A stretch of 64,000 nucleotides of DNA from Arenicola marina (Eukaryota; Annelida; Polychaeta; Arenicolidae): positions 3,534,001 to 3,598,000 of the forward strand of contig OZ025249.1 in NCBI GenBank assembly GCA_964019135.1, written 5' to 3'. This document shows, in pieces, positions 1-64,000 of the stretch (its first letter is position 1; every line of letters begins with the position of its first letter). The translations under genes were made by a program, and so were the position numbers. The notes under the pieces are model-generated. The model was given only the letters and a program-made list of their open reading frames with translations, searched no databases and had not been told where the DNA came from.

Positions 1-3000
1 CAACTCTCCCTCCAGGTACGTCAGGGCCGGGCTGGAGCAACTCTCCTTCCTGGTACGTCAGGGCCGGGCTGGAGCAACCCTCCCTCCAGGTACGTCAGGG
101 CCGGGCTGGAGCAATTCTCCTTGCTGGTACGTCAGGGCCGGGCTGGAGCAACTCTGCTTCCAGGTACGTTAGGGCCGGGCTGGAACAACTCTCCTTCCTG
201 GTACGTTAGGGCCGTGCTGGAACAACTCTCCTTCCAGGTACGTCAGGGCCGTGCTGGAACAACTCTCCTTCCAGGTACGTCAGGGCCGGGCTGGAGCAAC
301 TTTCCTTGCTGGTACGTCAGGGCCGGGCTGGAGCAACTTTCCTTGCTGGTACGTCAGGGCCGGGCTGGAGCAACTCTCCCTCTAGGTACGTCAGGGCCGG
401 GCTGGAGCAACTCTCCTTCCAGGTACGTCAGGGCCGGGCTGGAACAACTCTTCTTCCAGGTACGTCAGGGCCGGGCTGGAACCACTCTCCTTCCAGGTAC
501 GTCAGGGCCGGGTTGGAACAACTCTCCTTCCAGGTACGTCAGGGCCGGGCTGGAACAGCTCTCCTTCCAGGTACGTCAGGGCCGGGCTGGAGCAACTCTC
601 CTTCCAGGTACGTCAGGGCCGGGCTGGAGCAACTCTGCCTCCAGTTACGTCAGGGCCGGGCTGGAACAACTCTCCTTCCAGGTACGTCAGGGCCGGGCTG
701 GAGCAACTCTCCCTCTAGGTACGTCAGGGCCGGGCTGGAGCAACTTTCCTTCCAGATACGTTAGGGCCGGGCTGGAACAACTCTCCTTCCAGATACGTTA
801 GGGCCGGGCTGGAACAACTCTCCTTCCAGGTACGTCAGGGCCGGGCTGGAGCAACTTTCCTTGCTGGTACGTCAGGGCCGGGCTGGAGCAACTTTCCTTG
901 CTGGTACGTCAGGGCCGGGCTGGAGCAACTCTCCCTCTAGGTACGTCAGGGCCGGGCTGGAACAACTCTCCTTCCAGGTACGTCAGGGCCGTGCTGGAAC
1001 AACTCTCCTTCCAGGTACGTCAGGGCCGGGCTGGAGCAACTTTCCTTGCTGGTACGTCAGGGCCGGGCTGGAGCAACTTTCCTTGCTGGTACGTCAGGGC
1101 CGGGCTGGAGCAACTCTCCCTCTAGGTACGTCAGGGCCGGGCTGGAGCAACTCTCCTTCCAGGTACGTCAGGGCCGGGCTGGAACAACTCTTCTTCCAGG
1201 TACGTCAGGGCCGGGCTGGAACAACTCTCCTTCCAGGTACGTCAGGGCCGGGTTGGAACAACTCTCCTTCCAGGTACGTCAGGGCCGGGCTGGAACAGCT
1301 CTCCTTCCAGGTACGTCAGGGCCGGGCTGGAACAGCTCTCCTTCCAGGTACGTCAGGGCCGGGCTGGAACAACTCTCCTTCCAGGTACGTCAGGGCCGGG
1401 CTGGAGCAACTCTCCTTCCAGGTACGTCAGGGCCGGGCTGGAGCAACTCTGCCTCCAGTTACGTCAGGGCCGGGCTGGAACAACTCTCCTTCCAGGTACG
1501 TCAGGGCCGGGCTGGAGCAACTCTCCCTCTAGGTACGTCAGGGCCGGGCTGGAGCAACTTTCCTTGCTGGTACGTTAGGGCCGGGCTGGAACAACACTCC
1601 TTCCAGGTACGTTAGGGCCGGGCTGGAACAACTCACCTTCCAGATACGTTAGGGCCGGGCTGGAACAACTCTCCTTCCAGGTACGTCAGGGCCGGGCTGG
1701 AGCAACTTTCCTTGCTGGTACGTCAGGGCCGGGCTGGAGCAACTTTCCTTGCTGGTACGTCAGGGCCGGGCTGGAGCAACTCTCCCTCTAGGTACGTCAG
1801 GGCCGGGCTGGAGCAACTCTGCTTCCAGGTACGTCAGGGCCGGGCTGGAACAACTCTTCTTCCAGGTACGTCAGGGCCGGGCTGGAACAACTCGCCTTCC
1901 AGGTACGTCAGGGCCGGGCTGGAGCAACTCTCCCTCTAGGTACGTCAGGGCCGGGCTGGAACAACACTCCTTCCTGGTACGTCAGGGCCGGGCTGGAGCA
2001 ACTCTCCTTCCTGGTACGTCAGGACCGGGTTGGAACAACACTCCCTCCAGGTACGTCAGGGCCGGGCTGGAACAACTCTTCTTCCAGGTACGTCAGGGCC
2101 GGGCTGGAACAACTCGCCTTCCAGGTACGTCAGGGCCGGGCTGGAGCAACTCTCCCTCTAGGTACGTCAGGGCCGGGCTGGAACAACACTCCTTCCTGGT
2201 ACGTCAGGGCCGGGCTGGAGCAACTCTCCTTCCAGGTACGTCAGGGCCGGGCTGGAGCAACTCTCCTTCCTGGTACGTCAGGGCCGGGCTGGAGCAACTC
2301 GCCTTCCAGGTACGTCAGGGCCGGGCTGGAACAACTCGCCTTCCAGGTACGTCAGGGCCGGGCTGGAGCAACTTTCCTTGCTGGTACGTCAGGGCCGGGC
2401 TGGAGCAACTTTCCTTGCTGGTACGTCAGGGCCGGGCTGGAGCAACTTTCCTTGCTGGTACGTCAGGGCCGGGCTGGAGCAACTCTCCCTCTAGGTACGT
2501 CAGGGCCGGGCTGGAGCAACTCTCCGTCCAGGTACGTCAGGGCCGGGCTGGAACAACACTCCTTCCAGGAACGTCAGGGCCGGGCAGGAGCAACTCTCCC
2601 TCTAGATACGTCAGGGCCGGGCTGGAGCAACTTTCCTTCCTGGTACGTCAGGGCCGGGCTGGAACAACTCTCCTTCCAGGTACGTCAGGGCCGGGCTGGA
2701 GCAACTTTCCTTCCAGGTACGTCAGGGCCGGGCTGGAGCAACTTTCCTTCCAGGTACGTCAGGGCCGGGCTGGAGCAACTCTCCTTCCAGGTACGTCAGG
2801 GCCGGGCTGGAGCAACTTTCCTTCCTGGTACGTCAGGGCTGGGCTGGACCATTCTCCTTCCAGGTACGTCAGGGCCGGGCTGGAGCAACTCTCCCTCTAG
2901 GTACGTCAGGGCCGGGCTGGAGCAACTCTCCTTCCAGGTACGTCAGGGCCGGGCTGGAGCAACTCCCCTTTCAAGTACGTCAGGGCCGGGCTGGAACAAC

Positions 3001-5229
3001 TCTCCTTCCAGGTACGTCAGGGCCGGGCTGGAGCAACTCTCCTTCCAGGTACGTCAGGGCCGGGCTGGAGCAACTCTCCTTCCAGGTACGTCAGGGCCGG
3101 GCTGGAGCAACTCCCCTTTCAAGTACGTCAGGGCCGGGCTGGAACAACTCTCCTTCCAGGTACGTCAGGGCCGGGCTGGAGCAACTTTCCTTCCAGGTAC
3201 GTCAGGGCCGGGCTGGAGCAACTTTCCTTCCAGGTACGTCAGGGCCGGGCTGGAGCAACTCTCCTTCCAGGTACGTCAGGGCCGGGCTGGAGCAACTTTC
3301 CTTCCTGGTACGTCAGGGCTGGGCTGGACCATTCTCCTTCCAGGTACGTCAGGGCCGGGCTGGAGCAACTCTCCCTCTAGGTACGTCAGGGCCGGGCTGG
3401 AGCAACTCTCCTTCCAGGTACGTCAGGGCCGGGCTGGAGCAACTCCCCTTTCAAGTACGTCAGGGCCGGGCTGGAACAACTCTCCTTCCAGGTACGTCAG
3501 GGCCGGGCTGGAGCAACTCTCCTTCCAGGTACGTCAGGGCCGGGCTGGAGCAACTCTCCTTCCAGGTACGTCAGGGCCGGGCTGGAGCAACTCCCCTTTC
3601 AAGTACGTCAGGGCCGGGCTGGAACAACTCTCCTTCCAGGTACGTCAGGGCCGGGCTGGAGCAACTTTCCTTCCAGGTACGTCAGGGCCGGGCTGGAGCA
3701 ACTTTCCTTCCAGGTACGTCAGGGCCGGGCTGGAGCAACTCTCCTTCCAGGTACGTCAGGGCCGGGCTGGAGCAACTTTCCTTCCTGGTACGTCAGGGCT
3801 GGGCTGGACCATTCTCCTTCCAGGTACGTCAGGGCCGGGCTGGAGCAACTCTCCCTCTAGGTACGTCAGGGCCGGGCTGGAGCAACTCTCCTTCCAGGTA
3901 CGTCAGGGCCGGGCTGGAGCAACTCCCCTTTCAAGTACGTCAGGGCCGGGCTGGAACAACTCTCCTTCCAGGTACGTCAGGGCCGGGCTGGAGCAACTCT
4001 CCTTCCAGGTACGTCAGGGCCGGGCTGGAGCAACTCTCCTTCCAGGTACGTCAGGGCCGGGCTGGAGCAACTCTCCTCCCAGGTACGTCAGGGCCGGGCT
4101 GGAGCAACTCTCCTTCCAGGTACGTCAGGGCCGGGCTGGAGCAACTCTCCTTCCAGGTACGTCAGGGCCGGGCTGGAGCAACTCCCCTTTCAAGTACGTC
4201 AGGGCCGGGCTGGAACAACTCTCCTTCCAGGTACGTCAGGGCCGGGCTGGAACAACTCTCCTTCCAGGTACGTCAGGGCCGGGCTGGAGCAACTCCCCTT
4301 TCAAGTACGTCAGGGCCGGGCTGGAACAACTCCCCTCCCAGGTACGTTAGGGCCGGGCTGGAACAACTCTCCTTCCAGGTACGTCAGGGCCGGGCTGGAA
4401 CAACTCTCCTTCCAGGTACGTCAGGGCCGGGCTGGAGCAACTCCCCTTTCAAGTACGTCAGGGCCGGGCTGGAACAACTCCCCTCCCAGGTACGTTAGGG
4501 CCGGGCTGGAACAACTCTCCTCCCAGGTACGTTAGGGCCGGGCTGGAACAACTCTCCTTCCAGGTACGTCAGGGCCGGGCTGGACCATTCTCCTTCCAGG
4601 TACGTCAGGGCCGGGCTGGAGCAACTCTCCTTCCAGGTACGTCAGGGCCGGGCTGGAGCAACTTTCCTTCCTGGTACGTCAGGGCTGGGCTGGACCATTC
4701 TCCTTCCAGGTACGTCAGGGCCGGGCTGGAGCAACTCTCCCTCTAGGTACGTCAGGGCCGGGCTGGAGCAACTCTCCTTCCAGGTACGTCAGGGCCGGGC
4801 TGGAGCAACTCCCCTTTCAAGTACGTCAGGGCCGGGCTGGAGCAACTCTCCTTCCAGGTACGTCAGGGCCGGGCTGGAGCAACTTTCCTTCCAGGTACGT
4901 CAGGGCCGGGCTGGAGCAACTCTCCTTCCAGGTACGTCAGGGCCGGGCTGGAGCAACTCCCCTTTCAAGTACGTCAGGGCCGGGCTGGAACAACTCCCCT
5001 CCCAGGTACGTTAGGGCCGGGCTGGAACAACTCTCCTCCCAGGTACGTTAGGGCCGGGCTGGAACAACTCTCCTTCCAGGTACGTCAGGGTCGGGCTGGA
5101 GCAACTCTGCCTCCAGTTACGTCAGGGCCGGGCTGGAGCAACTCTCCTTCCAGGTACGTCAGGGCCGGGCTGGAACAACTCTCCTTCCAGGTACGTCAGG
5201 GCCGGGCTGGAGCAACTCTCCTTCCAGGT
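1..5229 (+). repeat. 37-bp minisatellite made of an SLC28 exon end plus splice donor
   Basis: About 141 tandem units of 37 bp; the array is already running at the left edge of the window. The unit reads CTCTCCTTCCAG then GTACGTCAGGGCCGGGCTGGAGCAA. The part before GTACGT translates as E-Q-L-S-F-Q. Nucleoside transporters of the SLC28 family have a closely similar stretch (human CNT3 has Q-L-S-F-E, from memory) directly before the segment encoded by the exon at 5556. Each unit therefore looks like a copy of the upstream SLC28 exon end with its 5' splice site, and the true exon should lie left of the window. Units vary mainly at the last exon bases (CAG, CTG, TAG, AAG) and at GTACGTC versus GTACGTT. 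A higher-order block of 480 bp (twelve 37-bp units and one 36-bp unit) is repeated essentially unchanged about three times between roughly 2,640 and 4,080. From 5230 to 5555 the intron is unique sequence with no feature I recognise. Confidence 0.93.
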
Positions 5230-5555
5230 AGATCCGCATGATAGAATGATATGGAACCGGCGGGACCCGGCTATAGAATGAATAACCTGATAGCTATACG
5301 GTATACTTCACATAGCCTATGACGTTATTTCGTTGACACCTTCATTCTTTATTGACGTCCTGTGGCGCAAAGAGAAAACTGTGATGTGACTTGGCAGAAT
5401 GCCTTACTTCTTTTTTGAGAGAGAGTCTATATACTGTTGCTGGGAGTGGGGTCCCTTATCCATATACAATGTGGCCAAGGGTGGTTCGGTCTGTTACAAG
5501 TATTCAGCGGCACGTCGCCCTTACTACCCCTCCCCCTCCCCCCATCCCCTTACAG

Positions 5556-7631
5556 AAGGTGCTGGGGTACATTCTGATGCCAGTATCCTTCCTGATCGGA
5601 GTGCCCTGGGAGGACTGTGACGAGGTGGGCTACCTCATCGGGACCAAGACCATCATCAACGAGTTCGTGGCTTACATGGATCTGGCCCAGCTGATCCAGA
5701 ACAGGGAGAACGGTGTCGACCCTCAGATATCGGTAAGCGGGGGCGGGGAATGGGGGGGGGGGCAGGGTGAGAGGGGGGGGGGGGTATGTGACGGCACCCA
5801 GCTGATTCAGAACAGGGAGAACGGCGTCGACCCTCAAATATCGGTAAGCGGGGGTGGAGGTGGGCAGGGGGAAGGGGGTATGTGACGGCACCCAGCTGAT
5901 TCAGAACAGGGAGAACGGCGTCATCCCTCAAATATCGGTAAGCGGGGGTGGAGAGTGGGGGGAGGGGGGGGGGGGTGGCAGGGGGAGGGCGGGGGGTATG
6001 TGACGGCACCCAGCTGATCCAGAACAGGGAGAACGGCGTCATCCCTCAGCAATCGGATCGGTAGGTCGGGTGGAGGTGGGGGGAAGGGGTATGTAACTGC
6101 ACTCCAGCCTCAGATTGTCGTCATGAACACAGAATAGAAGGGTGGAGCAAGAGGGTGAGAGTGCCAGTCACGTGCAAAGTGCGTCCCCACACAAGGACCA
6201 GATAATACCCAGATTCCAGATCTTCGAACTCTCGCGCAATAGCAGTGTTTGAAGTTGCGAGGATTCTTGATGTATCAAAGTCTACATGTACGTGTAACCA
6301 CACAGCGCCACGTAAATCTTTTCAGTCTTCAGGGTTTAACGTTTTAAATGGCTTTGACGCTAATTATTACCCATATACATATATTAAAGCAACCTACTTA
6401 CATGCGTCATCTTAGATTTTTTACATTTTAGGAACAAGACTAAAAATATCGCAAAATTATTATGCATATGTTTTACATCTCTTTGAGTCTGTAAAACAAC
6501 AATTTCAACATAAAACTCGGTTTATTTATATCGCGCGCGGACGTGATAGCGAGCCGCGGTCGACAGGCGCGCAGGGATATAAAGCCGGCCACCAACTTCT
6601 GCTCCGGTGAACAAATTTGCTTCTCTCCAAATAGCCCACAGATTTTTAGGATTTAAATTCAAGACAGAATATACTTATTTGACATGGAGAAGAGGTTGGT
6701 AATAAAAAAAATTACAGAATATATTACTTTAAGGTGAAATAAATAAATCGTATATTTTTGTTTTTCCAGCCTCGTTCTGAGGTGATTGCCTCGTTCGCGC
6801 TGTGCGGGTTCTCTAACTTCGGGACGGTTGGCATGATGGTCGGCTTCCTGACGTCACTCGCCCCTGACCGGAAGAGCGACATCTCCCAGATGGCCATGCG
6901 CGCTCTGGCAGCCTCCACGTGCGCCTGCCTGATGACCGCCTGCGTGGCGGGTGAGTACCCCGCGGTTGCCAGGACAACTACAAAGCAACGTCCACTAAAA
7001 TGTAGACCCTTCCTACATCAATAGGAAATATAGCAGCTCTGGGACCCAGGTTACTTTCGGAATTGTCTGTTATTGGCTACCCGGTTCGAATTGGGTGATG
7101 GGGGTCGACTCGGTAGCTCAGTGGGCTAGAGCGCTCGCCTCGAGTGTTCTGGCCACATGAGAGACTAGCGGCACGTGGATCAGTAGTTCGAGCCCCGCTG
7201 TGGCCATGTCTGTGTGGTCGCAGGATAAAGATCCCATGTCCTTCGCAAACAGCAGAGGGTTACCTCCGGGGACATGGCTCCACTCTGACTGCCTTCTCCC
7301 AATGACGCGATAAGACCAAAAAGTGGTTAAAATCGTCCTGAATATACAAGCAACCAACCAATCGAATGGTGGTGAGCGTCCGAAACAATAGCTGTTGTTT
7401 CAAAGATATTAGTACACCAAGCTTGGTGTGCTAATATCTTTGGTTGTTTCCACAACAATGAGGTGAAATTATTTAATATGAATATCAATTTCCGAAATAG
7501 TCTCATTTTGTTTCAGATACTGAACAATAATGCAATGTTAGCCCGGAAGGAGTATTTATCTCAGAAAAAATATTCAAAGGTGGAACTTTTTTTCAGCTTT
7601 ACTGTATCCACATGATACAAGTAGCACCTGA
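5556..7631 (+). CDS. SLC28A3: SLC28-family concentrative nucleoside transporter, C-terminal exons (partial)
   Basis: A Na+- or H+-coupled nucleoside symporter of the plasma membrane; only the last 130 codons are in the window. Exons: 5556-5732, 6770-6950 and 7597-7631, with phases 0, 0 and 1, stop TGA at 7629-7631. Exon 1 begins after a CCCTTACAG acceptor with KVLGYILMPVSFLIGVPW. It contains GTKTIINEFVAY, an exact match to the CNT signature (G/A)XKX3NEFVA(Y/M/F). Exon 2 carries ASFALCGFSNFGTVGMM and DRKSDISQMAMRAL, the conserved CNT C-terminal core. The short final exon (ALLYPHDTSST) follows a strong poly-T acceptor and fits the phase, but gives a much shorter tail than vertebrate CNT3. It is the least certain piece. 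The symbol marks the closest family member I recognise; a single invertebrate SLC28 could be co-orthologous to SLC28A1-3. Confidence 0.85.
5690..6085 (+). repeat. ~110-bp repeat of the SLC28 exon 3' end and its donor
   Basis: The last ~45 nt of the exon at 5556-5732 (encoding QLIQNRENGVDPQIS) plus the donor GTAAGC and a G-rich stretch are repeated about three more times, with the copied donor-like junctions near 5842, 5938 and 6060. Copies drift (GTCGAC to GTCATC; the last ends GGATCGGTAGG). Long G-runs after each donor vary in length and account for most spacing differences. The first donor, at 5732/5733, is the one that keeps the transporter frame. Confidence 0.85.
6525..6600 (+). promoter_or_regulatory. 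TATA-like, CpG-rich promoter-like patch inside the SLC28 intron
   Basis: Within the otherwise AT-rich intron 5733-6769 there is an abrupt CpG-rich patch (TCGCGCGCGGACG, GAGCCGCGGTCGAC) followed by GATATAAAG at about 6576-6584. The layout resembles a TATA promoter reading rightward. No open frame downstream joins the transporter exons in phase. It could be an internal promoter, part of an unrecognised transposon, or chance. The rest of 6086-6769 shows nothing I recognise. Confidence 0.25.
7100..7365 (+). mobile_element. tRNA-derived SINE (family A)
   Basis: The head resembles a tRNA gene: TAGCTCAGTGGGCTAGAGCG matches a pol III A box and GTTCGAGCCC, about 70 nt further on, matches a B box. The body runs through GGGACATGGCTCCACTCTGAC and ends near CAAGCAACCAACCAATCG. 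Parts of the same body occur reverse-complemented at 15131-15222 and 24482-24548, which shows it is a dispersed family. It lies in the last SLC28 intron (6951-7596). A real tRNA is unlikely because the spacing and stems do not fold properly and the tail is repeated elsewhere. Confidence 0.75.
7402..7441. repeat. 40-bp near-perfect palindrome
   Basis: AAAGATATTAGTACACCAAG is followed directly by CTTGGTGTGCTAATATCTTT; the arms match at 19 of 20 positions with no loop. It lies in the last SLC28 intron, about 155 nt before the final acceptor. It could be the relic of a small inverted-repeat transposon or a cruciform-forming site. A nearby TTTGGTTGTTTCCAC string recurs near 25390. Confidence 0.85.
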
Positions 7632-7751
7632 TGCGGTCGCAGAGGGCGCTGCGAGCATCACCGGATATAAATACTCGGATCCAGCCAAGAGCAACATAGT
7701 ACATAGCATTCACGATATCTCATCATACTATCACAGTCATCCGTGCATAAT

Positions 7752-8449
7752 TGGCTGCCATTTAGTGGCAGATTTGCCACTTTCTATTTAGGTTGTCCAT
7801 CTCTGTGCCGGTCTGTACTTGCCTCTGCATGATCATTTTCTCTATATTGTAATTATATCTTATATTGTTGATGGCGCCTTTTAGATTTGGGAGAGTGTCT
7901 TTCCATTTGCATCTGTGTATATACCTCTTAATTATCAATATAACATGGTTTATCAGGATTATGAGATCGTTACCTGACATTTCACCCAGCATCACTGTTT
8001 CAATATTAATGAAATCCCACCAAGTATGTTTATCGTCTTCTATTATTTGTCCCAACCATGCTGTAATATTCTTCCAAAGTCGATTCACATAGTCACAATG
8101 CCAAAACAGGTGCTCTATGGTTTCAAAGTTTCTTTTACAAAATACACATTTGTCAGTGTCCGTGATGCGACATCTGTACAGATACTTATTGGCAGGGATG
8201 AATCTATGGAGAAATTTATATTGGAAGCTGCGTGTTCTTTCGTCAACCGTGCATGCCAGGACCCCTAAATAGTATTTCTCCCACTTTGCTTTTGCTATAT
8301 ATACATTTAAGAGCTCCCCCCACTTTATCTCATTTTGATTGTGAGCACTCAATAGATTAACAAACTTATTATAACTTTCATTAACCACGCGCTTACTGGC
8401 CTTGACAAAGTTGGTGAGTTCGTTCCTTATCGCGGTAAGTTCACCTTGT
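7752..8449 (-). mobile_element. LINE ORF2 C-terminal fragment with reverse-transcriptase zinc-binding domain
   Basis: An open frame on the minus strand (stop at 7762, readable back to about 8447) encodes ~225 residues of the C-terminus of a non-LTR retrotransposon polymerase. The core FQYKFLHRFIPANKYLYRC, then CVFCKRNFETIEHLFWHC and LWKNITAWL, is the zinc-binding motif typical of L1/Tx1-like LINEs. The frame is intact over this stretch, so the insertion is fairly young, but the endonuclease and polymerase domains are missing (5' truncation, the usual LINE outcome). I could not identify target-site duplications. It sits just downstream of the SLC28 stop codon. Confidence 0.8.
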
Positions 8450-8511
8450 TACATAGACACACTAGTGACAGGTTAATCTTGATTTAATAAAACCAGACGA
8501 TCACAACAGTA

Positions 8512-8872
8512 TTTTTTTTCAAGTAGTTTATTGCGTACTATTGGCTGGCCTCCAGCCCTGGTACAATTAATTAGTACAAAAAAAAAGAAGAGAAACACAG
8601 CGACAAAAAAAGAAATACAAAAGTGCGCTAATGTGGAGATAACACCTCTTGCCTTCTCTTTCTCAAGGCAGCGACGATAAATTTACATAGTCCGTATAAT
8701 GTCTTCTCATTTTCGCTGCTCATCAATTGCACAAAACTGTCTATTGATGGATAATTATAATAAACGGGGCTAATATACTTTTGTCGAAGATCGGCGTATA
8801 AATGACATTTAAGTAGGAAATGGATTTGAGACTCGACTTCGTCAACACAGATTCCTAGGCAATACGGACACA
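8512..8872 (-). mobile_element. 5'-truncated LINE insertion with 13-bp target-site duplication
   Basis: A minus-strand fragment encodes CPYCLGICVDEVESQIHFLL then KCHLYADLRQKYISPVYY and ends ...RRQEVLSPH-stop. This is the Cys/His tail (CPxC...VExxxHFLLxCxxYxxLR) common in invertebrate LINEs. It ends in a poly-T run on the + strand (a poly-A tail in its own sense) at 8512. The 13-bp string GATCACAACAGTA occurs at 8499-8511 and again at 8873-8885, exactly flanking the fragment, so both ends of the 361-bp insertion are defined. Confidence 0.85.
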
Positions 8873-8885
8873 GATCACAACAGTA

Positions 8886-10699
8886 ATGTCTTTATTTACT
8901 CCACAAGTCATACAAGTCGAGAGATATGTTTCGCGCCAATGAACACGTTTATAGGCGTTCTGAATAGTGTTATTTATAGAAACACCACGGATATGGTAAC
9001 CTTGTTTACGGCTACATAACGTGCAACTACGAGGTTGCCATATAATCAACAACCAGCATCTTACAGGCCGGCTCACAAACTACCCTGGACCAACATGACA
9101 GCAATATAAATTATACACAACTGTCGTTCGTGCGTTATCCGATCTGCACCACACAGCTAGGTATAGCTATAGACTTCACTGAGAGCCTCGACCTCTTGGG
9201 CAGCAATATGGACAGACCAAGTGTCCATTGAGTCAGCAGGTACCACGTGACACCCATGTGACCTCCTCCGGAAGCGGTCACTATCTGTCAGTCACCAACA
9301 CTCCCCCGGATCACGAGTACTAATACTATCAGTCTGAAGAAATAATGCTAAAACAACGCTTAAAACAAATAAGAAATAATGCTAAAACAACGCTTAAAAC
9401 AAATAGATATTGATAAAAAACACAAATGTAATAGAATACTAAGTAACTAATTCATTCTAAATTATAAATTACTACCATATTAACCGCGACAGAGTACATA
9501 ATAGATAAACCTGTTGGCGTACAGTTGGACGTATTTACTGACCGACAGAAATCATGTGATAACCCAGATAATTGGAAATAAAAAAGTTAAAAACAAGTAA
9601 ACGTTAACTCAAAGGTCAATACCCATACCTCGTCAGCGCAAAATAACTTTTATAAAGCGATAAATGATATAAAGAAACGGGTTGTAGTCTTGTATAACAG
9701 GACTCGTTCATAAAGCATCACGAAGCAACAACAAATTAAATAAAATGACTTTGATCAATGTTTCTTTTTTTAAATATTATACTCTTGTGCACAAATAATT
9801 TACAGTGTTATTGACAGGTCAGATAGAGATAAAACAAAGATCCCTATGAACCCATCTGCACGATATCACAACTCGCTTAGCATAAGCAACAACGCCTCGT
9901 GTATTTATTGGTATCACAATAGATCCTCAGCAACTGCATCAAACTTAATTGGACAACTAGGATGGGTCGTTCTTCCTTGTTAGCGCAAACCATAGTTTCA
10001 GCATAGCTCACGTATAACTTCGCAAGGGATGACGCATACATCCCGATACACACGCCAAGTTTCGACGCTCGATTGGTCTATGGCCATATATGTACGCAGC
10101 CAGGCGCCACGCCCCCTAGTGAGCGCGGTGCGACAGGAGATTGCACCCCATAATGAAATAAGGCGGACGGTACACATGCTATACGTGATAAACACGACGG
10201 ACGGAAGACTACAGTACCAGACAGAAGCCAAGGTCAGAGGTCAGGTGACGTCACACACACGCTACCGAGTTACCCAGGGCTAGTTACTGGTTGAGGACTG
10301 ACACACTAACATCGACTTGACCTGCCCTAAATAGTACATAATTATTTCGCATTTTTTAAAAGTTTAACATTTTAAAACTCGCACAATATTCAACGAGGTT
10401 AAAGTGCAATATCTTGAACAATTTCTTGTTATACTAAACTTGTAGCCATGGTACCCTTGACAACAAAACGGGCACTAAAAACCTGACCTCTGTTTGGACG
10501 TCGTCCGACACTGAACAGGACGGATGCACTCTGGCCTGGCTGACACCATTACCACGGCCACAGCGGCCCCTCAGCAACACAGCTCAACCCAGCATCGTGA
10601 ATGTGACTCAGGTTAACCCATTGGTGTTTCTCTCAGTAACACCAATGGCCATGAAGTAAACCGCGGTCCGGTTCTGTTCCACAGCTTAATCTTGCAGTT
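8886..10699. other. Convergent intergenic spacer, SLC28 / AGBL5
   Basis: The spacer between the 3' ends of the + strand SLC28 gene and the - strand AGBL5 gene. It contains the 35-bp duplication above and no convincing exon. A TTTATT at 9904-9909 (AATAAA on the minus strand) is a possible AGBL5 polyadenylation signal about 790 nt beyond its stop; weak evidence. Confidence 0.4.
9337..9406. repeat. 35-bp tandem duplication
   Basis: AAGAAATAATGCTAAAACAA and the following 15 bases occur twice in direct succession. It lies in the AT-rich spacer between SLC28 and AGBL5. Confidence 0.8.
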
Positions 10700-13600
10700 T
10701 TATATCCGAACCCAGAACGCCGGGGACGCACTGTCTCTATGACCTTGACCTTGACAGTCATCCGGATCCTGGTCAGCCCAGGTCCGGCTTCCCTTCGACT
10801 CCTCCTTCGCCAGTTTCTAAAAGTAACAATTACACAAAAAGCGTTATTAAGATTTAACAGTAAATTCATAACAGTTTAACGGACTGTGCATCTTCTCGTT
10901 GCGGATTAACTGATAATCGTTTTTTAACGTCAAATCCGTCTTACCTTGTCTGGATACGACTTCCGGTGCTTCTTGCGACGGCCCGGAACTCTGGCGGCCG
11001 CGAGCGGAAGTGGCACTGCAGGTGGCGCCCCTAGCGGTGGGTCTGACAGGCTTGTGCAGGGGTTCCATCTTGAGCTGAGTCTTCAAGCGAACGCAGGCCA
11101 AATACGGATCAACAATAGTACACTTATTGGCATATTTAAACTCTGTGTCACGGTAACTCAATGCAACTGAAAACTGCTTGCTTCTGAGGGGGCGAAACAC
11201 TTAAAATCTTCATGCAGGTGTGCTTTCTAGCGAAATAACTTTACAAGAAAATGTTGAAATGTGTTTCACACAGAGGTAGGATGTGTGTGTCAATAGATGT
11301 GTAAAGGTGATATAAACTTGCAAACGCATGGTGCCAAAGCAGAACATCTGACACATTTTTCTAACGAGGAAATCCCCCATGCTTTGCTTCTGTACTTAAA
11401 CACTAGTAAAGTGACTTAACTTTCCAGTGAATTATTTTAAGACTTATAAATGCACTTTAGACGATGGACCCAGATCCGCACATGGTAATGTTAGTTACAT
11501 AATGGTGCGTGGCCCAGACAATATAAAGTAACCAGAGGTCTGGGAGAAGTATACGCGAGGCACATAGTATCTAAGAACCAATATCCTTGACGTGATCGCC
11601 AAGCCGACCATAGCGGTAGTTTAGTGGCATGAGGGGTATTAAACCACACACAATGTACAACTAGATATCACGCACAGTTACAAGCAATACGTGAGGCAGG
11701 GAGAGGGGGGGGGGGGTGCGTTATATCACATCAGCGTGGAGTTTTTTCTTACACAGCCGAATTAAACTTCTATATTAGGCAATTTTCAAACCATAACACC
11801 ATTAATTATTAATGAATGCGCATTTTGGCAGTAGGCGAAATGTAATTCTAGAAGATGTCGTTGTCGCGCTGTCGTAGTTCGCTTGGCGGGCGTTTGGTAT
11901 CAGACAGCCGCTAGGTATGTACAGACAGGCTCGAGAGTTTGTTTGTACGGCCTTGGTATTAAGTGTAGGCCAGAGAGGTGTTTACGTGGTCAGTTGGAAG
12001 GCAACGTGATGCGAGGGCTCAAATGGGCCATGACGGGAACTCCGCCAAAGGGAAACTCTCACTTACCAGACACAAACTCAATGTCCTGGCAAAGGAAACA
12101 GAGGAGACGCTTGTATCATTAAGTCATTTACGTCATACATTTCATACTAGATACCACATAGCACTTAAAGTGTCGCTATATTATACGGCGTTGCCTTGAG
12201 TGTCGGCTGGTAATAGCTGACACAAACCACTCGTCCCCACCCTCAGTCCATTAAGCAGGGTCAGACTGACGTGTCGGGATCATTATATCCTTGGTTCGCA
12301 TCAGGACGCAGACAGCGTGACCAAACAAGCGCGGCGGACGTGGTCATCACCACACACGACGAGCAGCCCGTGACCTTGAGTGACCTCCAGGGGCCGAGGA
12401 CTTACCCCGGAGGGAGGGTGGCTGCTTTCTGAGGAATGTTGTGTGGCTCTGCCGCTGTCTGATCCTGAAGAGCAGCATAGTCTGCAAAACCCGGAGGGCG
12501 GGTAACATCAGAAGTCATACCAAACCAACACGATGGCAGCGAGATATCCGACTGAGGCATGGCCACAAAACGACAGCTCCATGACGTCCAAAACACTGAC
12601 GGTGACCTGGCTGTGACCTTATACCTGGCCTCGAGTATCTTGGTTCTCTGGCCAATATACATATAACAAGCCGAACGTCAAGTCACTCCGACACAATAGC
12701 CGCGGCAATTTCAGCCTTCCATAAGGCACACCGCAGGACTGTGTGGCATAGACCTCCTGTACCTTGAGCCATTAACGAACACCAGCCACTTGTGACGAAG
12801 GGATACCATTCCAGCTATAATCCAAGTTCGGTCATGACAAGCAAACTAATACGGCCTCCCGCTACATTGACGAACAAAAGTGCAAAGTTAACAATGATAA
12901 AATGATGAAGCATATAACGATTATCTCTCAACCCGCAGTCTAAATTGTCGTCTGCTCTTTTGGCGGGAAACTGTCACTCACCGGCTTCCAGGTTATAGTT
13001 ATCTTCGGCTGCTTTGGAGAAACGGGAAGCTTTAGTCGGCGATTTCTTGCGCCTCCCTTTGAACGCCCTCTTTTCGGCTTCTGTCTCCATGACGACGACT
13101 GTTGCCATGACGCCTTCCGTTGCCATAGCGGCATCCGCTCCGAGCCGCTTGAGGGCCTTGCCGGTCTTGGGACTGTGCGAGGCACTGCGCCGCTTACCGC
13201 TCAGCGCCTTCTTGTTCCTGCGCTTCAGTGGGTCGGACCTGTAACACGAGACACTCTGTGAGCGGGAGCCTCGCATTTACCTATCCTTGGAGCTGTTTTA
13301 CCCTATAGAAGTTACATATTTTCAACTAATAAAAATCAAAGAACCGCAAAAACAAAATTTTTAGATTACCATATGCTGTACAGGAAGTCATCGTCCCAAG
13401 AGGAATAGCAATAGCAATTCATGATTCAGGAGTATGAACTTCTGAATGCATGCAATGCATAACGTTAGTAAAATTTGATTCTAAATTGACCTGCGAAAAT
13501 TGCTGCAGACGTAAAGTAAACGGGTGACTGAGAAATATATATAAAATGAGATGCCAAATATGAAGGCAGGCGGAGCTTCACCAAAATACCAAATATCAAT

Positions 13601-16600
13601 CAGACAGGAAAGATAAATCATGCCAAGTGTGTTAATTAACATACAGAGCATGATATCTAGCCAACTGCCGCATGCGATGCACCAGATAACCTTTGTGTAG
13701 GCCCTACTGGTACGTCTATATGCAATCACTGCAATCACTGACAAGATGTCCCACAAGAATCATTCGGAGAAAGCGTGCGATTACCTGATTACATCGCTTA
13801 CTGTGTCCTTGCAATCACCCCACATACTGCCATACAACAGGTGATTTGTTGTGCCTGGCCATTGTGGGGCATGCTGCTAAGTTATCCATGCATGGAACTA
13901 AACTCAGCCAAGTGACCAGTATAGATCCGGTATCCGGCTACGTGACCAGTCTACATCCGGGGTCTGGCCACGTGACCAGTCTACATCCAGGGTCAGGCCA
14001 CGTGACCAGTATAGATCCGGGATCTGGCCACGTGACCAGTCTACATCCGGGGTCTGGCCACGTGACCAGTCTACATCCGGGATCTGACAGCGTGACGCGT
14101 CTAGATCTGGTATCTGGCCACGTGACCAGCCTACACCCGGAATCTGGCCACGCGACCAGTCTACATCCGGGATCTGACAGCATGACGCGTCTAGATCTGG
14201 AATCTGGCCACGTGACCAGCCTACATCCGGAATCTGGCAGCGCGACCAGTCTACATTTAGGATCTAGTCACATGGCTCCACTACATTCGAGTCGTCCGAC
14301 AGAAGGAAAGCACGAGGCTGATCTGACGGGTACTAACAGGCGTTGCTAGCCATGCAGAGAGCTCAATGAGTTACCGTGAGTTTAGCCGACGCCCATGACT
14401 TCCCATAAGGATAGCGCGGGCTGATCTGATAAAGAACACACACCGTCTCAGAGACACTTCACACCCTGAGGACCAGCGAAGGTCATGAGAGCACGCCAGG
14501 CCTTCACACAGGGACACGGCTAAATAAGGAAATCCGCGGTTCGGTATATTCCGTTAAGTGATTGCCATATGTATGAAAGATCCCACATTTCAGTTAAATA
14601 TACACATTTACTCATTTACTCGTTGGTTCGTACCAATGAAGCATAAACTATTCAAAGGATCTACCGAAACAGTACAAGTCTTAGAATAGTTTTGCCTTCT
14701 TGTTATCTTACTGCCGGACAAGTATCCCACAACGAGTGCCCCACACTGCCGCCTGGCGTACGAGACGGAGACTTACTTGGGGGGCTCCAGAGGCTTCGTG
14801 ACACGACCTGGATTGGAGACGGTGTGCAGGACAGGGAAGTTTGGAACCTGTAACGAGACGCAAACCAACATTACTGGGAGTAAAACAGATTAAGGTTGTG
14901 ATCCTGAACAAGTTACACGATCCTTGGTGGATATCTAGCCTAAACAACCAATGAGAAAAGGTACAACGAAAGAAGCTGTAAACAAATGGAAAGATAATCT
15001 GAGCGAACAATGAAATAACTTTAATGACAAAAGGAGACACCACTCATCCGGAATAGGTAGGTCTTGCCATCTAGTGGGTAAACGTGAAATCACTTTTTTA
15101 TCATAATGAGCGAATATAAGGATAATAAATCTGGTTGGTTATTCAGGTTACTTTAACCACTTTTGGTCATATCGCGTCAATGGGAGAAGGAAGGGAGAGT
15201 GGAGCCATGTCCCCGGGGGCCCACTGAGCTGTCGCGCCGGCCCCTAAGCAATCTGGTCAGGAGGGCTGGTGAGAAACAGTAAGCGTCCCTTTGCCGCTGA
15301 GGCCCTTACGTTTCTCAGTTGGTGCAGCTTGTCGCTGGCCAGGCTGGATACGGACCCGTCGTCGGCAGACAGCTGGCGGTGGAACCGACCGGGAGGCAGA
15401 CTGTCTGTCACCATGGTGACCGACAAGTCGCTGCGAGCCACGCTGACGCCGCTCGAGGTCGTGAAGGACGCGACGGACGCCTGGACGCCGGCCGCTAGGT
15501 TACACAGCGCCCTCTGTCGGGACGCCGCGTGTGTGAGCGCCGTGATAGAGATGCTCTCGTCGTCCTCGCTATGCACGGCGGGACTCCGCGGGAACGGTTT
15601 GCTGCCAAAGCCGATCATCTGGGGATCCTTGAGGGCCAGCGACTGGAAGGGGGACACGCATGCTACCATCAGTGACATCGGGTGGTTCCGTGCTTCAAAA
15701 GAGGCAGTTGTTAAGTTTGTCATGCACCACAGGATCCTTACTATGTCAAACAAACATTCTACCTGTAGGTGGAGATCCCTAGGTTGAGGGAATACGTCAA
15801 CATGTCTGTCGAGATGCACAGCAGACAGACAAGATTTAAGATTCGCTTATTTGATCAAGTACGACGTAAATACAAAAGGAGGCGCGAGACCGATAGTAGA
15901 CTTGGCCGGGAGACTCGAGCTAAGACATGATCCTCGCTTAGCATTTAGAACATTATCGACAAAAGAATTACTACGGACAGGGTTATTCTTTAGTATCCTA
16001 GCGTTGGTGAATGAATTTAATTTGGGTTTTCACGGCCTTTAACTTTATACAGAGACAAGATTATGAAGACAATGAATGAAGACTCGCCCCACCAACACGG
16101 TCACTCCGTAGCGAGGAGAGCGCTCACCTGGAGGTCGGTGGTGGCGGCCGTCGTCATGGTCAAGGTCACGGGCGCGGTCACTGAGTGCGGTAACATGGGA
16201 GCGGAAGTCAAGCCGGTGCCGCCCCCTGGTGTCGACAGTCGTCGTCTTGCCCTCTCGGCCGTGGCGCGAGGAACTGAAGGTCATCGAGACACTGAATGCT
16301 TCTCTCGTCCTTCGGCAGAACTACCTCCAAGCTTATCCAATGACATTACAGCTGTATTCACGCATTCACCACTAAATTTATACATGCAGTAATTTTTCCA
16401 TTGTTGAAGTAAATGATTTAGTGCCAACGTTCACGAAACGACTATGCAATTTCATAATATAATGTTTTTTGATTAAAACATTGACAAAGTCTGAAGAAGG
16501 AAGAAGTAAGATGGGCACTTACATGCTAAATACGATGAAGCTCCCAAGTCAAGGTGGTGTGCAAAGCTCGTGCTGCTCAGAAATGTTCGACAAAAACTAG

Positions 16601-19600
16601 GGCGTTGCTTTGAACACTCACCATCTCGTATTGGACCCAGCTCCTTCTTGTTGGCATTGGCCGCTAGGCGGCGCTGGAAGGCGTTGTTGACACGCGGGTG
16701 TGTGGGTGCATGGCTGGGACCATCTCCGGGGGGTGGTGCGGCACCCCCATGACCTCCAGACCCAGCACCCCCACCAGCCACACTGGCCGCCTGTCTGGAG
16801 GTTAGGAGAGCCACGCGGGGAACAAACCCAGCCTGACCGCCAGTGGTGCTGGAAACACACGGTGACAATTGACATCACAACCGTGATAAGGGGATGCACG
16901 ACAATCATTCACCATCACAAATGAGCAGATAGCTTGCAACTGAAACTCCTATTACAGTGCCGTAAGCGAAGGGTATGACGTCACACAGTAAGGCCACGGT
17001 GAGAGGACACCCGTCTAGAGAGGAGTTACCTGGATCCCTTCGCCAGTTGTCGCTGCGTTCTGTTCACGGGGCCACGTGGCAGGCCGCGAACACTGCGCAG
17101 GTGTTTGCGCACCCACTCGCGGACCCCGTGCAGACTGGCGAACTCGGAGAGGGTGAGCCGTGACCACGGGTTGGTCTCCGTCATGTCCAGGGCCGCAATG
17201 GCCATCGCCTTCCCCACCTACAACCGATACAACCCAGCTACAGGTAGCCGCAATGGCCATCGCCTTCCCCACCCCCAGCCGATACAACCCAGCTACAGGT
17301 AGCCGCAATGGCCATCACATTCCCCACCTACAACCGATACAACCCTGCTACAGGTAGCCGCAATGGCCATCGCCCTCCCTACCTACAACCGATACAACCC
17401 AGCTACAGGTAGCCGCAATGGCCATCGCCTTCCCCACCCCCAGCCGATACAACCCAGCTACAGGTAGCCGCAATGGCCATCGCATTCCCCACCTACAACC
17501 GATATAACCCAGCTACAGGTAGCCGCAATGGCCATCGCCTTCCCCACCCCCAGCCGATACAACCCAGCTACAGGTAGCCGCAATGGCCATCGCCTTCCCC
17601 ACCTACAACCGATACAACCCTGCTACAGGTAGCCGCAATGGCCATCGCCTTCCCCACCTACAACCGATACAACCCTGCTACAGGTAGCCGCAATGGCCAT
17701 CGCCTTCCCCACCTACAACCGATACAACTCAGCTAAAGGTAGCGTAAAACTTCTCACATGGCGACTCACTTTCATGTACAAAAGCAACACTCGTTTCTCC
17801 AGTGAAACGAGGCTTGGATTGCTAAACATTTGTTCATTATCGGACGACCTGAAGAGAACACACACCGATGGGGCCAGCCAATGTGTTCCAATGTAGAGTG
17901 GGGGTGGGCGTCTTGACTAATGATATCGCCTCCCAGGACATGTGCCATCGTGCACTTAGAGGGGGGAGACATAGGGTAGGGCGGAGAGGGGTGATGTGTG
18001 GGGGGGGGGCATACTGACCTCCTCGAAGTGGGCCATTGTGTACTTGGGCGGGAAGCCCGCCAGGGGGGGTGGTGTGGCCCGCCCGTTGTCGCCGTAAGAT
18101 GGCGGTACCGGGTTCACCATACGCCCAGTGTTGTAGTTGCACTCCAGCGTGTAGCTGTAGAGACAGACACAAGTATTGTACGGGGTAGGCGCTTACTCCA
18201 ACGGAACATTACCAGAATAACACCTATGAGGCTATAATTCAACTCGTATCTAAACCCACTGAAAGAATTAACAGGTGTGGAAAATGGTCTTACAGATCGT
18301 GGCAGAAGATTCACATACAGATACCGAGGGTGTTCCGCACTATATTGAGCGTGACGTTGCTACCTGTGGATGATGCCCAGTGCCTTGTACAGCGCCACGC
18401 GGCCGGACCCCTCCTTAGACAGACCCTCTCGCTTGTCCTTCAGGTACATGTTCCTCTCCGTGAAGTTACACCCGCCGAAGTCGAAGTGGGCCGTGTTGAG
18501 CGAGATGAGCTTCGGGAAGAGCATGTTGTCTACCTGCACCTCCTCCGCCTCCAGGCTGTTGCCGTATATGAAGCAGCCACGCTTGGAGGCGTGGCCGTGC
18601 AAGTCCACGTAGAAGGCGATCCCGCTCTCGTCGGGCGAGATTTGGCGCAGTGCTGGGTCGTTGAGGTGCGGGGTCTGGATCACCCCCGTCACGCCAGGGG
18701 GCGGATCCGGCTCAGCCTCGTCCTCAGACCCCTCGTTGCCAAGGTGATCCGTGCTGTCGTCCTCGACGTCACCACATTCTCCACCGGAAGCGATCTCTAC
18801 CGACGGGGCAAACAAGAAGTCACTCTCGAAACTTCCGGTATTTCGCGTGAGATCTAGCCGGCGCAGATCTCGTTCAAGGTCACTCAACTCAGCGTCCTTG
18901 GCGTCCGGGTCAAGGTCAGACGGACCAAGGTCAGGCGAACCGGCGTTGACATTAGCGTCCCACCCAGGGTTGTTCACAGAGAGAGCGTGATCTGGGTCAA
19001 CGTTTCCACCTCCATCGTTATTAATACTTTGCGGTACGTCTGGAGTCTTCGCTCTGACGTTCTGAACGCTGTAGGCACTCCTCCCTCGCGAGGCGACCCT
19101 ATAGTTCTTGGTCAGCGCCGCCATCTTGTTTCTCTCGGCGTTTTGGGCCGGCCTCCCGCCGGAACCCCTGCCGACCGGCCTGGCCGCGGCGCCACCGGTA
19201 ACCCGGCCCCTGGCGTCGGGGGCCGAGACGGACCCCTTGGTGAGGGGGTGACCGCTGTCCGAGACCTCCTCCTTGGGCCGCACCCCCACTTCGCCACCCC
19301 CTCCCCCCGCCGCCGACCCCCTCAGACCAGTCTTACAGCGATACTCCACGTGGTAATACACCATGACGCTCTTGGCGGCGTAGATGGACGGGTAGAGGGC
19401 GAAGGAGGGGTCCAGATAGACCCGGTTGAGGTTGACGCCCCTGGAGTCGGTCCGGTAGTGGCCGCGCTGCACGCCGTCCGGGTTCAGCATCGGGATCAGC
19501 TTGAAGACGTACTGGCGCCGGAGTCGCCGGGCGCGCGCGTCGTCCGGACGCAGGATGAAGTCCAGGAAGCCGTTGAAGACGAAGCTGGCGGGCGTCTCCC

Positions 19601-22600
19601 CGGGGTGGACCCGGCTGCTCACCAGGTACACCTGGCAACACAACCCACAGGCTTAACAGCGGCGCATAACACAGTGCTCCAGACTTAACAGCGGCGCATA
19701 ACACAGTGCTCCAGACTTAACAGCGGCGCATAACACAGTGCTCCAGACTTAACAGCGTTGCATAATAGTGCTCCAGACTTAACAGCGGCGCATAACACAG
19801 TTCTTCAGACCTCACTGCGGCGCATAACACATAGTGCTCCAGACTTAAGACTGCACTAATCCATAAAAGAACCGCATCATAACATAGACAGATATCGTTA
19901 AAAACTGCTTGAAGCGGGGATGAGAATGCTATCCCGGTAAGAGCGACGTGTTACCCGTTTCCCTTTGAACGCCCGACATCGGGGTTCGTCCGCTTGAGGG
20001 AAGAGCTTGTCGTCAAAGCGAGGCTCCTCTGAGGGCTGCAGGCCCTGGCAGTCTGAGATGGTGATAAGATCCACGCGAAGCTTGTCCAGCGAGTGGCACA
20101 GGAGCTCTCGGTGGTAGTACGTGGTGTCTGGCGGCCTGCAGAGAAACACACGCGGCTAGCGCAACACCCGAGAACAACAGTGCCGTACGAAGCGATGCCA
20201 CCATAAATCATCGGGGTTTTTCCTTGTCCAGTCACGTGTCAGCGCCAGGCCTACATGTGATGCCAGATCGAATACCTATTTCTGTAAGTCTAAAACTAAT
20301 TGTATAGATTGCCTACAGTGTATGTTTTGCGTACGGTCACTTCGGTGTATTTAATGCTAATTTGCCATTATTTTTCACCCATTAGTATACTAGGTATGCG
20401 ACATTCCTACCTCAGCTTACATAAAACTGTTCCTAATCTTTAACGTGTGATTGACGGATATTATTGCTACGGTCTTTCCTCCGACAGCTACATTACTGCA
20501 TTACGCTACATTCACCAGTAACAGCGTACACGACACTTTGAGCGACATAACATTTAATTATGACCAATTCGGACAGATCTGGCAGTACGGCACATCTGGA
20601 GTACACACGACGCGTCCGGTACTCACGGGTTGGCGGGGAGGCCGCTGCAGTGGGAGAAGGCGACGTCCAGCTTGGCGAGCTGTTCCTGGCTCTCCGCGTA
20701 GGACCAGGGAAAGCAGAAGGCGAAGTAGGTGGTGGCGCCCCTCGCCTCCAGCAGGCGGTGGGTGAAGCTCAGCACAAACTGGCCGTCCACAGTCTGTAAG
20801 CAATGCACCACCTGGTAACTACACTATGTAGAGGCGCCCCTAGCCACTAGCAGTCGCATATGACGGGGTTCCTGTATTCTTTATATATCGTTACATAGTC
20901 TATACGGATAGACCGTTGCGTGTTTGAGAACAGTGTTGTGCCCATTGAGGATAAATTGAGCCAATGAACTTTTTGTGGCAGTGAATGAAAACTGGCTTTG
21001 ACTGCTCAGGTGGCGGGGCCTGGACTGATGCAGGGGCGTGGCTTTGACTGCTCAGGGGGCGGGGCCTGGACTGATGCAGGGGCGTGGCTTTGACTGCTCA
21101 GGGGGCGGGGCCTGGACTGATGCAGCGGCGTGGCTTTGACTGCTCAGGGGGCGTGGCCTGGATTGATGCAGGGGCGTGGCCTGGACTAATGCAGGGGCGT
21201 GGCTTTGACTGTTCAGGTGTGGTACGTGGCCTGGACTGGTGCAGGGGGGTGTCTGTGACCGTTCCGGGGGTATGGCCTGGACTGAATCAAGGACGCGGCT
21301 CGGACTAGTCAGGGGCCGTGGCCTGAACTGATGCAGGAGGTCTGGCTTTGACGACTCAGGGGGCGTGGCCTGAACTGATGCAGAGGCGTGGCTTTGACCA
21401 CTCAGGGGGCGTGGCCCGAACTGGTGCAGGGGCGTGGCTTTGACTGCTCATGGGGAAGTACGTGGCATGGACTGATGCAGGGGCGTGGCTTTGACCGCTC
21501 GTGGGGAAGTACGTGGCATGGACTGATGCACGGGCGTGGCTTTGACCGCTCATGGGGCGTGGCCTGAACTGATGCAGGTGCGTGGCTTTGACTGCTCAGG
21601 GGGCGTGGCCTGGACTGATGCAGGGGCGTGGCTTTGACTGCTCAGGGGGCGTGGCGTGAACTGATGCAGGAGCGTGGCTTTGACTGCTCATGGGGCGTGG
21701 CCTGGAGTGATGCAGGGGCGTAGCCTGGACTAATGCAGGGGCGTGTCCTGGACTGATGCAGGGGCGTGGCTTTGATTGTTCCGTGGGGGTACGTGGACTG
21801 GACAGATGCAGGGGGGTGTCTGTGACCGTTGCGGGGGTATGGCTTGGACTGATGCAGGGACGCGGCTCTGACTAGTCAGGGGGCGTGGCCTGAACTGATG
21901 CAGGAGGTCTGGCTTTGACGACTCAGGGGGCGTGGGCTGAACTGATGCAGAGGCGTGGCTTTGACCACTCAGGGGGCGGGGCCTGGAGTGATGCAGGGGC
22001 GTGGCTTTGACTGCTCAGGGGGCGTGGCCTGGACTGATGCAGAGGCGTGGCTTTGACTGCTCAGGGGGCGTGGCCTGGAGTGATGCAGGGGCGTGGCCTG
22101 AACTAATGCAGGGGCGTGTCCTGGACTGATGCAGGGGCGCGGCTTTGACTGTTCAGTGGGGGTACGGGGACTGGACTGATGCAGGGGGGTGTCTGTGACC
22201 GTTCCGGGGGTATGGCCTGGACTGGTGCAGGGACGCGGCTCTGACTAGTCAGGGGGCGTGGCCTGAACTGATGCAGGAGGTCTGGCTTTGACGACTCAGG
22301 GGGCGTGGCCTGAACTGATGCAGAGGCGTGGCTTTGAGCACTCAGGGGGCGTGGCCTGAACTGATGCAGGGGCGTGGCTTTGACTGCTCAGGGGAAGTAC
22401 GTGGCATGGACTGATGCAGGGGCGTGGCTTTGACCTCTCATGGGGCGTGGCCTGAACTGATGCAGGTGCGCGGCTTTGACTACTCAGGGGGTGTGGCCTG
22501 AACTGACGCAGGGGCGTGGCTTTGACTGCTCAGGGGAAGTACGTGGCATGGACTGATGCAGGGGCGTGGCTTTGATCGCTCATGGGGCGTGGCCTGAACT

Positions 22601-23685
22601 GATGCAGGGGCGTGGCTTTGACTGCTCAGGGGGCGTGGCCTGGACAGATGCAGGAGCGTGGCTCTGACTGCCCAGGGGGCGTGGCCTAGACTGATGCAGG
22701 AGCGTGGATCCGACTGTTCAGGGGCGTGGATTGGACTGAAGCAGGAGAGCGGCTTTGACTGCCCGGGGGATGACCGATGGTATATAGATGCCACTGATCA
22801 GACTGGCCAGGCCTACCTGGTAGCTGGGTTTATCTCGAATGCGTTCCCAATGAGGTCTGCCTGGGGTCGTGCGCACCAGGGGGGCATGACCCTGACTGTA
22901 CAGCTTGCCCTGTCGGTTCAGGTTCATGATGTTTATCTTGAGCAGCTTCCCAGGCAGTCCTCCCCGAACTCCGAAATGGAACCATGACCTGTAGAAATGT
23001 TAGTGGATAGAAGCAATATATCTCTATACGTATTGACATTATTGAAAAAAAATAAACTAGACCTGTAGAATGGTCGGGGGATGAAAAACAATATATGTAT
23101 TGACATTATATTGACATCTTGGATATATTTACAATTAGGGAAGGTCTATTGCTCTTTGGACTGTTGACTACACATAAATCGTTTAAAATAAAGAGCATAA
23201 GTAGAGTCTATTTATGATCTTTAAGGAATAATGCCCAACATGTTACATTTAAATCGCTGAATAACCATTCCTGAGCTTTCTTCATACTTCTTGGTGGAAA
23301 GTCATCCTTACAAATGTGCAACTTACCTGTTTCCATTTTCATATGGAGTTCCACCACAGTCAGGTTTCGTCCACACATTAAATTCATAGTCTGGTTTGAG
23401 ATCAGCTCCAGTGTAGTAGGTCACTGAAAAATACATATTTACCAATTATATCTATATGGATTGCACAGTGTGACAGCTTTATTTTATCCCTTGCTTAACA
23501 TCCATTACATAAATAATACATCTATATATATGCATGCTATGGAAACAGTTCATAATTAAATTAGACATACCAGACTCTCCACTCTCTTCATCTTTATGAA
23601 CTTTTTCAGCCTTTGCTAGATTTCCAGAGTCAAACTTTGATGTAAGCAAAATTGACCCAAAGCGGGCCTCAAAGTCATTGGCCAT
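10700..23685 (-). CDS. AGBL5: Cytosolic carboxypeptidase-like protein 5 (tubulin deglutamylase), complete
   Basis: M14D zinc carboxypeptidase that removes the branch-point glutamate of polyglutamylated tubulin. Sixteen coding exons (high to low): 23571-23685, 23327-23423, 22817-22988, 20627-20793, 19955-20135, 18364-19631, 18019-18154, 17030-17217, 16622-16848, 16128-16273, 15310-15642, 14777-14847, 12982-13238, 12406-12481, 10945-11074, 10700-10816. Phases agree at every junction; total 3,681 nt, 1,226 aa. The N-terminus has [14 protein letters not shown], close to human CCP5. Zinc ligands are H253 and E256 (HPGE) and H589 ([11 protein letters not shown]); the catalytic glutamate is E671 ([10 protein letters not shown]). 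H589 to E671 is 82 residues, the spacing I recall for human CCP5, while ~155 extra, partly acidic residues lie between E256 and H589. [12 protein letters not shown] closes the domain. The long C-terminal tail has basic clusters ([21 protein letters not shown]), a possible nuclear signal. A 5' UTR intron is suggested by an acceptor near 23727. The last three exons rest on splice sites and phase only. Confidence 0.9.
13908..14290. repeat. 30-bp minisatellite rich in CACGTG E-boxes (AGBL5 intron)
   Basis: About twelve diverged 30-bp units of the form GGCCACGTGACCAG plus TCTACATCCGGGGTCT, in the AGBL5 intron between exons 14777-14847 and 12982-13238. Around six units keep a perfect palindromic CACGTG followed by ACC; others are GCGTGACG or CACGCGACC. 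The array does not touch a splice site. Confidence 0.85.
15131..15222 (-). mobile_element. SINE family A fragment
   Basis: A reverse-complement match to the 3' part of the SINE at 7100-7365 (GGTTGGTTATTCAGG ... CCACTTTTGGTCATATCGCG ... GAGTGGAGCCATGTCCCC). No tRNA-like head is visible. It lies in an AGBL5 intron next to exon 15310-15642. Confidence 0.65.
17192..17745 (-). repeat. 55-bp repeat of the AGBL5 exon 8 acceptor and first codons
   Basis: Ten units of exactly 55 bp. The rightmost part of exon 17030-17217 is itself unit one: 26 exonic nt (encoding VGKAMAIA) and 29 intronic nt ending CGGTTGTAG. Nine further copies follow upstream in the intron, at 55-bp steps from 17247 to 17687. Most copies keep the TTGTAG|GTGGGG acceptor; those starting at 17247, 17412 and 17522 carry GGCTGGGGGTGGGG and have lost the AG. 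Since 55 is not a multiple of three, use of the next upstream acceptor would shift the frame. Confidence 0.92.
19641..19850 (-). repeat. ~31-bp minisatellite adjoining the AGBL5 exon 6 acceptor
   Basis: About six units of CAGCGGCGCATAACACAGTG plus CTCCAGACTTAA. In the gene's sense each unit contains CTGTTAAGTCTGGAGCAC. The real intron end reads CTGTTAAGCCTGTGGG...TTGCCAG, which looks like a diverged last copy that includes the presumed branch region. The array abuts exon 18364-19631 without containing its acceptor in every unit. Confidence 0.75.
20985..22770. repeat. 46-bp minisatellite with KLF/Sp-like GGGCGTGGC motifs (AGBL5 intron 3)
   Basis: About 38 imperfect units of GGGGCGTGGCTTTGACTGCT followed by CAGGGGGCGTGGCCTGGACTGATGCA, filling most of the intron between exons 22817-22988 and 20627-20793. 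Each unit carries two GGGCGTGGC-type boxes. A larger block (GTCTGTGACCGTTCCGGGGG through CTGGCTTTGACGACTCAG) recurs near 21,240, 21,800 and 22,190, so a higher-order repeat is present. No splice junction is included. Confidence 0.9.
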
Positions 23686-23810
23686 TACTCTGGTACTTTG
23701 GATGTTGTGGGTAGCTCATCAGAACCTAAAAAAACAAAAAAACTAATTTTGTGTAATCTGCATATCAAAATGACATTTAGAGTGACAGGCCGCTTTAATG
23801 CAAAATGAAA

Positions 23811-23890
23811 AGTGGGTCAAGGAACCTCCAATGACAGACGATGAACAATGAACGAATAAAACACATATGCCCCAGATCAGGTGTCTGGCA
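23811..23890 (-). mobile_element. SINE family B tail fragment
   Basis: GGGTCAAGGAACCTCC ... ATGCCCCAGATCAGGTG matches the non-tRNA part of the SINE at 63469-63656 in the same orientation. It is older, judging by mismatches, and has no tRNA-like head. Confidence 0.6.
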
Positions 23891-24481
23891 CCAGATTCAA
23901 AATACAGGACTAAGTTTACTCACTTAATCACCCTTTGCATACTTAATTACCATAACAACATTCAACAAATATGTTATCACAGGGCCATTCACAATTTTAA
24001 TTGTGCCTACCCTCAATATAAGCTGATGTAAACTACCTATCATATGTGTATTTCTTATGCCAGCACTTTATTCCATAAATGTCACATTGTTTAACTACTC
24101 TGATATAGGCCTATAGTAGCCCCAAAGTTGTGGCGTTGTTACTGAGAACAGTTATCAGGCAGGGACCAACGTATGACTGGACACCTGTTAAAACAGGCAT
24201 GTAACTGGACTAAAGCCTATAGAATTTCAGCCAGTGACCATCTAGCTGTGTAGTTAATACAAAATACAAACTGGCAAATTCTGCTGTATCTATAGTCAGT
24301 AGATCTGCCACCTTATTTTTCAATGTTATAGGAAGTAATTTATTGCCAGGCCTAAAATCAGCCAAAACACTTTGTGTTTGCTGTACATAATGCTAAATGC
24401 TACCTAATCCTGCAGCAAGCTGCTGTGGCTACTGCCAACCGTTATTTTCAACGACTAGACCCAGATAGGTTGTGTGCTGTA

Positions 24482-24548
24482 TATTCAGGACCATTTAACC
24501 AAGTTTGGTCATATCATGTCAATGGTAGAAAGAAGAGAGAGTGGAGCC
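24482..24548 (-). mobile_element. SINE family A fragment (diverged)
   Basis: TATTCAGGACCATTTAACCA, then TTTGGTCATATCATGTCAAT and GAGAGTGGAGCC align with the copies at 15131 and 7100, with more substitutions. Confidence 0.5.
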
Positions 24549-26149
24549 TAGCCCTGATACATGGCTCTCATACGTGCTGATACATGGCTCTCATATGTGC
24601 TGGTACCTGACTCACAAGAGAGCCATTAAGTACAACCCATATGAGATTAGGAATTGATGGGGGTGTCTGTGCATTGTGTAGCTATTCGCCATTATCAGTA
24701 AATTGCCTACCATCGAAAGGGATGAGAAGTAATTCCACATGTGTTAAACTATTCTTTCGTTGCCTCATATTCAATGTTTGCCTTGTGTAAATGCACTAAA
24801 TAGCATAAAGTTTGCTGCACCATTTAGACAATCTCGTGACAAAAATTAAACCAAAATGGCATAGGGAGTGTCCAAGAAAATATTGTGTTGTTATTGCAGA
24901 TAGCACTTTTTAAAAGGTGTACCGCAAATACAAGACCATGAAAGAAAAGTTCAAAACTTGTGGAATTACTTTTTACTTTAGATGGCAGACGATAAATTGA
25001 TAAGGGTAAAAAGCTCAACGATGCACTCACACCCCTACCAATTCCTGGTCTCATGTGGGTCGCACATCATGGCTCTCTAGCGTGTCGGGTGCCAGTGGGT
25101 ATGAGCAGCCATGTATCAGAGCTAAGTGGACTGATGTCCCTGGGGGTAACCACCTACTCTTTGCAGACCTATAATATTGGAGCAGACAGCTTTACATCCT
25201 GGGTGCATGCTAGCCATACGCCACATTGCCAATGGTGAAAGCAAACTGTATGTGGCGCAAGATTGGCCCACACATCTCATCACAGTAGCTGTCGTTGGCA
25301 CGAACAAACCCAATGCTGAACATATGCCGTACATTTCCAAAGTGATATTTCAGTCATACTTATAGTGTTTTCTGGATAATTAATTTTTGGTTATTTTGGT
25401 TGTTTCCACACGGATTGAACAAGCATTTTTGCGCCATGGCGGTTGGCCACGACACAGTAAAGCTAAATCTTTGTCCACATGTTGAAAAAATGCTTGTACT
25501 ATTCTTCAAACTGTCCCAATTTTATCTGCAAACCCCTAAAATAATCTTACTAATCATGATGCATCTATATGAATTGCTTATTTTGCGATACCTAACGTAT
25601 TTATATATATTGTCGTCTAACTGGAAGTCGTCCAACTGGAAGTACCAAAAACTAAAAAACTTGAAATAAGTTCTAATTTATTACATTTAGTGGTTTTTAA
25701 TAAAAACCATTCAACATGAACAATGAAGTGATCCGCTACTGCCTGTGATTCGTTACTGCCCGACAAGCTGTATATGTGGCTAAAAGAAGTTAACAGTATT
25801 TAGCCACAGTAGCTAATTAAAATGAATTGCTAGACCTCTATGGAACCAGAAGCTACCCTATTATGCTGTTATTAATCAAAACGTTCATGTAGGAGAGCTG
25901 AAATCACATGGGACTCCTAGCTAATTAGCGAACATGGGAAATTAAGGGGTCGAAAATCATGGGCAGGAAAAAATCAAATCAAAAATAGGCCTAGGTGGCA
26001 GATATTAAATATGGGGACCATGGCATAGGTTTGAGATGGAAATATGGTGTGATCTGTTTGTCAGTGACATTTTGCTTGGTACTTGTGCACAGTGTAAGTG
26101 CCGAATGGGGTGGTGGCCGGAGAGGTAAATGCTTTACCATGTCCATGCC

Positions 26150-26252
26150 TAGCCCTGTTCATGGCTGTGAATGCGGGAAAAATCTGACAGGCCTCCGGCC
26201 CGCCTCCTTGCGAGCGGACAAGCCTGGAGGCTGGAGGCCATAAACAGGGCTA
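26150..26252. repeat. Inverted repeat, 16-bp arms
   Basis: TAGCCCTGTTCATGGC at 26150-26165 pairs with GCCATAAACAGGGCTA at 26237-26252 (one mismatch), around a ~70-nt GC-rich loop that also contains GCCTCC/GGAGGC pairings. Possible relic of a small foldback element. Confidence 0.6.
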
Positions 26253-27069
26253 GTCCATGGATCATGCCTACCATCGACACGACGTCGACGGACCCTTCCA
26301 CTACAGACACGACGACTTAGGAGTCTTATCGCTAGCTTTGCCCTTTTGTAAGTTTGGAGTAGCATTTCGTCTGCACATATACCCACTTACCAAAACCCCC
26401 AATGTCAATGAAACTCTTACATTTTGTTATACAAGCACCCTTCGATATACCAGACAAGAAGAAACCGAAAACATTTTTTCAGCCACCAGCCAAAACAAGG
26501 TTTAGCCGTTGCTGTCACATGACCAAAAACGTACTGCTGATTGGACAGTAAGCTAACGTCACATGATCAAAACATGGCGCCGATGTAAATAGAAGCACGT
26601 GGCACAAAAGGCAGTATTTGTGAGGTTTTAATATAGCAGAAATGTCCGTTTGCACAATTTGTGACCCATCGATCAGGTCTAAGATCATTAAGTCAACAAC
26701 CTCCTCCCCCCGATCACAGATGGATCACGATCAGGGCAACGATCGTTTGGTCAGCAACGCACACATGCCGTGATCAGTCGGGGCCACACCCCATTCATTC
26801 AGTCTGGTCAGTCAGTGCAGACATTTAGGTCTATGGTCAGTGCCACGATCCCCAAATCATTTGGCATGTAGACAGAAACCCCTATTCTTACTCATGTAAT
26901 AAAGAGTTTGTTCTTTCTTTTTGCTAAAAAGGTAATAATTCATAATAATAATAATGAAACATATACCATCGGCCGACAATGCCAATTAAACCCATAAAAC
27001 ACACCCAGGACTGTGAGAGACATGCTTAGGATTCCCCGGACATGGGGTAGTGTCACAGAGTAGACACTG

Positions 27070-27270
27070 TGGTAGTGTGTGGGATCGGAGTGTTTGTACC
27101 AAGATTTCCCGGAGATAGGATAGTTAGTACAGCTGCATAAAATGGATGTATGTATGTTAGTGTGTGTGCGATCGAGTGTATGCATGTACCAGGATTCCCC
27201 GGAGTTGGATAATGAGTACAGCTGTATAACTTAGATAAATCTATTATGCTAGTGTGTGCGATCGAGTGTA
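27070..27270. repeat. ~85-bp imperfect tandem repeat
   Basis: Two to three diverged units containing GTGTGCGATCGAGTGTATG, CCAGGATTCCCCGGAG and GAGTACAGCTGTATAA, downstream of the PLGRKT 3' end. Confidence 0.6.
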
Positions 27271-27316
27271 TGTGTCCCACAACAACGAATCACAAGAACA
27301 TGTAATTTACAATACT

Positions 27317-27322
27317 TTTATT
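27317..27322 (-). promoter_or_regulatory. Candidate PLGRKT polyadenylation signal
   Basis: AATAAA on the minus strand, about 695 nt past the PLGRKT stop. The stretch 27323-28016 would be its 3' UTR; I see no other feature in it. Confidence 0.45.
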
Positions 27323-28016
27323 CACAACACCACACATATAACAAATTCTCGCAAAATTGAAATGCTTCACACAAACACTACTTTACTTTAATATATTATA
27401 TAAGTCCGTTAACAATAATATATCATTTCATTGGACATAATTAATTCATAATCAATCGCATATTGATTGAACGGTCATGCCCCTAGTTCGAGCAACACGA
27501 ATGATCACTATTTATCCTGAATACACTTCACATAGCAAATATACATGTGGTTCGCAAATGTGTCATAACATGAGATAAGAGAATCCATTGCAAGCATTGT
27601 GATAAGATGGCCCAGCCACCATTAGTCACTGTCAACCGTCACTAAACTGTCAGGTGTAATAATATAGGTAGGTTCTGGGAAGTGACTAGTCAGCACCATA
27701 CACGTTGGTCACACACGCTGGGACCAGGTCCAAAAATTGATTGTAACAACCGTCAACGTCTTAAAAGTGGAAACTACTAAAAGTGTTATCATTCACCTCA
27801 CAGCGTGATACCCGTTGCGTCCTGTGGTTAAATGCATATGCTACACCAACGATGGTTTAATTTTCAGTCTGTTTTGCAAGTTACTAGGACAGAAAGTCAA
27901 GCTCGCGTCAGACAACAGTGCTGTAGCTCCAACTTGATATCATGATAAGGACTAAACCCTCTCAGAACGAAGTCTATGCACCTGTGTCACAGCCACACCA
28001 AGCCCTGTACGCTAGC

Positions 28017-31000
28017 CTAGCTAGACTTCGCTTGATTCCTTCTCTCATCTAATAGTTGCATGGTTGGCATCCCCGTCGGCAAGTCCAGTAGTGCGTTCTC
28101 TTCCCTCAGGATCTTCTCCGCATCATCTGAATCACACAAACAACGCCAGCTTACAGAACACCATTATAACGTGAGGATTACGTCTATATATATCAGACAT
28201 GGAGTAATCATAATGAGTAATCGTAATCGATTTTAATCGATTACATTTTCCAAGTAATCGTAATCGATTGTAATCGATTACATTTTCCAAGTAATCGTAA
28301 TCGATTGTAATCGATTACATTTTCCAAGTAATCGTAAACGATAACATCGGTTTTAAAGGCAATCATGATTACTTGTGATGATTACTTTACAATTTTCACT
28401 CGGGCTGTTTTAGTCTCCAAACTGAGCTTCACACCTTCTATGTCGCCAGTATCATAAATGAAAACTGGCCACTGCAGTCCTACTGTAGAGACGCCTCCCT
28501 CACAACCACCCCCCTACCCTTCCGATTCTTCCAGCCCCATGCGCGACATAACCAGTCATAACAATAAAGCTGGCTGGGTAACCGAAAGTGGACACGCTTC
28601 TAATTCCATACTAATCTTGTTTGCATTGGATAACTAGGGATGATCCAGAGCCACCTGTGTTATGGGGAGTGGGTGGGTGGGGCTGATGGAATGAGGGTAG
28701 ATGCTTGTGTTATTATTCTCTGTATTGATGGATTGGAAGATGTGTTGTTATAAAACGAACTTGACTGGGTTCAGTACTGGGGCGGCAACGTATGGTATGG
28801 ATATCCCCGTGTTCTATAGCATTGTGGTTTCCTGTATTACCTGCCATCTTACATAGAGGCCATAAGTTCTGTTACCCACCACACCTCCTTCTCAGAAAGA
28901 CGAGAGTAAATGCAGCGGATTTGTATCAAACATATATCATTTGTGTTTTTTTACATTAAACTTACTATTTAATAGAACTCATATACTAACCTTTATACTT
29001 ACGCCTTGATTAACTTACAATCTTCAGAATAATTACGATCGAGGGTTATTCTTGACAAATAACTACCATAAGTTGTAACCTCATTAAGTGCCATCAAAAA
29101 ATGCTCCCGTCGGGAATTTAACGTACATCCCTATTATCAAAACATCTACCGCTCTCCCAGCCAAGCTGCCCAGTCTTCATACTACCTGCTGGTATTTTAA
29201 TCACCTGCTTCTGAACTAGTTTCCGCCAAATATGTGTGGCCCTGCTCTTCCAATGTTCACTGTTTGTTAAAATAGCTACTTAATAGTCTAGTTCAGAGCT
29301 CATTTATTAAAAACATAATCGTAATCATGATTGTAATCATGATTACTTTCAATGTCATCGTAATCGATTACTTTCATATTTCCTGTAATCGTAATCATAA
29401 AGTTTCCAACTAATCGTAATCGATTACATTTACAATGTAATCACCCCATGCCTGATGTTGTGTTGTCGTAGGGCATTCAACAATAAAGTTGTTGTCGTGG
29501 AGCAGCCCACAATAAGGGTATTGTCGTAGGGAAGTCCGTAATAAGGGTGTTGTCGTAGGGCAGTCCGCAATAAGGGTGTTGTCGTAGGGCAGTCCGCAAT
29601 AAAGGTGTTGTCGTGGAGCAGTCCACAATAAGGGTGTTGTCGTAGGAGTCCACAATAAGGGTGTTGTCGTAGGGCAGTCCGCAATAAGGGTGTTGTCTTA
29701 GGGCAGTCCACAATAAGGGTGTTGTCATAGGGCAGTCCACAATAAGGGTGTTGTCGTAGGGCAGTCTGCAATAATGGTGTTGTCGTAGGGCAGTCTGCAA
29801 TAAGGGTGTTGTCGTAGGGCAGTCCACAATAAGGGTGTTGTCGTAGGGCAGTCCGCAATAAGGGTGTTGTCGTAGGACAGTCCACAATAAGGGTGTTGTC
29901 GTAGGGCAGTCCACAATAAGGGTGTTGTCGTAGGGCAGTCCGCAATAAGGGTGTTGTCGTATGACAGTCCGCAATAAGGGTGTTGTCGTAGGGCAGTCCG
30001 CAACAAGGGTGTTGTCGTAGGACAGTCCGCAATAAGGGTGTTGTCTTAGGGCAGTCCACAATAAGGGTGTTGTCGTAGGACAGTCCGTAATAAGGGTGTT
30101 GTCGTCGGGCAGTCCACAATAAGGGTGTTGTCGTAGGGCAGTCCACAATAAAGGTGTTGTCTTAGGGCAGTCCACAATAAGGGTGTTGTCGTAGGACAGT
30201 CCACAATAAGAGTGTTGTCGTAGACAGTCCACAATAAGGGTGTTGTCGTAGGACAGTCCACAATAAGGGTGTTGTCATAGGGCACTCCGCAATAAGGGTG
30301 TTGTCGTAGGGCAGTCCGCAATAAGGGTGTTGTCGTAGGGCAGTCCACAATAAGGGTGTTGTAGTAGGACAGTCCACAATAAGGGTGTTGTCGTAGGACA
30401 GTCCGCAATAAGGGTGTTGTCTTAGGGCAGTCCACAATAAGGGTGTTGTCGTAGGGCAGTCCGCAATAAGGGTGTTGTCGTAGGGCAGTCCGCAATAAGG
30501 GTGTTGTCTTAGGGCAGTCCGCAATAAGGGTGTTGTCGTAGGGCAGTCCACAATAAGGGTGTTGTCGTAGGGCAGTCCACAATAAGGGTGTTGTCGTAGG
30601 GCAGTCCACAATAAGGGTGTTGTCGTAGGGCAGTCCGCAATAAGGGTGTTGTCGTAGGGCAGTCCACAATAAGGGTGTTGTCGTAGGACAGTCCGCAATA
30701 AGGGTGTTGTTTTAAGGCAGTCCACAATAAGGGTGTTGTCGTAGGGCAGTCCGCAATAAGGGTGTTGTCGTAGGGCAGTCCGCAATAAGGGTGTTGTCGT
30801 AGGGCAGTCCGCAATAAGGGTGTTGTCCTAGGGCAGTCCACAATAAGGGTGTTGTCGTAGGACAGTCCACAATAAGGGTGTTGTCGTAGGACAGTCCGTA
30901 ATAAAGGTGTTGTCGTAGGAGTCCACAATAAGGGTGTTGTCTTAGGGCATTCCGCAATAAGGGTGTTGTCGTAGGACAGTCCACAATAAGGGTGTTGTCG

Positions 31001-34000
31001 TAGGGCAGTCCACAATAAGGGTGTTGTCTTAGGGCAGTCCACAATAAGGGTGTTGTCGTAGGGCAGTCCGCAATAAGGGTGTTGTCGTAGGGCAGTCCAC
31101 AATAAGGGTGTTGTCGTAGGGAAGTCCGCAATAAGGGTGTTGTCGTAGGACAGTCCACAATAAGGGTGTTGTCGTAGGGAAGTCCGCAATAAGGGTGTTA
31201 TCGTAGGGCAGTCCGCAATAAGGGTGTTGTCGTAGGGCAGTCCACAATAAGGGTGTTGTCTTAGGGCAGTCCACAATAAGGGTGTTGTCGTAGGACAGTC
31301 CACAATAAGGGTGTTGTCGTAGGGCAGTCCACAATAAGGGCGTTGTCGTAGGGCAGTCCACAATAAGGGTGTTGTCGTAGGGCAGTCCGCAATAAGGGTG
31401 TTGTCGTAGGGCAGTCCGCAATAAGGGTGTTGTCGTAGGGCAGTCCGCAATAAGGGTGTTATCGTAGGGCAGTCCGCAATAAGGGTGTTGTCGTAGGGCA
31501 GTCCACAATAAGGGTGTTGTCTTAGGGCAGTCCACAATAAGGGTGTTGTCGTAGGACAGTCCGTAATAAGGGTGTTGTCGTAGGAGTCCACAATAAGGGT
31601 GTTGTCGTAGGGCAGTCCGCAATAAGGGTGTTGTCTTAGGGCAGTCCACAATAAGGGTGTTGTCGTAGGGCAGTCCACAATAAGGGTGTTGTCGTAGGGC
31701 AGTCTGCAATAAGGGTGTTGTCGTAGGGCAGTCCGCAATAAGGGTGTTGTCGTAGGACAGTCCACAATAAGGGTGTTGTCGTAGGGCAGTCTGCAATAAG
31801 GGTGTTGTCGTAGGACAGTCCGCAATAAGGGTGTTGTCGTAGGGCAGTCCGCAATAAGGGTGTTGTCGTAGGGCAGTCCACAATAAGGGTGTTGTCGTAG
31901 GGCAGTCCACAATAAGGGTGTTGTCGTAGGGCAGTCCGCAATAAGGGTGTTGTCTTAGGGCAGTCCACAATAAGGGTGTTGTCGTAGGGCAGTCCGTAAT
32001 AAGGGTGTTGTCTTAGGGCAGTCCACAATAAGGGTGTTGTCGTAGGGCAGTCCACAATAAGGGTGTTGTCGTAGGGCAGTCCGCAATAAGGGTGTTGTCT
32101 TAGGGCAGTCCACAATAAGGGTGTTGTCGTAGGACAGTCCGCAATAAGGGTGTTGTCGTAGGGCAGTCCGCAATAAGGGTGTTGTCGTAGGACAGTCCAC
32201 AATAAGGGTGTTGTCGTAGGGCAGTCTGCAATAAGGGTGTTGTCGTAGGACAGTCCACAATAAGGGTGTTGTCGTAGGACAGTCCGCAATAAGGGTGTTG
32301 TCGTAGGGCAGTCCACAATAAGGGTGTTGTCGTAGAGCAGTCCGCAATAAGGGTGTTGTCGTAGGGCAGTCTGCAATAAGGGTGTTGTCGTAGGGCAGTC
32401 CATAATAAGGGTGTTGTCGTAGGGCAGTCCACAATAAGGGTGTTGTCGTAAGGCAGTCCGTAATAAGGGTGTTGTCGTAGGGCAGTCCGCAATAAGGGTG
32501 TTGTCGTAGGACAGTCCGCAATAAGGGTGTTGTCGTAGGGCAGTCCGCAATAAGGGTGTTGTCGTAGGGCAGTCCGCAATAAGGGTGTTGTCGTAGGGCA
32601 GTCCGCAATAAGGGTGTTGTCGTAGGACAGTCCGCAACAAGGGTGTTGTCGTAGGGCAGTCCACAATAAGGGTGTTGTCATAGGGCAGTCGGCAATAAGG
32701 GTGTTGTCGTAGGGCAGTCCGCAATAAGGGTGTTGTCGTAGGGCAGTCCGCAATAAGGGTGTTGTCGTAGGGCAGTCCACAACAAGGGTGTTGTCGTAAG
32801 GCAGTCCGCAATAAGGGTGTTGTCATAGGGCAATCTGCAATAAGGGTGTTGTCGTAGGGCAGTCCGCAATAAGGGTGTTGTCGTAGGACAGTCCGCAATA
32901 AGGGGAGCTGTCGTAGGGCAGTCCGCAATAAGGGTGTTGTCGTAGGGCAGTCCACAATAAGGGTGTTGTCGTAGGGCAGTCCGCAATAAGGGTGTTGTCG
33001 TAGGGCAGTCCGCAATAAGGGTGTTGTCGTAGGGCAGTCCACAACAAGGGTGTTGTCGTAGGGCAGTCCGCAATAAGGGTGTTGTCATAGGGCAATCTGC
33101 AATAAGGGTGTTGTCGTAGGGCAGTCCGCAATAAGGGTGTTGTCGTAGGACAGTCCGCAATAAGGGTGTTGTCATAGGGCAGTCGGCAATAAGGGTGCTG
33201 TCGTAGGGCAGTCCGCAATAAGGGTGTTGTCGTAGGGCAGTCCACAATAAGGGTGTTGTCATAGGGCAGTCCGCAATAAGGGTGTTGTCGTAGGGCAGTC
33301 CACAATAAGGGTGTTGGCGTAGGGCAGTCCGCAATAAGGGTGTTGTCGTAGAGCAGTCCTCAATAAGGGTGTTGTCGTAGGGCAGTCCGCAATAAGGGTG
33401 TTGTCGTAGGGCAGTCCGCAATAAGGGTGTTGTCGTAGGGCAGTCCACAATAAGGGTGTTGTCGTAGGACAGTCCGTAATAAGGGTGTTGTCGTAGGAGT
33501 CCACAATAAGGGTGTTGTCGTAGGGCAGTCCGCAATAAGGGTGTTGTCTTAGGGCAGTCCACAATAAGGGTGTTGTCGTAGGGCAGTCCACAATAAGGGT
33601 GTTGTCGTAGGGCAGTCTGCAATAAGGGTGTTGTCGTAGGGCAGTCCGCAATAAGGGTGTTGTCGTAGGACAGTCCGCAATAAGGGTGTTGTCGTAGGGC
33701 AGTCTGCAATAAGGGTGTTGTCGTAGGACAGTCCGCAATAAGGGTGTTGTCGTAGGGCAGTCCGCAATAAGGGTGTTGTCGTAGGGCAGTCCACAATAAG
33801 GGTGTTGTCGTAGGGCAGTCCACAATAAGGGTGTTGTCGTAGGGCAGTCCGCAATAAGGGTGTTGTCTTAGGGCAGTCCACAATAAGGGTGTTGTCGTAG
33901 GGCAGTCCGTAATAAGGGTGTTGTCTTAGGGCAGTCCACAATAAGGGTGTTGTCGTAGGGCAGTCCACAATAAGGGTGTTGTCGTAGGGCAGTCCGCAAT

Positions 34001-37000
34001 AAGGGTGTTGTCTTAGGGCAGTCCACAATAAGGGTGTTGTCGTAGGACAGTCCGCAATAAGGGTGTTGTCGTAGGGCAGTCCGCAATAAGGGTGTTGTCG
34101 TAGGACAGTCCACAATAAGGGTGTTGTCGTAGGGCAGTCTGCAATAAGGGTGTTGTCGTAGGACAGTCCACAATAAGGGTGTTGTCGTAGGACAGTCCGC
34201 AATAAGGGTGTTGTCGTAGGGCAGTCCACAATAAGGGTGTTGTCGTAGAGCAGTCCGCAATAAGGGTGTTGTCGTAGGGCAGTCTGCAATAAGGGTGTTG
34301 TCGTAGGGCAGTCCATAATAAGGGTGTTGTCGTAGGGCAGTCCACAATAAGGGTGTTGTCGTAAGGCAGTCCGTAATAAGGGTGTTGTCGTAGGGCAGTC
34401 CGCAATAAGGGTGTTGTCGTAGGACAGTCCGCAATAAGGGTGTTGTCGTAGGGCAGTCCGCAATAAGGGTGTTGTCGTAGGGCAGTCCGCAATAAGGGTG
34501 TTGTCGTAGGGCAGTCCGCAATAAGGGTGTTGTCGTAGGACAGTCCGCAACAAGGGTGTTGTCGTAGGGCAGTCCACAATAAGGGTGTTGTCATAGGGCA
34601 GTCGGCAATAAGGGTGTTGTCGTAGGGCAGTCCGCAATAAGGGTGTTGTCGTAGGGCAGTCCGCAATAAGGGTGTTGTCGTAGGGCAGTCCACAACAAGG
34701 GTGTTGTCGTAAGGCAGTCCGCAATAAGGGTGTTGTCATAGGGCAATCTGCAATAAGGGTGTTGTCGTAGGGCAGTCCGCAATAAGGGTGTTGTCGTAGG
34801 ACAGTCCGCAATAAGGGGAGCTGTCGTAGGGCAGTCCGCAATAAGGGTGTTGTCGTAGGGCAGTCCACAATAAGGGTGTTGTCGTAGGGCAGTCCGCAAT
34901 AAGGGTGTTGTCGTAGGGCAGTCCGCAATAAGGGTGTTGTCGTAGGGCAGTCCACAACAAGGGTGTTGTCGTAGGGCAGTCCGCAATAAGGGTGTTGTCA
35001 TAGGGCAATCTGCAATAAGGGTGTTGTCGTAGGGCAGTCCGCAATAAGGGTGTTGTCGTAGGACAGTCCGCAATAAGGGTGTTGTCATAGGGCAGTCGGC
35101 AATAAGGGTGCTGTCGTAGGGCAGTCCGCAATAAGGGTGTTGTCGTAGGGCAGTCCACAATAAGGGTGTTGTCATAGGGCAGTCCGCAATAAGGGTGTTG
35201 TCGTAGGGCAGTCCACAATAAGGGTGTTGTCGTAGGGCAGTCTGCAATAAGGGTGTTGTCGTAGGGCAGTCCGCAATAAGGGTGTTGTCGTATGACAGTC
35301 CGCAAGAAGGGTGTTGTCGTAGGGCAGTCCGCAATAAGGGTGTTGTCGTAGGGCAGTCCGTAATAAGGGTGTTGTCGTAGGGCAGTCCGCAATAAGGGTG
35401 TTGGCGTAGGGCAGTCCGCAATAAGGGTGTTGTCGTAGAGCAGTCCTCAATAAGGGTGTTGTCGTAGGGCAGTCCGCAATAAGGGTGTTGTCGTAGGGCA
35501 GTCCGCAATAAGGGTGTTGTCGTAGGGCAGTCCGCAATAAGGGTGTTGTCGTAGGGCAGTCCGCAATAAGGGTGTTGTCGTAGGGCAGTCCGTGATAAGG
35601 GTGTTGTCGTAGGGCAGTCCGCAATAAGGGTGTTGGCGTAGGGCAGTCCGCAATAAGGGTGTTGTCGTAGGACAGTCCACAATAAGGGTGTTGTCGTAGG
35701 GCAGTCCGCAATAAGGGTGTTGTAGTAGGACAGTCCACAATAAGGGTGTTGTCGTAGGGCAGTCCGCAATAAGGGTGTTGTAGTAGGACAGTCCACAATA
35801 AGGGTGTTGTCGTAGGGCAGTTCACAATAAGGGTGTTGTAGTAGGACAGTCCGTAATAAGGGTGTTGTCGTAGGGCAGTCCGCAATAAGGGTGTTGTCGT
35901 AGGACAGTCCACAATAAGGGTGTTGTCGTAGGGCAGTCCGTAATAAGGGTGTTGTCGTAGGGCAGTCCGTAATAAGGGTGTTGTCGTAGGGCAGTCCGTA
36001 ATAAGGGTGTTGTCGTAGGGCAGTCCACAATAAGGGTGTTGTCGTAGGGCAGTCCGCAATAAGGGTGTTGTCGTAGGGCAGTCCGTAATAAGGGTGTTGT
36101 CGTAGGCAGTCCACAATAAGGGTGTTGTCGTAGGGCAGTCCACAATAAGGGTGTTGTCGTAGGGCAGTCCGCAATAAGGGTGTTGTCTTAGGGCAGTCCA
36201 CAATAAGGGTGTTGTCGTAGGGCAGTCTGCAATAAGGGTGTTGTCGTAGGGCAGTCCGCAATAAGGGTGTTGTCGTAGGGCAGTCCGCAATAAGGGTGTT
36301 GTCGTAGGGCATTCCGCAATAAGGGTGTTGTCGCAGGGCAGTCCGCAATAAGGGTGTTGTCTTAGGGCAGTCCACAATAAGGGTGTTGTCGTAGGGCAGT
36401 CTGCAATAAGGGTGCTGTCATAGGGCAGTCCACAATAAGGGTGTTGTCGTAGGGCAGTCCACAATAAGGGTGTTGTCGTAGGGCAGTCCACAATAAGGGT
36501 GTTGTCGTAGGGCAGTCCGCAATAAGGGTGTTGTCGTAGGGCAGTCTGCAATAAGGGTGTTGTCGTAGGGCAGTCCGCAATAAGGGTGTTGTCGTAGGGC
36601 AGTCCGCAATAAGGGTGTTGTCGTAGGGCATTCCGCAATAAGGGTGTTGTCGCAGGGCAGTCCGCAATAAGGGTGTTGTCTTAGGGCAGTCCACAATAAG
36701 GGTGTTGTCGTAGGGCAGTCTGCAATAAGGGTGCTGTCATAGGGCAGTCCACAATAAGGGTGTTGTCGTAGGGCAGTCCACAATAAGGGTGTTGTCGTAG
36801 GGCAGTCCACAATAAGGGTGTTGTCGTAGGGCAGTCCGCAATAAGGGTGTTGTCGTAGGGCAGTCCGTAATAAGGGTGTTGTCGTAGGCAGTCCACAATA
36901 AGGGTGTTGTCGTAGGGCAGTCCACAATAAGGGTGTTGTCGTAGGGCAGTCCGCAATAAGGGTGTTGTCTTAGGGCAGTCCACAATAAGGGTGTTGTCGT

Positions 37001-38205
37001 AGGGCAGTCTGCAATAAGGGTGTTGTCGTAGGGCAGTCCGCAATAAGGGTGTTGTCGTAGGGCAGTCCGCAATAAGGGTGTTGTCGTAGGGCATTCCGCA
37101 ATAAGGGTGTTGTCGCAGGGCAGTCCGCAATAAGGGTGTTGTCTTAGGGCAGTCCACAATAAGGGTGTTGTCGTAGGGCAGTCTGCAATAAGGGTGCTGT
37201 CATAGGGCAGTCCACAATAAGGGTGTTGTCGTAGGGCAGTCCACAATAAGGGTGTTGTCGTAGGGCAGTCCACAATAAGGGTGTTGTCGTAGGGCAGTCC
37301 GCAATAAGGGTGTTGTCGTAGGGCAGTCTGCATTAAGGGTATTGTATTCTAGCTGCGATGCGTCCAAATTCTACCGGATGCACTCACTTCTCATTCGCTC
37401 CATCTTGTTGCCCATGGCAAGGTCATACTGGTATGCCCATATGAAGGTCAATGGCATCAAGGGTACCAAGGCTGAAGGCTTCCGTGTTCGTCGAAATCTG
37501 CAAACAAATCAGCAGCTTGTAGCATGTCTATACATGTATATGAATCTACATGGAGAAAACAGTCATGAGGTAATTTAACAAATACACAATGCACAATCCC
37601 ACATTGTGTAGTTAGCTAAATGATTTCAGCACAAAACATACCCAGCTATTCCTCCAACCAAGGCTACAGCATAGAAGGCACTCCACCAGTAAAACATGTC
37701 CCTGGCTTTTGCCAATCCCATTGACATTTGCTGCTCTCTCATATAGTTCTGCATCTGCATTTGCCTTTCCATCTGCATTTCGAGGGAAACATGACATCAA
37801 AGGTAGCTCAGAAATGTGCAAGATCTAAACTCATATTTATATTGACTCATCTGTAGCCAATCAGAATAATAAAAAAAGTTACATTGACTGTAACCCAAAG
37901 GCACAAAATTAATTGACCCATGTTACAAAGCGGTCGCAGAAATCATTTTGGTCTCACAGAGGTAATAATTATTGTGCATCCTGTAGATCTGTGGCAAATG
38001 GCTTTAAATATTGCAAAATATTTTACTTTTACTTCATGACTTATTTCGTTGAATCATTTTTTATCAAGTCATAGGGACCCAATTGGATTGTGGTTATAAA
38101 AAATGCAGATATAACTTAACTTACCATGGTCTTCTGGTTTTCAACCATGAATACTTGATTTTTCTTCATATTTTCATCCATAGCCTTGCCCATAAATATA
38201 CCCAT
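28017..38205 (-). CDS. PLGRKT: Plasminogen receptor (KT) homologue, complete
   Basis: A small two-pass membrane protein (known in vertebrates as a cell-surface plasminogen receptor, also reported in mitochondria). Four coding exons: 38125-38205, 37642-37772, 37388-37497 and 28017-28126; phases 0, 2 and 1 close, 432 nt, 143 aa (human 147). Exon 1 gives MGIFMGKAMDENMKKNQVFM, with ATG just after a TTGCAG acceptor, so a 5' UTR intron is likely. Exon 2 encodes the Met/Gln-rich helix (MERQMQMQNYMREQQMSM) and the first membrane segment (MFYWWSAFYAVALVGGIAGF, residues ~53-72). Exon 3 has SALVPLMPLTFIWAYQYDLA and KMERMR. Exon 4 gives NDAEKILREENALLDLPTGM and ends NQAKSS-stop. The vertebrate C-terminal lysine used to bind plasminogen is absent. 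The last intron is 9.3 kb and mostly minisatellite; the final exon was found by phase and by similarity to human AEDILETEKSKLQLPRGM. Confidence 0.9.
28194..29454. mobile_element. hAT-like DNA transposon, apparently non-autonomous
   Basis: The terminal inverted repeats are CAGACATGGAGTAATCA at 28194 and, on the other strand, CAGGCATGGGGTGATTAC ending at 29454. CAG-starting ends of this type are typical of hAT elements. Both subterminal regions are packed with GTAATCGTAATCGATTACAT repeats. The ~1.26-kb body has no transposase frame I recognise. No 8-bp duplication is visible: the left flank is ATATATAT and the right flank is already minisatellite. It lies in the last PLGRKT intron. Confidence 0.6.
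29455..37337. repeat. 7.9-kb array of a 29-bp minisatellite (last PLGRKT intron)
   Basis: About 270 units of GTAGGGCAGTCCGCAATAAG plus GGTGTTGTC, with common variants (CCACAATAAG, GTCTTAGGGC, GTAGGACAG). A block of 1,913 bp (about 66 units) starting near 31,636 is repeated almost unchanged from 33,549, and a 319-bp block (11 units) is repeated near 36,375/36,694. In the transcribed (minus) sense the consensus GACAACACCCTTATTGCGGA plus CTGCCCTAC contains neither GT nor AG; only variants restore them. Units are 29 bp, so all frames run open for hundreds of codons; these frames are not genes. The array starts flush against the hAT-like element and ends about 50 bp from the exon 37388-37497 donor. 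Confidence 0.95.
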
Positions 38206-39848
38206 ATTGCTGCAATCATAATAAAGCAAAGTAAGAGCATTACCGCTATACATTGTCAGAATAAAATTGTTGCTGCACTCATATTAGTTGCAATAAACAG
38301 GCTAGTGGACAGTCTAATATCACACACAGCCAAAGGGGAAGGTGACAGGTAGGAGAGAAATCCAAACATTATCTGCAATGTTCCATGTCAAAGATTGATG
38401 CTCTATAAAACTTACAATGAAAGAATTAAATGCTGCTTAATTCAAGCCGCCAAATGCAAACTTATTTTAAGCCAGACAGAATGTCATAATGGAAAATGAG
38501 GTGTCAGAAGTTATATAGAGTGTGTTAGCAATAGTTTTATAGATATCACATCATATATAACAATGTAAAAGTTCTATACATCTAGCAATTTGGACACCAA
38601 TGGTGCTATGTCTATCCAGAGATGCATGACGGATGTAAAGTGGTCAAAAGGGGCATAAACGATTTCAATTCTGGCTAGGCTGCTCCCACTGTTACATAAA
38701 CAAGTATAGTCACTTGTGATGATGAATCAATTATGCATAAAGTCTAAGCTTCTTCATTAATTAACTTAGACCTAGATCTAAGCTTACATGTATATTTTAA
38801 AAGATGGAATTTTTTATTCTTAACATATTTATTTTAGAATAAATTCTTAATTACCAGATCTAGACCTTAATTTTAACCTTAATATTATGGAATTAATCAA
38901 ATACTGGTTTAACTCTTTCGAGAACAAAACTTCTATTCTAAACTAAAGCCAGTGCAAAATGCAAACAAAATTAAAACCGTCCGTGGTCAGATCGCGCGCC
39001 TTCGCTTTACATCAATTTGTCAATTAGAGGCGAAAGGGACCATGTCAGAGATATTTGTTCCACGTCAAAATAAGAGAAGCCAGGTGAAAGGTGAAAGCAA
39101 TTTACATTGTTTATGGAGGATCTTTGGCGGACCCGTAAAAAATGCAAATAGTTTCCAAAAACCTCAAATGCTGAATAACTTTTGTCTTGGCTGCTTGGAC
39201 AGTTGGAGGTGAACCTGGAGCAGTTTGATAATTACCGAAATGTAACGAAAAGTACCGCCACTAAAGACCGAATAATATCATAAGTGAAAGAAAGGTCAAA
39301 ATAAAAGGTAAACGACTTGGTGCCCAAACAACTTTTTTTTCCTTTCTTTTTTAAACTTCAGGCCAATTTTTCTGTAAATTTCAAGGCCACCAAAAAAAAA
39401 ACATAGCCACCCCCATTGTTGCCATGTTATTTGGCTGCCGGTGTAGCAAGTGTTGCGCTAAGTGACAGCGCGCCGTGGTGTTGGCGTGGAAGACCATCCA
39501 CGGGGCCGTTATGACAAATAAGTTTCGAGCTTTGTTGCGTGAAAGACGCTGTCGTCATATACTCTCAACTGCTCAAGGATGTGCACAACTTTATTAATAT
39601 GACATTGTTTCCTCGTGCGATGTATAATATTGACCTCAAAAATATTTTGTTATTTTCAATAAAAATGTACGAATAGATCTACACTGACATCTAAGTACAG
39701 ATAGATCTTTATTTATGCGTAAATGCGGCGTTGAGGTTATGCAAACCAAAACATCGACCCGAAATCTATGAAAATGGCAGGATGATCAGCGGTTCTGACA
39801 GCGACCAACGTCATCTGCGTAGTTGAAGTTAGTGCGAACATATTCAAT
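38206..39848. promoter_or_regulatory. Head-to-head PLGRKT / BSDC1 promoter region
   Basis: The two genes diverge here, with start codons 1.64 kb apart. A CpG-containing core lies at about 39,430-39,550 (GTGACAGCGCGCCGTGG, CCACGGGGCCG) and a probable BSDC1 leader (AAATCTATGAAAATGGCAGG) just before 39,849. The PLGRKT 5' UTR exon is presumably in this interval but I cannot place it. 38,300-38,950 is AT-rich with no feature. Confidence 0.45.
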
Positions 39849-42800
39849 ATGTCTGAAAGGTAAGTCCCCTCATGTGTAATCGCATAAGATGACACATATA
39901 TAGTAATGGTCATCTTACAGACTCCACGGTCGAATATGTTTTCCGAAACCAATTTCAATTTCCTGTTAATTTCATTTGTTTATAACCACTGTCACTGATA
40001 CTAAATGACAGACTGAAATGTAACTTGTTTTTGTCATCATCATCCTTCATTGATACAATCTATCGATCTGCTGGATCTATCTATATTTGTTTGATTAAAG
40101 ACTGAATGCAAATAGTTATGAGCTATGTTACTTGTTTATCTGTCATGTCTGTTCAGACTATCATGTTTATGATTGTTAACTGGTTAACTTAATTAATATT
40201 AAGTTCTTATTGTTAATACAAAGAATCATAACACTGCAACAGATATAAAATAACAAGATAAGTTATAGGGTTAGACTTTATCCTGTCCATAAACTATTGT
40301 ATACATCTAGATCTATACAATTTTTATCTTTTCAAAAAGAAATTTCCGTAAAATAGAATCTAGTATTTTTATCCTGGTGCCACTTATACCCTGGTGCAAC
40401 TTATATATGAACCAAGTCCAAGTTTGTCTCTCAGGTCCTCTTCTCCTCTACCTCTCTACCTACTTGGCTGGCTAAGAGATTAGGGTTTATTATTCCACCA
40501 TCTGTGCCTATCATAATCCCATTCTGCCAATGAAGCCAATTACCTTGGCGCCAATTGTAGATCCACTATCTTGTAATCTCCAGCCGGTATCAAGTTTCTG
40601 TCTGACCATCTTGGTCTAAGACAGCAGCTGTATCCACTTATACTTTTGACTGCTACTTCCCGAACCATGTCCAGCCACTTTATGAGTCAATTCAAAATTG
40701 GGTACCCTGCCAATGATGATAATGAACGGCTGACTCCACTCCCTCGATCCTACAAATACCACACCGCTTCTCTGACCACGCGACACATTAACCACCCATA
40801 TAAACACAGCCTAATTGACTCATCAGTTCTTTAAGTTGGTCGACTGTTGGCCACTATGTGTTAAGCTGGTGCCGCTGTAACTGTGCTCCAAGTATCTATT
40901 AAAGAAATACAGATCCATCAATTCTTATGGCTTTTGACAACAAACAGTGTGTGGACGCTGAGTTAAATGCAGTTAAGGGGAATAGTTAACAATAGTCAGC
41001 GCACATCAGAATATGAAGTCTAGCTTCAGCAATACAGAACTATGGAAGTTTACAGATGCCCGCCGGAACAAACTTTGAAGGGTTTGGCTCAGACTTAGAA
41101 ACTGAGCAAGATGGGCAGTGAGTTTGCATGTTTGTAAGATATACAAATATAATATAATTATAATTAATCACAATATTGAATGAGAATTGCAGTGCTTTAT
41201 ATGTTGTCTGCATTCACAAATCAATCCTTTCCGTAACATAATGTTATTTAAGTCAATACATAGATGTATGCAATGCACAATGCCAGAGAATGCACATGAA
41301 AGGTTTTAACTTTGGCGCAGCGTGTCGATTCTATTCAATGGCACAGAGGTGGAAAAACAATTAGCATAGCAGCTTTACTTGACTGAATGCTGATCTGCTA
41401 TCACGGATAAGCAGGGAAAAAGAGCTAGAGTTGCACTCTGAAGCTGTATTATAGTGCTTTTTGAGTTTGTGGTGATACTTGAGCGAAAACTACCCATCTC
41501 AGGGTATCCTTCTATTATATGACTCCCTTTAGGCTGGCAGACCAGAAGTTATATAATGCAGGACCACTGTATCATTGGACTGCCTCAGAGATTTATATAA
41601 TCTTTCAGAATGCCAATGCTCTGATTGTGCCTTCAAGTGTTAAACAAATTGATTTTATCGAAAATGCTTGCACCACATAGACTATTAATGGCATGGATGA
41701 TTTATTGGTTTGAAGAAGTTTACACCAAAAAGTTTTACACCAAAAGTTGAAAGTGTCCTTTCACACCTTGTACCTCTGTGGTTTCATATTGGTACTGTCC
41801 AATATAATAAGCAAAATGTTTACCAATATTGAAGAGTAGCTTTCAGCTGTGATTGTTCTTGTGCACTCTTGTTTTACAGTGGAGAGGATCAAGCCATGGC
41901 TGCAGCTACAGCTGCTGCTGCGCCTGTCACCAAGGGAGCTCAAGGGACATGGTGGGGAGGACTGGTGAACATAGCCAAGCAGAAGGTATCCGAACACACC
42001 TACGCATTGGCACAGATAAACAAAGTTAGAGATCTGCAGCTCCTCTAAAAACATAATAAAAGAATTTTTTATTGTATCTGTAATTGTTGACACATTGGTG
42101 TTTACTATGCAAGATGCAACTGTATGCAGTGCTTTTTATTTAAGTGCCTCACAGTATTTCATCTGATTAATAGCCTCTCAATATACCAGGGAAAATTGAT
42201 CTATTCAAAATCATCTCTCTCCAGGAATCTTCACTTGTTATTCTTTGTTACTTGCTTCAGTCTGCCTCAGCCATGGACTTTGTTCGCAAAGACATTGAAG
42301 AATTTAAGACAACCATGCAACAGGACTCTGCCTTCATAGCAAGTTCAGTCAAGAGCAAATTACAGGTAATAAGATTGTGGTGACTTTCCTGTTAATACGT
42401 ACCAATGTATACCCTTAAATGTGATGTATGTATGCTACATGTAGAATCGTTAGGTGTCTTTCATACATTGTACAAATCTGGTGGCAAGATCTGTAATGAT
42501 ACTATTGATACTGCTGGCAGTAAGGAATGAGGGCAAATTTGGTTTTATGTTTTTGCGAACTAATTGATTATCTTGGCCACCCAAAGAAAGTTACCATTCG
42601 TTTTTTGCCCTGCCGTATGTCCTTGTAGCATCTTGTCTTGTAAATTTGTGGAGTCGAGAGACTATATGATTCATCCCGTTGCCGTGTCTGTCAAGGGCAT
42701 GATGGTATTGTGGGAGGGAGGGGGCCCCCCCGGTGTTGTACGTTGGTGTTGGGAGTCACTCGACCAGTCCTCCCACCTGACATTGCTTTCTGACGGCTGG

Positions 42801-45800
42801 TATTGCCATGCCCGCCACTCTGGTGGGGCGGGGAACATCCTCCCTCCCATCGCATGGCCTATTGCCAGCTTTGTTTTAAAAGGGCAGAGCGTCCGGTGAT
42901 CGTCATGTGAAATCCATCAATATTATCGATCTCGGGGCCCGCCCGTTCTCGCCATACCCTTCGCTTGCTGGCGCCGGAGCCAATGCCACGGCCCTTCGAC
43001 CGATTAGTCGGCAGGGCTATACGTGTGCTTGACCTGTTGTTGCCCAATATTTGGAACAAAGCCATCCTGGATGCGCAAGAGCATCCATTCGGACCTGAGC
43101 CGTGATAGCGCGTGTAGGTGACATTTTCGGCAACATGTGTTTGGCCGCGTTCCATCGATGACGTCACCGGGAGCAGACGACAAGGTTTATTGCTTGTTTT
43201 GTTGACATGTGACCTGCTGTTGGATTCCGTTGCAGTATATGGACTTCCGACCGATTTCAGGAATATTTGTCAACTTATTCTATGACCTGGTACCTTGCCA
43301 TGGCTTCGCTATGTAACGACAATAGTTTGATGTGTTTCGCATAGCAGTGATAACATGCTCTCTCAGCTAAGTGTAAGCCCCAGTTTATGCTGCGTGCTGT
43401 GCGTTGGCGGAACGTTAACCCAGAGGCAATATAAGGCCTGTCAGTTTTGTCTACGGTCGCCACGGCCTCATGCGCTCTGCGCCACGTGAAACCTCTATCA
43501 TAAGTCTTCCACGATATTCTCATGATAACTGCCGATCAAGAGCTAAAACACGGCGAAAGGTCATTGAATACTACGGTTGGGCTATGAGCAGTAAATATAT
43601 GAATGAACGTTGTGTGCCACGTATGTTACTTATTACTAACGACTGTGGCATTGCTGCATGTTACAAAGCTGAGCTTTCTATTTGCATCCGAACTTGGCTG
43701 CAGTAGCCATTACTAATTATTTGGGACTAGATTGGGCTGCTACAAAACAGAACTGTTGTTTTGGGACTGGACCTGGTTGCTACAAACCATAAATTGTTAG
43801 TTGTTGTGACTAAGTCTGCCTGCCGGTAAACCCAACAAGAGAAGCCGCCGTGGCCGTTTTAGCATACTGTGCACACAGTTGTCATCGGCTGTTAGTCTAA
43901 GGATTGATTATTGCATGCGACTTGCTTTATATGAACTTTGCCCTTTATGTTTCCATCCTGTACCCATTCGTCTACATTGGCGTTTTATGTCCATCAATTA
44001 TTTTCACCGGCTATCCATCAGGTGATAACACTATCAGTTCATCAATTGATTGCATTATCAGTTCGTTAACTGATTACACTATCAGCCATCAGCTGATAAC
44101 ACTGTCTATCACAAGATTACAGTTGCCATCAGCTGATCCTCACTATCTATCACAAGATTACATTTGCCATCACCTGATCACACTGTTTATCACTTGATTA
44201 CATTTGCCATCACCTGATCACTGTCTATCACAAGATTACATTTGCCATCAGCTGATCATACTGTCTATCATATGATTTCACTGTCCATCACATGATTACA
44301 AATGTTCGTCAGGTGATTACACTGTCCATCGGATGATTACACTGTTCGTCAGGTGATTACACTGTCCATCAGATGATTTAACTCGGTGCATCATTTAGAT
44401 ATTACACTGTCAATTCATCAAGATAATTTCACTCTATCCACCAAGCCGTTACACTTTGTTTGTGAACCTCCGGGTTCCAGTATGTGAAGTGTTAACTTCA
44501 TGGTTGCCCCCTGCTTCAATACATTAGTTACACAGTTTCTCTTCCATAATTTCGTTGGTTTGACCATGTTACTTGCGGTGGGGGTGTTGGTGGGCAATCC
44601 GTGGTCCAGGCAGGCTGTGTACACGCCTTGTTCTGTCTTACAGGTTGAAGAGGAGGAGGCTCGGGCCGCCGACTCGGAGCCTGAGGAAGGCGGGCCGGGC
44701 ATGATGGCCTGGATAGGAGGCCTTCAGAAAGCCCTCTGCACGGTGTGTGCCGCCCCCCCCCCCTCCCCCCTGCACCCTCCGCCCTCTCTAGCGTTAAGGG
44801 TCGCTGCCCCCCGCCCCACCCCTGCTTCGCTTCCCATGGGGCTGTTAAAAACTAAATTGTTATTGCAAAATATAAAGAGCGCTGCTTATGTAAAGCTGTA
44901 CATTAATGTGTCGTCCCAATCCGTAGCTTGTATGTAAAGCTGTACATGAATGTGTCGTCCCAATCCGCAGCTTGTATGCCAGTGTCTGGTAGCGTTCTTC
45001 CTGTTCCATGCCCCTTGGGATCTGTTCTAAGGCGCTTGATGTTCACTTGTACATACACGTTTGTATTTGGTTGTACATGTTTGTGTTCGGTTGTATATGT
45101 TTGTGTTCGGTTGTACATGTTTGTGTTCGATTCCGTGTTTTGTGCACGGTTTTATATGTTAAGTTACATTGGATTGTAACACATCCGATGACATAATCCG
45201 CTACATTGCTTGTCTCATGCTGAAACTAGCCCCAGCGAGTTACTACTAAAATCAAAACAAGCGACAAAAAAAACTCTTTGAATACTGCTGTTGGTGGTTA
45301 ATATGTTGTCAATACTTTTGATGAACTATTTTCGTACAGTGCTACTATATTTATATTTATAGTAGTTTAAATTTGACGCATGTACGTAGTATTGACCTCC
45401 TTTACTAGTTAGAATGTGCGTGTACTGTGTATAGTACTGCAATAGGTTTCTAGTATTGTGACCATTAAAATAAGTAATACACTCGTAATAGTTACTGTCT
45501 AAACCTTGTTAACATTAACCACGATTCGTTCCCTCCTTATACAATAAGCATGGGCCATCCCTCATAAGTAAAGCTCATGTAGACGCCCTGTCAATGACTT
45601 GATGTGACGTGTTGGCGGTCTGACGGGATCGATATTGATCAATGTTGGTGTGGTTGTGTTGACAAACAGATATTGATCAATGTTGGTGTGGTTGTGTTGA
45701 CAAACAGATATTGATCAATGTTGGTGTGGTTGTGTTGACAAACAGATATTGATCAATGTTGGTGTGGTTGTGTTGACAAACAGCAAGAAAACGCCTCGAC

Positions 45801-48800
45801 GGCCACCCAGAAGATGAAGCAGGGCATGTCGACACTGATCGGGGGGCTGCAGCGGGTGCTCATCATCCCACCGGACTCCGACGACGAGGAAACCATCACC
45901 GCCAACTCGCACGTCTTTGACCGCGCCAAGGTGAGGCGTCTATACCGCCCCCCACCCCACCAGCCTCAGAGTAAAGAAAGCACACTCATCATTAAGCAGA
46001 CATGGGGTAGAAATACTAAATTCTCATGTTCTTGTACGGTACTCCAATGTATTCACTGCTCTCGAGTACACTTTTGGGAAATTGTTTAGCGCAAATACAT
46101 CGATTAGCCTTGTGATTAAACCCCTTGAACACTTGTAAGTCTGAGGTGTTTACTCCTCAATTTACTGTCCCGTTCTGGTCCCGTCAAAGCACTATGATCG
46201 TCCTGTGAATCCAGCTCCACGTCTCCACAGTGAGAATCTAAGTACATTTGTATATTTGTGGACCGCCATCTTTGTTCCAGGCTCGGCTACATGCGATCCA
46301 GACAGACCAAAGTACTTACAGCGACCCACCTGAAGAACCCGAGAAGTTCGAAAGCTTTCTCCACGACTTTGATCTGGACGTTAGGAAGGGAGATATATCC
46401 GAGCTGCTGGTCTCCAACGTGGAAGTGCGCGCATTATACACAGCGATGGTGAGTCATCTCAGGTCTATACACAGCGATGGTGAGTCATCCCAGGTCTATA
46501 CACAGCGATGGTGAGTCATCTCAGGTCTATACACAGCGATGGTGAGTCATCTCAGGTCTATAGACAGCGATGGTGAGTCATCCCAGGTCTATACACAGCG
46601 ATGGTGAGTCATCTCGGGTCTATACACAGCGATGGTGAGTCATCTCAGGTCTATACACAGCGATGGTGAGTCATCTCAGGTGTATACACAGCGATGGTGA
46701 GTCATCTCAGGTGTATACACAGCGATGGTGAGTCATCTCAAGTCTATACACAGCGATGGTGAGTCATCTCAGGTCTATACACAGCGATGGTGAGTCATCT
46801 CAGGTCTATAGACAGCGATGGTGAGTCATCTCAGGTCTATACACAACGATGGTGAGTCATCTCAGGTCTATACACAGCGATGGTGAGTCATCTCAGGTCT
46901 ATACACAGCGATGGTGAGTCATCTCAGGTGTATACACAGCGATGGTGAGTCATCTCAGGTCTATACACAGCGATGGTGAGTCATCTCAGGTCTATACACA
47001 GCGATGGTGAGTCATCTCAGGTCTATACACAGCGACGGTGAGTCATCTCAGATCTATACACAGCGACGGTGAGTCATCTCAGGTCTATACACAGCGACGG
47101 TGAGTCATCTCAGGTCTATACACAGCGATGGTGAGTCATCTCAGGTCTATACACAGCGATGGTGAGTCATCTCAGGTGTATACACAGCGATGGTGAGTCA
47201 TCTCAGGTCTATACTCAGCGATGGTAACTTTAAGCCAAACAACGATAGAGAATGTCACTCAATGACAGATTGATTAGCAGCCATGGTAGACACTCGTAGG
47301 ACGTGTTGTCGCCCCCTAAGGCAGGAGGTGTGGGTGCTTGAAGGCCTACGTATGACTGACCCCCCCCCCCCCCCACCTCCTCTACCCAGGTTCCGTCCAC
47401 CGTGTCTCACGCGGACTTCTGGCATCGCTACTTCTACAAACTGCACCTGCTGAATGAGGACCAGATGAGGCGCGAACAGCTGATGCGGCGTGCTGACGTC
47501 ACGGATCACGAGTCAGACCTGGCCTGGGACGACGGTAAGGAGGGCGCCATGCTTCCATCTCATACTGACACACTGTGCAACAAATCAGTGTGACATAACC
47601 CCGCCATTTATCATGCCAACATCATGTTAATTTCTAAATGTGTATGACGTAATTAGTGCAAGAATAACGTGTATTTTTGTCGCTAACATGTATCCCTAGA
47701 CTGCGCAATGAAGGAGTGAGAGACACAAACCTGTGACGCGGTCCAAATAGCTCCCAACTGAGAGTCCGCTGCCAACAGCTGTGACCATATTTACCACTAC
47801 ATTTGAAGCAGATGTCCCTGTGAATGTTTATATTTCCTTCGAAATACAAATGCAGATATGTTGAAATTGTGAGAAGATATCTGCCTGAACTAATATAATT
47901 GTACCCCATTTGGGTGATTGCCACTTCTCTCACTGGTTGATTGTCGGTTTTGTGCAGAGGATGACTGGGGTGAGATTGAAGGTGGCTCCCCCCACCCGCC
48001 GTCCTCCCTGCCCATCGCCGCCGGTGCCGCCGCCCCTGGGGACACCGCCGCCCCCGAGGCCCCCGAGACCCCCGGGGCTGACCCGCTCCCGTCGCCGGGA
48101 TCCGAGGAGGACGTCCTCAGCCAGCTGGAGACCCTGGAGATGCCTGAGGCTGAGCTCGACGAACAGACAGTGGACAAAGTGCTGAAGGAGGAGTTCAGCG
48201 AGCGGGGTGTGACCGGGGAGGGAGGGCAGTCGCCGGCCGCGGACAGTATACAACCTAAGCCGGATAGCTCAAATGACTCTGATCGCGCCTCTGACATCGC
48301 CCACCCCTCAGAACCCCCAGAGCCTCCAGCAGAAACCCCCAACCGGCCGTCAGAGGGCGCCAGTCCTGCAGACGATACGGACAGCCGCGTCGCCATGGCA
48401 ACCCCCGACCCCGCGGCCGACGCGGCCCCCCTAGCCGAGCTGGCGACCAAGGTCCGAGGTGACCTGGTGGTGGTGGGCTCCACAGGGTCCGGCTCTGATG
48501 GCAGCCCGTCTTCCACCGTCAGCAGCGCCGGTAACAACAAGGGTAGGTAGAGAGGGGGTACTGGGTCTTACAACAACAAGGGTAGGTAGAGAGGGGGTAC
48601 TGGGTCTTACAACAACAAGGGTAGGTAGAGAGGGGGTACTGGGTTTGACAACAACAAGGGTAGGTAGAGAGGGGGTACTGGGTCTGACAACAAGGGTAGG
48701 TAGAGAGGGGGTACTGGGTCTGACAACAACAAGGGTAGGTAGAGAGGGGGTACTGGGTCTGACAACAACAAGGGTAGGTAGAGAGGGGGTACTGGGTTTT

Positions 48801-51800
48801 ACAACAACAAAGGTAGGTAGAGAGGGGATACTGGGTCTTACAACAACAAGGGTAGGTAGACCAGAGATACTGGGTCTTACAACAACAAGGGTAGGTAGAC
48901 CAGAGATACTGGGTCTTACAACAACAAGGGTAGGTAGAGAGGGGGTACTGGGTCTTACAACAACAAGGGTAGGTAGAGAGGGGGTACTGGGTCTGACAAC
49001 AACAAGGGTAGGTAGAGAGGGGGTACTGGGTTTGACAACAACAATGGTAGGTAGAGAGGGGGTACTGGGTCTGACAACAACAAGGGTAGGTAGAGAGGGG
49101 GTACTGGGTCTGACAAGAACAAGGGTAGGTAGAGAGGGGGTACTGGGTTTTACAACAACAAAGGTAGGTAGAGAGAGGATACTGGGTCTTACAACAACAA
49201 GGGTAGGTAGACCAGAGATACTGGGTCTTACAACAACAAGGGTAGGTAGAGAGGGGATACTGGGTCTTACAACAACACGGGTAGGTAGAGAGGGGGTACT
49301 GGGTCTTATAACAACAAGGGTAGGTAGAGAGGGGGTAGTGGGTCTTACAACAACAAGGGTAGGTAGAGAGGGGATACTGGGTCTTACAATAACAAGGGTA
49401 GGTAGACAAGGGATACTGGGTCTTACAACAACAAGGGTAGGTAGAGAGGGGGTACTGGGTTTTACAACAACAAGAGTAGGTAGTGAGGGGGTACTAGGTC
49501 TTGCAACAAGGGTAGGTAGAGAGGGGATACTGGGTCTTACAACAACAAGAGTAGGTAGTGAGGGGGTACTGGGTCTTGCAACAAGGGTAGGTAGAGAGGG
49601 GGCACTGGGTCTTACAACAACAATGGTAGGTAGAGAGGGGGTACTGGGTCTTACAACAACAAGGGTAGGTAGACAGGGGGTACTGGGTCTTACAACAACA
49701 TGGGTAGGTAGACAAGGGATACTGGGTCTTACAACAACAAGGGTTGGTAGACAAGGGATACGGGGTCTTACAACAACACGGGTAGGTAGACAAGGGATAC
49801 TGGGTCTTACAACAACACGGGTAGGTAGACAAGGGATACTGAGTCTTACAACAACAAGGGTAGGTAGACCAGAGATACTGGGTCTTACAACAACAAGGGT
49901 TGGTAGACAAGGGATACGGGGTCTTACAACAACACGGGTAGGTAGACAAGGGATACTCGGTCTTACAACAACAAGGGTAGGTAGAGAGGGGATACTGGGT
50001 CTTACAACAACAAGGGTAGGTAGACCAGAGATACTGGGTCTTACAACAACAAGGGTAGGTAGAAAAGGGATACTGGGTCTTACAACAAGAGTAGGTAGAA
50101 AAGGGATACTGGGTCTTACAACAACAAAGGTAGGTAAAGAGGGGATACTGGATCTTACAACAACAAGGGTAGGTAGACAAGGGATACTGGGTCTTACAAC
50201 AACAAGGGTAGGTAGACCAGAGATACTGGGTCTTACAACAACACGGGTAGGTAAAGAGGGGATACTGGGTCTTACAACAACAAGGGTAGGTAGAGAGGGG
50301 ATACTGGGTCTTACAACAACAAGGGTTGGTAGACAAGGGATACTGGGTCTTATAACAACAAGGGTAGGTAGAGAGGGGATACTGGGTCTTACAACAACAA
50401 GGGTAGGTAGAGAGGGGGTACTGGGTCTTACAACAACAAGGGTAGGTAGAAAAGGGGGTACTGGGTCTTACAACAACACGGGTAGGTAGAGAGGGGGTAC
50501 TGGGTCTTACAACAACAAGGGTAGGTAGAGAGGGGGTACTGGGTCTTACAACAACAAGGGTAGGTAGAAAAGGGATACTGGGTCTTACAACAAGAGTAGG
50601 TGGAGAGGGGGTACTGGGTCTTACAACAACAAGGGTAGATAGAGAGGGGATACTGGGTCTTACAACAACAAGGGTTGGTAGACAAGGGATACTGGGTCTT
50701 ACAACAACAAGGGTAGGTAGAGAGGGGATACTGGGTCTTACAACAACAAGGGTTGGTAGACAAGGGATACTGGGTCTTACAACAACAAGGGTAGGTTGAG
50801 AGGGGATACTGGGTCTTACAACAACAAGGGTTGGTAGACAAGCGATACTGGGTCTTACAACAACAAGGGTAGGTAGACCAGAGATACTGGGTCTTACAAC
50901 AACAAGGGTAGGTAGACCAGAGATACTGGGTCTTACAACAACAAGGGTAGGTAGACAAGGGATACTGAGTCTTACAACAACACGGGTAGGTAGACCAGAG
51001 ATACTGGGTCTTACAACAACAAGGGTAGGTAGACAAGGGATACTGGGTCTTACAACAAGAGTAGGTGGAGAGGGGGTACTGGGTCTTACAACAACAAGGG
51101 TAGATAGAGAGGGGATACTGGGTCTTACAACAACAAGGGTTGGTAGACAAGGGATACTGGGTCTTACAACAACAAGGGTAGGTTGAGAGGGGATACTGGG
51201 TCTTACAACAAAAAGGGTTGGTAGACAAGCGATACTGGGTCTTACAACAACAAGGGTAGGTAGACCAGAGATACTGGGTCTTACAACAACAAGGGTAGGT
51301 AGACCAGAGATACTGGGTCTTACAACAACAAGGGTAGGTAGACAAGGGATACTGAGTCTTACAACAACACGGGTAGGTAGACCAGAGATACTGGGTCTTA
51401 CAACAACAAGGGTTGGTAGAAAAGGGATACTGGGTCTTACAACAAGAGTAGGTAGAAAAGGGATACTGGGTCTTACAACAACAAAGGTAGGTAAAGAGGG
51501 GATACTGGATCTTACAACAACACGGGTAGGTAGAGAGGGGGTACTGGGTCTTACACCAACACGGGTAGGTAGAGAGGGGGTACTGGGCCTTACAACTAGG
51601 GTAGGTAGACAAGGGATACTGGGTCTTACAACAACAAGGGTAGGTAGACAAGGGATACTGAGTCTTACAACAACACGGGTAGGTAGACCAGAGATACTGG
51701 GTCTTACAGCAACAAGGGTAGGTAGACAAGGGATACTGAGTCTTACAACAACAAGGGTAGGTAGACCAGAGATACTGGGTTTTACAACAACAAGGGTAGG

Positions 51801-54800
51801 TAGACAAGGGATACTGGGTCTTACAACAAGGGTTGGTAGACAAGGGATACTGGGTCTTACAACAACAAGGGTAGGTAGACCAGAGATACTGGGTCTTACA
51901 ACAACACGGGTAGGTAGACCAGAGATACTGGGTCTTACAACAACAAGGGTAGGTAGACAAGGGATACTGGGTCTTACAACAACAAGTGTAGGTAGAAAAG
52001 GGATACTGGGTCTTACAACAAGGGTAGGTAGAGAAGGGATACTGGGTCTTACAACAAGAGTAGGTAGAAAAGGGATACTGGGTCTTACAACAACAAAGGT
52101 AGGTAAAGAGGGGATACTGGATCTTACAACAACACGGGTAGGTAGAGAGGGGGTACTGGGTCTTACACCAACACGGGTAGGTAGAGAGGGGGTACTGGGC
52201 CTTACAACTAGGGTAGGTAGACAAGGGATACTGGGTCTTACAACAACAAGGGTAGGTAGAGAGGGGATACTGGGTCTTACAACAACAAGAGTAGGTAGAG
52301 AGGGGGTACTGGGTCTTACAACAACAAGGGTAGGTAGACCGTGGTGACCCCGTAGTGATCCAATGATGACCCCGTGGTGACCCCGTGAATGACCCTGTGG
52401 TGATCCCGTGGTGACCGCGTGGTGACCCCGTGGTGATTCCATGATGACTCCGTGGTGACCCCGCTTTCCTGGCTGTTCCAGAGAGTCTGGATGAGGACTG
52501 GGAGCAGGATTTTGACATCGAGGTGACTGAGGAGGACCTGCGACTGGCGCAGGAGGCGGCGCGCCACGCGGCGGAGGCCGGTGACACTAAGGCGGAGGTA
52601 AGAGGGGGATAGGGTGGTGACACTAAGGCGGAGGTAGGAGGGGGATAGGGCGGTGACACTAAGGCGGAGGTAGGAGGGGGATAGGGCGGTGACACTAAGG
52701 CGGAGGTAAGAGGCGGGGTGGGGTAGGGCGGTGACACTAAGGCGGAGGTAAGAGGAGGATAGGGTGGTGACACTAAGGCGGAGGTAAGAGGGGGGATGGG
52801 GTAGGGTGGGGACACTAAGGCGGAGGTAAGAGGGGGATAGGGCGGTGACACTAAGGCGGAGGTAGGAGGGGGGATGGGGTAGGGTGGGGACACTAAGGCA
52901 GAGAGTGGTGACACTAAAGCGGAGGTAAGATTGGGATAGGGTTGCGACACTAAGGCGGAGGCAAGAGGGGGATAGGGCGGTGACACTAAGGCGGAGGTAA
53001 GAGGGGGATAGGGCGGTGACACTAAGGCGGAGGTTAAAGGGGGATAGGGCGCTGACACTAAGGCGGAGGTAAGAGGGGGATAGGGCGGTGACACTAAGGC
53101 GGAGGTAAGAGGGGGATAGGGCGGTGACACTAAGGCGGAGGTAAGAGGGGGATAGGGCGGTGACACTAAGGCGGAGGTTAGAGGGGGATAGGGCGGTGAC
53201 ACTAAGGCGGAGGTAAGAGGGGGGGTGTGGTAGGGCGGTGACACTAAGGCGGAGGTAAGAGGGGGATAGGGCGGTGACACTAAGGCGGAGGTTAGAGGGG
53301 GATAGGGTGGTGACACTAAGGCGGAGGTAAGAGGGGGATAGGGCGGTGACACTAAGGCGGAGGTTAGAGGGGGATAGGGCGGTGACACTAAGGCGGAGGT
53401 AAGAGGGGGGGTGGGGTAGGGCGGTGACACTAAGGCGGAGGTAAGAGCGAGATAGGGCGGTGACACTAAGGCGGAGGTAAGAGCGAGATAGGGCGGTGAC
53501 ACTAAGGCGGAGGTAAGAGCGAGATAGGGCGGTGACACTAAGGCGGAGGTAAGAGCGAGATAGGGCGGTGACACTAAGGCGGAGGTAAGAGGGGGGATGG
53601 GGTAGGGTGGGGACACTAAGGCAGAGAGTGGTGACACTAAAGCGGAGATAAGATTGTCATAGGGTTGCGACACTAAGGCGGAGGTAAGAGGGGGATAGGG
53701 CGGTGACACTAAGGCGGAGGTAAGAGGGGGATAGGGCGGTGACACTAAGGCGGAGGTTAGAGGGGGATAGGGCGGTGACACTAAGGCGGAGGTAGGAGGG
53801 GGATAGGGCGGCGACACTAAGGCGGAGGTAGGAGGGGGATAGGGGGGTGACACTAAGGCGGAGGTAAGAGGGGGATAGGGTGGTGACACTAACGCGGAGG
53901 TAAGAGGGGGATAGGGCGGCGACACTAAGGCGGAGGTAAGAGGGGGATAGGGTGGTGACACTAAGGCTGAGGTAAGAGGGGGGTAGGGCGGTGACACTAA
54001 AGCGGAGGTAGGAGGGGGATAGGGCGGCGACACTAAGGCGGAGGTAGGAGGGGGATAGTGCGGTGACACTAAGGCGGAGGTAAGAGGGGGATAGGGCGGC
54101 GACACTAAGGCGAAGGTAAGAGGGGGATAGGGCGGCGACACTAAGGCGGAGGTAAGAGGGGGATAGGGTGGTGACACTAAAGCGGAGGTTGGAGGGGGAT
54201 AGGGCGGTGACACTAAGGCGGAGGTAGGAGGGGGATAGGGTGGTGACACTAAGGCAAAGGTAGGAGGGGGATAGGGCGGTGACACTAAGGGGGAGGTAAG
54301 AGGGGGTTAGGGCGGTGACACTAAGGCGGAGGTAAGAGGGGGATAGGGCGGTGACACTAAGGCGGAGGTTAAAGGGGGATAGGGCGCTGACACTAAGGCG
54401 GAGGTAAGAGGGGGATAGGGCGGTGACACTAAGGCGGAGGTAAGAGGGGGATAGGGCGGTGACACTAAGGCGGAGGTAAGAGGGGGATAGGGCGGTGACA
54501 CTAAGGCGGAGGTTAGAGGGGGATAGGGCGGTGACACTAAGGCGGAGGTAAGAGGGGGGGTGTGGTAGGGCGGTGACACTAAGGCGGAGGTAAGAGGGGG
54601 ATAGGGCGGTGACACTAGAGCGGAGGTTAGAGGGGGATAGGGTGGTGACACTAAGGCGGAGGTAAGAGGGGGATAGGGCGGTGACACTAAGGCGGAGGTT
54701 AGAGGGGGATAGGGTGGTGACACTAAGGCGGAGGTAAGAGGGGGGGTGGGGTAGGGCGGTGACACTAAGGCGGAGGTAAGAGCGAGATAGGGCGGTGACA

Positions 54801-56005
54801 CTAAGGCGGAGGTAAGAGCGAGATAGGGCGGTGACACTAAGGCGGAGGTAAGAGCGAGATAGGGCGGTGACACTAAGGCGGAGGTAAGAGGGGGGATGGG
54901 GTAGGGTGGGGACACTAAGGCAGAGAGTGGTGACACTAAAGCGGAGATAAGATTGTCATAGGGTTGCGACACTAAGGCGGAGGTAAGAGGGGGATAGGGC
55001 GGTGACACTAAGGCGGAGGTAAGAGGGGGATAGGGCGGTGACACTAAGGCGGAGGTTAGAGGGGGATAGGGCGGTGACACTAAGGCGGAGGTAGGAGGGG
55101 GATAGGGCGGCGACACTAAGGCGGAGGTAGGAGGGGGATAGGGGGGTGACACTAAGGCGGAGGTAAGAGGGGGATAGGGTGGTGACACTAACGCGGAGGT
55201 AAGAGGGGGATAGGGCGGCGACACTAAGGCGGAGGTAAGAGGGGGATAGGGTGGTGACACTAAGGCTGAGGTAAGAGGGGGGTAGGGCGGTGACACTAAA
55301 GCGGAGGTAGGAGGGGGATAGGGCGGCGACACTAAGGCGGAGGTAGGAGGGGGATAGGGCGGTGACACTAAGGCGGAGGTAAGAGGGGGATAGGGCGGCG
55401 ACACTAAGGCGAAGGTAAGAGGGGGATAGGGCGGCGACACTAAGGCGGAGGTAAGAGGGGGATAGGGTGGTGACACTAAAGCGGAGGTTGGAGGGGGATA
55501 GGGCGGTGACACTAAGGCGGAGGTAGGAGGGGGATAGGGTGGTGACACTAAGGCGGAGGTAGGAGGGGGATAGGGCGGTGACACTAAGGCGGAGGTAAGA
55601 GGGGGTTAGGGCGGTGACACTAAGGCGGAGGTAAGAGGGGGTTAGGGCAGCGACACTAAGGCGGAGGTTAGAGGGGGATAGGGCGGTGACACTAAGGCGG
55701 AGGTAAGAGGGAGATAGGGTGGTGACACTAATTTATGGGAAGGGAAGGGAGGACGAAGCGAAGGAGGAAGTTGGTTTGCCAAGGACCAAACTGGAGGGGT
55801 GGAGAATGTTAAGGTGATGCTGGGATAGTAAGAACTTGACCCATAGATCTATATTGAATAAGAAAATCTGAAGTAATTTATCTTTGAATTGCATGCTGGT
55901 GACATGTTTACGTGTGTTATGTAATAATCGTTCATTTGTCTGTTTGCCCTCCCCCCCCCCCCCCGCCACCCACAGCAGGAGGACGACTGGGAGAACTGGG
56001 AGTAG
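39849..56005 (+). CDS. BSDC1: BSD domain-containing protein 1, complete
   Basis: A conserved BSD-domain protein whose function is poorly known. Ten coding exons: 39849-39859, 41880-41985, 42261-42365, 44644-44742, 45784-45930, 46281-46448, 47390-47534, 47958-48542, 52482-52597 and 55976-56005; all phases close, 1,512 nt, 503 aa (human ~430). The N-terminal TWWGGLVNIAKQK and AMDFVRKDIEEFKTTM match the family. The BSD domain (residues ~177-228) spans exons 6-7: FLHDFDLDVRKGDISELLVS, VRALYTAMVPSTVSHADFWH and RYFYKLH, with the diagnostic FW pair. Exon 8 is a long Pro/Ala/acidic linker. The C-terminus DEDWEQDFDIEVTEEDLRLA ... EDDWENWE matches human (DWEKDFDLDMTEEEV ... EWEDWE). Introns after exons 6, 8 and 9 and before exon 5 carry junction-derived minisatellites. 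Exon 9 to 10 uses a CACAGCAG tandem acceptor. Confidence 0.92.
39860..41879 (+). other. BSDC1 intron 1
   Basis: Two kilobases of AT-rich unique sequence between the 11-nt first coding exon and exon 2. I recognise no element or repeat in it. Intron 3 (42366-44643) likewise has no identified gene; its part 42,600-43,250 is unusually GC-rich. Confidence 0.6.
44020..44420. repeat. Degenerate ~30-bp repeat, BSDC1 intron 3
   Basis: Loosely repeated phrases such as CACTGTCTATCACAAGATTA, CATTTGCCATCACCTGATCA and CACTGTCCATCAGATGATT. Heavily diverged compared with the other arrays, so older or not being homogenised. Confidence 0.7.
44880..45140. repeat. Two short tandem repeats, BSDC1 intron 4
   Basis: A ~56-bp unit (GCTTGTATGTAAAGCTGTAC ... 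GTCGTCCCAATCCG) occurs about twice, followed by about four ~22-bp units of GGTTGTACATGTTTGTGTTC. Neither touches a splice site. 45,190-45,630 is featureless. Confidence 0.75.
45631..45783 (+). repeat. 38-bp repeat (x4) ending at the BSDC1 exon 5 acceptor
   Basis: Four near-identical 38-bp units (starts 45631, 45669, 45707, 45745) of GATATTGATCAATGTTGGTG plus TGGTTGTGTTGACAAACA. The last unit ends in ACAAACAG, the acceptor of exon 45784-45930; earlier units end in the same ACAAACAG followed by ATATTG. The polypyrimidine/branch region and acceptor are thus present four times. Confidence 0.88.
46435..47227 (+). repeat. 31-bp repeat of the BSDC1 exon 6 end and donor
   Basis: About 25 units of CTATACACAGCGATG|GTGAGTCATCTCAGGT. 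The true exon end is ATTATACACAGCGATG|GTGAGTCATC (codons YTAM), and every later unit repeats 13-14 exonic nt and the perfect GTGAGT donor. Each unit also contains CATCTCAG|GT, an acceptor-like motif, so successive units look like 17-nt micro-exons. Confidence 0.93.
48531..52330 (+). repeat. 39-bp repeat of the BSDC1 exon 8 end and donor
   Basis: About 97 units of AACAACAAGG|GTAGGTAGAG plus AGGGGGTACTGGGTCTTAC fill nearly all of intron 8. The exon itself ends GCCGGTAACAACAAGG|GTAGGT, so ten exonic nt (N-N-K) and the donor are copied. The unit is a multiple of three and starts with an in-frame TAG (GGG TAG) in the coding frame. Unit variants include GACAAGGGATAC and GACCAGAGATAC, and a ~466-bp block is duplicated near 50,593/51,059. 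Confidence 0.93.
52337..52465. repeat. Short GTGGTGACCCC tandem repeat before BSDC1 exon 9
   Basis: About a dozen 8-11-bp phrases (CCGTGGTGACC, CCGTAGTGATCC) between the end of the 39-bp array and the acceptor CTGGCTGTTCCAG of exon 52482-52597. Confidence 0.75.
52581..55732 (+). repeat. 36-bp repeat of the BSDC1 exon 9 end and donor
   Basis: About 87 units of GTGACACTAAGGCGGAG|GTAAGAGGGGGATAGGGCG. The exon ends GGTGACACTAAGGCGGAG|GTAAGAG (codons GDTKAE), so 17-18 exonic nt plus the donor form half of each unit. The 36-bp unit keeps the frame but carries an in-frame TAG (GGG GGA TAG) after each donor. Stretches starting near 53,040 and 54,376 are near-identical, offset by 1,299-1,335 bp (about 36-37 units), a higher-order duplication. 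Confidence 0.93.
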
Positions 56006-56808
56006 CGCGGTGACCACAGCGTTCAAACCGACTTACTGCTGACGTCGAGATAGCTTCTCCCAAAACCAACAGAGGGCGCCACCAAGGTCCACTGTAGATA
56101 ATAAGAAGGGGTCACGTGATCATGAAAATCTCTCCGGCGTCCCATCTGCAAGATCTCACAGACGCTGCCGTCTGCGCATGCGTCCCCCCAGTCTAACAAT
56201 GAACAGTTGCCTGCTGTACACACCAGATACTGCATGACCTAGTTTACGTTCTGCCCAAGTAGTCCCTGCGTAGAGCGCCGAGATGGACTATTCCACCCTT
56301 GTATCGATGGACGTCCGTGATGTTTGGGGGCCACCGGTCACTTCATAACCCGGGTTTTACTTATTATATGATGGATATGGAATGGAGGCTTTGATCAGCC
56401 AATCAGGTGCATGATCTGTTACTGTGTACAGTGCGCAATACTCTCAACCAAAGGGGGTGAAGGAACCCATTGGTTTTTTGATCAACATTCCATTTCGACT
56501 TGGTGAGGGAAACATTTAGTTACAGGTTTGTGGTGGTAACGCGGGGGTCCCAGCTACCCTTAACACCCGCCTGTGTGTTGTGTCCGAGTCCCGGTAATGG
56601 TGTCGAAACCCGCGCGTGCCAACGTCTCTTGGTAATACATTACTTTTCCCAGTAACTAGCGCTCGCCTCTTTGTTCCTGTCGCTGGCGAGATGGATCTTC
56701 TCACCACCCACGAGTCACTGTTGTCGGACCAATATCTGTCTGTCTCGGTAATTTACTGTTAGTTATACGGACCGAATTAAGTCCTAAATTTTAATATGAT
56801 GATAAAGG

Positions 56809-56814
56809 AATAAA
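56809..56814 (+). promoter_or_regulatory. Candidate BSDC1 polyadenylation signal
   Basis: AATAAA about 800 nt past the BSDC1 stop; 56006-56808 would be 3' UTR, with no other feature seen. A later GATAAAATA near 57,263 is a weaker alternative. Confidence 0.4.
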
Positions 56815-57511
56815 AACGTTACTTGCCAGTAGCAGGCTCTATAGTGTGTCAATATTATGGGTTGGTCTTACTGGACAGCCTGTTGGCTGGTCTTCGGTCT
56901 ATCTATCTGACGACCAAACCTCTCGGTACCGTCATTTATAGTCGTTCAGGTTCGCCAGTAAAACGTGTTTCTGACAGTAACAACAACTTGACAGAACCAA
57001 CGGATAAGAAAGTGTCATTCCGTCAGTCGTCATAAATATCTGTATGCTGCAGTATGATTCTAGTTTAAATTGTTTGTGATTGAACCGGAATATATCATGT
57101 AAGCTCTACAGTTATGTTCAAGTATATGTTTATGAGTTAAGGCAAATTGTCGGGATTTCTGTGAGAGAAATCGCGCCTGGAACGTTACATTTATGTATTT
57201 ACCTATCTACGATATATTATGTATGTGTATATAACGGGAATTTCCTATTGTGAAGAGGGAAGATAAAATATTTTAACATCGTTTTCGTTGTGTTGTGCAT
57301 GCTCGTTGGTACTTAGCGCCTTCTCCTGGCGTAAGCACTACGTCCACCACTCGAAATGTAATTTCTCGAAACTTTCACGAAATGTGTCTTCGTGTCACGA
57401 AGTGTCTGTTTGCATTGTTTTGCGCAGCAGAATTTTTTTTACTAATCGACATGATCTTGGTTGGCATCCGTCCGTTTTTCAAAGACTCTGGTTTTGCAGC
57501 TTTGTTTTCGT

Positions 57512-57892
57512 TCAAGTACTAAGATTTGCTTCGCGGCATTTGCGCTCATGAATGAATAGACCTATCTGTGACCGATAGAACTTACCGCATCGATGACCTG
57601 TCGTTAGGTCTTGGTTATCACTCACTGGACGCCTAGATTGGCGTTTCAAATCCGGTTTCTCAAACCAGAGCCCGTCGTGTTGGGTCATTCCCTGTCGCAC
57701 GAGACGTGGCCATCCCCTCTTTTGAGACGCTAGATCCTCCAAACAATTCGAATAGATGCCGAAAGCTTTCATGTCACTCTTGCACACATCCTTAAACCTG
57801 AGTTTTGGCCGTCCAGTTGACCTTTCGTCGGCGGCAAGCTCGCTGTGGATGTGCTCAACTGCGAGCTTGCCGTCGCCAAAGCCTGTATACAA
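57512..57892 (-). mobile_element. LINE C-terminal fragment (GRPKLRFKD / Cys-His tail)
   Basis: A minus-strand open frame of ~126 residues contains STGRPKLRFKDVCKSDMKAF and GWPRLVRQGM, and ends in HRCGKFYRSQIGLFIHERKC. This is the familiar C-terminus of many animal non-LTR retrotransposons (GRPxLRxKDxCKxDxKA ... C-x2-C...SxIGLxxHxxxC). The first zinc cysteine pair appears incomplete. Only the tail is present. It sits between BSDC1 and the next gene. 57,893-58,175 and 56,830-57,511 show nothing else. Confidence 0.75.
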
Positions 57893-58175
57893 TTCCTACA
57901 GGTCTTTGGGGACAGAATGTCTCCAATATATCGCTAATCGGAAAGGTAAAGAGGCTTGCCGAAACTTTTGGTTATCAAGGCAACCGCAAAGCGCGTTTGT
58001 TTCGTTTATGTTACCATAGCAACCATTGTTTTATATCATAATTTACAATGTTGCCTCGCAACCGCGGAACCAGTTGTAACTTAGTTTCCGGACATCAAAG
58101 GGTGTCGAAAACCAATTTTACCTGATTACTGTATACCTGTGATTGTCCTTAAGCCAAGGACAAAAGGATCGTGCC

Positions 58176-59376
58176 ATGTTTGCCGGAAAGAGTGGTCCTG
58201 TATTCTGCAGTCGCTGTGGCGTGTCTTACCCCCACGAGGCTTTGTATCACTGCTCAGCCACATGTGTCCCAGGTAAGATAGCATTGTATCTAGCTTTTAA
58301 TAGCATAAATATAGATATATAGTTCCATGATATGCAAATTAATCATGACAAAAAGGAAAAGTTTTACTGAAAACAGCTTTTAAATTAATTTCGCTGAGCT
58401 AGATAATTTATATCATTATTCTGTTGTTTATCAAGTCTGTATACTCCTGCAGTAATATATTATTATGTTTATTATATATATCTTTATTCGTAATCAAAGT
58501 AGACATAAGTTCTTATGAACAATTAAACGCGGAATGAGCAGTACGGCTAAACAATGCCGTCTGCCTGAACGATAAAGGATTTGAAACAAACAATAGAGCA
58601 ATGGCAGCTAACGTTGATACAATCTTGGATGGATGCTTATTTAACTAGTGCATATTACAGTAATTATTTTCCGTAAATCAGCAGGGTCTGAGTCTTGTTC
58701 CCCATGTCTATAGCTTGAATCCACAAATAAAGCAGATTCTCGAATGGAGTTAGCTGTTTTTAAGTTCGTCGTTTTGTTCTTACCACCGAGATTATAATTG
58801 ACATCAGGCGTACTTCTGGCATACAAAGGTTATACTATTGGCAACTACAGACTGACTTCCACTAGTAGCATGTTGCCGTGTTATGCGGCGGCGTGAGATT
58901 GGAGCAATGGATAGTTCTTGTTGCAAAACTGTGTTTTACGCTTACAGGAGGTTTGACATTGTGTGATTTCTGCCACCGTAAATTGCATCAAGACTGTCAC
59001 AGTGCCATCAGACTTCGGTCCCCGCCAGGCCCCAAAGTGTGCTGCTTCTGCCATTGGAATACTGCCACGCTGCTATGTCCACTATGCCACGTCAACTCAG
59101 GTAGCTATTACATGGGCGAACAGAGTTGCATAGGTTTGTGTAGTCCAATCCAGTTGCATTATTCGGTTTGTGTAGTCCAATCTAGTTTCATTGCTGGCTT
59201 GTGTAGCCCATCATGTACATTTTCATTAACTTTTGATGTCCGCGGTTAATCCAAACGTTAAATGGGTTATCATTTCAGATGAGCAGTTGGCGCGGTTGTG
59301 TTTGGAATGCAGTAACGCTCTACACACAGAGCATAAGGAAATTCACAGAGATCACCTTTATCCAGTATCGTCGTAA
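58176..59376 (+). CDS. Small Cys/His-rich zinc-binding protein, B-box-like, complete
   Basis: I do not recognise the family. Three exons (58176-58272, 58948-59100, 59279-59376) with phase 1 at both junctions give 348 nt, 115 aa. The start codon lies in GTGCCATGTTTGCC. The protein has 15 Cys and 11 His. The first half has C11-x2-C14, C26, C30, C38-x2-C41, H42, H46, C49 and H50. The second half has C64, C65, C67, C76-x2-C79, C91-x2-C94, then LHTEHKEIHRDHLYPV, which resembles the end of a B-box zinc finger. Two related zinc modules in tandem are likely. No membrane segment or signal peptide is visible. It could be a small adaptor or the remnant of a larger B-box protein; splice sites and an intact frame argue for a real gene. 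Confidence 0.75.
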
Positions 59377-60600
59377 AGATAAGGGAGCGGGTGGTGTAAA
59401 AGAGTTGTGGTATCCATATAAGGTTCGATCGCTGAAGAGGTAATTAATTGTCACGGTAGACAGGAACAGTTACTTAAAGTGATAAGAAATATAGTAATAA
59501 CACAAGTAGATTGTCATCGACTTACAGCGGGTGAAAAGATATGACAGTAGGGCACGATGACAAAGCGTTTATTGGCCAATAGCATAACTTCTTGAAATAT
59601 TCCATAAACGTAAATGGTTTTCGACAAACAATGGTCACTTTAGTCTATTCTATTCCAGTAAGAATTTAGTTTATGTCAAATATCAAATGTATAAAATTCG
59701 TCAAAAACCTTTCTTGTTGGCCTTAGGTTGCAAAGCGTGGTTAAATACTTAAAAACCCGTACGGCATGTGCTATATAATATCAGTGTAAATGTAGAAAGT
59801 CAAAACTTTTCCTCTTATATAGCCAATACAATACATGCAAGTAATAGTACCAGGTTGTCAGTATTTTTCGTATCGTAAGCCAACAACAAACACTATATCG
59901 CCATCTGCCACAGTTTATGGCAGAACAAATAGCAGTCCTTTAAGTGGCAAGTAAGCTTCTAACAGTCAAGAATAGATCAATAAATACTAAAGATAAAAAA
60001 TATATTTCGCTAGTATAAAAACTTTACTTTGCGACTTTTAGGCAGTTTCTGACACGCTCAAACGTACTTGCAAGCATGAAGCTGTCTTTAGTCTCCATAG
60101 CATGAGACCATGAATAGAAACGAATTGTAAGCACTGATCCATAAACCGATTTGTTTAGGACCTCAGCAGGTTAAGCAACCCAGATCTTGTCCGGTCCCAT
60201 GACCTTTACTGGTTCATGACCTTCACTAGTTACACATATTCAAAATACTTTTGTCCCGTCTGCATCAAATACTTATCAACAGATATTATATACATATGTC
60301 ATGTCTATTTGCTCAACTTAACATGTTCTATTATGTGCATGTACATATATACAAAATATCTCACAAATATACAACTATGTTCTCGCACACACAAGCGCTG
60401 TGTAGCACGCGCGGCTATCTTTAGGACACGTGAGTCCAAGTAAACAGACATATATGGCAGTACACCTAACTGTACGAAACAAGCTTCTGAGGTATTCAAA
60501 TCCCTATATAGCATGCGAAAAATGAGTGACATATATATACAGATGATGGAGAAAAGACTCCGCGTAATGGCGCGTTAAGTACGTTTGCACGTGTTTACCA
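59377..60600. other. Spacer between the zinc-protein gene and XKR
   Basis: AT-rich. An AATAAA at 59979-59984 is a possible polyadenylation signal for the zinc-protein gene. The end of the interval has a short TA-dinucleotide run next to the 3' array of XKR. No exon is supported. Confidence 0.45.
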
Positions 60601-60615
60601 GTGATATATATATAT

Positions 60616-61291
60616 GCGAGCTGGCATGGGTACGACTGGACGATCCCGGCGGCAGTGCTGGCGAGCTGGCATGGGTACGACTGGACGATCCCGGCAGGGC
60701 TGGCGAGCTGGCATGGGTACGACTGGACGATCCCGGCAGGGCAGGCGAGCTGGCATGGGTACGACTGGACGATCCCGGCGGCAGTGCTTGCGAGCTGGCA
60801 TGGGTACGACTGGACGATCCCGGCGGCAGTGCTGGCGAGCTGGCATGGGTACGACTGGACGATCCCGGCAGGGCTGGCGAGCTGGCATGGGTACGACTGG
60901 ACGATCCCGGCAGGGCTGGCGAGCTGGCATGGGTACGACTGGACGATCCCGGCAGGGCAGGCGAGCTGGCATGGGTACGACTGGACGATCCCGGCGGCAG
61001 TGCTTGCGAGCTGGCATGGGTACGACTGGACGATCCCGGCGGCAGTGCTGGCGAGCTGGCATGGGTACGACTGGACGATCCCGGCAGGGCTGGCGAGCTG
61101 GCATGGGTACGACTGGACGATCCCGGCAGGGCAGGCGAGCTGGCATGGGTACGACTGGACGATCCCGGCGGCAGTGCTGGCGAGCTGGCGTGGGTACGAC
61201 TGGACGATCCCGGCGGCAGTGCTGGCGAGCTGGCGTGGGTACGACTGGACGATCCCGGCAGGGCTGGCGAGCTGGCATGGGTACGACTGGA
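60616..61291 (-). repeat. 42/45-bp minisatellite in the XKR 3' untranslated region
   Basis: About 15-16 units, alternating 45 bp and 42 bp, of GCGAGCTGGCATGGGTACGA plus CTGGACGATCCCGGC and either GGCAGTGCTG or a shorter AGGGCTG/AGGGCAG. It begins only a few nt past the XKR stop codon. Unit lengths are multiples of three and lack stops in several frames on both strands, giving open frames up to ~370 codons that do not continue the XKR frame. Confidence 0.9.
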
Positions 61292-61296
61292 CCCTG

Positions 61297-63171
61297 TTAG
61301 GCCTCGCTGGCCGTGTGAAGCCCGGTGCCAGGAGACCAGGCCTGGCGGCCCAGAGCCAGGTAGCTGCCGTCACACACAGTCCCCCCGCTGGTGTCCCGGC
61401 TGGCGTCAGAGGATCCAGGGCTGGTCTCGGTGAAGTGTCCGGAGTCGGACTGCCCCGCCGGACTCTCCTTGTCCTCCACCTCCCCGGGGTAGTACATGTA
61501 GGAGTCGCAGGACTCGAGACCCCCCGCCTCGCCCACCTCCTCCCAGCTCTCCAGGGTGTCCATCTCACCGGGCGCCACGCTGTCGTCATAGGGGGAGTCA
61601 GGCAGGCGCGGCCCTCCACCCCCCTCCTCCTCCTCCTCCTCCCAGTCAGACCCCCCAGAGTGGAGGAGGGAGAAGCGACTGAGGTCGACCCCCGAGGCGG
61701 TGAGGGTGGCGCACTGGCTGGGTCGTAGGCAGGCGCTGGCGTCCACGCTGTAGTGGTGGTAGTCGCTCGCCCCCTCCAGCCCCAGGGGCAGAATGCTGCT
61801 GCCCTCCACGAACGTGTCCCCGCGCCCCCGCTCCACCCCCTCCCCTACCCCTGCCCGCCGCAGGGTCTCCGGGGTGCAGGACTTGATGGGGGAGAGCTGG
61901 GAGGGGGTGGACACCTCCTTGTACTGGATGGGCAGGCGGCAGGAGGTCTGGGGCTTGAGGAGCCCCGCGCGCCGCCCCAACAGCTGCGACATGCTGTGGG
62001 GCCGACCCAGCAGCTGCCCCGCGCTGTGCGACTTACGGGCCGCCCTGGTCAGACCCAACTCACCCACAGCCTGAAACACACAAATCACAGATCAGAAAAA
62101 CCAAACAAGACAAATTTTTCAAGTTAACTCTGGTCCTCATGTAAAATGACTGAAGTGTAACAAACGCCAAAAGTCCGATTTCATGCGCTAAGAGAGCGTT
62201 CGGTATGTTTCGACATGAAGGCCAACGCTATCATAGGTTCAGCTAAGCTGAACTGTAACAGACACCAGGGAACGAAGCCTCATAGCGCACAAAATGTCAG
62301 AAAAATACGTAATTATTCTCCAATTATCGAACGAAAATCGGGCACCAAATGAACTCTGAAAATAAAACAGAAGATATCAAAAACTCCTCAGTAAACAATA
62401 GCGTGTGGTTGCCTAGCTACCTGAGTGTGCCTGATGGCGGGCGTGGACTGACAGTTGGGCAGTCGGTGAGTGACAGGTTTGCTGAGGACGCTGTCCTGCT
62501 CATGCGCATCGCACTCCTCGGGTAGAGGGCGCTTCCACCGGATGGGACCGCTCGGGTGGCAGAAGCGGTAGTACAGCACCATGCAGGTGACACCTGGTGG
62601 TGACCAAAGGAACCTTATGACACTGGTCTACACTAAAACAGGTAACACTTAACAAGCTTTGCGACACTAATCATTCGACACAATACCTCATCAGGCCCTG
62701 GCCTACTTTATGACGAACAGTGACGACTGTAATTAATAATAACCATGTAACAACTCCACAGTGGCACTACACAACTGAAAAAAGGTAAGACACTTGAAAA
62801 CATAAAGCTTGCTTGTGTACAAAAAAAAAAGAACAAGAGGCCCTCTCCCAGTCTCGGTGGTGGAGGCCCCTACTACGCCGCGGACTCACCGACGAAGAAG
62901 CAGAATGTGGCCGAGGCGAGGACGAGGGTGTTGTACCAGGCGTCGTGCTCCCGGAAGGGGTACCAGGCGGCCAGCAGCGCGGTGTTCTCCAGCAGCGCCA
63001 GGCTGTAGAAGGCCGCCACCCGCCACCGACTGCGGCCCTCCTTCAGGTTGAAGAACGAGAAGCTGTACACCACGGCCACGATGCAGTCGAAGAGGAACTC
63101 CTCCAGGCGAGACGGGCAGAAGTCGGTGTTCTGGAGGACCACCCAGATGGTCATCAGCAGCCAGTGGACGC
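61297..63171 (-). CDS. XK-related (XKR) membrane protein, C-terminal exons (partial)
   Basis: XKR proteins are multi-pass plasma-membrane proteins; some members are caspase-activated phospholipid scramblases. Exons: 62890-63171, 62421-62593 and 61297-62070; phases 1, 1 and 0, stop TAA at 61297-61299; 410 codons including stop are reconstructed. The first exon reads VHWLLMTIWVVLQNTDFC, then FDCIVAVVYSFSFFNLKEGR and FYSLALLENTALLAAWYPF, the conserved XKR membrane core. The next has GVTCMVLYYRFCHPSGPIRW. The last exon is a 257-residue acidic/Ser-rich cytoplasmic tail with an EEEEEE run. The preceding exon lies right of the window; the array at 63286-64000 repeats its end (VVMLG), which joins in phase to VHWLLM, as in XKR6-like proteins. 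It looks closest to XKR4/6/7, but I cannot assign the paralogue. Confidence 0.85.
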
Positions 63172-63285
63172 CTGGGGGACGGGAAGGACACCGTGAGACA
63201 CATCATGACGTGAGATATACGGTAAGGGAGACAACAGTAGCACACTCGGAAACTCTCGACCCAGGACCCCTCCCCCCCATATCGG

Positions 63286-64000
63286 GCACTGGGGCGACCC
63301 AGACCCCACTCACCGAGCACGACCCAGACCCCACTCACCGAGCAGAGGACGACCCAGACCCCACTCACCGAGCACGACCCAGACCCCACTCACCGAGCAG
63401 AGGACGACCCAGATCCCACTCACCGAGCACGACCCAGACCCCACTCACCGAGCATGACAACGACCCAGGAATGGAATGTTGGTGTTTTAGGCCACTTTTG
63501 TGCACATACAGGCTAAATTGGGCCAAGGAACCTCCCGAGACGATGAAGGATGAAGGAATGAAACATGCCCCAGATTAGGTGCCCGAGCCCGGATTCGAAC
63601 CCAGGACCTATTGATCTGCGGTCTAGTGCGCTAACCACTACACCAGGGAGGCCCCCTGACAACGACCCAGACCCCACTCACCGAGCACGACCCAGACCCC
63701 ACTCACCGAGCATGACAACGACCCAGACCCCACTCACCGAGCAAGACCCAGACCCCACTCACCGAGCACGACCCAGACCCCACTCACCGAGCACGACCCA
63801 GACCCCACTCACCGAGCACGACCCAGACCCCACTCACCGAGCATGACAACGACCCAGACCCCACTCACCGAGCACGACCCAGACCCCACTCACCGAGCAT
63901 GACAACGACCCAGACCCCACTCACCGAGCACGACCCAGACCCCACTCACCGAGCACGACCCAGACCCCACTCACCGAGCACGACCCAGACCCCACTCACC
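63286..64000 (-). repeat. 25-bp repeat of an XKR exon end and donor (runs off the right edge)
   Basis: In the XKR sense the unit is CTCG|GTGAGTGGGGTCTGGGTCGTG (25 bp, about 20 units), some carrying TTGTCATGCTCG, which encodes the exon end V-M-L-G. Each unit holds a perfect GTGAGT donor. The true exon should lie just right of the window. The array is interrupted by a SINE at 63469-63656. Confidence 0.9.
63469..63656 (-). mobile_element. tRNA-derived SINE (family B) inserted in the XKR donor array
   Basis: On the minus strand the head reads GCCTCCCTGGTGTAGTGGTT then AGCGCACTAGACCGC and, further on, GGTTCGAATCCGG: pol III A and B boxes of a tRNA-like promoter. The tail (GGGGCATGTTTCATTCC ... 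CGGGAGGTTCCTTGGCCC) matches the fragment at 23811-23890. It is flanked by TGACAACGACCCAG at 63455-63468 and 63657-63670, a 14-bp target-site duplication, though the flanks are themselves repeat units. Confidence 0.82.

What the first reader, a model, noticed from the sequence alone, without database searches (positions are those of the whole stretch)
1..64000. Eight splice junctions in four genes have each been amplified into a minisatellite
Arrays at 1-5229 and 5690-6085 (SLC28 donors), 17192-17745 (AGBL5 acceptor), 45631-45783 (BSDC1 acceptor), 46435-47227, 48531-52330 and 52581-55732 (BSDC1 donors) and 63286-64000 (XKR donor) each copy a real junction, with exon codons included in most cases, always in the host gene's sense. 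Unit lengths (25-110 bp) and sequences are unrelated, so these are independent births at the same kind of site. I recall single cases in amphioxus Adh named 'mirage' minisatellites. Eight in 64 kb suggests a genome-wide process that targets exon/intron boundaries, for example replication or repair slippage linked to splicing, R-loops or short AG|GT homology.
Basis: partly seen in the sequence, partly recalled or inferred. Interest (0 to 1): 0.9.

Follow-up and report, generated by a model that had tools for sequence, protein, structure and literature searches.

The report
Splice sites amplified into minisatellites
In what is probably a worm (annelid) genome, short stretches that straddle the border between a gene's coding piece and its intron have been copied head to tail, sometimes hundreds of times, in several unrelated genes, and in a small sample about twice as often as random placement would give; similar repeats were known from single genes of lancelets.

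Summary
Eight arrays begin or end on splice junctions of SLC28, AGBL5, BSDC1 and an XKR gene; models are open and match Pfam/PDB. Seven carry exon bases; the BSDC1 acceptor array copies only the intron end. Two run off the window; fetched flanks show their true exons and two more junction arrays. The host is not amphioxus but a spiralian, probably annelid. Exons sampled from the same assembly without regard to repeats: 6 junction arrays in 86 edges (myosin), 7 in 48 (SLC6, paralogs once, two doubtful), 5 in 73 (kinesin). Pooled myosin+SLC6: 13 versus 5.96 expected (P 0.005); within 25 bp 22 versus 9.57 (P 0.0007). That is about two-fold, against ten-fold in the window, which was picked for the feature. 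Myosin alone is not significant at the edge (P 0.29) and the kinesin loci show no excess (too short to test). Donors outnumber acceptors 20:6. Decoy donors are mostly intact and as strong as the real one. The arrays fit amphioxus 'mirage' minisatellites, in another phylum and at many genes. The cause of the excess is unproven.

The parts
1..5230 (+). SLC28/CNT donor array, 37-bp unit (27 nt exon end + 10 nt intron); continues upstream of the window to about -4858; the real exon end TTTCAG|GTACGT lies there
5556..5732 (+). SLC28 exon (KVLGYILMP...PQIS)
5686..6106 (+). SLC28 donor array, units of about 94-118 bp, 4 copies (limits read by eye), first copy is the real exon end ATATCG|GTAAGC
17030..17217 (-). 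AGBL5 exon 8 ([12 protein letters not shown]...)
17192..17745 (-). AGBL5 acceptor array, 55-bp unit, 10 copies, about 25 nt exon + 30 nt intron; last copy (sense) is the real acceptor; AG kept in 7 of 10 copies
45631..45783 (+). BSDC1 acceptor array, 4 identical 38-bp copies of the intron end, ending exactly at AG|exon 4; no exon bases
45784..45930 (+). BSDC1 exon 4
46281..46448 (+). BSDC1 exon 5 (..RALYTAM|)
46435..47225 (+). BSDC1 exon-5 donor array, 31-bp unit (14 exon + 17 intron), about 26 copies, GT intact in 26 of 26
47958..48542 (+). BSDC1 exon 7 (..SAGNNK G|)
48533..52338 (+). BSDC1 exon-7 donor array, 39-bp unit (10 exon + 29 intron), about 99 copies, GT intact in 99 of 99
52482..52597 (+). 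BSDC1 exon 8 (ESLDEDWEQDFDIEV...GDTKAE|)
52575..55731 (+). BSDC1 exon-8 donor array, 36-bp unit (18 exon + 18 intron), about 87 copies, GT intact in 81 of 87
62890..63171 (-). XKR exon (VHWLLMTIWVVLQNTDFCP...)
63295..64000 (-). XKR donor array, 25-bp unit (with 30-31-bp variants), interrupted at about 63469-63661 by an unrelated insert, runs on to 67662; the real exon ..VWVVLVLG|GTGAGT is at L011:3654-3863

Best explanation
These are junction-spanning minisatellites. A short tandem duplication (about 25-125 bp) that happens to straddle an exon/intron border puts an extra exon end plus splice site into the intron. The message is unharmed as long as splicing uses the outermost true site (first donor, last acceptor), so the duplication is tolerated where one inside an exon would not be. 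The duplicate then expands by slippage or unequal exchange into arrays of up to hundreds of copies that are homogenised together. In this genome tandem arrays arise everywhere, but in the sample about twice as often as expected at, or within 25 bp of, exon edges, mostly at donors. Shown: the arrays, the junctions, their spread over unrelated genes, the two-fold excess in a pooled sample, the donor bias, intact decoy sites. Inferred: outermost-site splicing, expansion by slippage or unequal exchange, and a local duplication hotspot near 5' splice sites of transcribed genes as the reason for the excess.
For: Open, homology-backed gene models across the junctions. Units differ in sequence and length between junctions. 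Junction arrays recur in genes picked without regard to repeats: myosin 6 in 86 edges, SLC6 7 in 48 (two paralog loci dropped; 9 in 51 before), kinesin 5 in 73. Pooled myosin+SLC6: 13 at edges versus 5.96, P 0.005; 22 within 25 bp versus 9.57, P 0.0007. From 50 to 800 bp the ratio is 0.5-0.8 (paralogs included). Donors:acceptors 20:6, P 0.009, with the window and flanks; 13:3 in the three samples, counted from the same list. Copies of the donor keep GT (J1 134 of 142, J5 26 of 26, J6 99 of 99, J7 81 of 87, J8 13 of 13, window parts) and most score at least as high as the real donor (J1 86 of 141, J5 22 of 25, J6 77 of 99, J7 53 of 84, J8 12 of 12; the real copy is among those of J5-J7), so position rather than strength must decide. 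Donor units are G-rich on the sense strand (mean skew +0.19, n 20, versus 0.01 in 61 intron arrays; P 0.03).
Against: Myosin alone shows no significant excess at the edge itself (6 versus 4.55, P 0.29), and the kinesin loci of +-300 bp none (5 versus 4.98, no power). Two of the seven SLC6 cases are doubtful (C13:39768344, C13:39772202); without them the pooled count would be 11 versus 5.96, for which I ran no test. Part of the excess is intron-side arrays that copy no junction. Beyond 800 bp arrays are again more frequent than expected (ratio 1.31), so the profile is not a simple decline. No RNA shows that the outermost sites are used. Exon edges in the samples were picked by a splice-site score, the G-skew test is weak, and unit boundaries were read by eye.
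Confidence: 0.62

Rival explanations
1. Pure chance plus tolerance: the genome is so full of tandem arrays that some births land on junctions, and only those can include coding bases; there is no preference for edges.
For: Arrays are dense (56 in 89.6 kb around myosin exons, 46 in 91.7 kb around SLC6 exons). The myosin count at the edge fits chance (P 0.29), as does kinesin, where the test has no power.
Against: SLC6 7 versus 1.42 (P 0.001), pooled P 0.005 at edges and 0.0007 within 25 bp; window 8 versus 0.81 (selected).
Confidence: 0.25
2. Splice-site-targeted birth by AG|GT (proto-splice) short homology: duplication between an exonic GT-like stretch and the donor GT creates each new donor copy, as in intron gain by tandem duplication.
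For: Some first copies fit, by eye: XKR exon GTATGG.. against GTGAGT.., SLC6 C13:2825380 GTGGTC against GTGAGTGGTC, C13:39771996 GTGGG against GTGAGGG. SLC28 array 1 and BSDC1 exon 5 end their last copy at GGTA and GGT.
Against: Array ends in SLC28 array 1 (exon side), BSDC1 exons 5 and 7, AGBL5 and BSDC1 exon 4 show no GT/AG homology or only 1-2 bp. Arrays just inside introns are also in excess.
Confidence: 0.15
3. Functional arrays: copies of the splice site are kept because they act on splicing or expression (decoy U1 sites, intron-length or enhancer effects).
For: Decoy GTs stay intact in most copies.
Against: Columns at the splice site are not consistently more constant than the rest of the unit (SLC28 positions -3 to -1 and BSDC1 exon 8 +3, +4 vary), so homogenisation is enough; units are unrelated between genes.
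Confidence: 0.07
4. Assembly artefact (collapsed or inflated repeats).
For: Long arrays are hard to assemble; no reads were at hand to check copy numbers.
Against: Long arrays hold many variant copies and one an insert, the window lies on a 61.5-Mb contig, and short arrays of 3-10 copies show the same thing.
Confidence: 0.03

Closest known systems
'Mirage' minisatellites of amphioxus (Adh3; globins BflGb6 and BflGb9; TnC; PGBD5)
   Same: Tandem repeats that span an exon/intron boundary, at either end of an intron, many of the copies with splice signals (passages of PMC3087553 and PMC3902484 read).
   Different: Here the host is a spiralian, probably an annelid, by protein trees; arrays reach about 272 copies and 10 kb against 2-7 copies in the globin and PGBD5 passages; and they occur at several per cent of sampled exon edges. 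Somatic instability, reported for Adh3 as cited in PMC3087553, was not testable here.
Intron gain by tandem duplication of AGGT (Rogers 1989; potato RdRp, PMC4974935)
   Same: Tandem duplication across splice-like sites makes extra splice signals.
   Different: There a new intron arises; here the arrays lie inside existing introns next to conserved exons, and whether any copy is used is unknown. PMC4974935 seen only as a search listing with the start of its abstract; Rogers only as cited in PMC3087553.
Internal tandem repeats at exon-intron boundaries of human segmental duplications (PMC2812944)
   Same: Minisatellites of about 30 bp at exon-intron boundaries of genes (passages read).
   Different: About 4 copies on average, in recent paralogs; no test of an excess at boundaries against introns in the passages that I read.
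Intronic minisatellites of earthworm metallothionein (PMC12783039)
   Same: Annelid genes with large minisatellite arrays in an intron (passages read).
   Different: Described as repeats within the first intron; copying of a splice junction is not mentioned in the passages read.

Membership tests
mirage minisatellite | Tandem repeat unit spans an exon/intron boundary of a real gene | tested here: met
   7 of 8 window arrays include exon bases and a GT or AG junction; the eighth (45631-45783) ends at the junction without exon bases
mirage minisatellite | Either the 5' or the 3' end of an intron can be duplicated | tested here: met
   donors and acceptors both found, 20:6 over window, flanks and samples
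mirage minisatellite | Copies do not disturb the normal mRNA | not testable with these tools
   no RNA data; the reading frame of the model that uses the outermost sites is open
mirage minisatellite | Length instability, also somatic | not tested
   no reads or second alleles were at hand; a search for a second copy of BSDC1 exon 5 did not complete
mirage minisatellite | Occurs in cephalochordates | tested here: not met
   The AGBL5 tree puts the host with Capitella and Lamellibrachia (95/92) and Branchiostoma among deuterostomes (100/100). This is where the earlier cases were seen, not part of the mechanism
intron gain by tandem duplication | A new intron bounded by the two duplicated AGGT sites | tested here: inconclusive
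   arrays sit inside introns next to conserved exons; intron age was not compared across species

The most novel reading that the evidence does not exclude
5' splice sites of transcribed genes are themselves a birthplace of minisatellites: a process tied to transcription or splicing (R-loops on G-rich sense strands, repair at exon edges) creates tandem duplications there, so that several per cent of splice sites in a probable annelid genome carry arrays of decoy sites, and the same process acts separately in lancelets.
Probability: 0.3. Interest if true: 0.85.

Novelty: new member of a known kind. Interest (0 to 1): 0.62.

Why it matters
Junction-spanning minisatellites were reported from single amphioxus genes. 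Finding them in another phylum, at 18 of 207 sampled exon edges (16 without two doubtful cases) and about two-fold over random placement, turns a curiosity into a measurable mutational or selective process. Introns with tens to hundreds of intact donors, most as strong as the real one, are a natural test of how the spliceosome picks the outermost site, and a plausible raw material for new introns and exons.

Tried and rejected
A search for COX1 to name the species did not complete.

Purifying selection on, or purging of, decoy donors: per-column constancy shows no consistent pattern.

AG|GT homology as the general rule for unit ends: fits a few arrays, not most of those read.

Unit length a multiple of three: 8 of 26, no preference.

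Kinesin loci of +-300 bp: good for counting junction arrays, useless for the null.

A tRNA reading of the insert in the XKR array: ARAGORN, run with its bacterial code, found none; Rfam at gathering thresholds found nothing in the window.

Papers opened without use: passages of PMC2206037 (amphioxus huntingtin; tandem repeats in the scaffolds, nothing on junction copies) and of PMC5896119 (G-alpha genes; not relevant).

That a genome-wide count or annelid cases are not in print rests on the searches in an open-licence library; the original mirage paper (Adh3, 2002) is not held (one search used a wrong DOI) and is known to me only through PMC3087553 and PMC3902484.

Full report
What is there. 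TRF lists arrays at all eight places named. I built exon models for the four genes; the exons join in phase into open frames and match Pfam Nucleos_tra2_C, Peptidase_M14, BSD and XK-related and, for SLC28, AGBL5 and XKR, PDB chains of SLC28A3 (128 bits), CCP5 (773 bits), XKR4 and XKR8. Each array starts or ends on a junction of these models. For donors the first copy is the true exon end; for the AGBL5 acceptor it is the last copy. The BSDC1 acceptor array (45631-45783) copies intron sequence up to AG and no exon base. Fetched flanks show the true exons of the two arrays cut by the window: SLC28 ..GLEQLSFQ|GTACGT (L009:5000-5168) and XKR ..VWVVLVLG|GTGAGT (L011:3654-3863). They also hold two more junction arrays, read by eye from units and frames: an SLC28 acceptor array of at least 14.4 kb (unit with CACAG|ATCCCGGCCAGCC.., exon IPASHLLSAS..) and a second XKR donor array at window coordinates 68331-68744 (..QHASWLTG|GTTAGT).

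Chance within the window. With arrays collapsed to one unit and thrown at random (wholly exonic or multi-junction throws redrawn), 0.81 of 16 arrays should touch one of 44 junctions; 8 do, the highest of 20,000 throws being 6. Dropping the two edge arrays and not counting the exon-free acceptor array gives 5 of 14 versus 0.73, P 0.0005; genic arrays alone 8 of 12 versus 2.04, P 5e-5. The 16 come from the 28 merged arrays by unit, copy and score cut-offs. The window was flagged because of these arrays, so an independent sample was needed.

Sample outside the window. Pfam families were searched in the window's own assembly (867 Mb, 762 contigs), and exons taken by HMM match, without regard to repeats; exon edges were set by a splice-site score in the frame of the match. 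Myosin head: 77 matches, 45 in the 30 loci of match +-1.5 kb, 86 scored edges, 56 arrays; 6 arrays at edges versus 4.55 expected, P 0.29; 14 within 25 bp versus 7.04, P 0.006 (before an acceptor was set by hand and weak edges dropped, 6 versus 4.57 over 89 edges). SLC6: 98 matches, 45 rows entered, 30 exons used and 10 dropped for internal stops or length, the rest outside the loci; 51 edges, 46 arrays; 9 at edges versus 1.54. Three of the nine are paralogs with the same unit; with two of those loci dropped, 7 versus 1.42 over 48 edges, P 0.001, and 8 versus 2.53 within 25 bp, P 0.003; two of the seven (C13:39768344, C13:39772202) are doubtful on reading. Pooled: 13 versus 5.96, P 0.005; within 25 bp 22 versus 9.57, P 0.0007. 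The distance profile is 0.5-0.8 of expectation from 50 to 800 bp and 1.31 beyond. Kinesin: 5 junction arrays in 73 edges of 40 exons; the loci are too short for the null (5 versus 4.98). Over the three families 18 arrays at 207 edges, 16 without the doubtful two. So junction arrays occur across the genome at several per cent of the sampled exon edges, with a modest excess over random placement that extends to arrays lying just inside the intron.

Anatomy. The 26 units listed are unrelated between genes and 25-126 bp long. In 15 of the 20 donor units, read by eye, the exon part has a median of 25 nt and the intron part 17 nt, with 12 of 15 reaching no further than 30 nt into the intron. Donors exceed acceptors 20:6 (P 0.009), 13:3 without the window and its flanks. 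Donor copies keep GT in nearly all cases (J1 134 of 142, J5 26 of 26, J6 99 of 99, J7 81 of 87, J8 13 of 13), and most score at least as high as the real one (J1 86 of 141, J5 22 of 25, J6 77 of 99, J7 53 of 84, J8 12 of 12). (J1 and J8 are the arrays at the two window ends; J5, J6 and J7 those of BSDC1 exons 5, 7 and 8.) In the AGBL5 acceptor array 3 of 10 copies lack AG. Ends of arrays show short shared bases in some cases (about 5, 2 and 1 nt in SLC28 array 2, AGBL5 and BSDC1 exon 4) and partial last copies in others; no single rule fits. Donor units are G-rich on the sense strand (15 of 20 positive, P 0.02; against 61 intron arrays P 0.03), a weak hint at R-loops.

Host. BSDC1 finds Capitella, Lineus, Owenia and molluscs; none of its 34 hits is named Branchiostoma, though about a third carry no name. 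AGBL5 ranks Lamellibrachia, Capitella and Owenia at 956-963 bits and Branchiostoma at 810-816, among the best 120 listed of 1361 hits. In a tree of 36 AGBL5 rows that I picked, the window falls with Capitella and Lamellibrachia (95/92) and Branchiostoma with deuterostomes (100/100); Owenia is unplaced, Capitella covers 48% of the columns and the window's row has an unusual letter make-up. The BSDC1 tree keeps it on Capitella's side, apart from molluscs (98/94), with some long branches. The host is a spiralian, most probably an annelid; species unknown.

How it most likely works. Shown: arrays on junctions, many genes, two-fold pooled excess, donor bias, intact decoys. Inferred: a tandem duplication straddling a border leaves the outermost site and the frame intact, so it is tolerated; slippage or unequal exchange expands it; a local hotspot near donors makes the excess. 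The tolerance model predicts fewer acceptors, because upstream decoy acceptors are riskier, in line with 20:6; this is an argument, not a test.

Known or new. [quoted passage not shown] In the listings of the searches made I saw no report of it in annelids or of a genome-wide count; the library holds open-licence papers only.

Noticed in passing
63469-63661: An unrelated insert inside the XKR array; by eye it carries a tRNA-like stretch (a tRNA-derived SINE?) on the minus strand; ARAGORN with its bacterial code finds no tRNA.
   Followed up: partly
44644-44742: A possible extra or mutually exclusive BSDC1 exon (..GMMAWIGGLQKAL..) that resembles the start of exon 4 (..GMSTLIGGLQRVL..); the frame stays open with or without it.
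   Followed up: partly
29460-37345: A 7.9-kb array of about 272 copies of a 29-bp unit between AGBL5 and BSDC1, not at any known junction.
   Followed up: no
60616-61292: A 42-45-bp array that begins within about 15 bp after the XKR stop codon, so an array at another gene-part border.
   Followed up: no
7765-8448: Minus-strand open frame that by eye looks like the end of a non-LTR retrotransposon polymerase; not searched.
   Followed up: no
7682-8000: A repeat: most of the 43 scored matches in the own genome to window 7000-8000 fall in this part, mostly 85-98% identical.
   Followed up: no
19648-19848 and 52339-52463: Arrays that stop 16-18 bp short of an acceptor (AGBL5 exon 6, BSDC1 exon 8), like the intron-side arrays in excess in the samples.
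   Followed up: partly
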